Source: Nymphaea colorata
Taxonomy: Eukaryota; Streptophyta; Magnoliopsida; Nymphaeales; Nymphaeaceae
NCBI RefSeq assembly: GCF_008831285.2
Contig: NC_045148.1
Location: forward strand, 8,253,001 to 8,317,000
Direction: 5' to 3'
DNA length: 64,000 nucleotides
Every line of letters begins with the position of its first letter. The first letter of the stretch is position 1. Positions 1 through 64,000 of this stretch are shown one piece after another. A model generated the notes under the pieces. It did not search any database. It saw only the letters and a list, made by a program, of their open reading frames with translations, and was not told where the DNA came from. A program made the position numbers and the translations under genes.

Positions 1-478
1 TCAAACATGTTTTGGTCTTTGATATGGTTTTTTGGTTTTTCAAGAGGGTTGACATAGATGGGCTGCTTGTGTATTGATCATTTTTGCCTGTGTACTGCTC
101 ATTAATCACGTCTCCGAGAAGGTTGAACAAACTTTCTCATTCCATTTGTCTAACCCCAGCATCATTCTTTGAGAAAAAATACCACACTTAGCTTACAAAT
201 CTAGATGAACTGCACGTCCAGAATCTCGAAAGAACATTGAGACCCTGCTCATGGTAGACAGTTTATGACAGTCGCACATGATAAACAACAGTCAAATGGT
301 AACGGGCCAAGAGAAGTGAAAAGAGAATTTCAGAAAAATGAAAGAACGAACAGGGCCTGATTACAGCAAAACTTGATGTATATGTATTTTCATGTTTTGT
401 TTCAGATCACAAGATATTTACAGGAAGGCTGCCATAATATGGCTTCCAGGACAACATTCTCCTGTTTTAGCATTTTCT

Positions 479-760
479 TCAATTGGGTCCCCAGCAACTC
501 AAGTACATCACTTTTCTTAGAGACTCCTCTGCCTCTTTACTCCTCTCATCTCCCACTCCCCTCTGCAACAAAGAAGAGGAAGGAGAGGAATCGATGGCGG
601 ACGATGATACTCTCTTCAACTGCGTAGAAGAAGCATAATTCCTCCTGACGTTCTGTTGGAGGACTCTTATGACCGAGTTGAATCTGATGCCCTGATCCTT
701 CAACCCCTGGACTGCCTCAGTCGCCCCTGCTGCTATCACTGCTCGGTTAACGGAACTCAT
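479..760 (-). CDS. Wound-induced (DUF3774/WIP family) small protein, 93 aa
   Basis: Single-exon gene for a small basic protein of the plant wound-responsive family (DUF3774, WIP). Family members are induced by wounding and some are proposed to act as signalling peptide precursors; the molecular role is not settled. The sequence shows the N-terminal block NRAVIAAG (residues 5-12), the block QGLKDQGIRFNS (about 18-29), a serine-rich middle and the diagnostic C-terminal block SLRKVMYLSCWGPN (80-93). The frame stays open upstream to 790, but I start at 760 because that matches the start of the paralogue at 2631 and gives the same 93-residue length. There is no signal peptide or membrane segment. 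A TATA-like box lies about 150 bases upstream on this strand. It is divergent to the 2631 gene and differs from it at about 14 positions. The family call is firm; the function is from family knowledge only. Confidence 0.9.
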   Translation of the reverse strand: MSSVNRAVIAAGATEAVQGLKDQGIRFNSVIRVLQQNVRRNYASSTQLKRVSSSAIDSSPSSSLLQRGVGDERSKEAEESLRKVMYLSCWGPN

Positions 761-910
761 CCTGCTGAACCTTCTTTGCTCGCTTGTCAAGAGAAGGAAG
801 AAGAATGTTTGGTTTCTGTAAGAAACGTTCGACTACAAGCTTAGGCGATTTGTGCTGTGGCGGTGGTGTTCTGCGAATTGAAGTGTGGAGAAGGGAGGTG
901 CTGAAACACA

Positions 911-920
911 CATTTATAAT
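911..920 (-). promoter_or_regulatory. TATA-like box of the 479-760 gene
   Basis: The minus strand reads ATTATAAATG about 150 bases upstream of the ATG at 760. The paralogues at 2631 and 8544 have similar TATA motifs 165-175 bases upstream of their ATGs, so the spacing is consistent within the family. Confidence 0.45.
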
Positions 921-1321
921 CCGCTCCCCAATAATATTGGATGGTATTGAGAAACCGGGGGACTGTGAAACCACTGATCGAATTCTTTAATGGGCGTGGT
1001 TCCCATGGTTTTCTCTAGATGGTGGGTGGTCTAGAGGGCAGCTTTTGTCCTCTCTGCAAGTGGGGTGGAGCCTGGATCTCGTCCAATCGGTTGCTCGCTG
1101 ATGCCCATCCATTGCATTAACTGTATAATGATATGACGACAAGAAGAAACAATGGTATTACAAGAAGTGAGTTGCACCTACCGCATTGGTGCAAGTGGTG
1201 AGGGATCCAGGTTGGACGTGGGGTCGTAAATCATGACATCTCTTTGCACTCTATCCGCGCAAATAAACTACGGTTTTGCTTCTGTCTGCATGCAAGACGC
1301 TCCTGCTTTCGTGGATATCAG

Positions 1322-1325
<4 letters not shown>

Positions 1326-1384
<59 letters not shown>
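1326..1384. repeat. (TA)n microsatellite, about 29 units
   Basis: Uninterrupted TA dinucleotide run. Tyr-Ile repeat frames read through it on both strands are artefacts of the repeat. Confidence 0.97.
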
Positions 1385-1388
<4 letters not shown>

Positions 1389-2461
1389 CCAGCCATTGAA
1401 AAGAAAAATAAAGATAAAAAGGTTATGGATATTTTCATCTTTTAATATCAATTTTCATCTTTTTCATCATGTTTTCTTTTCAACCATCCATTTTATATCG
1501 AAGGAAAAGCCTAATTAGATAGTTGAGTGGTTTTGAACTTCTAGAGACACCATTCACTCAATAGGAATTAATACTACATGACAAGTTCATCGCTTTTTTC
1601 TTATTGTTCGTTTTTTGACCATCCATGACGTTAGATGAACAGGCTTGATGCCTTGATTAGATAGTTAAACAATTTTAAAAACCAGAGTCCCCATTCAATT
1701 CATATGGATATATATGTGTTTAGTTACGTTTTCCCTATAAAAGCTGATGCTCAAGAAAGTAATCGGAATAGCTTGATGCTATTTACATGAACTTTTTTTT
1801 TATTTTATTTTTTATTGCAAGAGTGGCAGAACAAAGAGAGGAGGTAACATGAATACAAAATTGTGACAGGCTTGAGTAGTATAAATAATAGTAGAGCACA
1901 ATCAATGAACTAGACGTTGAGGTGTTAAAGGCCATTAAAAGTCTAGATAAATAGAAGAAATATTTCATCGTACCGTTCAACCAAAGCCTTTACTCTTCCT
2001 TCCATCTCCCCAAGATATCAGGCACTGATTGGAGATAAAGGTGGTTAAAGGTGTTGAGAAAATTTGATAACCAACATAACAAAGAAAAAATTTAGAAAAT
2101 GAACTACCGAGTAAGGGTACCTTGTCATTTTAATCAAAACTTAGCGTTTCCGTCAATATTCATGCTTTGACCGGTTTTCTGCGAATTATTTCTTCAAACT
2201 CGAGCGAATTATAAATTTCTAGGGGTAGTGCGTGTCTCTGTAAAACACGGAAAAAACAGGGCTCCATTTTGTTGCTAATGCGGGCCCACAATCGCCGATA
2301 TCAACTAGGCTGGCAAAAGGCAGCTTCAAGATAAGGCGAACACATCAGCGGGTTCCCGATTCAATCGCCAAAGCCATGGGTGTAGGTGGTATTGTAAAAC
2401 AGGAGTCCGGTTTCCATGGTAGATTTCCTGTTTTCTTGGGGTCTCTGTAGCCCTTCACTCC
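1385..2461. other. Intergenic, no gene seen
   Basis: AT-rich spacer between the two divergent WIP genes. Only short, low-complexity frames occur, with no recognisable protein, RNA or transposon end. Confidence 0.6.
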
Positions 2462-2470
2462 CATAAATAC
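2462..2470 (+). promoter_or_regulatory. TATA-like box of the 2631-2912 gene
   Basis: CATAAATAC about 165 bases upstream of the ATG at 2631, at the same spacing as in the paralogues. Confidence 0.45.
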
Positions 2471-2630
2471 CGGCTGCCCACCTCTTCTTTCCCCATCTGT
2501 TTGAGAGCTAATCCATCACAGTGGTTTCACTTTAGAACTCCAATCACTCTGTTCCGAGAGGCAAACGAGCGATTCGTTTCCTATTTCCATTGGCTCGTAG
2601 AAGAAAAGAGAAAGGTAGAAGCTTCAGAGG

Positions 2631-2912
2631 ATGAGTTACATGAACAGAGCAGTGATAGCAGCAGGAGTGACTGCTGCAGTTCATGGCCTGAAGGATCAAG
2701 GCATCAGGTTCAACTCGGTGTTGAGAGTCCTCCACCAGAATGCCAGGAGGAATTACGCTTCTTCTATGCAATTGAAGAGGGTATCGTCGTCGACAATCGA
2801 TTCCTCTCCTTCCCCTTCTTTGTTGCAGAGGAGAGTGGGAGACGAGAGGAGTAAAGAGGTGGAGGAGTCCCTGAGGAAGGTCATCTACCTGAGTTGTTGG
2901 GGACCCAATTGA
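2631..2912 (+). CDS. Wound-induced (DUF3774/WIP family) small protein, 93 aa
   Basis: Intact member of the plant wound-responsive DUF3774 family. It begins MSYMNRAVIAAG, carries HGLKDQGIRFNS at about residues 18-29 and ends in SLRKVIYLSCWGPN (80-93), the family signature. The length equals that of the paralogue at 479-760. It is one exon, with no signal peptide or transmembrane segment, and is basic and serine-rich in the middle. Two in-frame ATGs lie four codons apart; the first is taken because the minus-strand paralogue has an ATG at the same place, while the paralogue at 4900 can only use the second. It is the best-preserved copy of the cluster. It is probably wound- or stress-regulated like its family, but no specific cis element was identified. 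Confidence 0.92.
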   Translation: MSYMNRAVIAAGVTAAVHGLKDQGIRFNSVLRVLHQNARRNYASSMQLKRVSSSTIDSSPSPSLLQRRVGDERSKEVEESLRKVIYLSCWGPN

Positions 2913-4899
2913 AACGGGAAAAAGAAAAACAAGGTCCAAGGTTACTCGGATAGATGTATAATCTTTGTACATTCTGTGAGAAATTTTACCAGAAATATAC
3001 TATAATGAAGTTTTCCTTTTGGGAAAGCCTTTTGTTTTTGCTTTCTCTCTTTGGCCTCTTCTGCTGGCATACCCATTTCTGAATGAAGAATCGTCAGACC
3101 ATGAATGTGGTTGTACATATGCAACGCTTTGTTAATTAGGTAACTCCATATACATGATAAAATTGTAGCATCTCGTCTCTTTCGTTAGACAGATCTCGTC
3201 TCTTTCGTTACAGGACTGTAGCATCGTAACTACCTGTAACTAATGTTCGAAAACCTATTCATGGTTTGATCCACCACTTTTTCAAAATTAGTAATTAGAA
3301 AATGTAATCCTCGCCTCCATCTAACAACCAACATTTAGTCCATCACAAAAGCAAACCATATCTAGTCATCTGAATATTGGAAAAAGTCCTGGAGTTTAAT
3401 TGACTGGCATATAAACTGCAGTTTAGGTAGTTGATCTTGTGGATTTCGAAACAAGAGAAAAAATAATCAACCACCAATAAAGATGAAAGAAAAATAAGTT
3501 CTTCAAAAACTGTCATAACCTTTTTTTTGTGATTCTTGCCAGTTTATGTTAAGATTGCACATATTTAACGTATTCAACTCCTAGCGTCTCAAGTACAACC
3601 TTTAGGTTTTTGATACAGCTGGGTGACCCGAGTTTTACATCAAAAGATTACCATCTCTTAACACATAGCAGAGATGCGACTCCTAGATCAACAAAGTCCA
3701 GAAAAATTCAGTTCAGAGTGTAGACATATGCATTTCAAACAAACAAATTTGTTTTTCTTTTTTTTTTCTCTCCTTTCCCATTCTCCTCCATTAAAGCCTA
3801 GAGCTTCTATGCGTGCACAGCTCAAGATGATTGAAACGCATCTACAAAACAAATAGGAATAGATTACTTCACTTTGGCAAAAGAGAAGGCAAGCAGCAGA
3901 TCTAAAAAATTGTAAATTAGGGTAACAAGTGAGCAATAAAGCCATAAAATGCCGCTTTAGGTGTAACAGATACGTTGCAGTTTGAATGTTTCCATTATCG
4001 CACTCTTTGGTCAGGTTAAATTCCTTTATGTAAAAAAGTAATGAATTTTGAGTTGGAATTTTGGAAAGCTGAATTTCATCTTGGTGTATGACAGTCATAG
4101 TCATACAGTCAAAAGTAGCACCTTGACAATATGTCGTCACTGAACGATAGATTGGCTCCTGAGGAACTGCACTCTGGAAGACTTCACACTCAGTGGCTCA
4201 CTCGTGCCTTTTAGGTTTCATGCACTTTCTTAGCAGTGTCGTAAAAATAAGCTTCAATGCAAATCGGTCAGTTATTTCTTCTTTCTCTATTCAATGTATT
4301 CATAATTGGTTTAGTTGAATCGCTAAATCAGCCAAATCATTGAATCATCGACATGACTGAAACCATTTTACCGTGCAAGAACAAAGGCTAGTATTTCACT
4401 GTGCAGCACACGATTTGAAGCTTAGTTGATAATTTTATCCATTAAGGATTTCAACTAACCGATTAGATTGAATTCGATTCAGCAGAAAAAACTAGTTCTC
4501 TGCACCAGTAACTCATTTTACTGATGGTAATTTGGGATGGAAACAAAACAGCTTGTGAAAGAAAGGATTGACTTGAATCTGTTTCTTTGTCCTCGAGATA
4601 AGGCCTACACATCATCTACACTTTTCACCATGCCTGCATTCCACCCATCAACCGAAACCATGGGAAAGGAAAAGGCTCTTCAGTGCGTCTGCGTGGCATT
4701 GTCAGATGGACCTGGCCATCCCTGTTTTCTTGGGTTCTGACACTCCCCTTTATCCTTTACATGTTTGATGCCACTTCCCTTCTTTCTCAATCACCAAGAG
4801 CTAAGCTGTCTCTCTAGAACTCTTACCATCTTATTTGGAGTTATTAGATTTCTTACCCGTTCAACAGGAGACTGTAGGAACTCAGAGAAGTTGAGTAAC
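2913..4899. other. Intergenic, no gene seen
   Basis: About 2 kb of spacer. I see no further WIP copy, no conserved protein and no clear transposon terminus. The frames open here are short and low-complexity. Confidence 0.55.
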
Positions 4900-5160
4900 A
4901 TGAACAAAGCAGTGGTAGCAGCAGGCATGGCTGCAGCAGTCCAGGGCTTGAAAGACCAAGCCATCGGATTCAACTCAATCTTGATAGTCCTCCATCAGAA
5001 CTCAAACCCGAACTATGCTTCTTCTTTGCAACTTAACAGACTATGGTTAGCAGCCACCGATTCCTCTTGCTTTTCTTCTTTGTTGCAGAGGAAGGTGGAA
5101 GAAGAGAGAAGTAAAGAAGCAGAGCAGTCGCTGAGGAAGGTCATGTGTTTGAGTTGTTGA
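4900..5160 (+). CDS. WIP-family paralogue with C-terminal stop gain, 86 aa
   Basis: Third member of the wound-induced family. The first ATG of the paralogues (ATG AGT xAC ATG AAC) is TTG here, so translation would start at the second ATG (4900), giving MNKAVVAAGMAAAVQG. The body aligns well (QGLKDQAIGFNS, then the serine-rich middle). At the C-terminus the reading is SLRKVMCLSC followed by TGA, where the paralogues have TGG for Trp. The next codons would still read GPN and then stop. The protein therefore loses exactly the conserved WGPN tail. The frame is otherwise open, upstream as far as 4765. It may be a recently decaying gene or a tail-less variant. No good TATA box is seen at the position used by the other copies. 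Confidence 0.7.
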   Translation: MNKAVVAAGMAAAVQGLKDQAIGFNSILIVLHQNSNPNYASSLQLNRLWLAATDSSCFSSLLQRKVEEERSKEAEQSLRKVMCLSC

Positions 5161-8100
5161 GGACCCAATTGAAAGGAAGCGGAGAATGTTTCACTGCGTC
5201 TAGGACAGATGTATAGCCTTGGAAGTCCTTTATAACAAGTTTCAGAGCCAATCTGTACCAAGGAAACTCTTATTTTCAGAAATTTTTGCCTTTCCGTTCT
5301 TGCTTTCCAATTTTCCCATCAATATGTCTAATTTTGGTGAAGCATCATCAAGTTATTAAGGGCCGGTTTGAATACATGGAACTAAATACCCAGGCTTAAA
5401 ACTGCTGGATATTTAGTGCCGGGTGTTCTTTTGTGGAATTTCTGTTCCATTTTCTATTTACCTTTGTTTGATTTCTGGAACTTCTGTTTCGGGCATTGAG
5501 AAGGAAAATTTCTCCCAGTATTAAAGTTCCATGTGTTTAGGTGGAACTTTAATGTCCGTACTAAAGTTCTATAACCGCTCCAAAACTTCCGGCACTAAAG
5601 TTCCCCCTGCAGCTGGAACTTTCCACCAAATTTGAACTAAAGTTTCAGCTCTATAGTAAAGTTCCATGTGTTCCATGTGCATATGTAATGCTTCGTAGCA
5701 TCGTCCCTCTAGAGATCTAGGAACCTAAGAAGCCTGAATTTGTGTATTTTTGTTTCTTCTCATAACCAAGCACAATGCCCAGTACCAGCTGCCCTTCCAC
5801 AAATTGCTGTTACACCGAGGTTGGGGGAAGATGCATCTGTGGGAAATGCTTTCAACAAATTCAATGGATAATGAATGGCGTTTATGTTCGCTGTTTAAAT
5901 CTTAAAGAGGCCTTTGATTATTGATGGCATGATATAAACTGTGCCGTGGTTGAAGTCTTCTTTAGGAAAAAAAAAAGTTGGATCTGAGAGCTCCATCTGA
6001 AACAGAAAGATTCTTCTTCAAATATTTTCCGGTGTTTGATGACTTCAATTACGGTGGTTGAATTTTGTAAAGAAAGTAAATTCAAAAATTTCAACCGCCC
6101 CTCAGTTCCAAACAATTTACTCTTGAAAAGATTACTTTAAACTTGAAAGAACTGCAGAAGGTAGATCGTTCAGCACCCAGCTTATTGATATGTAAGTAGT
6201 GGTAGGATTTGAATTCAAGCACAACGAGAGTTGTTTAGAAGAAGATTAGCATACATTTGTAGAACCAACCCCCTCATGTGATTCAGGAAAAGAAGTGTTA
6301 GTTCATAATTTATAATGGGTTCACATGACATGAACGGATAAATTCATATTTTGTTTGCCAACCTGCAGCTAGTTTGAGTGAACCCTTTACAAGCCTGACT
6401 GAGCTCAACTATGATCTGCTTCGTCTTCTTCACCAGCCTTGCATTTGTAAGCTTCAGCAGCACCTATAAAATGTAAGATTATCTGGATCAGATGTCGATT
6501 GGTGGAAACCACGTGTCGATGCATGTTTCTGGATGTCGATTGGGGTCCATTCTAAATCTAAGATTGTTAAGAACAGGAGATCACACCGCAAGATGTCCCA
6601 TTAAATAATGTAAGCAACAATTAGGCTGTCTAGTAAGTTTCCGGTATTCTACATCAAGAGAGAATAAAATCTAGCTATCTAGATTATCTAGATGTTTAAA
6701 ATGCACAGTGCTCAGTCTACCTGTACATGAGTGGCTGCTAAGCGACCGTGGCCTCAAACTAGCTACCAATAGCAACTTTGATGGAGGAGCAGTACAGCAG
6801 GGTGCTTTCTTCTTGTAGATTTGGTAACAAAAGAACATGCCGAATCATTCACCAGTAAAAGAGCAGAAGATCATGACTTTTTCCCTTGGATCTACAAGCA
6901 GGAAAACCTTTTTCCAACAACTTTTGTAAAGACAATTTACAAAAAATCTTGTAGTGTTTTTTTACATGCATGCATCCAAATCCTACCCTTGATCCAATTA
7001 GTCTAGTGTCTCTGTTTGTCAGGTAGTAGATATGCCTCAAGCAAATCTAATCTGCTCCCCCCTTTCTAGTATTTTATTGGATCTCTAAAAAGTAACAAGT
7101 TCCTTTTTCTGAGTATTGTAAAAAACTAGAAATAAGAGGCGGCTGGAAATGCATTAAGCACCTGAAGGATCAGATCAGAACATGGGGGGCCCAAAGGTCA
7201 CTTCTTTGGTTGAAATAAAGAAAAAGAGTTACTTTTCATGTACAAATCTTATCCACGAGATAACCAGACAGTTTTCGATCTTAGCTACCAACCTTGCCTG
7301 TTGCCTGTGGTATTTGCTGCGATGGAACCCACTTCTCCACTAACCCTCTTCCTTTTATTCATGTGGGCAATAAATTCCTTCCTTAGATATAGTAGTTTAT
7401 TCTCTTTTGCTCACTCTGGTCTCCATATTTTCTGGGACGCCGGATGGGGATTAACTTCTTTATAAGTATCTATTTTGCCAGCAACAATTCTCATTCTTTG
7501 GGTTCTTTTCCATTGGACTTTTGAAGCAGCCTGCTTGCACAAAAACACCACGGTGGTCTAACTTACCTTCCGCACCTTCCTTTAATAACTTCTAATGTGG
7601 TATTTCGATGAATCCTTGTGGATGACAAAAGTTCCTTCTTTTCTACGTTTTCCAGATAATAAATTGAAAAGCAAAGAGCCAACATTGGTAAATGATCTTA
7701 TCTGAAACCGAATGCTAGCTTAATCCATCTGACCAACTTAGCGTCTAGATCTGAGCAAGGAGAAATCTTTTGGTTGAACAGATCTTCAGTTCTATTCTAG
7801 ATGGCTCCACTAACACACTGGTCTAGAATCACTACCCTCCCCAGTTTGATTCCTGTGGGTGCTGCTCTTCTGAACTGCAAATAGTGGTTGTGAGACACTT
7901 GAATTGGTGGTGTACCTTACACTACTCAAGTCCACGAACAGCTGGGCTTGCTTGAAAATGGTGCAAAAGACCAGGTAGCATTTTCACATTGCCTGAGAGC
8001 ACGAGGGGCACAATTCATTGAACTGTGACTGCACATAGGACAATAATTGTGATAGGAGCCAGATAAAATTGATGGGCCCAAATGCAAAAGTCCTCAAGTA

Positions 8101-8368
8101 CATGCCACTTTTTAGTTAATTGGTTATGTATGTACTGTATATGAATTTTGTTCGTTCAAAAATAAGAGGTTGGGTACTTGGATCCGAGGCAATTGGTTAT
8201 GTATAGAGAACAGAAGAATACAATTGCAGAGAAGACAAAATACAGCCTACAATGCCACCCAGGCTCCCACCATATCGTCAAAACCATCGGAGAAAAGCCT
8301 GTACCAGTGGTTTTTTTGCACAGTTCCTCTGGTGTCGCAGAAACCATCCCATATTTTTGGGGCACCAG
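5161..8368. other. Intergenic, no gene seen
   Basis: About 3.2 kb with no supported gene. The stretch around 5345-5690 contains several direct and inverted occurrences of short GGAACTTTA / AAAGTTCC-like motifs after GGGCCGGTTTG, and may be an old terminal-inverted-repeat element. The rest shows nothing recognisable. Confidence 0.5.
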
Positions 8369-8376
8369 TATAAATA
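8369..8376 (+). promoter_or_regulatory. TATA box upstream of the WIP pseudogene
   Basis: TATAAATA 175 bases upstream of the ATG at 8544. The promoter architecture of the active copies is still visible although the coding region is broken. Confidence 0.45.
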
Positions 8377-8543
8377 TGTGTCTTCTTTCCTCCTTCACGT
8401 ATCCCATTGATTCAGTGAAAGAAAACACCCACACTTGGTGAAGAACGCAAAACGTCCTGCCTCCCGAGTTCAAACTTTTCTTTTCCAGAAACCCAACTTT
8501 CTTCTTCCTTTTTTCAAACAGGAACGAAAAGAAGTTTGAGAAC

Positions 8544-8834
8544 ATGAGTTCCATGAACAGAGCAGTTATAGAAGCAGGAGTGACTGCCGCAGTTCAGGGG
8601 TTGAAGGATCAAGGCATCAGATTCAACTCGGTGATGACAGTCCAGTCCTCCATCAGAACGCCAGGAGGAATCATGCTTCTTCTACTCAATTGAAGCGAGC
8701 ATGGTCATCCACCATCGATTCCTCGCCTTCCTCTTCTCTGTTGCAGAGGGGAGTGAGGTGAGAGGAGCAAAGAGTCAGAGGAGTCCCTGAGTAAAGTCAT
8801 GTATGTACTTGACTCGTTGGGGGACCAATTAAGA
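8544..8834 (+). pseudogene. WIP-family pseudogene (frameshifted)
   Basis: Clearly a fourth tandem member of the wound-induced DUF3774 family. It opens MSSMNRAVIEAGVTAAVQG and keeps QGLKDQGIRFNS. After the codons for NSVMTV, the five bases CAGTC are duplicated relative to the 2631 copy, which shifts the frame and soon gives a stop. In the shifted frame the family sequence resumes (NHASSTQLKRAWSST, then SSPSSSLLQRGV). A second lesion follows near 8750, where GAGTGAGGTGAG replaces the paralogue sequence and gives a stop. The last codons of the family tail are also altered. With at least two independent disabling changes it is a pseudogene, despite an intact TATA motif. Confidence 0.85.
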
Positions 8835-10330
8835 GGATGCAGTATCTTTAAAGAGAATAGATGGCAGATCCTGCTTGTATATTATCTCGTAATCTGGAAC
8901 CAAATTTGAAAATACAAATGCATCAAGTTTTGCAGTGTTTCTTTTTTCGTTTCTCGAGTTGTCATTTGCTCCAATCTGTGTCTGCAGATTACCAATTCAT
9001 TGAATTGTCATGCATCAGCTTTGATCGAACATTCGAAGGGTGTTGGTGTTTCTTCTGAATGTTCTCATCGTGCAAGGTGTCCGTTAAAAATACAATGTAT
9101 CAGATATGTCAACAGAGACACGAGAGTGCAACGGATACTGAACTCTTGCAACTTAGCGCTTGTTTGATGGGAGAAGAAAAAATCGTTTCCTGAGTAGAGT
9201 TTTACCGAGCGAGGAGAACAGTGACATTTTTCCCGGGTGGATAATGGCTCTTGATGTACTCGTTTTTTCTTGGTTGTTCACAAAAAAAAGTACTTGAAGT
9301 CACAAGTCACAGTTGGCAAACCTGTAACGCAGACTCAAATAGGCAGATAACCGGGTCACTAGGTCAGGAGTTGACTCGCCGGCTTGATGAATTGAGTTGC
9401 CAACTCTGTTGAGTTTTCAAATAACCTAAATCATGTCGAGTCAGGCCGAGTCAACGGCGAGCTGAGCCAACTTTGACTTGTGGCTAGGTTTTTAAGTGAT
9501 CCAAGCTGACTCGGGCAATTCTCGAGCTAACCTGGCGAGTCAACCAACTATGTTTGAAGTGGAGCAAACTTTGATTTTATATGATGGCAACTTCAAAAGA
9601 TGTAAAATTTTACTGAATTTGGTTTATTAACAAATTTTTAAAATCTACCTTGTACGTTTGGTGAAAAGTTGCACATATACCTGCAACACTACTTTTCTGT
9701 TTTTGCAGTTTTAGTTAAAGAAATTAAAGATATACAAAGTTAAGAGAGACAGTATCCGAATTGGTTGAGTTGCAAGGATTTTATGCTTGTTACATATCTG
9801 GTGTAAGCTACTGACTAAGTTTTATCAACAGCTTTTGGTAAATTTAAACGCTACTTGCTTTTTAATAAGATTATTTTAGTTAATTTGATTGAGAAAAGGT
9901 TTTCCAGAGCGACGTGGAGGTCAAGTGTGCCTTTTGGTTTCCCTTTCTGGCTGGTGGAAGCTTACATTTGAAGGCATGCATTGTGGTGTGTTATTCTGAA
10001 GTTGTTCTTCAGTAGGCAACCTAATTATCTGATGTTATGCTAAATTGAAATTCATTGTTTTATAAGTTCTATTGCAACTGAGTGAATATTTGACGTAGAA
10101 TTTGTTGTAGGATCAAGTCCACCCGAGCAGAGGGGTAAACGGAAAGGTCAATATTTGCTTATATCGATTTTTTTCTTTGGCATAGAAGTATACGTTAAAA
10201 CTTTTGCATGCTTTGGAATTTTAACTTTAGAGTTCAAGTCCAGAAAGAAGAAACAAGTTCCAAAAAGCTTGAAAATTTTATAAGTTTAAAGGCATGGATT
10301 TTGCTTTTTTCACCACATTAATTGACAGTT
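8835..10330. other. Intergenic, no gene seen
   Basis: Spacer with no supported gene. Around 9350-9550 the sequence repeatedly uses GAGTC/GACTC-type words (Leu-Ser-like frames) but no unit length could be fixed. Confidence 0.5.
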
Positions 10331-10340
10331 CTTTACATTC

Positions 10341-10610
10341 TTATTGTTTGCCACTTTTTGTCAGTTGCTGATTTCTAGAGAAGATTAGAACATCTATAGC
10401 TGCAATGAGACAGCTCAAAGCTAGTTGATTAGAGCGATGCCAAGATTCGTAGGCTGTATTTTCTTTCATTCCATTTGTTGCTTCTATGTACTGTGATGGG
10501 GCAGGCAGAGATCCATCAACGTATTTCATGAGCCCTTGGGAGCCCATTACCGTTTTAAGATAGTTGTCTTTGTTCAGACACTAAGCTGGAGGCAGTTGGT
10601 GACGCTATAG
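10341..10610 (-). pseudogene. Ty1/copia gag fragment
   Basis: The minus strand encodes a typical N-terminal copia gag stretch: GLMKYVDGSLPAPSQ, then AYESWHRSNQLALSCL. This resembles the block YxDGxxPxP...W..xDQL.LSWL that opens copia Gag proteins. Upstream of it a weak DNYLKT-like segment (about 10570-10600) may be the start of the same domain in a shifted frame. No zinc knuckle, protease or integrase follows, so only the gag end survives. It has the same orientation as the primer-binding site and LTR-like DNA at about 11.5 kb and is probably part of that element. Confidence 0.6.
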
Positions 10611-10859
10611 ACAAGTGATAGAAAGAGAAGGTAATACACAACAAAGCGCAAATGAGACCTGCGTACTTGTAAAATCGCACTGATCATCCAAAAATCATGC
10701 ACATTTGTCAAAAAATACTAGTGTGTGTAGGAATCCAATGTCACCTTACTTTACCCTTGATCGTCCCCAGTTACTTGACCCTTGATGCGTCTCCAGTGAG
10801 GATCGCGCCCTAAAGAAAGTCACATCTGGATGTCGTTGGAGAAACAGAATGCCGACTAA

Positions 10860-11500
10860 GAAACAGGATGTCGCCTGAGAAACTGGATGTCGCCTGCAAG
10901 CTCTTGCTGAAGCTCCTCGTCAAGCTCTACAGGTTTCTTGTGCGAGGAATGGGAAGCAGCTTCAATGCTGTTAGTCACGTCTGGACAGAGTTGGGGGTTT
11001 TCAGATGCTGCTTCCTGCTGTCGTTCAAGAACTTCTTGAGAGAGGTGGGGGTTTTCAGAGGGAGACCACGGGTGGATCAGGAGGTCGCTCCTCGACCGAG
11101 TTGGGCGTATCAGAGGGATACCAATTTACCAAAAACTCTGGAAAATCAGAGTTTTATATCAACAACAAAGGAAAGAGAATGCGATGGGGACCCTCTGCTT
11201 TCTGTCACAGAACCTCCAGAACAGCAGGCAGACTTTCAAAACTCAAGCGCCCACTGGAGCGACCTTCAAAAGTTTTGAAAGAAAGGGCGAGAATGATCTC
11301 CAGACACCTGGAAATCGGATGCACTCCTGCTCGACGGCTCCTTAGGTCAGATTGGATACCGTCGATGGATTGAAGAACTGCTGGACAGTCGATATTTCTG
11401 TGGCAATTCCTCTGCTCACAGACAGAGGACCTCAAAACAATAAGCAGGTAAAGAGAGGAAGAAAAACCAAGGATTGTTTCTCATGCTCTCTTAGTGAAAT
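10860..11500. other. Unrecognised interval between copia gag and PBS
   Basis: Contains short near-repeats: GGATGTCGCCTG twice near 10868-10900, and GAGTTGGGGGTTTTCAGA / GAGAGGTGGGGGTTTTCAGA units between 10988 and 11120. Open frames on both strands look non-coding. It would be the 5' untranslated leader of the minus-strand copia element, unusually long, or a secondary insertion. Confidence 0.35.
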
Positions 11501-11690
11501 GGCTCTGATACCATATTAGGATTATACCAGAATGGAGGAAAATCTCACTTCACACACTTTAGCGTGTGGGTTGAGTATCTATTTATATTGACGTGTGTGA
11601 CTATGCGTTATAGTTTAGTTATATATTGCTATATACAAAAAATAAAAACTGTAAATCAAAGATCTTTAGGTAACAGCAGAGGAAGGATCC
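11501..11690 (-). mobile_element. Copia primer-binding site and LTR end (remnant)
   Basis: The plus strand GGCTCTGATACCA at 11501-11513 is the reverse complement of TGGTATCAGAGCC, the classic copia primer-binding site complementary to initiator methionine tRNA. The adjoining sequence to the right should be the 5' LTR of a minus-strand element and has a TATA-like minus-strand segment near 11580. The expected TG...CA LTR border is degenerate and the outer edge was not found. Confidence 0.55.
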
Positions 11691-12089
11691 TTGTGATTGC
11701 GCTTTGTGCAGTCTAGCTGTTGAATTGCAGCAGGTGTTTCATTTTCATCGGTTGGAGGATAATTCTTAACATAATTATCCTTAACAATGTTATCATTGAT
11801 TTGATGGTCCGTCTTCCTAAGTTGGTCACAAGATGCATTTCTTCTTTGATTTGGTGGTGGACTCTCTTTAGTCAATCATAGTTTTCATTTCTCTTTCGAT
11901 AAGATTGTCAGCTTTCCAGAATCGATTGCAACTTTTTGATTCCAAGCTTGACTCTCCAAAATCATTCACAATTTTCATTTTCCCCTTTGGTTTAGATTTG
12001 AAGCTAGTCTTTGAAAAGTGGGTACAGAGATATTCTTTTTAAATTAAAAGTGCCCCTAAAATAAATGAACTTCAATATTAAACTTTTCT

Positions 12090-14222
12090 TTAGGGGCCGT
12101 TTGATGGCTTGAAAATATATTTCTGAAAATATATTTCTGGAAATATAGGAAATGGAAAAATGGAATAGGAAAAATCTTTCCAATTCCAATTTTGGTGTGT
12201 GTGTGATGACTCAGAAATATATTTCCAATTCTATATTTCTAAGTTTGATGGTATAGAAATATATTTCCAGATTTCCAGAAAATTAATTCTTAGTTTGATA
12301 ATAAGGAAATATTTGTCCAGATTTACAAAAATAAATAACCACACCAAATACATAAATAACCCTCAATATTGCGAGTCTTTTTCCTACAAGAACAAAAATA
12401 ACTGCAGTAAATTTTGAAGAACATATCAACACATCAAGATACTATAAATACAAACATTCTCAAATATGTTAATTAACATCTACGCACAATTCATAAATAC
12501 AGGAACCATATTCATTGGATATGTATCAGAATTTCACTATAAAGTCTACAACACCAAACAAACCACATACATATTCCCATCAGTGATAAAATATTTACAT
12601 ATTCCCATCAATCTTCACGACAAAGCCAAGTGCATGTGTAGAGTATCCATAGAAGCAAGTACATATGCAGTGTCTTTGTACGCATCCACCATAACAAAAA
12701 AAACTTTTATATAAGCTAATTTCATCTTCAAACATTCGATCCTACATCTTCTTGTCTTGTTTTGTAGGGTTTGCATTTAGTTCGTCATTCCAATGTATGA
12801 CGAAGTGGCAAACAAACATGTTCGACAATTTAAAAACTTATGAAGGAGAAGGAGAACTACTAAACACATAACAAACAAACATGTTACGCAAGAGATCTTA
12901 AATATAGTTTCCCAAAGCAGAAATGAAGATGCAGGATCTAATGTTTGAAGATGAAATTAGGTTAAATAAAAGTTAATTATGTTGCAGAGGGCGTTAGCTG
13001 AGAAAAACCAAGCTCAAGCTTGGATAAACAAGCTTGTGACGAGCTCATCTCATGTATGCCTCTACACAGTCTTGCTGCCATCACCAAAGAGCTCCAAACT
13101 AAAATCAGACAGCGTTTAAGCAGGACGACGTACAAATACATTCTGTCTACATTTAAGCAGGACGACATACAAACACATTCATGTCATTCATATTTGACAA
13201 CTCTGTTAAAGTCGACATAAGTAAACGCCCAAAAAAGCTATGCAACATGTAATGCCTGCAGATCAAACCCCAAACCCAAAAATATATGGAAAAAGAAAAG
13301 CTTAAAAACCATAAGTCATGGATCATCAGCAACAGCTGCACATTTAGCAACTCCTCTCCTGTATTAAGCTTTTTTTTTTATTTCAGACGTGCCACTTGCT
13401 CGACGCCGGCAGAAGACGAATGCTGGTGAAGAATTGGCGGAATGGACAAAAGGGGGCCGGGAAAAACAAGAGAAAAACAGAGTGCGAGAGAGAACAGAGG
13501 GAAAGAAGGAGAGAAATATGACCTGAAACAGGAACGCGCAGGAAGCAAGAGGGTCATCTAGCTTCAGTCGACTGGCTCGAACTTGGCAGAAGATGAATGT
13601 TGCTGAAGTGCTGACGGTGAGCACGCTGATGAGGGGACGCGATTTCTGCAACCTGCAAGAGGAAGACGATCGAATGGGCCGTGATTAAAAAGTGGGTGCG
13701 CAGGGTCATGGGCGGAATGGAGAAAAGGGTGCCAGAGGAAGCGAGATTGAAAGAGAGAGAGCGAGAAAAAAAGAGAGAACAACCGGAAAGAGATAAAAAA
13801 GGAGAGAAATGGATGTACCTTTCACCGGCGGCCGGCGATAGAAGCCCGACGCACCGAGAGTGGAAGAGAAGCTGCGGGAGAAATGAACCTCCTGCTTCAC
13901 AGCGCGTGAGGACGCAGAGTCTGCGTTGCATGAGGACGAAGACGAAGAGGCTGTGTGAGGGCGAAGACGAGGAGGGCTGCGGCTGCGACAGGCGACTGAG
14001 GGAAGAGGCGATACGCGCGACCGTGCCCTAACGGTCGCTTAAAAATTTCCGGAAAAATATTTCCGTCTTTCCAGGTGGAAATTTTTTTCCGGAAAAAAAT
14101 TTCCGAAATCGACCTCAACAGTCGAAAATATTTTTCTGTGTTTGTTAGGATGGAAAAATTTTGAATTTTTGAAATTTTCTTCTCAGTGAATAGTCTTTTT
14201 CCAGCGTAACAAACGCCCCCTA
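12090..14222. mobile_element. Candidate non-autonomous terminal-inverted-repeat element
   Basis: The left end reads TAGGGGCCGTTTGATGGC and the right end, read inwards, TAGGGGGCGTTTGTTACG, so the termini are inverted copies. Subterminal DNA on both sides is rich in inverted AAATATATTTCC / GGAAATATATTT-like words. No transposase was found inside. Two internal segments (about 13385-13530 and 13560-13815) look like diverged duplicates of each other, both with a purine-rich GAGAGAGAA-type tract. I could not fix a convincing target-site duplication, so the superfamily is left open. Confidence 0.5.
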
Positions 14223-14299
14223 GTCAAGGTTCTCATGCAAGAAATAAAGCTATGTTGCTTTCTAATCAGAGCCTCATGTGGTAAATATGAATGAAGAGA

Positions 14300-14645
14300 A
14301 GTTATATCCGAGCCCAAATCTGAAATCCAGTTTCACAATCCAAATCTGCTTTTTCCTATTCACATCCAAATTACAATCCAAAATTTGAACTAAATCTGGC
14401 CAATTCTCAAAATGTAAGGGCATTGAATATAGGATATTTTTTTAAAACTAAATATAATCTGAATCTGAATCCAAACCCGATCGGATATTTATGTGTATCT
14501 ATATATGAATCCAATTGGAACCTTTCTTAACTCTGAATCCAATTTTAGTTCTTATTCAGAAATTAAACGTTTTTTTCATATCCGATTTTTTCGGAATGGT
14601 TCGGTTGGACATCTAATTCAAGTTGAATATATTGACATCCCTATT
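14300..14645. mobile_element. hAT-type MITE end (one terminus only)
   Basis: The right end ATTGACATCCCTA (14632-14644) read inwards is TAGGGATGTCAAT, a common terminus of plant hAT-derived MITEs. The preceding bases are rich in degenerate AATCCGAAT/GGATAT motifs typical of such elements. The matching left terminus was not located. Confidence 0.35.
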
Positions 14646-15178
14646 TGGAAGGATGTGGCTTGTAGAGGATCTGGGAGGGAGATGTCTTCAACTGCCTTCG
14701 CGACCACCACATGGCCATTAAGTCTCTTTGGTGGTTCTTCTTCCCCTTCTTCATAATCATCATCATCTTCTTTCTTCTTGGATCTCTCTCTGTCTCTCTT
14801 ACCCCCGAGCCTAGCCCATTGTAGGGCTGGCCCAAACATGTCTGATGCCCATGTTAATTCCAATTTGTATAGGTCTAGAAACAAATGCTAGAAAAAGTAG
14901 GTTGTAACAACAGATTTTCTGAGATTCAAACATTTAGCCATCAATAGTGGTTCATTTTTTCAATAGGCAATAAAGATCAATACATAACTGAATTCATCAA
15001 CTCTGATGTGCCACTCATTTTCTCAAATGCATATTTTTTTGCACAAAATACGAAAACAAATAAACTTATAAAAGGTAATTGTTCTGCCAAAAAAGCAAGG
15101 CATATAAAGTTCCATTTGTTTCATACCTATAATTGCTTCAATTGCTGTTATGACACTTTAATTTGTTTGAATCTATAG

Positions 15179-15233
15179 TTACCATATGAAGATGGTGCTT
15201 TGGCTATAAAATACAACCCTCAAGTTCCTCTTG
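15179..15233 (+). pseudogene. Exon-like segment 1 of an unrecognised gene
   Basis: A 55-bp block bounded by CTATAG acceptor and GTACG donor, encoding LPYEDGALAIKYNPQVPL plus one base. The same block occurs, degraded, in copies A and C (about 26415-26470 and 40547-40600). The phase fits segment 2 exactly, which supports a real spliced ancestor. I do not recognise the protein family. Confidence 0.4.
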
Positions 15234-16284
15234 GTACGATACAATGGTTTCTTCTTCTCACTGTATAGTATGGAGAACTTGTTTAGGATGTCATGAAATT
15301 CTAATTTTTTGGTACGTTCTGCATTAGTTTCTCTTTTCTTTTTCTATCTATATTTTTGTTGAAGTTTCATACTTGCATTTAATGAATTTTGTGAGAAAGT
15401 TCCCCTCTGCCCTTTTATTGGAGGCAAATCCTTCTCCAACATCTGTTAAATTTCATACTAGATATCATGTACATGTTAAATCAGTATGTAGGTGATTGCA
15501 TGTATTTTTTTCTTAATTTCAAAATTTTTCTTCCATGAAAATGGATGCACTATTCCTTACACAATTGAAAAGTTTTCCCATTAATTGAATGACATAAAGA
15601 AGCCACTCTCTTGAGAATGTTTATCAAAAGGCTAATACTATAGGATGTCCACATCATCCTTAATTGTTTTTAATTTATATAATTATTTGCTTCATGTTAT
15701 TTGATGTCCTTGGTTGACCCATTGGTTGATTTGAATTTTGCTCCTATTTTGAACACAAAATCAGTACAAATCAAGCATCTAACAAACATATTTTAATGTA
15801 TCAAAATTACTAACAGCTTTCTTTTATTTCAATTATACTATGTGGGAAATTAGTGAAATGACATGATATGTGATGAAACTTGACTTTTTCAAGACCTATA
15901 ATTAATTCTAACAATTGTACCTTTATATATATAGACATTTATTCATTTGATTTTTCTAAAAAATTGGCTCCATTGGGAACGTTTTGCTTTTTATCACAAT
16001 CTTCAATTCAAACAAATATAAATGTATTTTTTATACTAATCATTCTTTTGTCTTAGAGCTATAAATCAGCAATATGTCCTCATTAAGACCTGGCTAAGTA
16101 GTTGATCAAAGGAAATATTTAGAGACCACAAATTTATGGCATTTGAACTAATGTATGGATTTAGTTAGTGCAGAACAGTCTCATGAATTTACTGTTGAAC
16201 AAATTGTGATACTAAATTTACATAAGGGATTCAAGCTCATTAAAAGAGTCATTATATGACATTTCTTTGTATTTTCTTTTGCAG

Positions 16285-16363
16285 GAACTATTTATATAGC
16301 AACTATATGAAATCTTGAGACATTTGACAACCATGTACCTGTTCAATTCTTTGCAAGAGAAAG
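16285..16363 (+). pseudogene. Exon-like segment 2 of an unrecognised gene
   Basis: A 79-bp block after TTTTGCAG and before GTACGAG. Joined in phase with segment 1 it reads GTIYIATI, a stop (TGA), then NLETFDNHVPVQFFARER. The internal stop means this copy cannot encode the full protein. Function unknown. Confidence 0.4.
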
Positions 16364-18044
16364 GTACGAGCTTAGGCTTTTTACATAAGTTAAGGTGTTA
16401 CAATGATGACATTAATCTCTTTCTTTATTTTTGGAGGAAATACTAAGTATGTGCAGTATAAAAAAAAAAAGTTTGAGAAGGTATTCTAAGAATGACATTG
16501 TCTCCTTTCATGTATATCTTGTAAAGTCTGTCATAGTGTTATTGCTTCAAAGAAACTAAGATATTTCATACTTTGATAAAATGGATGAGGTCAGCATACG
16601 AGCTATGGCTCCTAACAATACATCTAAATCCACAAATAGAGTATGCATTTATCATTAAACCAAAAGAAAGTAATCCAAGGAATGCTTCTTCTTTTTTTAT
16701 ATGTGAAGTTGCATCTACATCACCTCACATATGCCATGCTAACATACCAAAATGGAAAATTCAAATCAATACTGAGCTTCAATCATGCCCAAACCATTTG
16801 CAGCATCTACACCAAACTATGCCAAGAGAAGTGACCTGGCTATTATCTCATGGCTGTCTTTAGCATGAAGTGCCATCACTTCTAACCATGTGGGCAGATC
16901 TCATTAGCCACATTATGTTTTTCAACTAATCAACCTATTTTGTTTTTCATTAAGGTGTGTTTGATGCCCTACAGTGCATCCTTGCATAATGCTCAAGGCT
17001 CTAGGCTGAGTAGCAGGAGCAACTTTTAATTTGTAATGAGCCTAGACGATGGACCAAAAATTTTAAAAATTTTTTGTCCAAGGATGGGGTAAACTGGAAG
17101 GAAATTTTTTTTTCTTCATTCCAAAATCATCTTGTTTTGATGGTAGATATATTTTCATGATAGTCTTTCTCTTGTCTTGCTCTTGTTTCTATGTGTGACA
17201 TAGGTTTTTTTTAGTTGTGTTTGCATTGGGTTCTTTTACTTGTGTATGTAGGTGCACATGCAAGTATGGCTCTATGTGTGTGGTTGTGTGCACGTGCATT
17301 GACACTTGCATATTACTCAAGTTTAGAAGCCTTTGTTTCTTGGTGATAGTTTCATCTTTTGGTTGTCATTTTTAGCCTTTTAAGCAATCATTTAGTTTTG
17401 CAACTCCAATCACTGTGTGGAAACATATGTGAAGTTGTTGGTGACTCATGGTGAGACTTGGTCTATCATTCTATGTGCATTATTACATTAACTTTGTTTT
17501 TGGAGACAATCAATATGCCATATAAGAGAACTTTGATTCTTATTCTGACATTCCCATCACATTGAATTGATAATTTTGTTACAAGCTAATAAATTTTTCT
17601 TTCCTTAAGTAGCCCATTATTAAAATTTGTCAAAATCAATAGTTTTCAAACTTGAACTTATGTTTTCTTAATGGTGTTGGGTCATGAAGTCAATTTTTTT
17701 AATTATTGTCTAATTGAAATTATAATCTCTGAAATAGGTCTGTTGGGAACAGCAACTTGTGTAGAAGTTGCATAAATAGCTATTGCAAACATCAATGAGT
17801 CTCATTGTTTAAATTTAGTAGGATCATGAAAATTTTCCTTTGGAATCTGTCCATGTACTCCATTTTTCCTAAGCAAAACAAAATAATCTTAGACAAAACG
17901 AATGCATGAGTAGCTCCCAAAGTAGATAAAAATAAATGCAAGATCTAAAAAGAACGATGGCATAGTGAGGAATTGCATAATTTGATAGTGTGGTTATTAT
18001 TTCGTTTGACAGTGGATATCGTCTATTTTTTAGTTTTAATGATT

Positions 18045-21000
18045 GTGATTTAAATGATACAGATTAATCTAGCTCAAGAGACACTCAAAGGCATTCTGGC
18101 CCCTATGGTATGCTAAAAAAAGCAAAGGTCAACAAGGTTAAAAGCTCCATCATACCCATCCATGTGTATACTCTATAATGCCGCAGAGAAGTATATTACA
18201 GAATTGAAGAATCCAAGTGCATTTGAAGGACAGAAGATTAATTTAGCTCAAGAGACACTCAAGGAAATTTTGACCCCCTTGGTATAAAAAAAAAGAAAGC
18301 AATATCAACAAGGTTAAAAGCTCCATCATACCCATCCATGTGGATACTCTATAATGCTACATAGATATATGCTACAGATTTGAAGATTCAAATTGCATCT
18401 GAAGGACAAAAGATTAATCTAGCTCATGAGATGCACAAAGAAGTTTTGGCCATTTTGGTATCATAAAAAGAGGAAATGTCAACAAGCTTAAAAGCACCAT
18501 CATGCCCATCCATGTGGATATTCTATAATGCAACAAAGATATATCTTACGGATATGAACATTCCAAGTGCATCTGAAGAGCAGAAGATTAATCTAGCTCA
18601 AGAGACACTCAAAGAAGTTTTGGCCCATTTGGTATCACAAAAGGAGGAAATGTCAAACAAGCTTAAAAGCTCCATCATGCCCAACAATGTGGATACTCTA
18701 TAATGCCACGTAGACATATGTTACGGATTTGAAGATTCCAAGTGCATCTGAAGAGAAAAAGATTAATCTAGCTCAAGAGACACTCAAAGAAGTTTTGGCC
18801 CCTTTCGTATTCCAAAAAAAGCAAATATCAAGAAGGTCAAGAGCTCCATCATGCCCATCCATGTGGATACCCTATAATGCCACATAGATGTATGTTATGG
18901 ATTTGAAGATTCCAAGTGCATCTGAAGAACAAAAGATTAATCTAGCTCAAGAGACACTCAAAGAAGTTTTGGCCGCTTTGGTATCACTAGAAGAGGAAAT
19001 GTCAATAACGTAAAAAGCTTCATCATGCCTATTTGAGTGGATACTGTATACTGTCACGTAGATGTATATTATGTATTAGAAGATTCCAAGTGCATCTGAA
19101 GAGCAAAAGATTAATCTAGCTCAAGAGACACTCAAAGAAGTTTTGGCCCCTTTGGTATCACAAAAGGAGGAAATGTCAAACAAGCTTAAAAGCTCCATCA
19201 TGCCCAACAATGTGGATACTCTACAATGCCAGATATATGTATGTTATGCATTTGAAGATTCCAAGTGCATTCGAACAACAAAAGATTAATCTAGCTCAAG
19301 AAACACTCAAAGAAGTTTTGGCCTCTTTCGTATCCCAAAAAAGCAAATATCAACAAGGTGAAGAGATCCATCATGCCCAAACACGTGGGTGCTCTATGAT
19401 GGCACATAGAAGTATGTTATGGATTTGAAGATTCCAAGTGCATCTGAAGAACAAAAGATTAATCTAGCTCAGGAAACACTCACAGAAGTTTTGGCTACTT
19501 TGGTCTCACCAAAAGAAGAAATGTCAATAACATAAAAAGCTTCATCATGCCCATTTGTGTGGATACTGTATACATCACGTAGATGTATGTTTTGTATTAG
19601 AAGATTCCAAGTGCATCTGAAGAGTAAAAGATTAATCTAGCTCCAGAGACACTCAAAGAAGTTTTGGCCTCTTTGGTATCACAAAAGCAGGAATTGTCAA
19701 ACAAGCTTAAAAGCTCCATCATGCCCAACAATGTGGATACTCTATAATGCCACATGTATGTGTGTTATGGATTTGAAGATTCCATGTGCATCCGAAGAAC
19801 AAAAGATTAATCTAGCTCAAGCGACACTCAAAGAAGTTTTGGCCCCTTTGGTATCCCAAAAAAGCAAATATCAACAAGGTGAAGAGCTCCATCATGCCCA
19901 AACACGTGGGTGCTCTATGATACCACAAAGATGTATGTTAAGGATTTGAAGGTTCCAAGTGCATCTGAAGAACAAAAGATTAATATAGCTCAAGAGACAC
20001 TCAAAGAAGTTTTGGCCGCTTTGGTATCACCAAAAAAGGAAATGTCAATTACGTAAAAAGCTTCATCATGTCCATTTGTGTGGATACTGTATACATCACG
20101 TAGATGTATGTTATGTATTAGAGGATTCCAAGTGCATCTGAAGAGCAAAAGATTAATCTAGCTCAAGAGACACTCAAAGAAGTTTTGGCCACTTTGGTAT
20201 CACAAAAGGAGGAATTGTCAAACAAGCTTAAAAGCTCCATCATGCCCAACAATGTGGATACTCTATAATGCCACATATATGTATGTTATGGATTTGAAGA
20301 TTCCAAGTGCATCCGAAGAACAAAAGATTAATCTAGCTCAAGAGACACTCAAAGAAGTTTTGGCCCCTTTGGTATCCCAAAAAAGCAAATATCAACAAGG
20401 TGAAGAGCTCCATCATGTCCAAACACGTGGGTGCTCTATGATGCCACATAGATGTATGTTATGGATTTGAAGATTCCAAGTGCATCTGAAGAACAGAAGA
20501 TTAATCTAGCTCAAGAAACACTCAAAGAAGTTTTGGCCGCTTTGGTATCACCGAAAGAGGAAATGTCAATAACGTGAAAAGCTTCATCATGCCCATTTGT
20601 GTGGATACTGTATACATCAGGTAGATGTATGTTATGGATCAGAAGATTCCAAGTGCATTTGAAGAGCAAAAGATTAATCTAGCTCAACAGACACTCAAAG
20701 AAGTTTTGGCCACTTTGGTATCACAAAAGGAGGAATTGTCAAACAAGCTTAAAAGCTCCATCATGCCCAACAATGTGGATACTCTATAATGCCACATATA
20801 TGTATGTTATGGATTTGAAGATTCCAAGTGCATCCGAAGAACAAAAGATTAATCTAGCTCAAGAGACACTCAAAGAAGTTTTGGCCCCTTTGGTATCCCA
20901 AAAAAGCAAATATCAACAAAGTCAAGAGCTCCATCATGCCCAAACACGTGGGTGCTCTATGATGCCACATAGATGTATGTTATGGATTTGAAGATTCCAA

Positions 21001-22945
21001 GTGCATCTGAAGAACAAAAGATTAATCTAGCTCAAGAAACACTCAAAGAAGTTTTGGCCGTTTTGGTATCACCGAAAGAGGAAATGTCAAAAACGTAAAA
21101 AGCTTCATCATGCCCATTTGTGTGGATATTGTATACATCAGATAGATGTATGTTATGGATCAGAAGATTCCAAGTGCATCTGAACAACAAAAGATTAATC
21201 TAGCTCAACAGATACTCAAAGAAGTTTTGGCCACTTTGGTATCACAAAAGGAGGAATTGTCAAACAAGCTTAAAAGATCCATCATGCCCAACAATGTGGA
21301 TACTCTATAATGCCACATATATGTATGTTATGGATTTGAAGATTCCAAGTGCATCCGAAGAACAAAAGATTAATCTAGCTCAACAGACACTCAAAGTAGT
21401 TTTGGCCCATTTGGTATCCCAAAAAAGCAAATATCAACAAGGTGAAGAGCTCCATCATGCCCAACCACATGGATACTCTATAATGCCACAAAGATGTATG
21501 TTACGAATTTGAAGATTCCATGTGCATCTGAAGAGCAAAAGGTTAATCTAGTTCAAGAGACACTCAAAGAAGTTTTGGCCGCTTTGGTATCACAAAAAGA
21601 GGAAATGTCAATAAGCTAAAAAGCTTCATCATGTCCATCCGTGTGGATACTGTATACTGTCACGTAGATGTATATTACATATTAGAAGATTCCATGTGCA
21701 TCTGAAGAGCAAAAGATTAATCTAGCTCAAGAGACACTCGAAGAAGTTTTGACCCCTTTGGTATCATAAAAGGAGGAAATGTCAAACAAACTTAAAAGCT
21801 CGACCATGCCCAAGAATGTGAATACTCTATAATGCCACATATTTGTATGTTACGGATTTGAAGATTCCAAGTGCATCCGAAGAACAAAAGATTAATCTAG
21901 CTGAAGAGACACTCAAAGAAGTTTTGGCCCCTTTGGTATCCCAAAAAAGCAAATATAAACAAGGTGAAGAGCTCCATCATGCCCAACCACGTGGGTACAC
22001 TATAATGTCACATAGATGTATGTTATGGATTTGAAGGTTCCAAGTGCATCTGAAGAACAAAAGATTAATCTAGCTCAAGAGGCACCCAAAGAAGTTTTGG
22101 TCCTTTTGGTATCACAAAAAAGCAAATATCAACAAGGTGAAGAGCTCCATCATGCCCAAACACGTGAGTGCTCTATGATGCCACATAGATGTATGTTATG
22201 GATTTGAAGATTCCAAGTGCATCTGAAGAACAAAAGATTAATCTAGCTCAAGAAACACTCAAAGAAGTTTTGGTCGCTTTGGTATCACCAAAAGAGGAAA
22301 TGTCAATTACGTAAAAAACTTCATCATGCTCATTTGTGTGGATATTGTATACATCACGTAGATGTATGTTATGTATTAGAAGATTCCAAGTGCATCTGAA
22401 GAGCAAAAGATTAATCTAGCTCAAGAGACACTCAAAGCAGTGTTGGCCCCTTTGGTATCACAAAAGGAGGAATTGTCAAACAAGCTTAAAAGCTCCATCA
22501 TGCCCAACAATGTGGATACTCTATAAGGCCACATATATGTATGTTATGGATTTGAAGATTCCAAGTGCATCTGAAGAACAAAAGATTAATCTAGCTCAAG
22601 AGACACTCAAAGAAGTTTTGACTCCTTGTATTAAAAAAAAAACAAACATTAAAAAGGTTTGAAGCTCCATCATGCCAACAATGTGGATACTCTATAATGC
22701 CGCATAGATGAATGTTACAGATTTGAAGATTCCAAGTGCATTTGAAGAACAAAAGATTAATCTAGCTCAAGAGATACTCAAAAAAGTTTTGGCCCTTTTC
22801 ATGTCCAACCATGTCGATACTCTATAATGCCACATAGATGTATGTTACAAATATGAAGATTCCAAGTGCATCTGAAGAGCAAAAGATTAATCTAGCTGAA
22901 GAGACACTCAAAGACAGTTTGGCCATTTTGGCATGTGCATCTGAA
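18045..22945 (+). repeat. Tandem array of about 29 monomers of roughly 174 bp with a 521-bp higher-order repeat
   Basis: The marker AGATTAATCTAGCTCAAGAG recurs at about 18062, 18236, 18411, 18586, 18761, 18934, 19109, 19284, 19457, 19630, 19804, 19978, 20151, 20325, 20499, 20672, 20846, 21020, 21193, 21367, 21541, 21715, 21890, 22063, 22236, 22409, 22584, 22757 and 22887. Three monomer types alternate: A (AAAAAAGCAAATATCAACAA), B (GAGGAAATGTCAATAACG) and C (GGAGGAATTGTCAAACAAGC). The order ABC gives an exact 521-bp period from about 18.6 to 22.5 kb, while the outer monomers are more diverged. Each monomer begins with an exon-like piece (SASEEQKINLAQETLKEVLA) preceded in the first copy by an intron-acceptor-like AAATGATACAG. 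The 60-75 residue frames inside are by-products of the repeat. Confidence 0.95.
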
Positions 22946-23034
22946 GCAGCCCTGTGCTGCCCTTGCAGCAACTAGACAAGAAGCAAAATAGCTTGCATCC
23001 ATGAATTCTCATTCAAATGGAACTACATTTCTTA

Positions 23035-25430
23035 TCTCTGCGCAGATTCTGGGGTTACACGTCCATGGAAACTAGAAATAGGCATGGACTGCTGTGCAAA
23101 ATCTGACAACAACTTGCGCTGATGCTCATTTGTGTGTAGAATGCTGGCCCTAAACAATTTGACTGGCATTTCCCTGCTTATTGCTTTTTCTGCCTCTGCC
23201 CCAACAGCCGATATGTTGGCAGCATGGATAATCAATGAATGGATGATGTTGTCATACTTACTCAGGAAATACCTAGTGAGTAACTCAAAGAAGGAACTGA
23301 ATGATGCCTACCAAAGAGCACGATTAGACATGTTGTATGTGGCAGCCATGTGAGGGTCAGTAAAGAGATCTGTTGCTCTATCAAGAACAGATTTCAAGAT
23401 GATGAAAGCACCATCACCAACAGAACTTCCAAGTAGGTGCAAAGGTGGTTGCTTTGATGAACAGGCAACTGCAGCAAGGCAAGCACTCAATGCACTGAGA
23501 TCCATGCTGCACACACATGCAGAGACAGTCCTACCTCATGTGACGGAATATAGCCATGGAAACAATCTGTGTCAGCTCTCCATCAGGGACAAGGAGATGG
23601 AGATACCTGGCGAGAAGCTTACGACCCTTTGGAAGAGACACCAACCGCAAGAATACAAGGTCATCCTTTGATGCCAAGTTGACAGGATGGCTGCCTTTGC
23701 CATGGCCAAGTGGATCAACCAATTGCAAAGAGGCAGCTAACCCCTCCAAAAGAACCTGCCTCCTCCTTCGAAGATGTGCACCACCATCTTGTGGCTGACT
23801 AAATTGCAACACGTGGTCAATATCATCAACATCCAGTAAAAGACAAAGTCCATCTTCAATCATGATCCTAGCTGCAAGCATAGGCTCTTGTTCAAGTGGT
23901 TTCTCAATAGGCTTATGATCAAAGGTGATATCACTTGATGATGAAGGTGGATCAACTTCAAGCAAAGGACGAGGCCTTCAGATAGAAGAAAATGGAACAC
24001 GCCCAAGTGCATCAACCTGCAAGTAGTTATGTGGTTCTGAATTTGCACGTGCACGTGGAGGCATATCCCTCAAATGTGAAGGGAAAAAATGGTGTTTCAA
24101 CCTTGATCCAACAGACTTTTGGGCTAGGCATGCTTGATGGTAGTAATCATCTATATACGTATAAATGCAATGAGTAGCAGCATGCTGCATTCTAAGAATG
24201 TTCTCAACCTCCTCAGCTGACATGTACTTTGAACGAACTTGAGGCCAACCATTATCACTTTGTTGGCCACTTGTATCAAAGCTTGATTGACCAAATCGCG
24301 TATTGGCTGCTTGTTGCCACCCCAGTGGTACGGTTTTTGTCTTTGCTCTCTAAGATCTAGCATCCCTAACATAGGTTCACACTTGTTCATCATGTGAGAT
24401 GGAGGAATGCACATTAAATAACTGCTGCTGAACCATAGGATAATGAGACATGGGTGCTTGCATAGAATGCAGTCTTTGCTGCTGCTGCTGCTACAGTAAC
24501 TGTGAGGACATCAACCCATTGGATGATGACTGCTAATGCACGATACCAGGCTATTAAACCACAACAAGACATACTCGGCAGCTCCATGAATGTCACTGGA
24601 AGTGATAACGTCGAAGCTCACACGTCTGCAGCTGGAGGAGGTCTCTCCCATATCAGATCTACAAGAAATCACATACATACCAAAGATAACGCCCAGGCCA
24701 ACAAGACTGCTACAAAAGATGAGGATAATCTATGTATAGCAACTGAAAAAGGGAAATGTGTGATTTTGTAATCAAATCAAATCCCAACAAATATGGGATT
24801 AATGGATATGTAAATTGACTATAAAAGAGAATCTCTTGTCTTGTAAAATTTAACAAGAGATACTTTCCTTCGTGGACGTAGACCAAAGGTCGAACCACGT
24901 TAAAATATTTGTTGTCTTCTCCTTTCTTCCTCTATCACATTTTTTCTTCCTGGCGTGTGGTTTTGTACAGGCAAAGGTGACACATGATTTTCAGAGAATA
25001 TACTTCTCTAGTTCACCCAATTATTTTGATGAGTTCCATTTTTAATTGGAAGTCCATGAGGAAAGAACTATGAGGCATGGCATTACCAGAGTACATTCCG
25101 TAGGGAGGATGTGAGAGGATTGGTCCAGGAAAAGACAAAGGATTTCCAATAGAAAATTGCGACTGATTAGGGGAAGCATGGAGCTGACCACCAGGTGGAG
25201 ATACGAGCTGAAGGATGACTTGGGCACAAGAATGGGGTCAGAATGAGGATGATGTTTGTTTAGGGTGATGAAGTTCTATACAGTTGTTTTTTTGATTCAG
25301 TGAGTTGCACCGAGGATGGATGCGGCTTCTCTCCCCCAAATGGGTACTACTAGAATCCAGCATATTCTGGTCTGCCCAATTTGAAATATCTAGCTCCCGT
25401 GAGCAATCAGCAGCAGATGAACCTGTAAGA
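23035..25430 (-). pseudogene. PAT1-like (mRNA decapping activator) pseudogene fragment
   Basis: The minus strand encodes, in broken frames, most of a plant PAT1 homologue, a P-body protein that promotes mRNA decapping. From N to C: SSAADCSRELDISNWADQ (about 25400), a Ser/Pro-rich stretch including VPKSSFSSY, a Gln-rich run (24.4-24.5 kb), EVENILRMQHAATH then DDYYHQACLAQKS (24.1-24.2 kb), RARANSEP and QVDALGRVPFSSI (about 24.0 kb), [17 protein letters not shown] and [20 protein letters not shown] (23.7-23.85 kb), [20 protein letters not shown] (23.6 kb), [17 protein letters not shown] (23.45 kb) and EKAISREMPVKLFRAS (23.15 kb). It has frameshifts near 23.97 and 24.2 kb, a deletion of about 25 residues near 23.52 kb, a TAG after NRALW (23.31 kb) and an LTR inserted near 24.7-25.0 kb. 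An intron acceptor (TCTTACAG) survives at the 5' end, so it is a gene fragment rather than a processed copy. Confidence 0.85.
24706..24976 (+). mobile_element. Solo LTR-like insertion (copia type) in the PAT1 fragment
   Basis: Interrupts the PAT1-like coding sequence. It contains CTATAAAAGAG (TATA box), then TCGTGGACGTAGACC and GAACCACGTTAAA, the R/U5-type words typical of plant copia LTRs, and a T-rich end. The borders (TG...CA) are approximate because no clear target duplication was found. Confidence 0.55.
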
Positions 25431-26360
25431 GAAACCATGAAAGCATGTGTTACACAGTACAAAAATCAGGTGCACAAGAAGTTAAAAACAGAATGATGAG
25501 CAAAAAAAAGAATCTGCACCAGAATCTTTTAAGATTTAACTGCATAATATAAAAAGGTTACCATTCAGAAATGAAGGAATGTCCTACGAGATCAGACACT
25601 ATGTTCACCAATTATGCTTGTTACACATCTTTTCAGAAAACTTAAAATTATATTGCTTTAGTCAGATAGACATACCCGATAACAAAATTCAACATCAGCG
25701 GCAAAGTAGCAAACTTTTAAAAGTGTTATTCCAGATTAATCTATATATTGATTACCACACAAAAGATCTCATGTAGCAATCGACTGATCATCTAATAGGT
25801 TGAAATAGGTCAGGATATTGCATAAAACAGATATATCATTGCACCACAATTATGCTACCACCCAAAATATGTGGAAAGTAATAGAAACAACTGCATTTGA
25901 AATTGAAAATCATATTACAATGATTGATCTTAGTAACATTAAAAGATAAAAATGTTGACCGCACATGGTGGAATATGTCAATGATCGCCAGGTCAGAGTG
26001 TGGCCCTGAACATACCCAAAAATGATGTCTAGCAAAAATCCTAAATTGCACCAAAGCAGTGAACCAATGAGTTACATCAGTAGCATCCTCTTCCACCTAA
26101 AAGGTGCACATGGTTTAAACCAAGCCCAACACTTTCAATGTTCAAGCCCCACTCAACTCTTTCAAGAGGTTGCCTCATGCTTGAACACCAGTACTCGAGA
26201 TCAGGGTAGCCTAACTCAACACTGATATGGTCAAATTGGTATGGCAGATAACATAATAAAAAGTTTGGTGCTAGACATCTACCGTATGAATTCCTGCGGG
26301 TAATCGTAACTGGAATATGCATGGGCTCACATGCACACCACCTCCCAAGTAAGTTTTTCA
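25431..26360. other. No gene seen
   Basis: Spacer between the PAT1-like fragment and repeat copy A. No upstream PAT1 exon could be recognised on the minus strand, and short frames on both strands resemble nothing known. Confidence 0.5.
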
Positions 26361-28125
26361 TACCTATATTTGCTTCTTTTGCTAGGATTTAACCTTAATT
26401 ATTGTGAATCTATAGTTACCATATGAAGTTGGTGCTTTTGTTATAAAATGCTAACTTGGAGTTCTTCTTTGTACAATACAACTGTCCCATCTACTCATTG
26501 TATAGAATCAAGAAATTGTTCAGAATGTCATGAAGGAGTAATTTTTTGCTATGTTGTTCTTTTGTTTCTCGTTTCCTTTTCTAACTGTAATTTTCTTGAA
26601 GTTTGATATTGTTGTTTCCTGAGTTTTTTTAGGCAAGCTTCCTTTTGTCTTTTCAATATAAGCTAAATCATTTGCGATAATCCAAAAAACTTCATAAACT
26701 AGTTTTTGACTATATATAAAATTACATTTAAATGATTGTGTCCATTTTTTTATCTGAGCATGTCTATTCATTGCAAGTGGATCTATTTCTCCTTATGCAA
26801 TTGCAGTGTCTTCTTGTTTAAATGACATAAGGAAGCCACTCTCCAGTAAATGTTTACAGAAGGCATAGCACTATAGTATGTCCCTGTCAGGGTCAATTTT
26901 TGTTATTTATATCTCTAGTTGCTTTTAGATTACTTAATATATTTGCCTGGAGAATTGATCTTGGGTGGAGTTGAATTTTGCTTCTGTTTTGGATACAAAA
27001 TTAATACAGCTAAAGTATTTATTAACATAGGCTGAGAATATGTCAAAATCGTTCACAACTTCCATTTACTTCAACTGTATGCGTGTGAAAGACGCATAAT
27101 GTTGTCAAAAAACTGACTTGTTCTAATACATATAAAATGGCATGATATGTCAGAAAGCCTGAATTTTTTAAAAGGCCTATTATTTATTTTAACAGGTATT
27201 TTATTCACATAGACAACATTCAATTGTTTTCATTGTATAAGACAATTGCCTCCATGAAGGACCTTTGGATTCTGACAAGGGATTCAAAAATAAGGACCAC
27301 TTTAAAATGGGGTCATTAAGAGATTCAATATATGATCTTTCTTTTAATTTTCCTTTGCCAACACAAGGCATAACCCAAGTTTCAGGAAATCTTTCAACAT
27401 AAAAAAGAAAAGAAAAGAATGGCAACTTGCATACAATCCGGAAAAATTGAGGTGGAAAGTCATGTTCCTATTGACGAACATGACTACTGGGCCACATCTG
27501 GCTAAATACCGACAAAGTGCCCGATCATGGCGGAAGAGTGCAGTTTCTCTGACCAGCCCTCGACTTACACTTTGGGGACAGAGCTCAACCACCAGCAATG
27601 TGATCAAAGTGCCTCTGGTGGACCTCGAAGCTGAACGTTCTGCTATCGACTGGTTGAGACAAGATCAAGTGGATAGAGAGGAGGATGACCATAGCTAGTG
27701 GGATCCCCATGGTGCCCTCTAATTCCTTCCCATTGGCTATGATCCTCCTCCTCTCAATCATCTTGATCTTGTCTCGACCAATCGATAGCAGAGCATTCCG
27801 CTTTGAGGTCTACCATGGGTGCTCTGATCACATCTGCTACCAATTGAGCTATATCTCCATCGAGGATTATTAGGATTTGCGCAGCACTGACAACTAAGCT
27901 GCACTTTCCCACCATGATCGTAAAACTGGTTATGTGTACAACCCTGTGCATTCACGGGAGTGTGTAATGATTCTAGTCAGTATCTAGTTAGATATGGCCC
28001 ACTAGTCATATTCATCATTGGGAACATGTCTCTCCACCTCAATTTTTTTGGGATTGTACTCCACTTTTTGCCCTACTTTCCCTTTTTTTTTTGTTTTGGG
28101 AGAGATTTCTTGATACTAGAGTTTG
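26361..28125 (+). repeat. Dispersed repeat family, copy A
   Basis: Starts with CCTATATTTGCTTCTTTTGC and contains the degraded exon-like block (CTATAGTTACCATATGAAG), then the shared segments GACATAAGGAAGCC, TAGTATGTCC and GAAGGACCTTTGGATTCT. It ends with the long inverted repeat and the tail TTTCTTGATACTAGAG. It is followed directly by copy B, so A and B are a head-to-tail pair. Confidence 0.85.
27445..28044. repeat. Long inverted repeat (hairpin) A, 600 bp
   Basis: Outer ends AATTGAGGTGG (27445) and CCACCTCAATT (to 28044) are inverted. Inward, ATGTTCCTATTGA pairs with TCATTGGGAACAT, GGGCCACATCTGGCTAAATAC with the complement near 27990, and GTTGAGACAAGATCAAG with its complement near 27770. 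The loop-proximal part of the left arm is deleted near 27700 compared with B and C. Confidence 0.85.
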
Positions 28126-28130
28126 TCACT

Positions 28131-29820
28131 TCTTCTCACTGTATGGTATCAAGAAATTGTTAGAATGTCTGAAAGCAGTATTTTTTTTGCTATGTTGTGC
28201 TTTCGTTTCTCGTTTCTTTTTCTATCCATGATTTGCTTGAAGTTTTGTTTCTTGAGTTTTTTTTAGGCAAGCTTCCTTTTGTCTTTTCAATATAAGCTAA
28301 ATCATTTTTTATGATAAAAAAAACTTCATAAACTAGTTTTTAATTATATATAAAATTACATGTAAATGATTGTGTCCATTTTTTTATTTGAGAATCTATA
28401 TTCATTGCAAATGGATCCATTTCTCCTTATGCAATTGCAATGTCTTCTTGTTTAAATGACATAAGGAAGCCCCTCTCCAGTAAATGTTTACCGAAGCTAT
28501 AGCACAATAGTATGTCCATGTCAGGGCCAATTTTTTTATTTATATCTTTGTTTGCTTCTAGCTTATTTAATATGTATGCTTGACGAATTGATCATGGGTA
28601 GAGCTGAATTTTGCTTCTGTTTTGGACACAAAATTAGTACAGCTCAAATATTTATTAAGATATGCGTAGTATAGGTCAAAATCGTCCACAACTTTCATTT
28701 AGTTCAAGTGCATACGAGTCAAAGACGCATAATGTTGTCAAAAAGCTTACTTCCTGGTTCTCGTACATATAAAATGGCCTGATATGTCAGAAAACCTGAA
28801 TTTTTTAAAGTCCTATTTTTTTTTTAAGAGGTATTTTTAATTCACGTAGACAACATTCAATTGTTTTCATTCTATGAGACGATTGCCTTCATGAAGGACC
28901 TTTGGATTCTAACAAGGGATTAAAAAATAAGGACCATTTTAAAATGGGCTCGTTAAGATATTCATTATGTGATCTTTCTTTTAATTTTCTTTTGCCAGCA
29001 CAAAACAAAACCCTAATTTCAAGAAATCTCTAACATAAAAAAAAGAAAAGAAAAGAAAAGAATGGCAACTTCCATATAATCTCGAAAAATTGAGGTGGAA
29101 AGTCATGTTTCTATTGACGAACATGACGACTACTGGGCCACATCTGGCTAAATACCGACAAAGCGCCTGATCATGGTGGAAGAGTGCAGTTGCTCTGACC
29201 AGCCCTCGACTAACACTTTGGCAACAGAGCTCAACCACCAGCAATGTAATCGAAGTGTATATGGTGGACCTCGAAGCAGAACGCTCTGCTATCGACTGGT
29301 TGAGACAAGATCAAGTGGATCGAGATGAGGATGACCATAGCCAGTGGGTGGGAGTCAGAGGGCACCATCAGGAGAACTTTGATCCCCATGGTGCCCTCTA
29401 ACTCCTTACCATTGGCTATGGTCCCCGTCCTCTCGATCATCTTGATCTTGTCTCAACCAATCGATAGCAGAGCGTTCCGCTTCGAGGTCTACTGTGGGTA
29501 CTCTGATCACATCTGCTACCAGTTGAGCTCTATCTCCATCGAGGATTAATAGGATCTGGGCAGCGTTGGCTACTAAGCTGCACTCTCCCACCATGATCGC
29601 AAAACTGGTTATATGTACATCCAGGTGCATGCGCGGGGGTGTGTAATGATTCTGATCAGTATCTAGCCAGATATGGCCCGCTAGTCATATTCATCAATGG
29701 TAACATGTCTCTCCACCTCAATTCTTTGGGATTGTATGCACTTTTTATCTTACTTTTCCTTTTTTTTTTTGAGATATTTCTTGATACTAGAGTTTTGTCT
29801 TGTGTCTATGTTTTAAGTTT
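28131..29820 (+). repeat. Dispersed repeat family, copy B
   Basis: Begins with CTTCTTCTCACTGTATGG (compare 40622 in copy C) immediately after the tail of copy A. It then follows the same order of blocks as A and C up to the hairpin and the TTTCTTGATACTAGAG tail. Confidence 0.85.
29088..29723. repeat. Long inverted repeat (hairpin) B, 636 bp
   Basis: Arms meet at GGCACCAT (29361-29368) and ATGGTGCC (29388-29395), leaving a 19-base loop. The outer ends are AATTGAGGTGG and CCACCTCAATT. The inner roughly 90 bp of each arm are nearly perfectly complementary. Confidence 0.9.
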
Positions 29821-29869
29821 GCACTTCATGACGATAGTCGGGATATGGATGTTGAATCGAAGCTGGTTA

Positions 29870-31047
29870 GTTCAACTTTTGCTCTGTCTTACCTTGAGTG
29901 AAGTTGTGAATTGGTTGTTTTTGCAACACTGGGTGCATTAGTTCTTGTTACACTCATATCCAACTCAGCTTGCTTTCATTGTAAAAGAATTGGTAGAAGC
30001 CACACAACTATTGCTAATGGAAACATCAGTAAAGGCATATCGAAAATCCCCCCATTGGAACTTATCAGTAACGTTTTTCCACAGGGCATCAGCGAATATG
30101 CTACTTTTCATTTGTCTTCAGTACCTTTTTTTTTTTAACGCCACTAATGGTCTTCAATCTTTAATGTCTTTTTTTCTAAAAACATCAGTTAAAATCTCAT
30201 CTTTCTTTGTTTTTAAAACATCAATAAAGGTGATGGCCTTCAGTGATGCAGCCATAAATATCAGTAAAAGTTTCAATATTTTGATTTCCTTTTTTTTTTA
30301 ATTTTAGAAATCTAACCACTAGTGACAAGATATTTCATGGCAATAAAGGTTATTTAATTTTTAAATTCCCCTCATCCTTCTTTTCCCACCCATAGTTAGA
30401 TTTTTAATAATGTGAAAACATCGGTATCTTTCTCTAGCGGCGTTATAGAATAGATGTACCTCATATTCATACTTTGTTTTCCTTGTTTCCTCTTTCCTAC
30501 CTATTCTTTCTCGCTCTCTCTTTATGTATATTATATGCCTATTTTCCTTGATCCTCTTTCCTACCTACTCTCTCTCTCTCTCCTTTTTTTAATGCTCGTA
30601 CTCATTTCGGATTATATTGCAGAAAAGGCACGTCAATTACCACTTCAATTTCAATTATGGATGCTAAAATCTGTCGTGAGTTTCCTTTTTATCTTTCTAA
30701 TTACTGTTTTTTTCTCATTTTTCTTATTCTTAGTAATTTCATTTAGTATTTTTTTTGTTTTTTCGTTTCTTTTTTGCCTAAGCTTTCAGCCAAGAGGCTG
30801 AAGATCTAGAACCCGCTCTATTGACAAGAATAATTACGTGGGACTTTTTTTGTCAGTAGTTCAATAGACTTATAAAGGTGAATTGCTTTTAGTAACACAT
30901 TTGTCCATGTCAATAAAAAAAGTATTCTCGTTCTTAATGAAAGGATTATCAGTAAAATGTTACCACTTTAATGACAAGATCATCATACCTCATAAACGAA
31001 ATAAACATAAAATGTCAACATCGATTTTCAGTGACATTTTTTTAGTG
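29870..31047. mobile_element. CACTA-like subterminal region and right terminus (candidate)
   Basis: Short motifs of the type ATCAGTAAA, TCAGTGAC, GTCAATAAA and TAGTGACA recur many times in 30.0-31.05 kb, as in the subterminal repeats of En/Spm (CACTA) transposons. The block ends TCAGTGACATTTTTTTAGTG at 31047; read inwards this is CACTAAAAAAATGTCACTG, a CACTA-type terminus. LINE-related sequence begins right after it. A matching block follows copy D (43.5-44.9 kb). The left CACTA end was not found. Confidence 0.4.
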
Positions 31048-31620
31048 ACATCAACTTTTTCTTCTTGCTACCCGGCTTTCTTTGGTTCTTTCACTGCGCT
31101 GTTCCCACTCCGGTCTATTTGGTTCTCTGACCCGTCTCCTTGTGCCATTGCTTTTGGTTGGCTTCTTGTTGCTGGTCACATCAATACATTTAACCACCTA
31201 CAGCGTCTTGGCATTAATTTAGCTAACCAGTGTTCCATCTGTCTCGCCACAGCTAAGTCTTTGGTTTACCTTTTTATCTAATGTCATTTTTTTTATAGTG
31301 TTCTTGCCTCTGCATAGTCTTACTTTGTTCGTAACCTTTCAGGCCTACCCTCCAATTGCCTTCTTTTCTTCTGTTGTCTTTTCTTCCACCTACCCTTTTT
31401 TTGGGGTCGTATCTGGAGGTTGTGGCTTATATCCTCTTGGTGACACATTTTGGAGGAGCGCAATAACAAGGTCCTCAGGGGCACATTCTCATCGCCGGAT
31501 TCTGTGGCACGCTTTGTGCATGGGGATGTCCACTTTGTTATTTGGCTACGGTACCGTCTTTTGTTTGCTGAGTAACTCTGCCGTTCCATTTATCCACTCT
31601 CTCCACACATCTCTTGTTTT
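31048..31620 (+). pseudogene. LINE (non-LTR retrotransposon) 3' fragment, zf-RVT region
   Basis: The plus strand encodes PCAIAFGWLLVAGHINTFN, then LQRLGINLANQCSICLA. This matches the zinc-binding zf-RVT segment near the end of plant LINE reverse transcriptases (F.W....RI.T.D.LQ..G....N.C..C). In another frame further right, HILEERNNKVLRG corresponds to the I(W).ERNNR.F motif that follows it. Stops and a frameshift separate them, so it is a dead fragment of the element's 3' end. Confidence 0.65.
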
Positions 31621-31774
31621 ACTTTATTGTGTTATTGTTTTGTATATTTCATTATTCTATTTTGTTTTTAGGTTTGTTTTTGTATCTAAGGAACTTCTTG
31701 TCCCAAATCTTGTTATTGCATTCTCATTTTATCAGCTCTCTCTCTCTCTCTCTCACAGGCCTCTAGATGTTTAG

Positions 31775-32180
31775 AAATTGATGGTGAGAATATTCTCACA
31801 AATTGTTGTGCTAGTATTCCTTTCATGTTCCTCATAAAAGCTATGAGAGAAAAAAACAAAAAAATAATTAAAAACCTAAGGATTAAGCTTAATTTTTACA
31901 CTTTAAACAGTAGAACCAAACTCAGACAATTCCAGTCCAAGTAACCAATCTAGTCGTCAAGTCGTCCAAGTTTTGGTGCTGACTCGTGGCACAATGAGAG
32001 GGCGATCCCAACATGACCTAAATCACCCTAGCAAGGGAGAAGATAGTGATCTAGTTGAGGATCAAAACAAAGAAATTAAGTACCAATGTTAATCTTAATA
32101 CTAAAGATGAGGAGGTAAAAATATGTAAATCTCCTAAAATCATTGAGAGCTATATGAAATGTAGTGGTGAGTTTTCATAA
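31775..32180. other. No gene seen
   Basis: AT-rich spacer without recognisable coding, RNA or element ends. Confidence 0.5.
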
Positions 32181-32195
32181 AAGCAGCCACCCACA

Positions 32196-32960
32196 CCATG
32201 TTATCAAAATTCGTTTTTAATCGAATCAAAAGGCAAAGTAAATCAGTCAATCAGTGAATCGAATCAGATTCAGAATCATTTGTGAATCCAATTTGATTAA
32301 AGATGTATTTTAAATTTTAAAATTAAATTCGAGTTAAACAATTAAAAATTCAATCAAAAACAGGAAGAAAATTTTTAAAAGTAACACAACACAATAAACA
32401 TAATTTAATGGAGATTTTGCACCTACTAGCAACATTTTTTTAGAACTAGTTGTTATTTAAGGTTCAATATAGTAAATTATTTTATTAAAAAAAAAGTTGA
32501 TGGACTTTTGGCAAAGCATTGGTCATCCTTTCATGCTAGATCGAATTGTGTGCACAGAACATGTATGCACCAAGGGGGTGGAGGGTATAATAATGGGTAT
32601 TTCAGATTTTTTAACTTTTTTCACAATCATTTTTCCTTTTAAAAAGTTCTTTTTTATTTTAATGGGTGTATTTTAGTCACTGCATACCATGTGCACAATT
32701 TTTTCATGCATAGGGGTGTGCACATTGCCCACTTTCCTAAGTGCATGTGACATAAACTGGAGTGACATGTACAAGATGATCTTAAAAGAAGTGAGAATCG
32801 GGCAAATATTCAAAGCACCACCCGGTTTTCACCGGAATCCTACCTAATAGCCCCATGTTTTATGGGCATTGAATCGGCCTTCGAGTCAAATCGGTAAAGG
32901 GCTGATTCGATTCGAATCGACTGACTCAGACTGATTCCCACAAATTTACTAACACTGCTA
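32196..32960. mobile_element. Candidate hAT-type MITE
   Basis: The left end CATGTTATCAAAATTCG and the right end read inwards CAGTGTTAGTAAATTTG are similar inverted termini of the CA(N)TGTTA type. The subterminal DNA on both sides is rich in GAATCGAATC / GATTCGATTC. The 8-bp flanks do not clearly match, so the limits are tentative. Confidence 0.4.
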
Positions 32961-32974
32961 TCACCTTGTTGAGG

Positions 32975-33057
32975 AGTAACCAAAGCGAGAAAGAAAACTT
33001 GGAGTCGTGGACGTAGACTCTTGGGGTCAAACCGCATAATTTGTGTTGTGTTCTTCT
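32975..33057 (+). mobile_element. LTR fragment of the outer (older) copia element
   Basis: Contains GTCGTGGACGTAGACTC and GGTCAAACCGCATAA, copia LTR-type words also found in the LTR at 24.7-25.0 kb. It stops at the insertion point of the inner copia (33058) and resumes at 38344 (TTGTATTCTC...), followed by a degenerate primer-binding site TGGTACCA. The inner element thus sits inside this LTR. Confidence 0.6.
33053..33057. repeat. Target-site duplication CTTCT (left)
   Basis: CTTCT directly before the left LTR, identical to 38339-38343 directly after the right LTR. A 5-bp duplication is what copia integrase makes. Confidence 0.85.
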
Positions 33058-33424
33058 TGTTAAAAATCAAATTGAAGAAATAATTAAAGGAACATGAATT
33101 TTTTAAGTGGTTCAGCCAATGGGCCTACATCCACTGCTCTATCATTTTTTATTTGTCTTCTTTTGGTGGAGAGGCTCATTTATATAGAGGAGCTACATAA
33201 GGGGTCTCTAGTTCCCAAAAGACATGACCTTTCATCTTTCAATATACATGACTTTTCATCTTCCAACAGACATGACTTTTTGTCTCTCAAGAGACATGTC
33301 TTTTCATCTCCTAAGAGACATGACTTTTCATCTCCAAACAGACATGACTTTTCATCCCTCAAGAGACATGACTTTTCATCCCCGAAGTAATTCACTTTGA
33401 GAGTTTTTGGTATTTCTGTTAACA
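33058..33424 (-). repeat. 3' LTR of the copia element (367 bp)
   Basis: On the minus strand it starts TGTTAACAG and ends TTTTAACA. It differs from the 5' LTR by many substitutions and by one fewer 24-bp unit of the internal minisatellite. Confidence 0.93.
33221..33388. repeat. 24-bp minisatellite inside the 3' LTR, 7 units
   Basis: Seven consecutive 24-base units of the type GACATGACTTTTCATCTCYC plus four bases, ending exactly at AATTCACTTT. Arg-His-Asp-Phe-Ser-Ser repeats read here are artefacts of the repeat. Confidence 0.93.
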
Positions 33425-33437
33425 TCTTCCCACAAGC
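33425..33437 (-). other. Polypurine tract
   Basis: The minus strand reads TTGTGGGAAGA directly before the 3' LTR, the expected primer site for plus-strand DNA synthesis. Confidence 0.7.
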
Positions 33438-33580
33438 TCAATGCTCCAACAATGAGATTGAGCTTGTTAATTATTTGATAATGGTGCTGCTTACTAAGTG
33501 GCTTAGTTAAAATATCAGCAACCTGATCTTTGGAAGAGATGTATTGACTTTTCAAATCTCCTTTAGCCAATTTTTCTCGA

Positions 33581-34252
33581 ACAAAATGAAGGTCAATCTC
33601 TATGTGTTTGCTGCGGCTATGATACATAGGATGAGCTGCAAGATAGGCTGCGCCGATGTTGTCGCACCATAATATGGGAGGTTGTGATTGAACAATACAA
33701 AGTTCTTTTAATAAAAATTGTAACCACATGATTTCAACAGTAGTATTGGCAATAGATCGATACTCAGCCTCAGTGCTAGAACAAGGGACAACTGGCTGCT
33801 TTTTAGCATTCTATGAAATTAGATTGGATCCAATAAACATTGCATATCCACATGTAAACCATCTATCATCAAGACATTTTGCCCAATCTGCATCACTGTA
33901 AGCATTAATATTAAGAACAAAATGAAGGTCAATCTCCATGTGTTTGCTGCGGTTATGATACACAGAATGAGCTGCAAGATAGGCTGCACCGATGTTGTCG
34001 CACCATAATATGGGAGGTTGTGATTGAACAACACAAAGTTCTTTTAATAAAAATTGTAACCACATGATTTCAGTAGTAGTATTGGCAATAGATCGATACT
34101 CAGCCTCAGTGCTAGAATGAGGGACAACTGGCTGCTTTTTAGCATTCTATGAAATTAGATTGGATCCAATAAACACTACATATCCACATATAAACCGTCT
34201 ATCATCAAGACATTTTGCCCAATCTGCATCACTGTAAACATTAATATTAAGA
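33581..34252 (-). repeat. In-frame 336-bp tandem duplication in the RNase H region
   Basis: Bases 33581-33916 and 33917-34252 are two consecutive copies (both begin ACAAAATGAAGGTCAATCTC or its diverged form and end TTAATATTAAGA). The unit is 112 codons and contains [12 protein letters not shown] at one side and [15 protein letters not shown] at the other. The copies differ by several substitutions. Confidence 0.92.
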
Positions 34253-35163
34253 ACTAAATTAGGTCTAATAACAAAACCATAATCAATAGTGTGTTTCAAA
34301 TATCTTATGATTCTCTTTACGGCTTTCCAATGGGCATCAGTAGGATGATGCATGTATTGACAAACCTTGTTGACAACATAAGAGATGTCTGAACGAGTCA
34401 TAGTAGAGTATTAAAAAGCACCAACAATGTTGGATAAAAAGTTGGATCATAAAAATTTGATCTAGTTTGAGCAGATAAAGCAGAGGAGCATGCCATGGGA
34501 GTTGAAACTCTCTTAGCTCCAAGCATATTTGTTCTTTTGAGAAACTCGAATATGTATTTTCTTTGAGACAATCTTAGCTTATCGTCAATTCTTTTTGCTT
34601 CTATGCCCAAAAAGAAATGAAGTTCACACAGATCTTTAATGACAAACTCACTTTTGAATTGATAAAAAAAAATTTAATATATTCAGGGGAGTTTGCTGTT
34701 ATAATCATGTCATCCACGTATACCAAAACATATAGAAGTAATTCTTTTTTTCTTAAAATAAAAAGAGATGAATTTGTTTGAGCCCCTTTAAAACCAAGAT
34801 TTTGGAGGAATAGACTAAGACGGGCAAACCTTGCCCTAGGAGCCAATTTTAAACCATATAAAGCACGTTCAAGCTTGCATACATGATTTGAGAAAGAATG
34901 ATTTTGAAATCCAGGTGGTTGAACCATATAAACTTCTTCTGAAATAGATCCATATAAGAATATATTTGGAATATCCAGCTGACGTATTTTTCATTTGAGA
35001 CTAATAGAAATAGTCTCAATACTGTCTGAATTGTAGTAGGCTTCACAACAGGACTGAAGGTTTCAGTATAGTCAATTCCTTCTTTTTTACTATACCCATT
35101 GGCAACGAGTCTAGCCTTGTATTTTTTCAATGATCCATCTGCCTTTCGCTTGATTTTGAACAC

Positions 35164-35766
35164 TCATTTACATCCTACAATGTGTTTGGTTTCTTTCTTT
35201 GGAACAAGTTTCCAAGTATTGTTTCGAATAAAAACATCATATTCGTCTTGCATGGTCTTCCTCCAATTTTCATCTTCATATGCTTCCTTGAAACTTAAGG
35301 GTTCTTTGTCTTCAAGAAGAGTGAAGACAAGAGCTTTTGGAGGAGAGTGTTTGCTAGAAAAATATGTATTGAACTCATTGTATTTAGGATTAGGTTTGAA
35401 GGTTTCCACTTGAGATCTAGTAGTCATAGGAAGGACTCGTTCTTGATTTGGTTCATTTACATTGGATTGGGTTGGCTCCTCATTTTCAAGAGTTTTAGGT
35501 TGAGATTCATTATTTATCTCAGACTGAAGTAAGGGTTCCCCTGATGCTGGGGAGGTACTAGATAGTGGTATTGTAGGATTTGAGAACAGATATTCATGAG
35601 AGGAGGTTAAAATGATAGCTTGGTTTTGACTTTCTAGATCTTGAGTTTTAGTCTCTTTAGTATCAATAAAAGGAAATTTTTTCTCATTAAATTGGACATG
35701 CCTCGAAATATAGATTTTACCTACACCCAAAAAATAATATCTTTTATGTTGAGGAGCATAACCCAA
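35164..35766 (-). pseudogene. Copia integrase C-terminal / linker region
   Basis: A 200-residue frame beginning GYAPQHKRYYFLGVGKIYIS, the conserved segment between integrase and reverse transcriptase in copia (the GY...KGY..... motif followed by SRHVQFNE). A variable Ser/Pro/Glu-rich linker follows, then the start of RT (EPLSFKEAYEDENWRKTMQD). This is the longest undamaged stretch of the polyprotein. Confidence 0.88.
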
Positions 35767-35874
35767 GAAAACACATCTTTCAAATCGGTAATCTAATTTA
35801 ATTTTCTGATAAGCTCCTAAACAAGAAAAACATTCACATCCAAAGATTTTGAGGAAATCATAATCAAGTTTTTC

Positions 35875-36466
35875 TTAGAACAATTTTTTCAAAAGAGAAG
35901 CAAAATCAAGAACCTTGGTTGGCATTTGGTTAATTAAATAAACAGCAGTACAAAAAACATACGACCAAAAGTCCTTGGGAATATTACCTTCTGCCATCAG
36001 AGATAAACCTGTTTCAACAATATGTTTATGTCTCCTTTCAGCTGCTTCATTTTGTTCAGGGATATGAGGACATGATATTCTATGTCTAATTCCATTATCG
36101 ACAAAATTGATTGAAGCCCTTGAAATTCTCCTCCTCAATCTGAGTGAAAATATTTTATCTTGTGTCCAATGAGATTTTCAAAAAGTACCTTGAAAGCTTT
36201 AAAAACATGACTAACGTTTGATTTTTTTTCATCAAATAAATCCAAGTATATCTTAGAAAGGCATCCATAAAAATCACATAGTACTTAAAACCATTCACAC
36301 TCTCCACTAGAACTGGACCCCATACATCAGAATAAATGAGTTCAAGCGGGCGTTTCACCTTATTTGAAATAGCATTAAATGGAAGTTTATGACTCTTACC
36401 TTTTTGACAAGCTTCACACAAATAATTCAAACAATCATCATAATAAGACAAATCACACATGTTCAA
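35875..36466 (-). pseudogene. Copia integrase core
   Basis: Frames 36155-36466 and 35875-36138. The first has CEACQKGKSHKLPF (end of the zinc-binding HHCC domain), then LIYSDVWGP and YYVIFMDAF with the two catalytic aspartates. The second has SCPHIPEQNEAAERRHKHI, where the third catalytic acid lies. A frameshift near 36145 separates them. Integrase inserted the cDNA into the genome. Confidence 0.88.
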
Positions 36467-36628
36467 AACCTTCTTAACAATAGAAAATGAAGGGCGACCA
36501 AGTCTTTTGTGCCACTGCCCAATAGTCTGTCGTTCTCCAAGTTGCGCATCTTTTTTTCTACTACTAAGGTCTATTTTATATAGCCCATCACTACTAGTTC
36601 CTTGATGAAGAATTTTTCTCGTTCCCTG

Positions 36629-36991
36629 CTACTTAACATAGCACATATTATGATGAAACTCAAAATAGACTTCATTATCCTTAGAAAAATGTTGTACGGA
36701 TAACAAGTTTCTTGTTATTTTGGGCACATGAAAGAGATCATTTATAACTAAATTTTGAGATGTCTTTGAAGAACCAATATAAAAAAATCTCAAACCTGAT
36801 CCATCTCTGATTGTTACTGCATCTCCACCTTTGTATTTGGCATGAATGGACAAGTTATTGATATTATTGGTGATGTGATGAGTCACACTGGAGTCAAGAT
36901 ACCAATTGTCATCTCCAATGTCTTGATTCAAAGCGCTAGAAGAAATTGCATGATATGCTTGGGGAGGCGTTGTCTCTTTTTCTTTAAGCAA
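36629..36991 (-). pseudogene. Copia aspartic protease / GAG-pre-integrase
   Basis: Contains DDNWYLDSSVTHHITNN, the copia protease active-site region. The canonical Asp-Ser-Gly is Asp-Ser-Ser here, so the catalytic loop is altered. It is followed by NLVINDLFHVPKITRNLLSV, the typical hydrophobic second half. Confidence 0.88.
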
Positions 36992-37814
36992 GTTAGTATA
37001 TGACCAACAAAACTTTGCAATATGACCAACTTTTCCACATATTTAGCACACAAGACGATCAGCTTTGTATTGCTCACTTTTTTGGACTCCTCCTCTAGAT
37101 TAGTAGTTGTTTCTACCACGACCTCTGTAGTTGGTTTGCTTATTGTAAATTTGTTTTGACGCAATATTCGCAGTCGGCATAATAGATTCAAAAGTTTGAG
37201 AATCATCTTCTTTTAAGTTGGCTTCTTGTATGAGAAGAAGCCCATGAAGTTCATTCAAAGAGACAGGGTCCTTTTGAGTTTCCATACTGACTTTAAAATC
37301 AAGATATTCACTTGGCAATCCTCTAAGAATTTGAAGAACAAGATCATCTTCATGAACGGGTTTAGATGCAATGGCTAATTGATGAGCAACAGCTTTTACT
37401 TTGTTTATATAAGCATCCATAAAACTAGACCCTTTTTTCAAATCTTGAAATTATGATTTTAACTGCATTATTCGAGCCCTGGATTGAGCAGCATATAACT
37501 GCCTAAGAGCACTCTAAACCTCTAGAGAGGTTTTTAAACCAATAATTTGGGTATGTATTGCTTCAAATAGAGAAGATTTAATCTAACTGATTCTTTTTCA
37601 GCCATTCAATATATTCTGAACTAATTTCAGTTGATCCACATCTAAACATTGACGGAGTAGGTTTGCTTCCATCAATATATCTCATAAGATCAAATGAGAT
37701 CAAATTTGAAGTGAATTGAGATTCCCAAATAAGATAATTTTTAGCGTTTAACTTGATGGTGAGGAAATGTTGTAAATTGCTTGGGTACTGAAGAGGAGAA
37801 GCAAGAAAATTCAT
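36928..37814 (-). pseudogene. Copia Gag
   Basis: Starts at the ATG 37814 with MNFLASPLQYPSN, then LNAKNYLIWESQF and MRYIDGSKPTPS. After stops, 37100-37441 carries SSFMDAYINKVKAVAHQLA and LQILRGLPSEYLDFK (UBN2-type Gag core) and a basic end with RGRGRNN. The zinc knuckle (C-x2-C-x3-GH-x4-C) is recognisable near 37010-37060 (VGHI) but is split by a frameshift. Gag would form the virus-like particle. Confidence 0.88.
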
Positions 37815-37927
37815 ACATGTATCAAAGTTGACTCCCGTATTTGATTATGCTTTTTGATTTGCCATGAGAATGAAAAGTGACAACACAAGATGTAATCCTT
37901 ATGATCTAGCAGCAGCACAAACAAGGA

Positions 37928-37945
37928 CCAGTGGCTCTAATACCA
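37928..37945 (-). other. Primer-binding site
   Basis: The minus strand reads TGGTATTAGAGCCACTGG immediately after the 5' LTR, complementary to the 3' end of initiator methionine tRNA with one mismatch to the usual TGGTATCAGAGCC. Confidence 0.85.
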
Positions 37946-38338
37946 TGTTAAAAGTCAAAATGAAGAAATAATTAAAGGGACATAAATTTTTAAAGTGGTT
38001 CAGCCAATGAGCCTACATCTACTGCTCTATCATTTTTTGCTTGCCTTCTTTTGGTGGGGAGGCTCATTTATATAGAGGAGTTACATAAGGGGTCTTTAGT
38101 TTCTAAGAGACATGTCTTTTCATCTTTCAACATACATGACTTTTCATCTTTGAACAGACATGATTTTTCGTCTCTCAAGAGACATGTCTTTCCATCTCCT
38201 AAGAGACATGACTTTTCATCTCTCAACAGATATGACTTTTCATCCCTCAAGAGACATGACTTTTCATCCCTCAAGTGACATGACTTTTCATCTCCCAAGT
38301 AATTCACTTTGAGAGCCTTTTTGGTATTTCTGTTAACA
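37946..38338 (-). repeat. 5' LTR of the copia element (393 bp)
   Basis: Same borders as the 3' LTR (TGTTAACAG ... TTTTAACA on the minus strand). It is 26 bp longer, of which 24 bp is one extra minisatellite unit. Confidence 0.93.
38109..38300. repeat. 24-bp minisatellite inside the 5' LTR, 8 units
   Basis: Eight units of 24 bases of the type GACATGACTTTTCATCTCYC plus four bases, against seven in the other LTR. Confidence 0.93.
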
Positions 38339-38343
38339 CTTCT
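38339..38343. repeat. Target-site duplication CTTCT (right)
   Basis: Perfect match to 33053-33057. Confidence 0.85.
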
Positions 38344-39290
38344 TCTTTGTATTCTCTATTTTTATGGTACCAAAGGTCCAAGGCGACACTGTTCTGATGA
38401 CTCTCAATGCAAAGGCTGATAGGGTCACCAACTATGGCAGGAGTAGTGAATTTGAAAACATATTCAGTCATGAAAGCAGAAGCAATCTTACCACATCTAC
38501 AGATCAGGTATTCCCGGTTTTGCCAGATCCCACAAATCTTCAATATTTTCTTGCCGTTAAACGAGATAGAGAAAATTTTCCTTTGTGGGATCTCAATTTA
38601 TGCCACTACTCAATATGAAGATCAAGAATCCAGCATATGATTAATGGGTATGCATGGATCAACTCTCCTTGAGTTGGATCTTCTCCTCCCTTGTGGAAAA
38701 CATGCATCATTAGGTGGTAAGATTGAATATGTCGCATGTAGTATGGTTTTCGTTAAAGAAAGAGGTACTGGTAAGATTGAATATGTCGCATGTAGTATGG
38801 TTTTCGTTAAAGAAAGAGGTACTCTGCCTGATCTAGGGTAAGAAATACAACAAATGAGGGGACAACTTGAAAACTTGTGTGAGGGAACCAGATCCAAAAA
38901 TGCATATTTTTGTAAGGCCAACAACACACCAACTTGCTTTGACATCAAAACCCTATTGATGAAGATCGCTTGCTTTCCTTTATACTAGTGATCTTCCACC
39001 AGAGGACAAATGATCTTTCACGAGAGGATGAAGCATATCGAAGTAGACTGCCACTTTGAGAGAAGATTCAGAATCGGGATATAGACACAGTTCATGTTAA
39101 CGACACAACTCAGCTTGTGGACATTTTCACAAAGCCAATTAGCAGAGGTCAATTTAACGAGATCATTAACTAGTTAGGAATCTCAAATACGAGATTACTA
39201 ACTTGAGAGAGTGTGTTACAGGAACTGAGTAGAGCTTTATAGATTACAGCCAGCTGGTCTCACCTGTAACAAGTTAACTACCTATCCAAT
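38344..39290 (+). mobile_element. Outer copia element, internally deleted remnant
   Basis: After the rest of the LTR (38344-38365) comes TGGTACCA (degenerate primer-binding site). Next is a gag start reading LQYFLAVKRDRENFPLWDLN (about 38535-38600). The coding middle is missing: by 39060-39170 the frame reads TVHVNDTTQLVDIFTKPISR, the last motif of copia RNase H/pol. It is followed by a purine-rich TTGAGAGAGTG and TGTTACAGG, the likely start of the 3' LTR. It has the opposite orientation to the inner element. Confidence 0.65.
38716..38823 (+). repeat. Perfect 54-bp tandem duplication
   Basis: 38716-38769 is repeated base for base at 38770-38823 (GGTAAGATTGAATATGTCGC...). The unit is 18 codons and reads GKIEYVACSMVFVKERGT in each copy. 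It lies in the remnant of the outer copia. Confidence 0.97.
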
Positions 39291-40224
39291 TGTACATCTG
39301 AAATGTAACAGAGAAAAATGACCAAAATGAAACAAGTGACCAGGAAATAGAGTACTTCTGCTCCTCTCTTCATGACCAGTGAAAGGAAAAAAGGGATGTT
39401 TGTCGTTACTGATTTATGATCAGTAGCGGCATATTCTTCCTGCTTGGATGAACAACTAAAAGGGAAAAATATGAGAACAAGATCAAGGAAAAAAAATGCA
39501 TTAAGTGAAAGAGGAAAAAGGAAATGACTTTCTATCAATCGTTTTAGGCCAGGTTACCTGCACATTCCTGCAAAACCATAGAAATGAAAACCAGACCGAG
39601 GGTTGGGGAAAAATTACAGGAGAGAAATAGCAAGATGAAAGAAAATGAGATGCAATAGCTTTGAAGAAAAAGTAAAATGAAACAGAGAAGGATTATCCAT
39701 GGGCATTGCCCAACTTTGTTGTAGTCAATTTGTTTCCTTCCAGCTCAATTTCGATTCATGTTAATGCTTTTTACTCTGTTGACTATAGCACCAAGAAATT
39801 TTGTGCCTCAAAAAATGATATGATGACATTTTAAATCCAAGGCCTATAGAAGCAATCGCATTTGTCGTGACTTTGGAACTGAGAGGAATTAGTTGCATTG
39901 AAGAGAATACATGCACCATAATATTAGTTCCTTACCATCATTTGTGCCTGCTAGATATAGCATATCTTTGGATACCACAACAACACAAGTATGAGGCTTA
40001 GAACCTGGGGCAGTATAGAAAGGGAAAATATTCTTGATGGATCCAACCCACTCATTTAAACTACTTAATAAATAAATAGTAAAAAGAAACAAAAATTTTA
40101 AAACTGATGTTAAAAAATAAGATCCAACTCACTCCTAATGTTAGCATGTGGGTCAAATCAAAACCTGTGGGTCAAATTAGTAGGCCCAAGTCAGTTCTAT
40201 TACAGGACACCCCTGATGGGTTTG
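39291..40224. other. No gene seen
   Basis: Outer-copia 3' LTR remnant may extend into the first part. Otherwise AT-rich DNA without a supported feature. Confidence 0.45.
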
Positions 40225-42440
40225 ATGCCCAGCCTGAATTCCAATCCCTTTAGGTATAAAAGCAATTGCTATGTAAAATGAGTTGTGACACTAGATTTTG
40301 TAACATTTAGAAATCTAGCCAATCAATAGCAGAAAGCATCCTATTCATTTCTTCAGTAGGCAATAAAGATAAATAGGGAAATAAATTAATCTCCTTCCAA
40401 GTGTCATAAATTTCCTAAAATGCACTTTTTTTGGCATAAAATATGAAAATAAATTATCGTATAAAAGGCAATTTTCCTACCAAGTAGGTTTTCATACCTA
40501 TAATTGCTTCTTTTGCTACGATTTCATTTTAATTTTTTCGACCTATAGTTACCATATAAAGTTGGTGCTTTTGTTATAAAATGTAACCTAAAGTTCTTCT
40601 CTGTGCAATACAACTGTCCCTTCTTCTTACTGTACTGCACCAAGAAATTGTTCAGAATGTCACGAAGCAGTAATTTTTTTACTGTGTAGTGCTTTCGTTT
40701 CTGGTTTCTTTTTTTATCTATAATTTGCTTGAAGTTTTGTTTCATGAGTTTTTTTAGGCAAACTTCCTTTTGTCTTTTCAATATAAGCTAAATCATTTTT
40801 TATAATAAAAAAAACTTCATAGACTAGTCTTTAATTATATATAAAATTACATGTAAATGATTGTTTCCATTTTTTTTATTTGGGAATCTCTATTCATTGC
40901 AAATGGATCCATTTCTCCTTATGGAATTCCAATGTCTTCTTGTTTAAATGACATAAGGAAACCCCTCTCGGGTAAATGTTTACCGAAGCGATAGCACTGT
41001 AGTATGTCCATGTCAGGGTCAATTTTTGTTATTTATATCTTTATTTGCTTCTAGGTTATTTAATATGTTTGCTTGACGAATTGATCATGGATAGAGTTGA
41101 ATTTTTCTTCTGTTTTGGACGCAAAATTAGTACAGCTCAAGTATTTATTAAGATATGCTTAGTATAGATCAAAATCGTTCACAACTTTCATTTATTTCAA
41201 ATGTATATGTGTGAAAGACACGTAATTTTGTCAAAAAGCTGACTTGCTGGTTCTCGTACATATAAAATGGGATGATATGTCGGAATACCTCAATTCTTTA
41301 AAGGCCTTTTATTTATTTTAACAGGTATTTTTCATTCACATGGACAACATTCAATTGTTTTCATTTCATTAGACAATTGCCTCCATGAAGGACCTTTGGA
41401 TTTTAAATTTTAACAATTTGTCTGACCTGAATCAATGACTTTCATTGTCATCAATGAAAATGAAATTCATTCATCAAACCTTGATTCCTTACAAAAGTAA
41501 GGACCACTTTAAAATGGGGTCATTAAGAGATTCAATATATGATCTTTCTTTTAATTTTCCTTTGTCAACACAAGACATAACCCTAGTTTAAGGAAATCTT
41601 TCAACATAAAAAAGAAAAGAAAAGAATGGCAACTTGCATACAATCCCAAAAAATTGAGGTGGAAAGTCATGTTCCTATTGAAGAACATTACTACTGGGCC
41701 ACATCTGGCTAAATACCGACAAAGCGCCCGATCATGGCAGAAGAGTGCAGTTGCTCTAACCAGCCCTCGACTAACACTTTGGTGGCAGAGCTCAACCACC
41801 AGCAATGTGATCAAAGTGCCTATGGTGGACCTCGAAGTTGAACGTTCTGCTATCGACTGGTTGAGACAAGATCAAGTGGATCGAGAGGAGGATGACATAG
41901 CCAATGGGAGGGAGTTAGAGGGCACCATCAGGAGACCTTTGATCGCCATGGTGCCCTCTAACTCCCTCCCATTGGCTATGAACCTTCTCCTCTCGATCAT
42001 CTTGATCTTGTTTCAACCAATTGATAGCAGAGCGTTCTGCTTCGAGGACTACCATGGGTACTCTGATCACATCTGCTATCAATTGGGCTCTATCTTCATC
42101 GAGGATTAATAGGAGCAGGGCTGCACTAACTACCGCACTGCACTCTCCCACCATGATCGTGAAACTGGTTATATGCATACCCTGTGCATGCACGAGGATG
42201 TGTAATGATTCTGGTCAGTATCTAGCCAGATATGGCCCGCTAGTCATATTCATCAATGGGAACATGTCTCTCCACCTCAATTCTTTGGCATTGTACCCAC
42301 TTTTTGCCTTACTTTTCCATTTTTTGGTTTTCTGTTTTCTTTTCTTTTTGAGATATTTCTTGATACTGGAGTTTTGTCTTATATGTATGTTTGAAGTCCC
42401 TTCATGAGGATAGTCGGAATATGAATGTTGAACCGAAGCT
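40225..42440 (+). repeat. Dispersed repeat family, copy C (longest)
   Basis: The most complete copy: GATGCCC start shared with 14844, GGCAATAAAGAT, the exon-like block near 40547, all middle blocks, a small insertion at about 41400-41490 absent from copies A and B, the intact hairpin (41652-42282) and the TTTCTTGATACT tail. Confidence 0.85.
41652..42282. repeat. Long inverted repeat (hairpin) C, 631 bp
   Basis: Best-preserved hairpin. Outer ends AATTGAGGTGG / CCACCTCAATT; inner stem GGCACCAT (41921-41928) and ATGGTGCC (41948-41955) around a 19-base loop. The inner stem includes GCCAATGGGAGGGAGTTAGA and its complement, almost without mismatch. Overlapping frames on the two strands (41654-42109 and 41551-41814 among them) are palindromic shadows. 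Confidence 0.92.
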
Positions 42441-42544
42441 GGTTATGTGCAATGTCTTCAGTGATGGCCTTCAGTGATGCAGAAAGGAAAAGAAAAGTTT
42501 ATCAGTAAAAGTCCCATGATTATCAGTAAAAGTTTCAATATTTT

Positions 42545-43480
42545 GATTTTCCTTTTTAATTATATACAAAATTACATGTAAATGATTGTGTCCATTTTTT
42601 TATTTGAGAATCTCCATTCTTTGCAAATGGATCCATTTCTTCTTATGCAAGTGCAATGTCTTCTTGTTTAAATGACATAAGGAAGCCACTCTCGAGTAAA
42701 TGTTTACCGAAGGGATAGCACTATAGTATGTCCATGTCTGGGTCAATTTTTTTTTATTTATATCTTTAGGTTATGTAATATATTTGCTTGACGAATTGAT
42801 CATGGATAGAGTTGAATTTTGCTTCTGTTTTTGGACGCAAAATTAGTACAGCTCAAATATTTTTTAAGATATGCTTAGTATAGTTCAAAATCGTTCACAA
42901 CTTTCATTTATTTCAATTGTATATGTGTGAAAGACCTATAATTTTTTCAAAAAGCTGACTTGCTGGCTCTCGACGTCTCTTACATATAAAATGGCATGAT
43001 ATGTCGGAATACCTCATTTCTTTAAAGGCCTTTTAATTTTTTTTAACAGGTATTTTTCATTCACATAGACAACATTCAATTGTTTTCATTTCATAAGACA
43101 ATTGCCTCCATGAAGGACCTTTGGATTCTGACAAGGGATATAAAAAATAAGGACCATTTTAAAATCGGCTCGTTAAGATATTCATTATGTGATCTTTCTT
43201 TTTATTTCTTTTGCCAGCACAAGACAAAACCCTAGTTTCAGGAAATCTCTCAACATATAAAAGAAAAGAAAAAGAATGGCAACTTGCATACAATCCCAAA
43301 AAATTGAGGTGGAAAGTCAATGTTCCTATTGACGAACATGACTACTGGGCCACATCTGGTTAAATACCCACAAAGTGCCCGATCATGGCGGAAGAGTGCA
43401 GTTTCTCTGACCAGCCCTCGACTAACACATTGGGGTGTGTAATGATTCTGGTCAGTATCCAGCCACATATGGCCCACAGG
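42545..43480 (+). repeat. Dispersed repeat family, copy D with collapsed hairpin
   Basis: Begins mid-unit (TATACAAAATTACATGTAAA) after a junction in CAGTAAAAGT-rich DNA. It runs through the same blocks to AATTGAGGTGG (43302). The left arm continues to about 43430, then jumps to the right-arm sequence GTGTGTAATGATTCTGGTCA; the rest of both arms is deleted. Confidence 0.8.
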
Positions 43481-43554
43481 TGCACCAGCTGCTTTCCTCT
43501 AAGTTTGTTGTTAGTGCTTGTCTGAAATATTTCATTTCATTTCCCTTTTGTCTG

Positions 43555-44762
43555 TCTTACCTGGAGTAAAGTTGTGAATTGGTTGTTTTGCAACACTGGG
43601 TGCATTAGTTCTTATTACAGTTACGCACATCTCAACTTGCTTTCATTCTAAAAGAATTGGTAGAAGCCACACAACTATCAGTAAATGCATATCAAAAATC
43701 CCCCCATTGAAAGTTTTCAGTGACGTTTTTCCACAGGACATCAGTGAACATGTTACTTTTGGTTTGGTTTGTCTTTAAGATTTTTTCTTTTTTGTGAAAC
43801 GGAAGGAAAGGAAAGAGAGTTATAACGTAAATTTAGTCTCTCCAAAATTAGGGGGATTAGAATTAGGGGGATTAGAAAGGAAAAGAAAAGTTTATTCATT
43901 TTTACTCACTCATATAAGAGATATCAATTGATGTTGCCTGGCTCTTTCTCTTCTTTCCCGCCTGTGGTCAAGACTTCGATAGATGCATGATATGTCTTTC
44001 TCTCTTTTCGGGCCACTCGGGATTTGTCTTTCTCTCCCTTTTCGCCATTGCTCGAGAGTTGGATGGCATTTTACATCTGCTCCTTTGCCAAAATCAAGTT
44101 TTTGTCATTTTTATGTCATCCAATTAGTATACTTGAAAATAGTGTTTTGTTTGATTGATATAAATTTTTATCATATTTATTACTATAAAATGAAATGCCG
44201 ACTGGAAGTATAGGTTTTTTTTTATTGAATCAAAAAATCAAATTAAAAATATTTTTATTTGAATGATAAATTTTTTAATGTTAAAGGTATTATTGTAAAG
44301 TATTATAAATTTTATCTTTTTCTTTTTGTCATATAATCAAAAAACAAATATGATTTTAACAATTTCTTTCTTTCTATCCATCATCATTTTTTTTTCTTTT
44401 TCCGCTATCCAAACAAAACCACTTTAACTTTTAGTGTAATTTTTTCTAAAAATATCAATTACAATCTCATCTTTCTTTGTTTTTAGTGATGTTTCTTTGG
44501 AAAACATCAATAAAGGCGATACCCTTCAGCTATGCAGCACATAAATATGAGTAAAAGTTTCAATATTTTGATTTTTTTTTATTTTAAAAATCTAATCACT
44601 AGTGACACAGCATTTCACGTCAATGAAGTTACTTTTCAAAAATTTCTCTCTTCCTTCTTGTCCGACCCATATTTAAACTTTTAATAATGTGAAAACATGG
44701 GTGTCATTCTCTAACGGTCTTATAGAATAGAAGCACCTCATATTCCTATTTTATTTTTCTTG

Positions 44763-44839
<77 letters not shown>

Positions 44840-45000
44840 TCTTGTTGATGCTCGTACTCTAAACTATGTCGTGAGTTTCTCTTAATTTTTTTAATTACTT
44901 TTTTCTCATTTTTCCTGCTCTTAGTAACTTTTTTTTTGTAATTTTATTTATTTTTTTTATACCGGTGATTATTCTCACCCTTATAGGTCTGTCGCATTAA
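43555..45000. mobile_element. CACTA-like subterminal block, second copy, with an insertion
   Basis: 43555-43760 and 44430-44880 match 29880-30120 and 30130-30660 respectively (CTGTCTTACC, GTTGTGAATTGGTTGTTT, TTGGTAGAAGCCACACAAC, then ATCTCATCTTTCTTTG and GTTTCAATATTTTGATT). The 43790-44425 part has no counterpart and contains a direct duplication of TTAGGGGGATTAGAA; it ends CTATCCAAACAAAACCAC, a possible terminal-inverted-repeat insertion. Confidence 0.5.
44768..44836. repeat. Compound (TC)n(TA)n microsatellite
   Basis: About 16 TC units followed by about 18 TA units. Confidence 0.95.
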
Positions 45001-45779
45001 AAATTATAAGTCCATTGCTTTTCGTCAATAGAGAATATTTGTAATTTGATGAAAGCATTACATCAGCTCCCCCTTCTCCCCTCCGCACAGGTCGGCTCTT
45101 CCTCTTCTCCCTTCCGAGAATTTCTTTCAACCCTCCAGCTATTTGCGGCGCTCGGTTTTTGGGCGTGCTGATGTAGTTTTTGTTGCTGTGAAAGCGTGCT
45201 GGTTTGAATGAGGTTTTGATTTGAATGTGTATTGCTTTAGATTGTTAACCCCTGACGATATGTTAGTGTTCTGGGTAGGCGCGTGCCCTCAGTTTATTAA
45301 AATATGCTTAGTATATATCAAAAACATTAACAGCTTTCATTTGTTTCAATTGTATATGCAAATAAAGATACATAATGTGGTAAAAAAACTTCTTATTCTT
45401 GTACATTTAAAATGGCATATGTCAGAAAACCTGATTTTTTTAAAGACCTATTATTTACTTTAACAAGTATTTTTCATTCCAATAGACATTTATATATTCA
45501 ATTATTTTCATGCTATAAGACAATTGCCTCTCTGAAGGACCTTTGGATTCTCACAAGGGATTCAAAAATAAGGACCATTTTAAAATGGGCTTATTAAAAA
45601 CATTCATTATGTGATCTTTCTTTTAGTCTTCCTTTGCAGGCCTAATTATAAATCGGCTACATAAAATGTTGAAAAGCAGAACAGGTGCACTCGGCATAGT
45701 GCAAAACAACCAATTCATGCAAGGCAGAGCAAAAGGGAAAGGGAATATGCCGGAAAAGCAGTAACAGCAGATATGGAGT

Positions 45780-45795
45780 GAAAGGAATTGATCCT
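45780..45795. repeat. SINE target-site duplication (left)
   Basis: GAAAGGAATTGATCCT, identical to 46034-46049. Confidence 0.9.
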
Positions 45796-46033
45796 GCCTC
45801 AAGGGGCATAGCGTAGCTGGTCGAGCTAGGGGCCTGTATTAAGGCAGGTTTCTAGTTTGATTTCCGTTGGCGCTATGTTTCTGTGTCTTAAGACGGTAGG
45901 GCGCGGCACCCAAGCTGAAGGGTGCACCGTTGCTATCGCTGACACCGACGCAGCTCAGGACCCCGAAGGCAGGGGGAATGGGAGGGCCTTCGGGCCTTTT
46001 TCGGACGGTGGGTTTAATACCCCTTACTCACCC
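45796..46033 (+). mobile_element. tRNA-derived SINE (238 bp)
   Basis: Flanked by a perfect 16-bp direct repeat. The 5' part resembles a tRNA gene with an A-box-like TAGCTGGTCGAGC (about 45815) and a B-box-like AGTTTGATTTCC (about 45853), the internal RNA polymerase III promoter. The 3' part contains an imperfect hairpin GGGCCTTCGGGCC. The tail is pyrimidine-rich (ACCCCTTACTCACCC) rather than poly(A). It is GC-richer than its surroundings. Frames in it are not genes. Confidence 0.85.
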
Positions 46034-46049
46034 GAAAGGAATTGATCCT
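46034..46049. repeat. SINE target-site duplication (right)
   Basis: GAAAGGAATTGATCCT, identical to 45780-45795. Confidence 0.9.
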
Positions 46050-46215
46050 ATTTTCGGACTGATTAAAATCCAGAAAGAAATCTCTCTAACGTACGTAAAC
46101 GTAAAGGTTCTCCTTCCCAGTGAAGTCCAGGTGGGCCTCAAAGCAAATACGTGACGAGACTTGTCTGAGTGGACTTTTATAAAGGATGTAAGACATTTTG
46201 TTTGGGGTTTAAAAA

Positions 46216-46855
46216 AAAAAAAAAAAATCTCCCAAAAATCAAGTGAAGTTTTCTCCTTAAAACCGAGTTCTCTTTTATCTCAACTTACTTTAAAAGCACA
46301 CTCCAACTTTTGATCAGACATTTTTAACTTGCTAAGATTATTGGCGTTAGAAAATAATCTCAGATAAATTTCGCACCAAGTTACCTGATTGCATGAAAAT
46401 TAAAAGGAAACTTTTGCCCTAGGTACTTCAGTCTAAAGAAATATTTTCCTTTGGATAAAATAGACAGGACTTTGCATGACGCAACGAATGCATCCAAATC
46501 CAATACCCAAAGCATTTTCACGGGTCCATCACGCATTTGGGTTCGGTGTAGATTTAACCTAATTGCAACAACCCAAATTCGTAGAAATTCTGTTGCGTCT
46601 TGCAAAGCCCTGTCTATTTTATCCAAAGGAAAATATTTCTTTAGACTGAAGTACCTAGGGCAAAAGTTTCCTTTTAATTTTCATGCTCTCAAGTAACTTG
46701 AAATTTATCTGAGATTAGTTTCTAAGGCGAATAATCTTAACTAGTTAAAAATGTCTGATCAAAAGTTGGAGTGTACTTTTAAAGTAAGTTGAGATAAAAG
46801 AGAACACGGTTTTAACTTTTAAGGAGATTGGAAGGAGAAGGTGAGATTTTTTTTC
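46216..46855. mobile_element. Foldback / Mutator-like MITE (about 640 bp, arms about 250 bp)
   Basis: Nearly the whole interval is one inverted repeat centred near 46530. AAAAATCTCCC...CTCCTTAAAACCGAG at the left pairs with the right end GGTTTTAACTTTTAAGGAG...GAGATTTTTTT. Inside, TTTTATCTCAACTTACTTTA, TTTGATCAGACATTTTTAAC and CCCTAGGTACTTCAGTCTAA all recur inverted. Long terminal inverted repeats without a coding sequence fit a Mutator-like MITE; the homopolymer flanks hide the target duplication. The mirror-image 81-residue frames here are artefacts. Confidence 0.85.
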
Positions 46856-47470
46856 TGCATTTTAATCCACCCGAAAATTTTAGTATGTGCAAGCCACTAA
46901 AACACGGCATAGAAACCTCGCGTATAGTGCAAGCTTCAATCGCCAAGACAAAACAAAACCTAGTTTTAGGAAATCTCTCAAAAAAAAAAAAAGTAGGGCA
47001 TCAAGTGTCTACAGTCTCAAAAAATTGAGGTGAAGAGTCATGTTCCTATTGAAGAACATGACCAGTGGGCCATATCTGGCTAAATACTTAGCAAAACGCA
47101 CCCGATCATGGTGGAAATATTATTTTTTAAAATTTTTATATAGAACAAGTAAAATTTTTTAAATTTATATGTAAATTTTAAAAAAAAAATTAAGGTGGGG
47201 CCAAGGCTCATGCGAGCCCCCCTTGGCTCCAGCCCTGGCTCTATCGCTGAAGTCCTCCTACTAGGCTGCACTCTCGCACAGGTGTTTCCAAGTCAATATC
47301 TAGCCAGATATGGCCTGTTAGTCACATTCATCAATGGGAACATGAGTCTTCACCTCAATTCTTTGGGATTGTATGTACTTTTTGCCCTACTTTCTTTTTT
47401 TTTTTAGAGAGAGGGAGAGAGAGAGATTTCTTGAGACTAGGGTTTTTTCATGTGTTGATGTTTGAAGTTC

Positions 47471-50400
47471 CCACTTTACGATGGTCTAGATGGAGATGTT
47501 GGGCATGAGGTTTCTAGTGTCCCTAGACAGGGTTAGAGTTAAAAGAAATTTCATGAGGAGTGGTGAATTAAAGTTTTTAAATTTTGACTAGTTGTAAAAT
47601 ATCATTTTTCAAAATTTTTATATAAAACAAGTGAAATTTTTTAAAATTTACATATAATTTTTTTTTTTAAAAAAAAAGTAGGACCAGAGCCCATGCAACA
47701 CTCGGTGCATTACTTAGTGTGCATGTTGGGCTGCTTTTGCCATAAAAGAATTGGTAGAAGCAACACAACCCCGTGCTATGTATCTCAGCGGAAGTGTGTG
47801 TTCTACCGATGTTCAATGTCACGACTTTCATGACGTGGATTACCATTCCCTTAATAGCTCAATATTACATTAATTCCAACACTCTTAACAAGTTTTATTT
47901 TCTCAGGAACGTCTATTCTCATGTTTCATGTTGGCTCTGGAACAGAATTGTTGGAACAATAAAAATATTATGGATTCTGGTGAGAAATTCTTTGGCTTAT
48001 TTTGCATCTCTAGCAAGAGCATTTATATATGTAAGTCTAAATAGATTTGGACTGACCTGTTCCGTCTGAATTGAAGTGTTTTGGGAAGTTCATGTTTGGT
48101 TGGAGATTTAATACCTATAATGAGTTTGATTAAAAATAATTGAAGAACTTTAAATTTGTGTTAAAAGTATAAATAATTCTTACAAAATTTGAATATGACA
48201 TTGTGAGTTGGATTGGTGTTTAAGGAGTTTCGGATCTGATACAAATTCATATTTGGATGCAGGGTATAAGATTATGTTTTAGTTGTTCTAAATAAACTAG
48301 ATCTCAATGATTTTGCATTTTTGTGTGTGTGTGTGTGTAAAGCGGTTGAAAATGGATTTGAGTTCAAACTCATTTCCTTTGAAATTACAACTACATATGG
48401 ATCTAGATCTAGATATGCTTTGTTTTAAAAAGACATCCTTATGTGTGGTAATAGTTGTAAATAGATTGTGTTTGTGTATTAAAGTTAGTTGTTCTAAACA
48501 ATTCTGGATCTGAATATAGTTGTTTTGAAGTACATATGACAAATTTGGCTCTGAATTATTTTGTAAACATATATCTATGTGTATTGGTGTTGAAAACAGA
48601 CTTAGATCTGATTCGTTTTGACGATACACATATTATGCATGTTAGCTAATGTATGCAGATTTGGATCTAAACCTGATTTTTTTTTTTAAATGATACGTAT
48701 GATGTATATTATTTGTTGTAAAGCAATTTGGATTTCGATTTGATTTGTCTTCAAAGTAGATATAATTTGTTAGATCTTCTATGCCCATTTTGAATTGGAT
48801 TTTTACTTGAATCTATTGACACTAATTACATTTAGAGAAGAAGAAGAAGAAGCAGAAAGGAGAAAAACTTTGGGTAAACCCTGAGATGGATGGTTGCATG
48901 TGTTCGGTGGCACTGCCCTGTCCATTCAGTTCATGGATCTTAGGGCTGACTTAACTATTTGGATAGAAATATGAATTTAGAAAAAGCTTCTAAAAGCTGA
49001 GTCAAGTATTATGAATGAAATTTTGGAATAGTGATTTGGGTTGGGATCTGATGTAGAGATTCAAATCTGGAGCAGAGGGATAGATCATAGATCTTGGATT
49101 TGAATTGTGGGTTTGGATCAAAATCCAAAGTCGAAGGGATTGTAGACTCGAACACGGATATGGATCTAGATAAAAGATTTATATTGAAGATATGGGATTT
49201 GAAATAGAGAGGGGCATCCCCTAGGTGGGTCATGTTGGGCTCATAGGACATTGGAGCAAGTTAAGGCTGGTGCATTGGGACTGGGTGCAGTTGGCTTTGC
49301 CAAGACCGAGTTACTTGAGACTTAGCTTGGTGTGATTGGTTCGAGCATGACATGCTTAGACCAGGTTTCTGGACTTTAGACCTATGAAAAACAGGGCCGA
49401 GCAAGTTCAAACTGGGCTTGGCAGGTCCAAACCAAGTCAACAGGGTCATGCCTTAGGTCTAAGCCGGTAGTGGGTCGAGCCTGGTTGGTCTCCAGGCCTA
49501 GTTCAGTGGTGGGGCCCACTGAATTGGGTGACAGTCTTAAGGTATACATAAACCTCAGTAGACGACCAAAATATGATATCATGATCAAAACTCCAAAATA
49601 TTACTATAGGCTGCATTCAAAATGACCAATTTGCCCTTACTCAATCCCTCAAAAATTTTTAGACGAGAGCACTTTGGACGAGTTAGCTCTCTAAGATTGG
49701 GCATGGATTAGATGGCCCGCTAGAAACAAGTTTGTTTTAGACTTAACATGAAATCTCCTCTCGGTTTTCTATAAAAATCACTTTCTCAAAAATCAAAGGC
49801 AACAAAATCCAAGAGGAAATGGGAAAATGATGGATAAACTAAGAAAATCATTATATCGGTGGGTTCAGGATAGAATTTTGCGGGTGGAGCTAAGTGGATC
49901 TGAGGAAACCCATATCAGTAGCAGAGAATCTGCTGAAACAGGATATAATTCTAATGAGATTTTAGGTACAAGCAGCTCATTATTAAACTCTTAAAGCAAG
50001 GTGAAAGCAAAGTACAGTGAAGCAGAGTGATCAAAAATGAAAAAATGGTTAACCAACACTGGATGACTGTCACCTCAGGTTAGTCGTGTCCAGTTTGAGT
50101 GAAAACTGCTAAAAACACTCACCTTCATAGATTCAGGTGTGACAAAAAACAGTTTTTAGAAGAGAAGAGCACAAGAACGGCAAGGCGTGGAACAAAAAGA
50201 CGGTTTTTAGAAGAGATTTTTTCGACATCTTAGGAGAGAGATGAGGAGTTAACAGAGAAAGCGAATCTCTCCTACAATAACCATCGTGCTTCACGACGAC
50301 AACACCCGAGAGATCCCTTTCACGATCAACTGTTCTGATTATATCCCAATTCTTTCTTATAAGAGCTCGAGCTCCAAAGCTCTGTCATCTAAAAAGGATC

Positions 50401-50753
50401 TCAAAGACATCCTCGATTTGTAAAAAAGAACTACGAAATACATATGATATGATCAAACAGAAGCAAGAATCGGCCTGAAGTCTAATTTGACATAAAGTAA
50501 TTCATATAATTCGTCCTCTGTCTATCATTCAGAATGACAACTTTTTCGCACATCTCAACCACCCTTCTGCTCTAAACACAAAACAAGATATGAAAACATC
50601 AAACAGATTACGGTCAAGTATTTACACTTTCAAAATATTTATTTCTCATAATATGAATTATACAGTATTGATAGACATCAACCAAACAACTTTTGACTCA
50701 TCATAACTGTGTCGACTCTCATAAATAGGAGGGTCTTTCTCCTTCTCAGAGGC
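47471..50753. other. Intergenic, repeat-poor, no gene seen
   Basis: 47580-47690 repeats the AT-rich segment found at 47110-47200 (TTTTTATATARAACAAGTRAA), and 47690-47770 repeats the block GCAACACTSGGTGCATTA with TTGGTAGAAGC. There is a short (GT)n at about 48323-48338, then many GGATCTAGAT/GATTTGGAT words at 48.3-49.2 kb. No coding region is supported. Confidence 0.5.
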
Positions 50754-51008
50754 TTAATTGGGACCCCAGCAGCTGAGATACATGACAGTACGCAGCGACT
50801 CCTCAGCCCGCCTGTTCTTCTCCTCGGTGGCCCTCCTCTTCACCGGCTCCATTGCGGCGGATACGCGCCTCGCCTGGCGAGAGGTGACGGCGTCTTTCCG
50901 GCCGCCGATCTTCGCCGCCACCTCGCGCTTGGGCGCCTGGTCCTTCAGCACCTGGAGCGCCCTGCCGCCATATGCCAGGCAGACCCTGCTTGCATGCCTC
51001 AGGCTCAT
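50754..51008 (-). CDS. Wound-induced (DUF3774/WIP family) protein, diverged paralogue, 84 aa
   Basis: The minus strand encodes MSLRHASRVCLAYGG at the N-terminus, a basic Lys/Arg-rich middle and AEESLRTVMYLSCWGPN at the C-terminus (residues 68-84), the WIP-family signature. The N-terminal NRAVIAAG block and the QGLKDQG block of the 0-9 kb cluster are replaced by RALQVLKDQAPKREV, so it is an older paralogue and not a recent duplicate. The gene is one exon and clearly GC-richer than its surroundings. The coding frame is intact and a TATATG-like element lies about 290 bases upstream. Likely an active wound- or stress-related small protein; the function is inferred from the family. Confidence 0.85.
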   Translation of the reverse strand: MSLRHASRVCLAYGGRALQVLKDQAPKREVAAKIGGRKDAVTSRQARRVSAAMEPVKRRATEEKNRRAEESLRTVMYLSCWGPN

Positions 51009-53768
51009 TCCCCCTCTACTTGTAGAAGAAAAAGGGCTCTTCTTCGAACGGATTAAAAACGACCCGCTTCACGGAATCGCCGGAAGGCTAAGAACTCGAC
51101 CGGGTTAAAGACGACCCACTTGCCCAAATCGCCGGAAAATTCACGGGAACCTGATTCGTGCGGATTTGAGACGACCAACTTGATGGAATCGACAGGAACG
51201 GTTGTGAAGACGGAATATGGATGAGCTTTGCTGATGACAGGAACTCGGGATTGTTGCTATCGCAAACTTTGGAAGTAAGACAGCCGAGGGAGGAACATAT
51301 AAGGGAAGAAAGAGCGCCGTGGGATTTGAAGAAACCGGCGGCTCCCTCCGCGTGGAGGGGCGACTGAGTTGCCGATCAAGGTCGCGGATAGGGATGAATG
51401 ATGGACGATTACAATTTATTAGATACGAAACGTGGGAAGATGAACGCAATCCTGAGCCTTCTGGTTTAAGGTGAATCCTGTGGGTGTGGGTTGGTTTTGG
51501 CCTTCATTGACCAAATGGTTAAGGATGCCGATAACTCCGAGCTGCGGCTTCCTGGCAGAAGAGATAGAAACGGGTCGAACTCGTGTAGATCCATATCTGG
51601 GTTTGGATCCGAGATACTATAACGAGATAAAAATAAGATGGCATAATACCCCAACAAATTAAAATATAAAAAATATAGAAAAAAACCACTTACCAATCCA
51701 TTGCTTCACTTTTAAAACAAATAAACCCAATTTTTTATCAAAATCCTCAAAGACCAGCCCATCAACGAAAAACCATAAATTTTTATTTGAAATGACAAAA
51801 GTACCTAAAAAATCTTTCATCAAGGGGATAGTCGTTTATGAGAGATATTTTTGTGTTATTTTGTGAATATGCAGCTTCTGAAGATTCTTTCTAAAAAAAA
51901 ATCAGTTATTTATTTGGTAGGGTGGATTTATGCAATTTGAAGACCTCTTATATCGTTTTACTGGTTCGTCCTATTTCCTACTTGTTGAAGACATGAAAGG
52001 TTCTTAATGATGATGCCGAATATATTCGTCATTGGTGCTTCACGGATGCAAGAATATGCTCCACCCACATTCACACTTCCAACAAAGAGAGAATTGAGAA
52101 AAAAATAATAGGCTTAAACTTTTAGATTACGTACAATGTCATTTATGTTTTTCTAATTCCAATTATAAGAATCTAAAACAACACGAAAGAATTGATCAAG
52201 TTTTTTAATAGAAAATTTCTTAAGTTTGTTTATTGGACTAGTATCCCGTTCTTATTCGTAAGACTTTTTTCAATGATTGACAGTCTTTAATTAATAAGCA
52301 TTGTTGTACCAAAATTTACTAAAAAAGTTTAGTATAGTTCGGGCAGTTAAGTAAATGATATTCATACTAAACCAATATTTTATTACTCTTCAAAAGTTGA
52401 ACGTGTTGGTAAAATGTTCTGTAAAAGTTTCCTTTTCCCACGTTCCCTTTGCTCCGTCGTCGTTCACCACAGGCTCACCTACCCAGGTCCAGGATCTTAA
52501 GAGCCTCTCATTTTAATGAGGGTCCCCACCGGATTCCGGCAGCGTATGTCACTTTGCCACCATCATGGGGACTGCATGACCAGTCTGTATCTATCTTATT
52601 CTCTTCATAATCGAAACGCGAACAGCATGGTTGCAGGCGGCAATGGATTGCTGCTGCTGCTGGTGGTGGAAGTGGCAGGGGACAGGCAAGAAGTTTTCTG
52701 AAGTTCCATTTCTTGTGGTCGGTTCATCTTTATCCTATCATGTTCATGGTGGCATCAGTTTGTTCTCGACTGGTTACTGCACAATTCACTTTGATTGGAC
52801 CACTGGAGCTAGGTATCTTCTGGGATAATGAAAAGACCTCAAAAACGCTAAAATAGCTGAAGATTTCACAGGTGCGGTTGATATTAATTCAAACTTCTCT
52901 GTGCATTTTTTATTTCTTTGCCCTTGGAACACAAGTACAAAGATAAAGAAACAATCCCTGAAGCTGTTGGCACTATGGTAGGATAAGAGCTGGTAGGGTC
53001 AGTGTTCGTTTCCAACTTCAGTGGTGTCAAACCCTATGTGCTGCTAAAGGGAGACATGGACATCTCTTAGAGGCACCACAATCAGCCTTATACCCTAGGA
53101 AGATCCTATAACCTGGGAAGATGGAAGGAAGAAAGGAGCCTTCAGCCTTCACTCGGCGGTGAGAATAGCCTCCCAGTCACCAAAAAGGAAAAAAAAAAAA
53201 TGAAAGAAACAGTTTCTGCCTACCATGGTTTTCTGTGGAATCTTTTTAAACTAATGCCGCCATGTTGGTGGTTAACTTCATTGCAATGAAGAGATGATTG
53301 AAACTCACCGTGCAGTTGAATTGGTTTATGTAGCATTTAAGAATAATGGTATCTTCTGAAACCATCCTCCTTTTGTCGATGTTGTGCTGAGCTGAAAATT
53401 TCACTTTATAAGACCTTCCTAAGGCTGTTTATGGAGCTGATCGATTTTCAGCAGGTTGGTCCTTTTAACTATCTTAAAAATAGGCTACATAATAGCATTA
53501 ATAATTAAAGAAGTACTGTTTGTAGGACCAACAAAAAGTAGTTATGATGCTTCTTCTGAATATACAAGAGAGTCGAATCCACACCACCATAGAGAAGGAA
53601 CTGAACATAAACACAACATGTTTTGCCAATTTTCCTCTTTCTATCTATTTCAAAAGAAAACATCGGGAATCAAATTCCACCCAACAAAAGGAAACTTAGA
53701 AAGAGGACCAACAAAATTACAGATTTCGAATGACAGGAAATCTACCACGTCTATAGCAATGAGAAGCA
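51009..53768. other. Intergenic, no gene seen
   Basis: Upstream region of the WIP paralogue and downstream region of the diacylglycerol kinase gene. Frames are short. 51060-51180 contains three near-repeats of the type GACGACCMACTTGRYGGAATCG. No transposon ends recognised. Confidence 0.5.
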
Positions 53769-54098
53769 CTAACTGTTGCGCGCAAGAACATCATCATCAA
53801 AAGAAAATCTGAAAGTGTCCGCCGCTCCAAACTTCCTTCTCCCCTCGGACTCCTCATCGGACGCCATACTGTCCTCATCGTCTTCATCCTCGCGACGAGG
53901 AGAAGGAGTGCTAGGATCGTCAACGCTTTTGGCTTTGCAATCATGAGTAGCCAGCATATTGACTTGACCGAGGTGTGAAATCTCAACCACCACAGTATCG
54001 TCTTCACTAGGGAGAGGCTGTTTCCATGGTTCCCCATCCATTCTCATGTACGTGTGCTCTGCTGCGCCCTTGTGAAACTCAAAGCGTACGCGACGTGC
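53769..54098 (-). CDS. DGK last exon
   Basis: 109 codons plus stop, from the acceptor TTTTCAG. Encodes [40 protein letters not shown] and [16 protein letters not shown] (end of the accessory domain), followed by an acidic Asp/Glu/Ser-rich segment and [13 protein letters not shown]. In some plant DGK genes alternative splicing of this end adds a calmodulin-binding tail; nothing of that kind was recognised in the 1.7-kb intron before it. Confidence 0.93.
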
Positions 54099-57000
54099 CT
54101 GAAAACATTTCAAATCAAACTTGTTAAACAAAGTTCAGGACCTATCACAACAAACACATAGAAGCCATGCAGACGCAGTTTGACATTATGAAATTTTTCG
54201 TTTTTAAGAAGGAAATTTCAGTCTGGAATGGATTAGGACTAAATGTGAAAACCTGCATACGAAGACACCTGTCCCTATGTAAATTAAAAAAAAAAAAAGG
54301 TTTAAGCCAGATGAGTCCCGACTACTAGGATGACAACGCCATGGAAAATCTCAGGCAGCAGCAGCATGACAAGGGTTGTGTACTTTAATAATTCTGCACT
54401 GCACGGACATACAGTTTACATCAAGATAACCATAAGAGATCATGACATTGGAATCTGAGCATGCAAAATACTAGTCTTCATCAAAACACAAGGCTGAGAA
54501 CATATAACCAGACTTTAAGCTGATCTTATCTCGGTCCCCTTTCATGATTAAGTGGCAATAGAACCGCAAGGAAGGGATCGACATGGGTAAAACATGAGCG
54601 TTATAGTCCAAAGAGGGTCACTGTGAGACCAGATCATGCTACTAACATAAAATAATGGCAATGAGGCGCATACAGAAAAGGGAAGATTGAACAATTGTAT
54701 TCAGATGTCTATAGTGAATTGCATACAATTAGAAGACTCATGTTAGTGATCAAACTGACCTTCAACTCTGTGAATAGGCTGACCAGGTATAGATAATGAT
54801 GAGATACATTGACGCAGCGTTTTAGAAGACAGTGACTGCTAAAAAAGCTATTTACGGCAATGGCAAAAGGTATACCCATTTTCCAAAAAATATAAGTGGC
54901 ATTCACAATATATCTTATGGAAAGCAGTAGCCAGATTTCAGCTTTTTTCTGCAGAAGGCATCTAGTATGCACTCAGCAAAAAGCACAGCTCCACAAGCAG
55001 ATAAATAATAAGTACACATGTATGCATGCCACATACAACATGGCCATGTTCACCTCCTAAATAAATATAGAGGTCAAAAATCGCATAGTTTTTCTTGCTT
55101 CCGACAACAGAAGACTAGAAATCAGGTTGCCATCTGTTTCACCTTTTATCTCGCCAAGCCACAAGAACCCTTCATCGAGGTTGGCAGCGTACACTCGTCA
55201 GTACACTGACATCGTGGGCAAACCAGATATGTGGTCCAACTTGCTGAGCTGCATGCACAAGTTGTGACCCGATTCCAATTTATAGCAGACTACTAAAGAC
55301 GTTCAGCTTTCCGAGTGTTCGCAATCAATTTTAGTTCCCTTGATCCTGGTTTATAGAATTCAGGCGTATAGAAACGTTATTTGCAGCCAAAACATGCCAA
55401 GTGGAATTTCAGTACTTTTGTTCCTTTTCTTTTTGCCTGTGCACTCCTTATCAACAGCCTGGATTGAACAGCTGTCAAAATCTATCCAACTTTTGTGCCT
55501 TGTTAATGACCCATATCAAGTGTTCCTGGTGATTTCAAGGCTTCCAAACAAGATCACTTTGACATATTTCCGCAACCAAGGGCAACCATGTACAAGAATT
55601 ACTTACAGCTTATGCGGTAAAAAGGTGCTAACGTAGTAAAATGCAAGTGTAGGATGGCTTTACTGGATCTGACAGAATTTCTCCGTTCAAAAAAAGAAAC
55701 AATTGTGAAACGATGAAAGTATGACACTACAATTACACTCACACTTTCTTAATTAAACATTGTACTTGACTGGCAACATAGGGAAACCAATTGTACCTGT
55801 GCAAGTCGAGTCCCATGTCCCTTAGGCGCAAGTAAAACAAGTCCATGCCAACCATCTCTAAATCCTACCACCTCAATAAGACCATCATCTACATAAGGTG
55901 CAGTCAAGTCCCTCTGTCGAACGTCATGGTTCATACAAATAATCAGAAGACATAAAGCTAATAATCTCAATGGCAACAAGCAAATGCAGCGAGAAGCATA
56001 AAAAGCACCAGCACTTACATCTCTCTTTTTCTTACTGTTTGGCGTTCCCCATGGATTAAAACCACCAGAAAAGCTAGGCAAGTTTAGGCATATGATGGAT
56101 CTGATGCTGAAGATGACGACAACCAAAGCAAGACTCAGCTAACTAATCAATGATGACTTTTTCATTTTTAAGATCAATTAGAAAACAGAGATGAATGTGA
56201 TCTAGATTCTGAGTAGGATTGCAACATATGTTTTTAAATGTGTCAGATTTTTCAGTTGATAGCTTGTCATGGATTATCCAAATAAAACTAAGTTATATAT
56301 TCTTATAAATAAGAGTTTTAAATGTTAACATTTTGAAGTTATACCAGTTCATTGCATGTCAACACGTTTTCAAAACTTTTCCAACCCTGATCCTCTGGTT
56401 ATCCATTAGTACGTGCTAAATAGTAACCTTAACCATACGTATCACCACACTGACAGAAAACAAAAAGGAAGAAAGGCAGGTGGAACATGAATCTGAAAAA
56501 GGGCAGGATATTTCTCCCCTTGTTAATATGAAAATATATCCTAAAGGCTGCAGAACTCTTTCCGACCTGTAAAGATATTACAAAATGAACTACAATGAAA
56601 TAACAACAGGTAGTTAAACATGTAGTAAGGCACGCCGTCCAAGACATACCAATAATATTCATATATGGTTGTAAGCATGTAAACCTTTTTGTTGACTAGG
56701 TAATTTTTATTAAAACAAGTAAATGCTTAATGGATGTTCCAAACTATAGACGCTGGTGGAATACATACATCAGCCTTGAACATTCTGCATGAAGATCAGT
56801 TGACACAAGCATACCATCAAGTTTTTATACAAGATATGTTCGCAAAAAGGAACTCTGCAATCCATCAGAATTACCTGCGTGGGATGTGAAGGTCCTCCCA
56901 GTGACCAGGCCTTTTCATTACCTTCACCTTTGCAAGCTGAGCAATATTCCTGCAAAGTATTTCACAAGCATAGTCAGTTAACTGAACAAATCGATGTTCG

Positions 57001-60000
57001 ATTAAATGACAAAAGCAGACATAGTTGTATCACATGGCTGGGGTAAGTGGGGGAGAAGGGTACAGCAATGAAAATTTTGGGCCAGACATTTACTTGAAGT
57101 TGCCCATACCTTAAGGATATGGCCTAGTACCCGGCCTCATGTTGGGGAGATGTCATCCTTACAACATGTTAAACATCGTATGTCATCCTCTTCAGTAGGA
57201 GAACAAATTCCATTTCAGATACTTTTCCTATCAAAACTCTTTTCCAAATACCTCCAAAAGCCTTTGGATGTGTGTGCTTTGTGCATAAATTGGGTCCTAA
57301 CCATCACAAACTTGGAGCCCAAGCCATAAAATGTATCTTTTGGGGATATCCTAAGAACAAAGAAGGATATGTGTTATAATCCTATTGCTACAAAAGAGCT
57401 TGTCAGTGCAGATATGACATTCTTCAAGTTTGTTCGATACTACTCTACTTCAGCATTGAGGCTACAGCCTGATCAAAGCGACAACATGCCTCTTGTTGTA
57501 CCCTCATTTCCTTTGGAGTCCATTCCAACTACGTGACTTAATGAATCTTGTGAGTCTAAGCCAAGTTTGCCTACAAACCCTAAAAAGGCCCATCTTGCTA
57601 CATTTTATGATCCCCCATTTGAATATGCTCAAAAACCACCGACTAAGTGTGTCTCTACCACTTCTTTGCCAGTGGTAAGTAATGCCAGTAGTCTGGGTAT
57701 TGATGTTGTGACTCCCAAAGAATAGGTGCAGGTTGAAGTTCCAGAGAAAGATGATGACAAACCCATTGCATTGAGAAAAAGAACCAGACAGTGCACTTTA
57801 CATCTCAACTTCAATGTTGGGAGGAAAGGAACTAGGCACTGCACTTTTCGTCTCATCTTCAAAGTTGTGACTGATGTCAGACTTGGGTATGAAACCGTTT
57901 ATATCGACTTTATTGGCTACCTTAGTTCCCTTAAATCATCAACAGGCTCTATTAGAGCCCCAGTGGAGACAAGCTATGTAACAGGAGATGGATTCCTTAC
58001 ATGAACATGGGAAGTGGGAGCTAGTCACACCTCCTTCAGATGCAGATATCATAGATTGTCAGTGAGTCTTTACTATCAAACATAATTCCGATGGCTCCAC
58101 AGGAAGACATAAAGCAAGGTTGGTAGCCAAAGGCTCTATATAAACTTATGGAGTAGATTTCTTTGAGAGTGTTTTCCACAGTTGGCAGGCTTGGTACCAC
58201 CAAATTGGTTACCTCAATTGTAGTACATTGTTAGTAGGCATTATGTCAATTTGATGTAAACAATGCATTCCTCTATGGAAACTTATTTGAGACCAATGTT
58301 ATCCATATCGTACAATACATACGCGCATGCCGTATAAGCATATAAAACATGCATGGTATGTTTACAGTACACGATACACTCGTGTATCATAAACGTATCG
58401 CCCGTATCATACGATATAGGTAAAAACAAAAAAAAAGGGTTTGTCATGCCCCTTTTTGTGTTATGTTTTTCAACTTTGCTCTCTCTCTCTCTCTTTCTCC
58501 TTCTTTGTAAATGCTCTAAGAGTTGTGGAAGGGAGAGATTTTACTCCTTTTCACCAAAAATCGCTGAGGAGTCGTCGATTTGAGAGAGCTTACTAGTTGG
58601 TGGAGAAGCTTTCTCATAGTGGGAATGGTGAGAGGCTTGGAGGAAAGGGCTTTTCAGTTTCTAACATCAAGAAGGTAAAAAATTTCTCATTTTCACCATT
58701 GCATCGTGGATTTCTCTTGTTTCCTATAGTTAATTGTAGGTTTTTACTTGTTTTGTAGAGATATAATGTTGGACCCTGCATCCAGTGGTGTACAATGGTG
58801 GACCCTGAAGATAGGTTAAAAGTTACTTGTAATTTTTGTAAGCAAATCGTATCAGGAGGGATCTCTTGCTTTAAGCACCAATGATACAACGAAATGGCTC
58901 AATGCACTAGTTTGCAAGGAAACCCATTGCCACCCTATATCAAGCATCAGTGTATGGAGCTTATTAATACTATGAAATCAAATAGGATTGAGAAGGAAAG
59001 GTATGACGTTGATGTAGGACATGGGGAGCCAATAGCCATATGAAGAGGAAGCTAAGGTGAAGATGTTGAGCTTGAAGAAGAAAATGTTGGTGTCAGTATG
59101 GGAACAGATAAAGGGAAAGGCATCATGCACAAAGGTGGTTCTTCAGCCTCAGCCAGAAAGGGAAGAGGGGAAGGTGCAGGTACAAGTACAGTTTCACGAG
59201 GACGTGGTAGGAACCATGGTCGTACTATTGGAACTGGTGGTAGAGACTAGAGTAACTATTGGGAGATCAAGTATTGGATCCGTCTCGATGAAGAATTTTT
59301 TTTCCCACTTGTACTGTTGCAAGTCCTCAGCCTGAGATTCATACAAGCATGTGTTCAAAGGACATTGTCGACGCAGCAAATGATACCATCGGGAGGTGGT
59401 TCTATGATGCATCCATTCCCTTTAGTGCAACCAACTCTTATCATTTTAAGCCTATAGCAGATGCGATCGCTTCTGTAGGTCGACAGTCTAAAATGCCCAC
59501 TTATCATAAATTGCAAGGTAAAATTCTTTATAATGCAGTTAGAAATGTCAAAGCATGTGGTGATGAACTGCAATTGAGCTGGAAAGACATAAGAAGCAGT
59601 GTGATGGCAAACGGGTGGACAAACACCAAGAACAGAACATTGGTAAAGTTCCTTGTATGTTGCCCCTTAGGTGCAATGTTCTTAAAATATATTGATTTGT
59701 CCGATACTCCTAAGACTGTTGATGTTTTGTGTGAGATTTTTTATAAAGTTGTACAATAAATTGGGTAGAAGAATATCGTGCAATTTATTATGGATAATGT
59801 GGCAAATTATAAAGTTGCAGGTGAAATATTAATAACACGATATAGGATGTTCTATTGAAGAACATGTGCTGCTCATTGTTTCAACCTAATGCTTCAAAAT
59901 CTTGGTGAAAGAAATGATATGAAGTGGACAGCTAAAAGATGCCAAATAATGAAGTTTATTTATAATCATGCTTATGTTTCGAACTTAATGAAAAAATTCA

Positions 60001-60745
60001 CAAATGGGGTTGAATTGATTTGACTTGCACAAACACGGTTTTGCCACAAATGTTTTGACTGTACATGGTATAGTCAAGCAAAGAAATCCTAGTTAAGCAA
60101 AGAAATCCTCTCAAGTAGATGTTTTCAAGTGATGATTGGGCGGCATATCCATATGCCTATATAAGAAAGGCCACAACAGTTGTGGATAGTGACTAGATAC
60201 TATATTCAACACTGAATTTTGGGAATCATGTGTGAACTTATTGAAGATTTATGTACCTCTAATGAAAATCTACAGATTAGTTGGCAGTGAAGATAAACCT
60301 TCTATTGAATATTTGTTTTAGATTTTTTTGGGTTTTTTCTGAATTTTCCCATTTTTCTATTTTTAAATATTTATAATTAAAAAAATAATTTTACAATGCA
60401 CTATGCTACGTTTGCGATACAGTATATAGATTGGCCCAACCGATATGCATATACGCCTTTTACAACATTGTCTAAGACAATATATATGCAACAACCTCCA
60501 AGGCATTTAAAGTTTAAACATTAAGGTTGTGATAGATGCTTATTATGTCATTATGAATTTCTTATTTCTCATTTCTAAATGTGATGTTAATATACAATGG
60601 CTTATGAATGATGTGATGAGTTCTTTTATATAGAACCCATGTTACATAGGTACGGGTACGGGTGCGGGTACAGGTGCCGGTGCGAGTACGGTTACAGACC
60701 ATTTTTAAAAAACTTGGATGCGGGATTATGGCCATACGCACACAT

Positions 60746-60791
<46 letters not shown>

Positions 60792-63700
60792 GTCAAAAAA
60801 TTTCAAACAAAATAACATATTCACACATATATATATCAAAAAATCACAAACAGAATAACATATTCATAAATCATAATCCAAAATTTATCATTCTTGATTC
60901 TCATTCTCCTCAGTCGCAAATTTACTGCTGAACTGAGGCCAAAGAAAATCACACGTGTACGGAAGCATAAGCACAAACAAAAGAGAAACATAAACTTTTA
61001 CATAACAAGATAAAGGAGCTAGCGAAGCAAAAATCGAATCCCAACACTACGAAGCAAGAATGAAGAAAAAAGAGGGAAGTGGGACATTAAAATGAAGGTT
61101 TCGAAAATTTTAACATTAAAATGGTTTAAAGAGTTAAAATGTAAAAATCGTTAACATTAAAATCGGACAAATTTGGACTCAGTCAACTTTGACCGAGTCT
61201 GAAAAAGGTCAAAAGTGACCTTGGTTATTGTTTACTTGTTGGTAAGCAACTTTATGTCACAGTCATTAGACCTTAATATATCTTGGGCAGTCAGCGAAGA
61301 TAGTCAATCTATGAATAAACATTAACAGACTAAGGTACACTATGCAGCAGCCACAAAGATTTTCAGGTACTTAAAGTCTTCCCCTAGAAAATGATTGTGA
61401 TTTAAGAAAAGACCAACATTTGATGTCGTAGCATATTATATTGTCGATTATGCAGGTTTTATTGAACTTAAAGAGTCTACTTCTGGGTCTTGTGTTTTTG
61501 TATGAGGAAAGTTAATTACATGGAGAAGCAAAATGTCGTAACCAGGTCTAGTGCAAAATCTGAATATAGATCTATGGCCCTAACTGCAGCAGAGGTGATG
61601 TGGATTAAATCTTTATTAGTTCTATAAGTCAAAGTTTTTATTCCTATGGAGATGAAATGTGGTAATAAGGATGCCACATACTGTTTAAGAAGAGATTAGA
61701 GCTAATAAATGAGATTTTGATGTTTCTTCCCCCATCGTTCTCAACAAAAATGATGAAGATTTTTCCATTTTCAAACTATTCAAACATATGACAAGATATT
61801 TTGCATGGATATTTGGATGGTCAGGAACATAAATGGTCATGTGCCCACTTTCTCTTAGGACCCACCAACCACCTGCATTATTGATAACAAAAGTCTCTGG
61901 CATATTTGATTGAATATTCTCATCCAACCAGTTAGAATTACAACAACAAAATAGTTAGTTGTATATGATTTACCATGTGGCGCAAACATATTTGTAAGGT
62001 AATTCTCTAGGATGCACATCAATCATGGAGAAAACATCCACTAGAACCAAATCAAGGAATTTAAAGCATGTTTTGTAAATCAAATAAGTTCCAGAACTGC
62101 ATAGACACATCAAGTGATTCCTAAAACATGGAATGAGGGCACTTAATTTTTTTGACTGGTAAATTTAGGAATCATACCGGGATGATTTATGGAAAAGAGG
62201 AGCAGCAAACCATCCTTGAGAGCAACCAAGCTTTGCATAGGTTGTCTAACAAATTGAAACAAATTTCATCAACACAAATACACAAACAAACTTATATGAA
62301 TTGAAGAGAAAAGAAAAAAGATACAGCAAAAATAACTAGTCTAAAGGCATTCATTTTTTAAATGGTACAGTAGATATATAGCACAAAAAGGGCATTTACA
62401 AGTGTAATGTGCTCACAGTATGCCACTTAGAAGTTACAACAAGCATTGTTCTAAGCCACATATTATTTCCAATAACAGATGAGAAAACAGCAGTGATAGT
62501 CCAATATCATTCTGTGGGACCAATCAAATATTGTTAGCACAAAAGATAATAACTAAAAAAATTATTATTTGGCCCCGTTTAGACTCCTCAGGTTTGTCGT
62601 TCAATAACAAGTGAAAACTCTGGCATCTGCCAAAACCAATATCATGTGTATGGATTTGGAGGTTAGCATCATTGTCACAGAAAACATGTTTTATTCGAAA
62701 AAAAAAATGCAACGAAAACGTTAAAAACAAGTCAGCCAGTAAAAAGGGAAAAACTTGTTTCATTTGTGTTTTCTTCCTAGTTTTTTTCACGTTTTTCCCT
62801 TTTTCATGTTTTTTGCTTTTTTCCCCTGGTTTTCTTTTTTTTTTTTGCATTTTCTTCACGGTTTTTACATTTTTTAATTACCAGTTTTTTATTTTCATAT
62901 TTTTCACATTTTATTTTTGTTTCTAGTTTTTTTAAAAAAAAAATTGCCAACATTTTCCCGAGAAAAACAACTTTGTCATATTATACCCAAGAAAAAACCT
63001 CTCATTTTTATACCCGTAGATGATATTTGTGGCAATGGTTATCATATAAAGCAGCATTTTTGGGGTCAACTTTTCCAGAAGTTAACTATTGGGTGGCCTC
63101 CATCCACATCGTATCTACTAGTCTATTTGCTTTTCTCAGAGAAAATCAGTATATTGAACTAAGTAATGAACATACTTATGCCGAGACTAGGTTATAAGGG
63201 ATGGCTGTGAGATTGACCCTTAACTCCACTCTGTTTATGTAAACATTGATTAGATGATATGTGTTGGGTATGAGATTGCTTATCCTCCTTTGCTTCTCGT
63301 TTCTCACAGAACTGCTTTCTGAAGTCTTTTCTGAGTCTCTCTTCATACCAGCTCTCACATTTCATTGAATAGATGAGGCATACATTGGTGACTATAACTC
63401 CAATACTGGCATCACACCCTCAAAAATATGAAGCATCAACGTAGTAGTGAATTTCTATTGACATTGATCACTGCCCATCTCTTTCTCCTTTTTGTTGCTT
63501 TAAAAGAAAAAATGAAGAAAAATTAACACGTGAACCACTTATCAGGTAAGGAACCAAAGGTGAAATGCCATTTTACCATATATGCATAAAATTAAAAATA
63601 TGCTTCAAGTTTCGCACCATATGATGTCCAAGTTGCATGATAAATAGCAAAGCACTTGAAGTACAAAATATGATTGCATTATTATGAACCATGAAAGCAT

Positions 63701-63950
63701 TTTAAATTTAAACTTTCAAGTTCCAACATCTAAAATGGCAAGAAGCATCACAGCTTATCAATGTCCAACCATTAGAAGCAAGAAGTTCAACATCTAAGAG
63801 GGCAAGAAACATCATAGCTACTCAATGTCCAACCATTAGAGCGTAACAACTTGTGTGGAAAATGAACCTGGTTAGCCAATTGATTTTTGAATTTTTCTGG
63901 GTGTAGCTTCCTTTCAGAATGAAATGCATAAGATACTTGAGCATCCATCC
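53769..63950 (-). CDS. Diacylglycerol kinase (plant cluster III, DGK5-like), 3' six exons; 5' part outside the window
   Basis: Diacylglycerol kinase phosphorylates diacylglycerol to phosphatidic acid, a membrane lipid signal in stress and immunity. Exons from 5' to 3' on the minus strand: 63950-63868, 62245-62178, 56949-56875, 56106-56019, 55913-55797, 54098-53769. All junctions are GT-AG and phases fit across every join. The spliced product reads [20 protein letters not shown], then [77 protein letters not shown] and [20 protein letters not shown]. This is the DGK accessory domain; the catalytic domain with its glycine-rich ATP site must lie further right. The tail is acidic and ends in [19 protein letters not shown]. 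No break was found. Intron 2 is 5.2 kb and holds nested transposons. Confidence 0.93.
55797..55913 (-). CDS. DGK exon (39 codons)
   Basis: 117 bp, phase 0 at both sides, acceptor CGACAG and donor GTACAA. Encodes [18 protein letters not shown] to GHGTRLAQ, the accessory-domain core with the highly conserved VDDG and GFR motifs. Confidence 0.93.
56019..56106 (-). CDS. DGK exon (88 bp)
   Basis: Begins one base before ATC AGA and completes a Ser codon with AG from the previous exon. Encodes [20 protein letters not shown] then TPNSKKKRD. Donor GTAAGT is perfect. The intron to the next exon is only 105 bp. Confidence 0.93.
56875..56949 (-). CDS. DGK exon (75 bp)
   Basis: Acceptor TTTGCAG, donor GTAATT. 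Encodes [20 protein letters not shown] then HIPR; the first G completes an Arg codon begun in the exon at 62178. Confidence 0.92.
57178..58293 (+). pseudogene. Copia pol remnant, left part, in a DGK intron
   Basis: The plus strand (antisense to the host gene) encodes, with stops, [36 protein letters not shown] (copia integrase C-terminus), a linker, then [32 protein letters not shown] and [11 protein letters not shown] (start of reverse transcriptase). It stops abruptly at the hAT insertion at 58294 and its next codons IYMQQPP resume at about 60479 after the hAT. Confidence 0.85.
58294..60470 (+). mobile_element. hAT transposon (2177 bp), decayed
   Basis: The left terminus CAATGTTATCCATATCG and the right terminus read inwards CAATGTTGTAAAAGGCG are inverted ends. 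The 8-bp flanks TTTGAGAC (58286-58293) and TCTAAGAC (60471-60478) agree at six of eight positions, the size expected for hAT. Removing the element with one flank rejoins the copia reading frame ([12 protein letters not shown]). It carries a broken transposase. Confidence 0.85.
58764..60320 (+). pseudogene. hAT transposase (BED zinc finger plus DUF659), broken
   Basis: BED-type finger at about 58800-58885: [20 protein letters not shown] with C-x2-C and a following H (the last His motif is followed by a stop). DUF659 core in the 59349-59759 frame: [56 protein letters not shown]. After two stops it continues [30 protein letters not shown] (the conserved D...A...C..H block) and [17 protein letters not shown]. 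The last recognisable segment is [19 protein letters not shown] in another frame; the hATC dimerisation domain is missing. It would cut and rejoin transposon ends if intact; at least five stops or frameshifts disable it. Confidence 0.85.
60649..60690. repeat. Degenerate GGTACG/GGTGCG hexamer repeat
   Basis: About seven units of GGTACG, GGTGCG or GGTGCC. Confidence 0.8.
60738..60791. repeat. Compound (CA)n(TA)n microsatellite
   Basis: A nearly unbroken CA/AC run from about 60738 to 60776 followed by TA units to 60791. Confidence 0.95.
61240..61690 (+). pseudogene. Copia RNase H remnant, right part, in a DGK intron
   Basis: The plus strand carries the copia RNase H end with stops: [10 protein letters not shown], the [10 protein letters not shown]-like segment near 61470-61500, then [20 protein letters not shown] and VMWIKSLL. 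The catalytic-region spacing is disrupted. It is the same element as 57178-58293. Confidence 0.8.
61685..61927 (-). other. Unrecognised 80-codon open frame
   Basis: The minus strand reads [40 protein letters not shown], then [20 protein letters not shown]. The composition looks protein-like, but I recognise no family and see no splice sites that would join it to the DGK exons around it (sense strand, inside intron 2). It lies directly beside the copia RNase H remnant. It may be part of a captured gene or chance. Confidence 0.3.
62178..62245 (-). CDS. DGK exon (68 bp)
   Basis: Acceptor TTTGTTAG, donor GTATGA. Encodes [20 protein letters not shown] then SS plus two bases. Joins in phase to the 63868 exon upstream and the 56949 exon downstream. 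Confidence 0.92.
62246..63867. other. DGK intron, no other gene seen
   Basis: 1.6-kb intron. Contains a T-rich low-complexity stretch at 62.76-62.94 kb and a TTCAACATCTAARANGGCAAG direct duplication of about 60 bp at 63721-63780 and 63786-63845. No other feature. Confidence 0.6.
63868..63950 (-). CDS. DGK exon (83 bp), first one inside the window
   Basis: Acceptor GATGCAG, donor GTTCAT. Two bases plus 27 codons: [20 protein letters not shown] then KNQLANQ, a strongly conserved DGK segment. The Gly codon before Met is completed by the exon further upstream, which lies beyond the window. Confidence 0.92.
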
Positions 63951-64000
63951 CTGCATCAGATGTCATAAGATATATGATCACCATTTGAACAATACAACAT

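Follow-up and report, generated by a model that had tools for sequence, protein, structure and literature searches.

How did five loci of one 64,000-nucleotide stretch of DNA (the window analysed here), designated A to E, come to carry long inverted repeats, and is anything maintaining their ability to fold? This study addressed the question by examining the repeats themselves, their matches elsewhere in the genome, and the signs of selection and silencing that they may bear.

Extent and predicted folding of the inverted repeats

With reference to the outer ends, it was observed that exact copies of AATTGAGGTGG start at 27445, 29088 and 41652, and also at 43302, while exact copies of CCACCTCAATT start at 28034, 29713 and 42272; these matches bear out the initial annotation, which had described a long inverted repeat with common ends at three loci. 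Reading of the sequence likewise agrees with the 19-base loop it had placed in B and C, between tips of ...ACCAT and ATGGT.... The inverted repeats are real, but they reach about 80 bases farther out on each side than had been supposed, with full spans of ~27361-28124 (A), ~28999-29805 (B) and ~41568-42380 (C). The description of the repeats as self-complementary has to be qualified, as Watson-Crick pairs make up only 74-75% of the aligned arm positions (236/318 in A, 268/356 in B and 267/357 in C), and the left arms of all three lack stretches of ~47 and 19 bases that are present in the right arms.

RNA folding, which had been proposed as a check, placed A, B and C far beyond their shuffles (z -26.1 to -33.0). 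The predicted energies were -378.6, -418.2 and -436.0 kcal/mol, with z-scores of -26.1, -32.9 and -33.0, respectively, and 0 of 20 shuffles was as good in each case. A transcript would thus be predicted to give long double-stranded RNA, as had been claimed, with the qualification that the duplex would be imperfect. Two further loci had been described as collapsed, which is true of D, where no fold above chance was detected (z 0.08; 53 of 100 shuffles as good), but only partly true of E, which still folds back far above chance (z -17.4; 0 of 100 shuffles as good). As a rough guide to the background, a long inverted repeat was recorded in 1 of 20 sampled 8-kb stretches, a scan that undercounts because the looser of its two versions listed B and missed A and C as single hits.

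Gene content of the arms and history of the unit

A search of 407,766,735 bases (the 408-Mb assembly), in which weak matches may be missed, returned 21 match rows for the hairpin, of which 18 lay in the cluster and three at one place on contig C9. The only match found outside the cluster, at C9:24118460-24118768, is a single arm, and it corresponds to the first exon, which is open, of a gene for an aspartyl protease; exon pieces farther downstream in this gene gave TAXi_N and Asp matches above the cut-offs. Besides exon 1, four more of its exon pieces were recognised, and we infer that it is a working gene. The arms share 67-74% identity with it; exon 1 was recognised in the arms of A-C by tblastn (E 5e-19 to 2e-12), and exon 2 in locus E (E 0.008). 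The arms therefore hold the 5' part of a gene of this type (exon 1, intron 1 and the start of exon 2), interrupted by stop codons. Pfam assigned no family to the translations of the arm ORFs (5 of 5), and the protease origin was recognised only through the C9 locus.

In hairpin A, the left arm (27361-27703, minus strand) carries antisense exon 1, seen by tblastn on that strand, and the start of intron 1, with 69-72% identity to the C9 gene, and the right arm (27704-28124, plus strand) carries sense exon 1 with stops and the start of intron 1, as seen by tblastn and the fold, before the next unit cuts it off. The left arm of B (28999-29378, minus) holds antisense exon 1 and intron 1, while its right arm (29379-29849, plus) runs from the ATG through exon 1 with stops and intron 1 into the start of exon 2, in local alignment with L009 3765-3325; its continuation (29876-29945, plus) matches the E left arm inversely at 45678-45735 and is, through E, intron 2-like. 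Hairpin C consists of a left arm at 41568-41938 (minus) and a right arm at 41939-42445 (plus) with exon 1 with stops and intron 1, which aligns with B up to 42445. At D, only a truncated left arm is left (43215-43435, minus), in which tblastn detected exon 1 at no better than E 0.40; the right arm is mostly deleted and the hairpin is gone. The left arm of E extends farther outward than those of A-D, but it is split by an insertion (45783-46867) that holds a separate inverted repeat at 46257-46815. Its outer piece (45678-45782, minus) carries the antisense end of exon 2 and start of intron 2, with 45782-45645 aligned to L009 3245-3090 and a firm core at 45714-45768 (83.6% over 55 bp), and its inner piece (46868-47117, minus) carries antisense exon 2, intron 1 and the end of exon 1 (L009 3551-3269). 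The E right arm (47258-47536, plus) holds the end of exon 1, intron 1 and exon 2 (L009 3569-3285, 69.9%). Each hairpin hence pairs a portion of a protein gene with a second, inverted copy beside it, and a gene of the founder family with extended similarity, that of C9, is still present in the genome.

Tree analysis united the left arms of A-C (100/99) and likewise their right arms (100/99), joined these six arms in one group (98/96) and placed that group with the C9 gene (100/100). Left and right arms differ by a distance of 0.30-0.32, against 0.06-0.15 between copies, which places the inverted repeat first and the copying later. As read from these groupings and distances, the comparison shows an inverted repeat formed once from a protease gene of this type and a unit copied locally thereafter.

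The claim that the hairpin was copied within a larger unit was upheld, for it follows the same flank at every locus, with identities between loci of 78-91% across pieces of flank and unit. Window comparison and genome search placed this flank, all on the plus strand, at 26341-27360 before A, 40220-41565 before C and, in truncated form, 28124-28995 before B, 42553-43214 before D and 45293-45640 before E; an older, diverged copy without hairpin (68-70% identity to the unit flanks) lies in the same window at 14840-15881. The flank is a dispersed repeat of about 1 kb that occurs elsewhere without the hairpin (30 of its 37 match rows are outside the window) and has many partial copies. A short acidic ORF beside its copy on C2 looked ARIADNE-like, but the suggestion that the flank might derive from an intron of such a gene was dropped.

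Since only the cluster and one place on C9 matched, no dispersed hairpin family was found in the 408-Mb assembly, weak matches aside, and the view of the hairpins as a repeat family of their own kind is not sustained. The search also found in part what had been named as evidence against that view, arms occurring separately in other contexts, as a single arm stands at C9 and the flank is widespread without the hairpin. We consider it probable that an A1-type aspartyl protease gene had its 5' part duplicated in inverted, head-to-head orientation, that the duplicate was pseudogenised and fused to the dispersed repeat, and that the fused unit was copied locally to five places, the present copies looking like decaying relics. 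A read-through transcript would then fold into long double-stranded RNA from which Dicer-like enzymes would cut siRNAs; the chief target of these would be the hairpin locus, with a weak effect on the mRNA of the C9 protease as a further possibility.

Selection, silencing and rival explanations

Rather than relics, A-C could be active silencers, transcribed and diced so that left-arm siRNAs repress the C9 protease, with extra copies raising the dose. The very strong folding kept in three copies fits this reading, as do the exact antisense matches to C9 exon 1, of 28 nt in the B left arm and 22 nt in the C left arm, by virtue of which siRNA silencing of the C9 gene by these arms is possible. Matches of these lengths were reached by 0 and 0.9% of 2000 column shuffles, respectively, but an excess over shuffles was seen in all nine arm pieces tested (0 to 4.3%), right arms, D and E among them, and much of the signal is thus explained by clustered conservation of the coding exon. 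Of the 1,393 left-arm 21-mers taken from the five loci, only 10 have an exact match in the C9 gene piece and none has a match in the C2 paralog pieces. Within-copy coevolution of the arms was absent, the pairing score being 711 against 710-711 after permutation, with 6 columns variable on both arm sides against 6.3 expected, in a test on three full copies that has limited power. Similarly, no miRNA-sized conserved block was detected in the six arms, where 0.15-0.26 of shuffles reach the best one, and the best 21-column block, as a candidate miRNA/miRNA* segment, was reached by 21% of shuffles; when C9 was added, an outer coding block stood out (0.8%). As swapped arms pair equally well and such a block is missing, we found no sign of selection maintaining pairing. 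In the window, Rfam returned no match at gathering score and the tRNA scan nothing, and loci D and E have decayed. Active silencing of C9 is thus, in our estimation, unlikely.

A strand-specific G-U asymmetry was also considered as a sign of selection and set aside. Among changes from Watson-Crick pairs after the split, 24 of 35 transitions gave plus-strand G-U (24:11), a lean uncorrected for mis-polarised sites and not relied on because its polarity was taken from the majority of three copies; the consensus arms lean the opposite way (15 plus-strand, 26 minus-strand G-U), and comparing left with right arm inside each of A, B, C and E gave no significant lean (p 0.22-0.71).

The same protease subfamily has given a second hairpin, on C2 in the region 32,700,300-32,702,500, a point in favour of silencing. 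Its 787-bp arms differ by 9 substitutions and stand in facing orientation, with the TATA-like region of the gene at both ends. It is independent of the cluster hairpins on C11 and much younger, and judged by sequence it is a better candidate than the C11 array for a locus that may be actively silencing. One subfamily might have repeatedly spawned hairpins from the same exon, old on C11 and young on C2, with successive hairpins policing an expanding family by siRNA and older ones decaying as they lose targets; we regard this as doubtful. With at least 150 TAXi_N matches scored in the genome (150 of the 368 candidates were scored), two independent hairpins in one exon 1 subfamily are less striking.

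Alternatively, the arms could descend not from an inverted duplication at a breakpoint but from a pair of head-to-head paralogs whose common intergenic region was lost. Both arms start at most ~10 bases before the ATG and run into introns, and the window does contain inverted neighbouring paralogs (wound-induced protein genes), but the arms of B and C stand just 19 bases apart with no promoter-sized spacer, and left and right arms are sisters in the tree with C9 outside, which makes such an origin improbable. A foldback or MITE-like element, which the long inverted repeats, several copies and adjoining dispersed repeat might suggest, is hardly credible, because the arms are gene exons and introns, the copies lie within the same unit and not at new target sites, and in 408 Mb the search for this hairpin found a single cluster, with one arm at C9.

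Comparison with known small-RNA loci

The initial annotation had offered no named family for the layout, yet an inverted duplication of a gene fragment explains it, and young plant small-RNA loci are already known to originate by events of this kind. Following Allen et al. 2004, young plant MIRNA genes are described as arising in this way, such as MIR163 from SABATH methyltransferase genes (PMC3237417, PMC5388894); wheat INHIBITOR of WAX1 (Iw1), with >80% identity to a protein gene, makes miRW1, which is linked to target cleavage (PMC8005961); and SULF of Antirrhinum and YUP of Mimulus are siRNA loci shaping petal pigment (PMC12371187). Like the young MIRNA genes described there, the C11 hairpins comprise two gene-fragment copies, divergent or convergent, still similar to a founder family, and like Iw1 they form a long miRNA-precursor-like hairpin whose inverted repeat resembles a protein gene. 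Unlike the MIRNA genes, they occur in several local copies, lack a conserved miRNA/miRNA* block and end ~10 bases or less upstream of the start codon, which leaves out the founder promoter; their 67-74% identity to the C9 gene is below that of Iw1; and, next to all these plant loci, including SULF and YUP with their siRNA action, they are putative small-RNA sources. Local or tandem amplification of long hairpins is shared with the Drosophila hpRNA loci hp-CG4068 and hp-tHMG, which form tandem clusters, the hp-tHMG copies lying in a gene-related cluster, but theirs is an animal pathway with demonstrated, Dcr-2-dependent siRNAs (PMC10317233). No earlier account of the present loci was found among the titles and abstract openings listed by the literature searches.

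The C11 hairpins resemble the raw material of plant gene-silencing small RNAs. The C11 array represents an old stage, and the C2 locus a young one, of the same kind of event, in which one exon of a single gene subfamily was duplicated in inverted orientation, and both are present in a single genome, that of an apparently early-diverging flowering plant. With the two stages side by side, the route of birth and decay proposed for plant small-RNA genes becomes directly testable.

Anatomy and gene origin of the hairpins

Judged from its sequence, the array on contig C11 is a gene-derived inverted duplication that has been amplified locally, with five loci in the window (A, 27361-28124; B, 28999-29849; C, 41568-42445; D, from 43215; E, 45678-47536). 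Exact matching found the end sequence AATTGAGGTGG at 27445, 29088, 41652 and 43302 and CCACCTCAATT at 28034, 29713 and 42272, so the positions of the inverted repeats in the initial annotation are correct, and the 19-base gap it described between the arms of B and C was also read from the sequence. Self-comparison of the window extended the arms by about 80 bases beyond these ends on both sides. Compared with dinucleotide shuffles, the plus-strand RNA of A, B and C folded with z-scores of -26.1, -32.9 and -33.0 (shuffles as good, 0/20 each) and that of E with -17.4 (100 shuffles), while locus D gave no fold above chance (z 0.08, 100 shuffles). The pairing of the arms in A, B and C is imperfect, with Watson-Crick pairs at 236/318, 268/356 and 267/357 of the aligned positions, respectively.

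The arms resemble the first exon of a minus-strand gene on contig C9. Among its downstream open reading frames (ORFs), hits above the curated cut-offs were obtained for TAXi_N (E 3e-8 and 3e-11) and Asp (E 9e-5), with a hit below the cut-off for TAXi_C (E 3e-4), and these ORFs place the gene in the aspartyl protease family. With the C9 exons as tblastn queries, exon 1 was matched by each arm of A, B and C and is broken by in-frame stops in the right ones; the end of exon 1 was found in both arms of E, exon 2 in the right arm of E (47472-47528, E 0.008), and the exon 1 match of D was weak (E 0.40). On alignment to the C9 gene, the right arm of B corresponds to 3765-3325 of L009, the piece of C9 holding this gene; it starts at the ATG, spans exon 1 and intron 1 and ends a few bases into exon 2. 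The right arm of E runs on through exon 2, and its left arm, beyond an insertion, carries pieces of exon 2 and intron 2 in antisense. Since the hairpin tip lies at the start codon of the protease fragment, the two fragments stand head to head, 19 bases apart in B and C. A separate palindromic inverted repeat occupies 46257-46815 within the insertion of E, with arm blocks 94-95% complementary; no other genomic place was found for it at the sensitivity used, thus it is no obvious MITE.

Duplication, local copying and neighbouring repeats

The left arms of A-D are 90-95% alike among copies and the right arms of A-C 87-89%, left and right arms are 73-77% alike, and similarity to C9 is 67-73% for the arms of A-D and 70-74% for E. 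A maximum-likelihood tree of 11 rows, in which the C11 arms came from A-C only (D and E left out), grouped the left arms (100/99), the right arms (100/99) and all six arms (98/96), and joined these six with the C9 gene (100/100), separate from the C2 genes. Because the tree groups them so and Jukes-Cantor distances are larger between arms (0.30-0.32) than between copies (0.06-0.15), a single inverted duplication of a protease gene fragment came first, and copying of the whole unit later. Of the 21 match rows for hairpin B in the 407.8-Mb assembly, in which the window occupies C11:8253001-8317000, 18 belong to this cluster and three to C9:24118460-24118768, where there is a single arm only. No dispersed hairpin family was found with this query, which may miss weak matches, and a MITE dispersal test on the array was negative. 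The initial annotation was right about the repeats where it placed them and about the hairpin spreading as part of the unit; a repeat family of its own kind is not supported, as the genome search returned only this cluster and the C9 arm.

For the unit flank (26341-27440) there were 37 match rows, of which 30 fall beyond the window, which makes the flank a repeat with copies elsewhere that lack the hairpin; self-comparison also showed a diverged copy without hairpin at 14840-15881. The flank is locally amplified at C2:35.588-35.670 Mb, in six minus-strand copies, five of which are 90-98% identical to the sixth (the query), and diverged copies lie there on the plus strand. Directly before the left arm, A (27285-27439) and C (41492-41646) are 97% alike, and only 86% further upstream, which suggests gene conversion or recombination between units. 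A second dispersed repeat lies downstream of the hairpins (29876-30800 and 43545-44956); the query 29720-30800 gave 54 genome match rows, 11 of them in the window.

The window also holds a tandem array of about 28 units with a period of about 174 bp (18061-22934; 102-aa open frames every 521 bp, five listed) and a cluster of wound-induced protein genes (DUF3774) in both orientations (363-9000 and 50754-51068), of which the ORF at 2619-2912 matched PF12609 (8e-23) and the remaining members were assigned by similar sequence. A broken Copia-like retrotransposon lies on the minus strand (33376-37450), with RVT_2, gag_pre-integrs and SH3 pieces in separate frames (three ORFs scanned), and an open frame at 59292-59759 matches DUF659 (PF04937, E 2e-19), a domain known from hAT-like transposases.

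Pairing and possible targets

If pairing were maintained, arms within a copy should outpair arms swapped between copies. Over 317 common columns of A-C, within-copy matches numbered 711 against 710 or 711 for the other five pairings, and allowing G-U pairs still gave no within-copy excess (773 vs 772-774 on one strand, 792 vs 791-792 on the other). Columns varying on both sides numbered 6 in A-C, with 6.3 expected. No block of 21, 24 or 42 columns was conserved in the six arms beyond shuffles (0.15-0.26 of 5000 reach it); with C9 added, the outer 21-column block beginning AATTGAGGTGG stood out (0.008), and this is the coding end of exon 1. Conservation of the MIRNA type was not found in the array. 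As pairing is no better within copies and no block is conserved, the array behaves like a decaying pseudogene pair and is probably decaying, a reading from three full copies, which give the test limited power.

Exact antisense 21-mers to the stretch of the C9 gene running from exon 1 into exon 2 numbered 8/360 in the left arm of B and 2/351 in that of C, and none in those of A (0/323), D (0/201) and E (0/158); none of the five left arms had an exact 21-mer to the equivalent stretches of the C2 paralogs. Runs as long as the longest exact ones to C9 (28 nt in B, 22 nt in C) arose in 0 and 0.9% of the column shuffles, of which 2000 were made. Since all nine arm pieces exceed their own shuffles (0 to 4.3%), this control singles out no target site.

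A second hairpin and the known kind

An exon 1 protein search of the genome gave 18 match rows, four of them on C2: two genes with downstream exons (L012 and L013) and two facing arms of an inverted repeat at C2:32700388-32702374 (L011 3388-5374; arms 3388-4174 and 5374-4588). Between its two arms of 787 bases there are 9 substitutions and, among 803 columns, 32 with gaps; the arms include a perfect helix of 260 bases and enclose a 413-base spacer holding exon 2, and each also reaches into the sequence directly before the ATG, where a TATA-like stretch can be read. One arm as DNA query returned 10 rows, namely the two arms, the two paralogs, a partial copy at C2:32754267, C4 fragments and short pieces adjoining the locus. 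The tree groups these arms with the C2 genes, so the hairpin originated recently and independently of C11, and the close match of its arms marks it as very young. Exact antisense 21-mers to the two C2 paralog pieces (exons, intron and upstream DNA) numbered 76 and 43 of 767. Going by sequence, the C2 hairpin is a stronger candidate than the C11 array for being an active locus.

Scored genome matches to aspartyl proteases of the TAXi_N type number at least 150, which makes another inverted duplicate less remarkable than one would judge from the small exon 1 subfamily. The family is greatly expanded, with many members on C5, C7, C11 and C13, some with stops, and one group at C11:8400565-8463064, about 84-146 kb past the window end. 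As background, 20 stretches of 8 kb at round coordinates on nine contigs held one long inverted repeat, in scans that miss some imperfect ones.

In the literature, the inverted-duplication model has gene fragments lying either convergently or divergently (PMC3237417), MIR163 is derived from SABATH genes (PMC5388894), the Iw1 hairpin locus (PMC8005961) and the SULF and YUP siRNA loci (PMC12371187) are of the same known kind, and Drosophila hpRNAs occur in tandem (PMC10317233). The C11 array shares the anatomy of such inverted-duplication hairpins, a likeness of sequence, the kind itself being defined by small RNAs. By this anatomy the array belongs to an already known kind, and its young sister hairpin on C2 adds interest to it.
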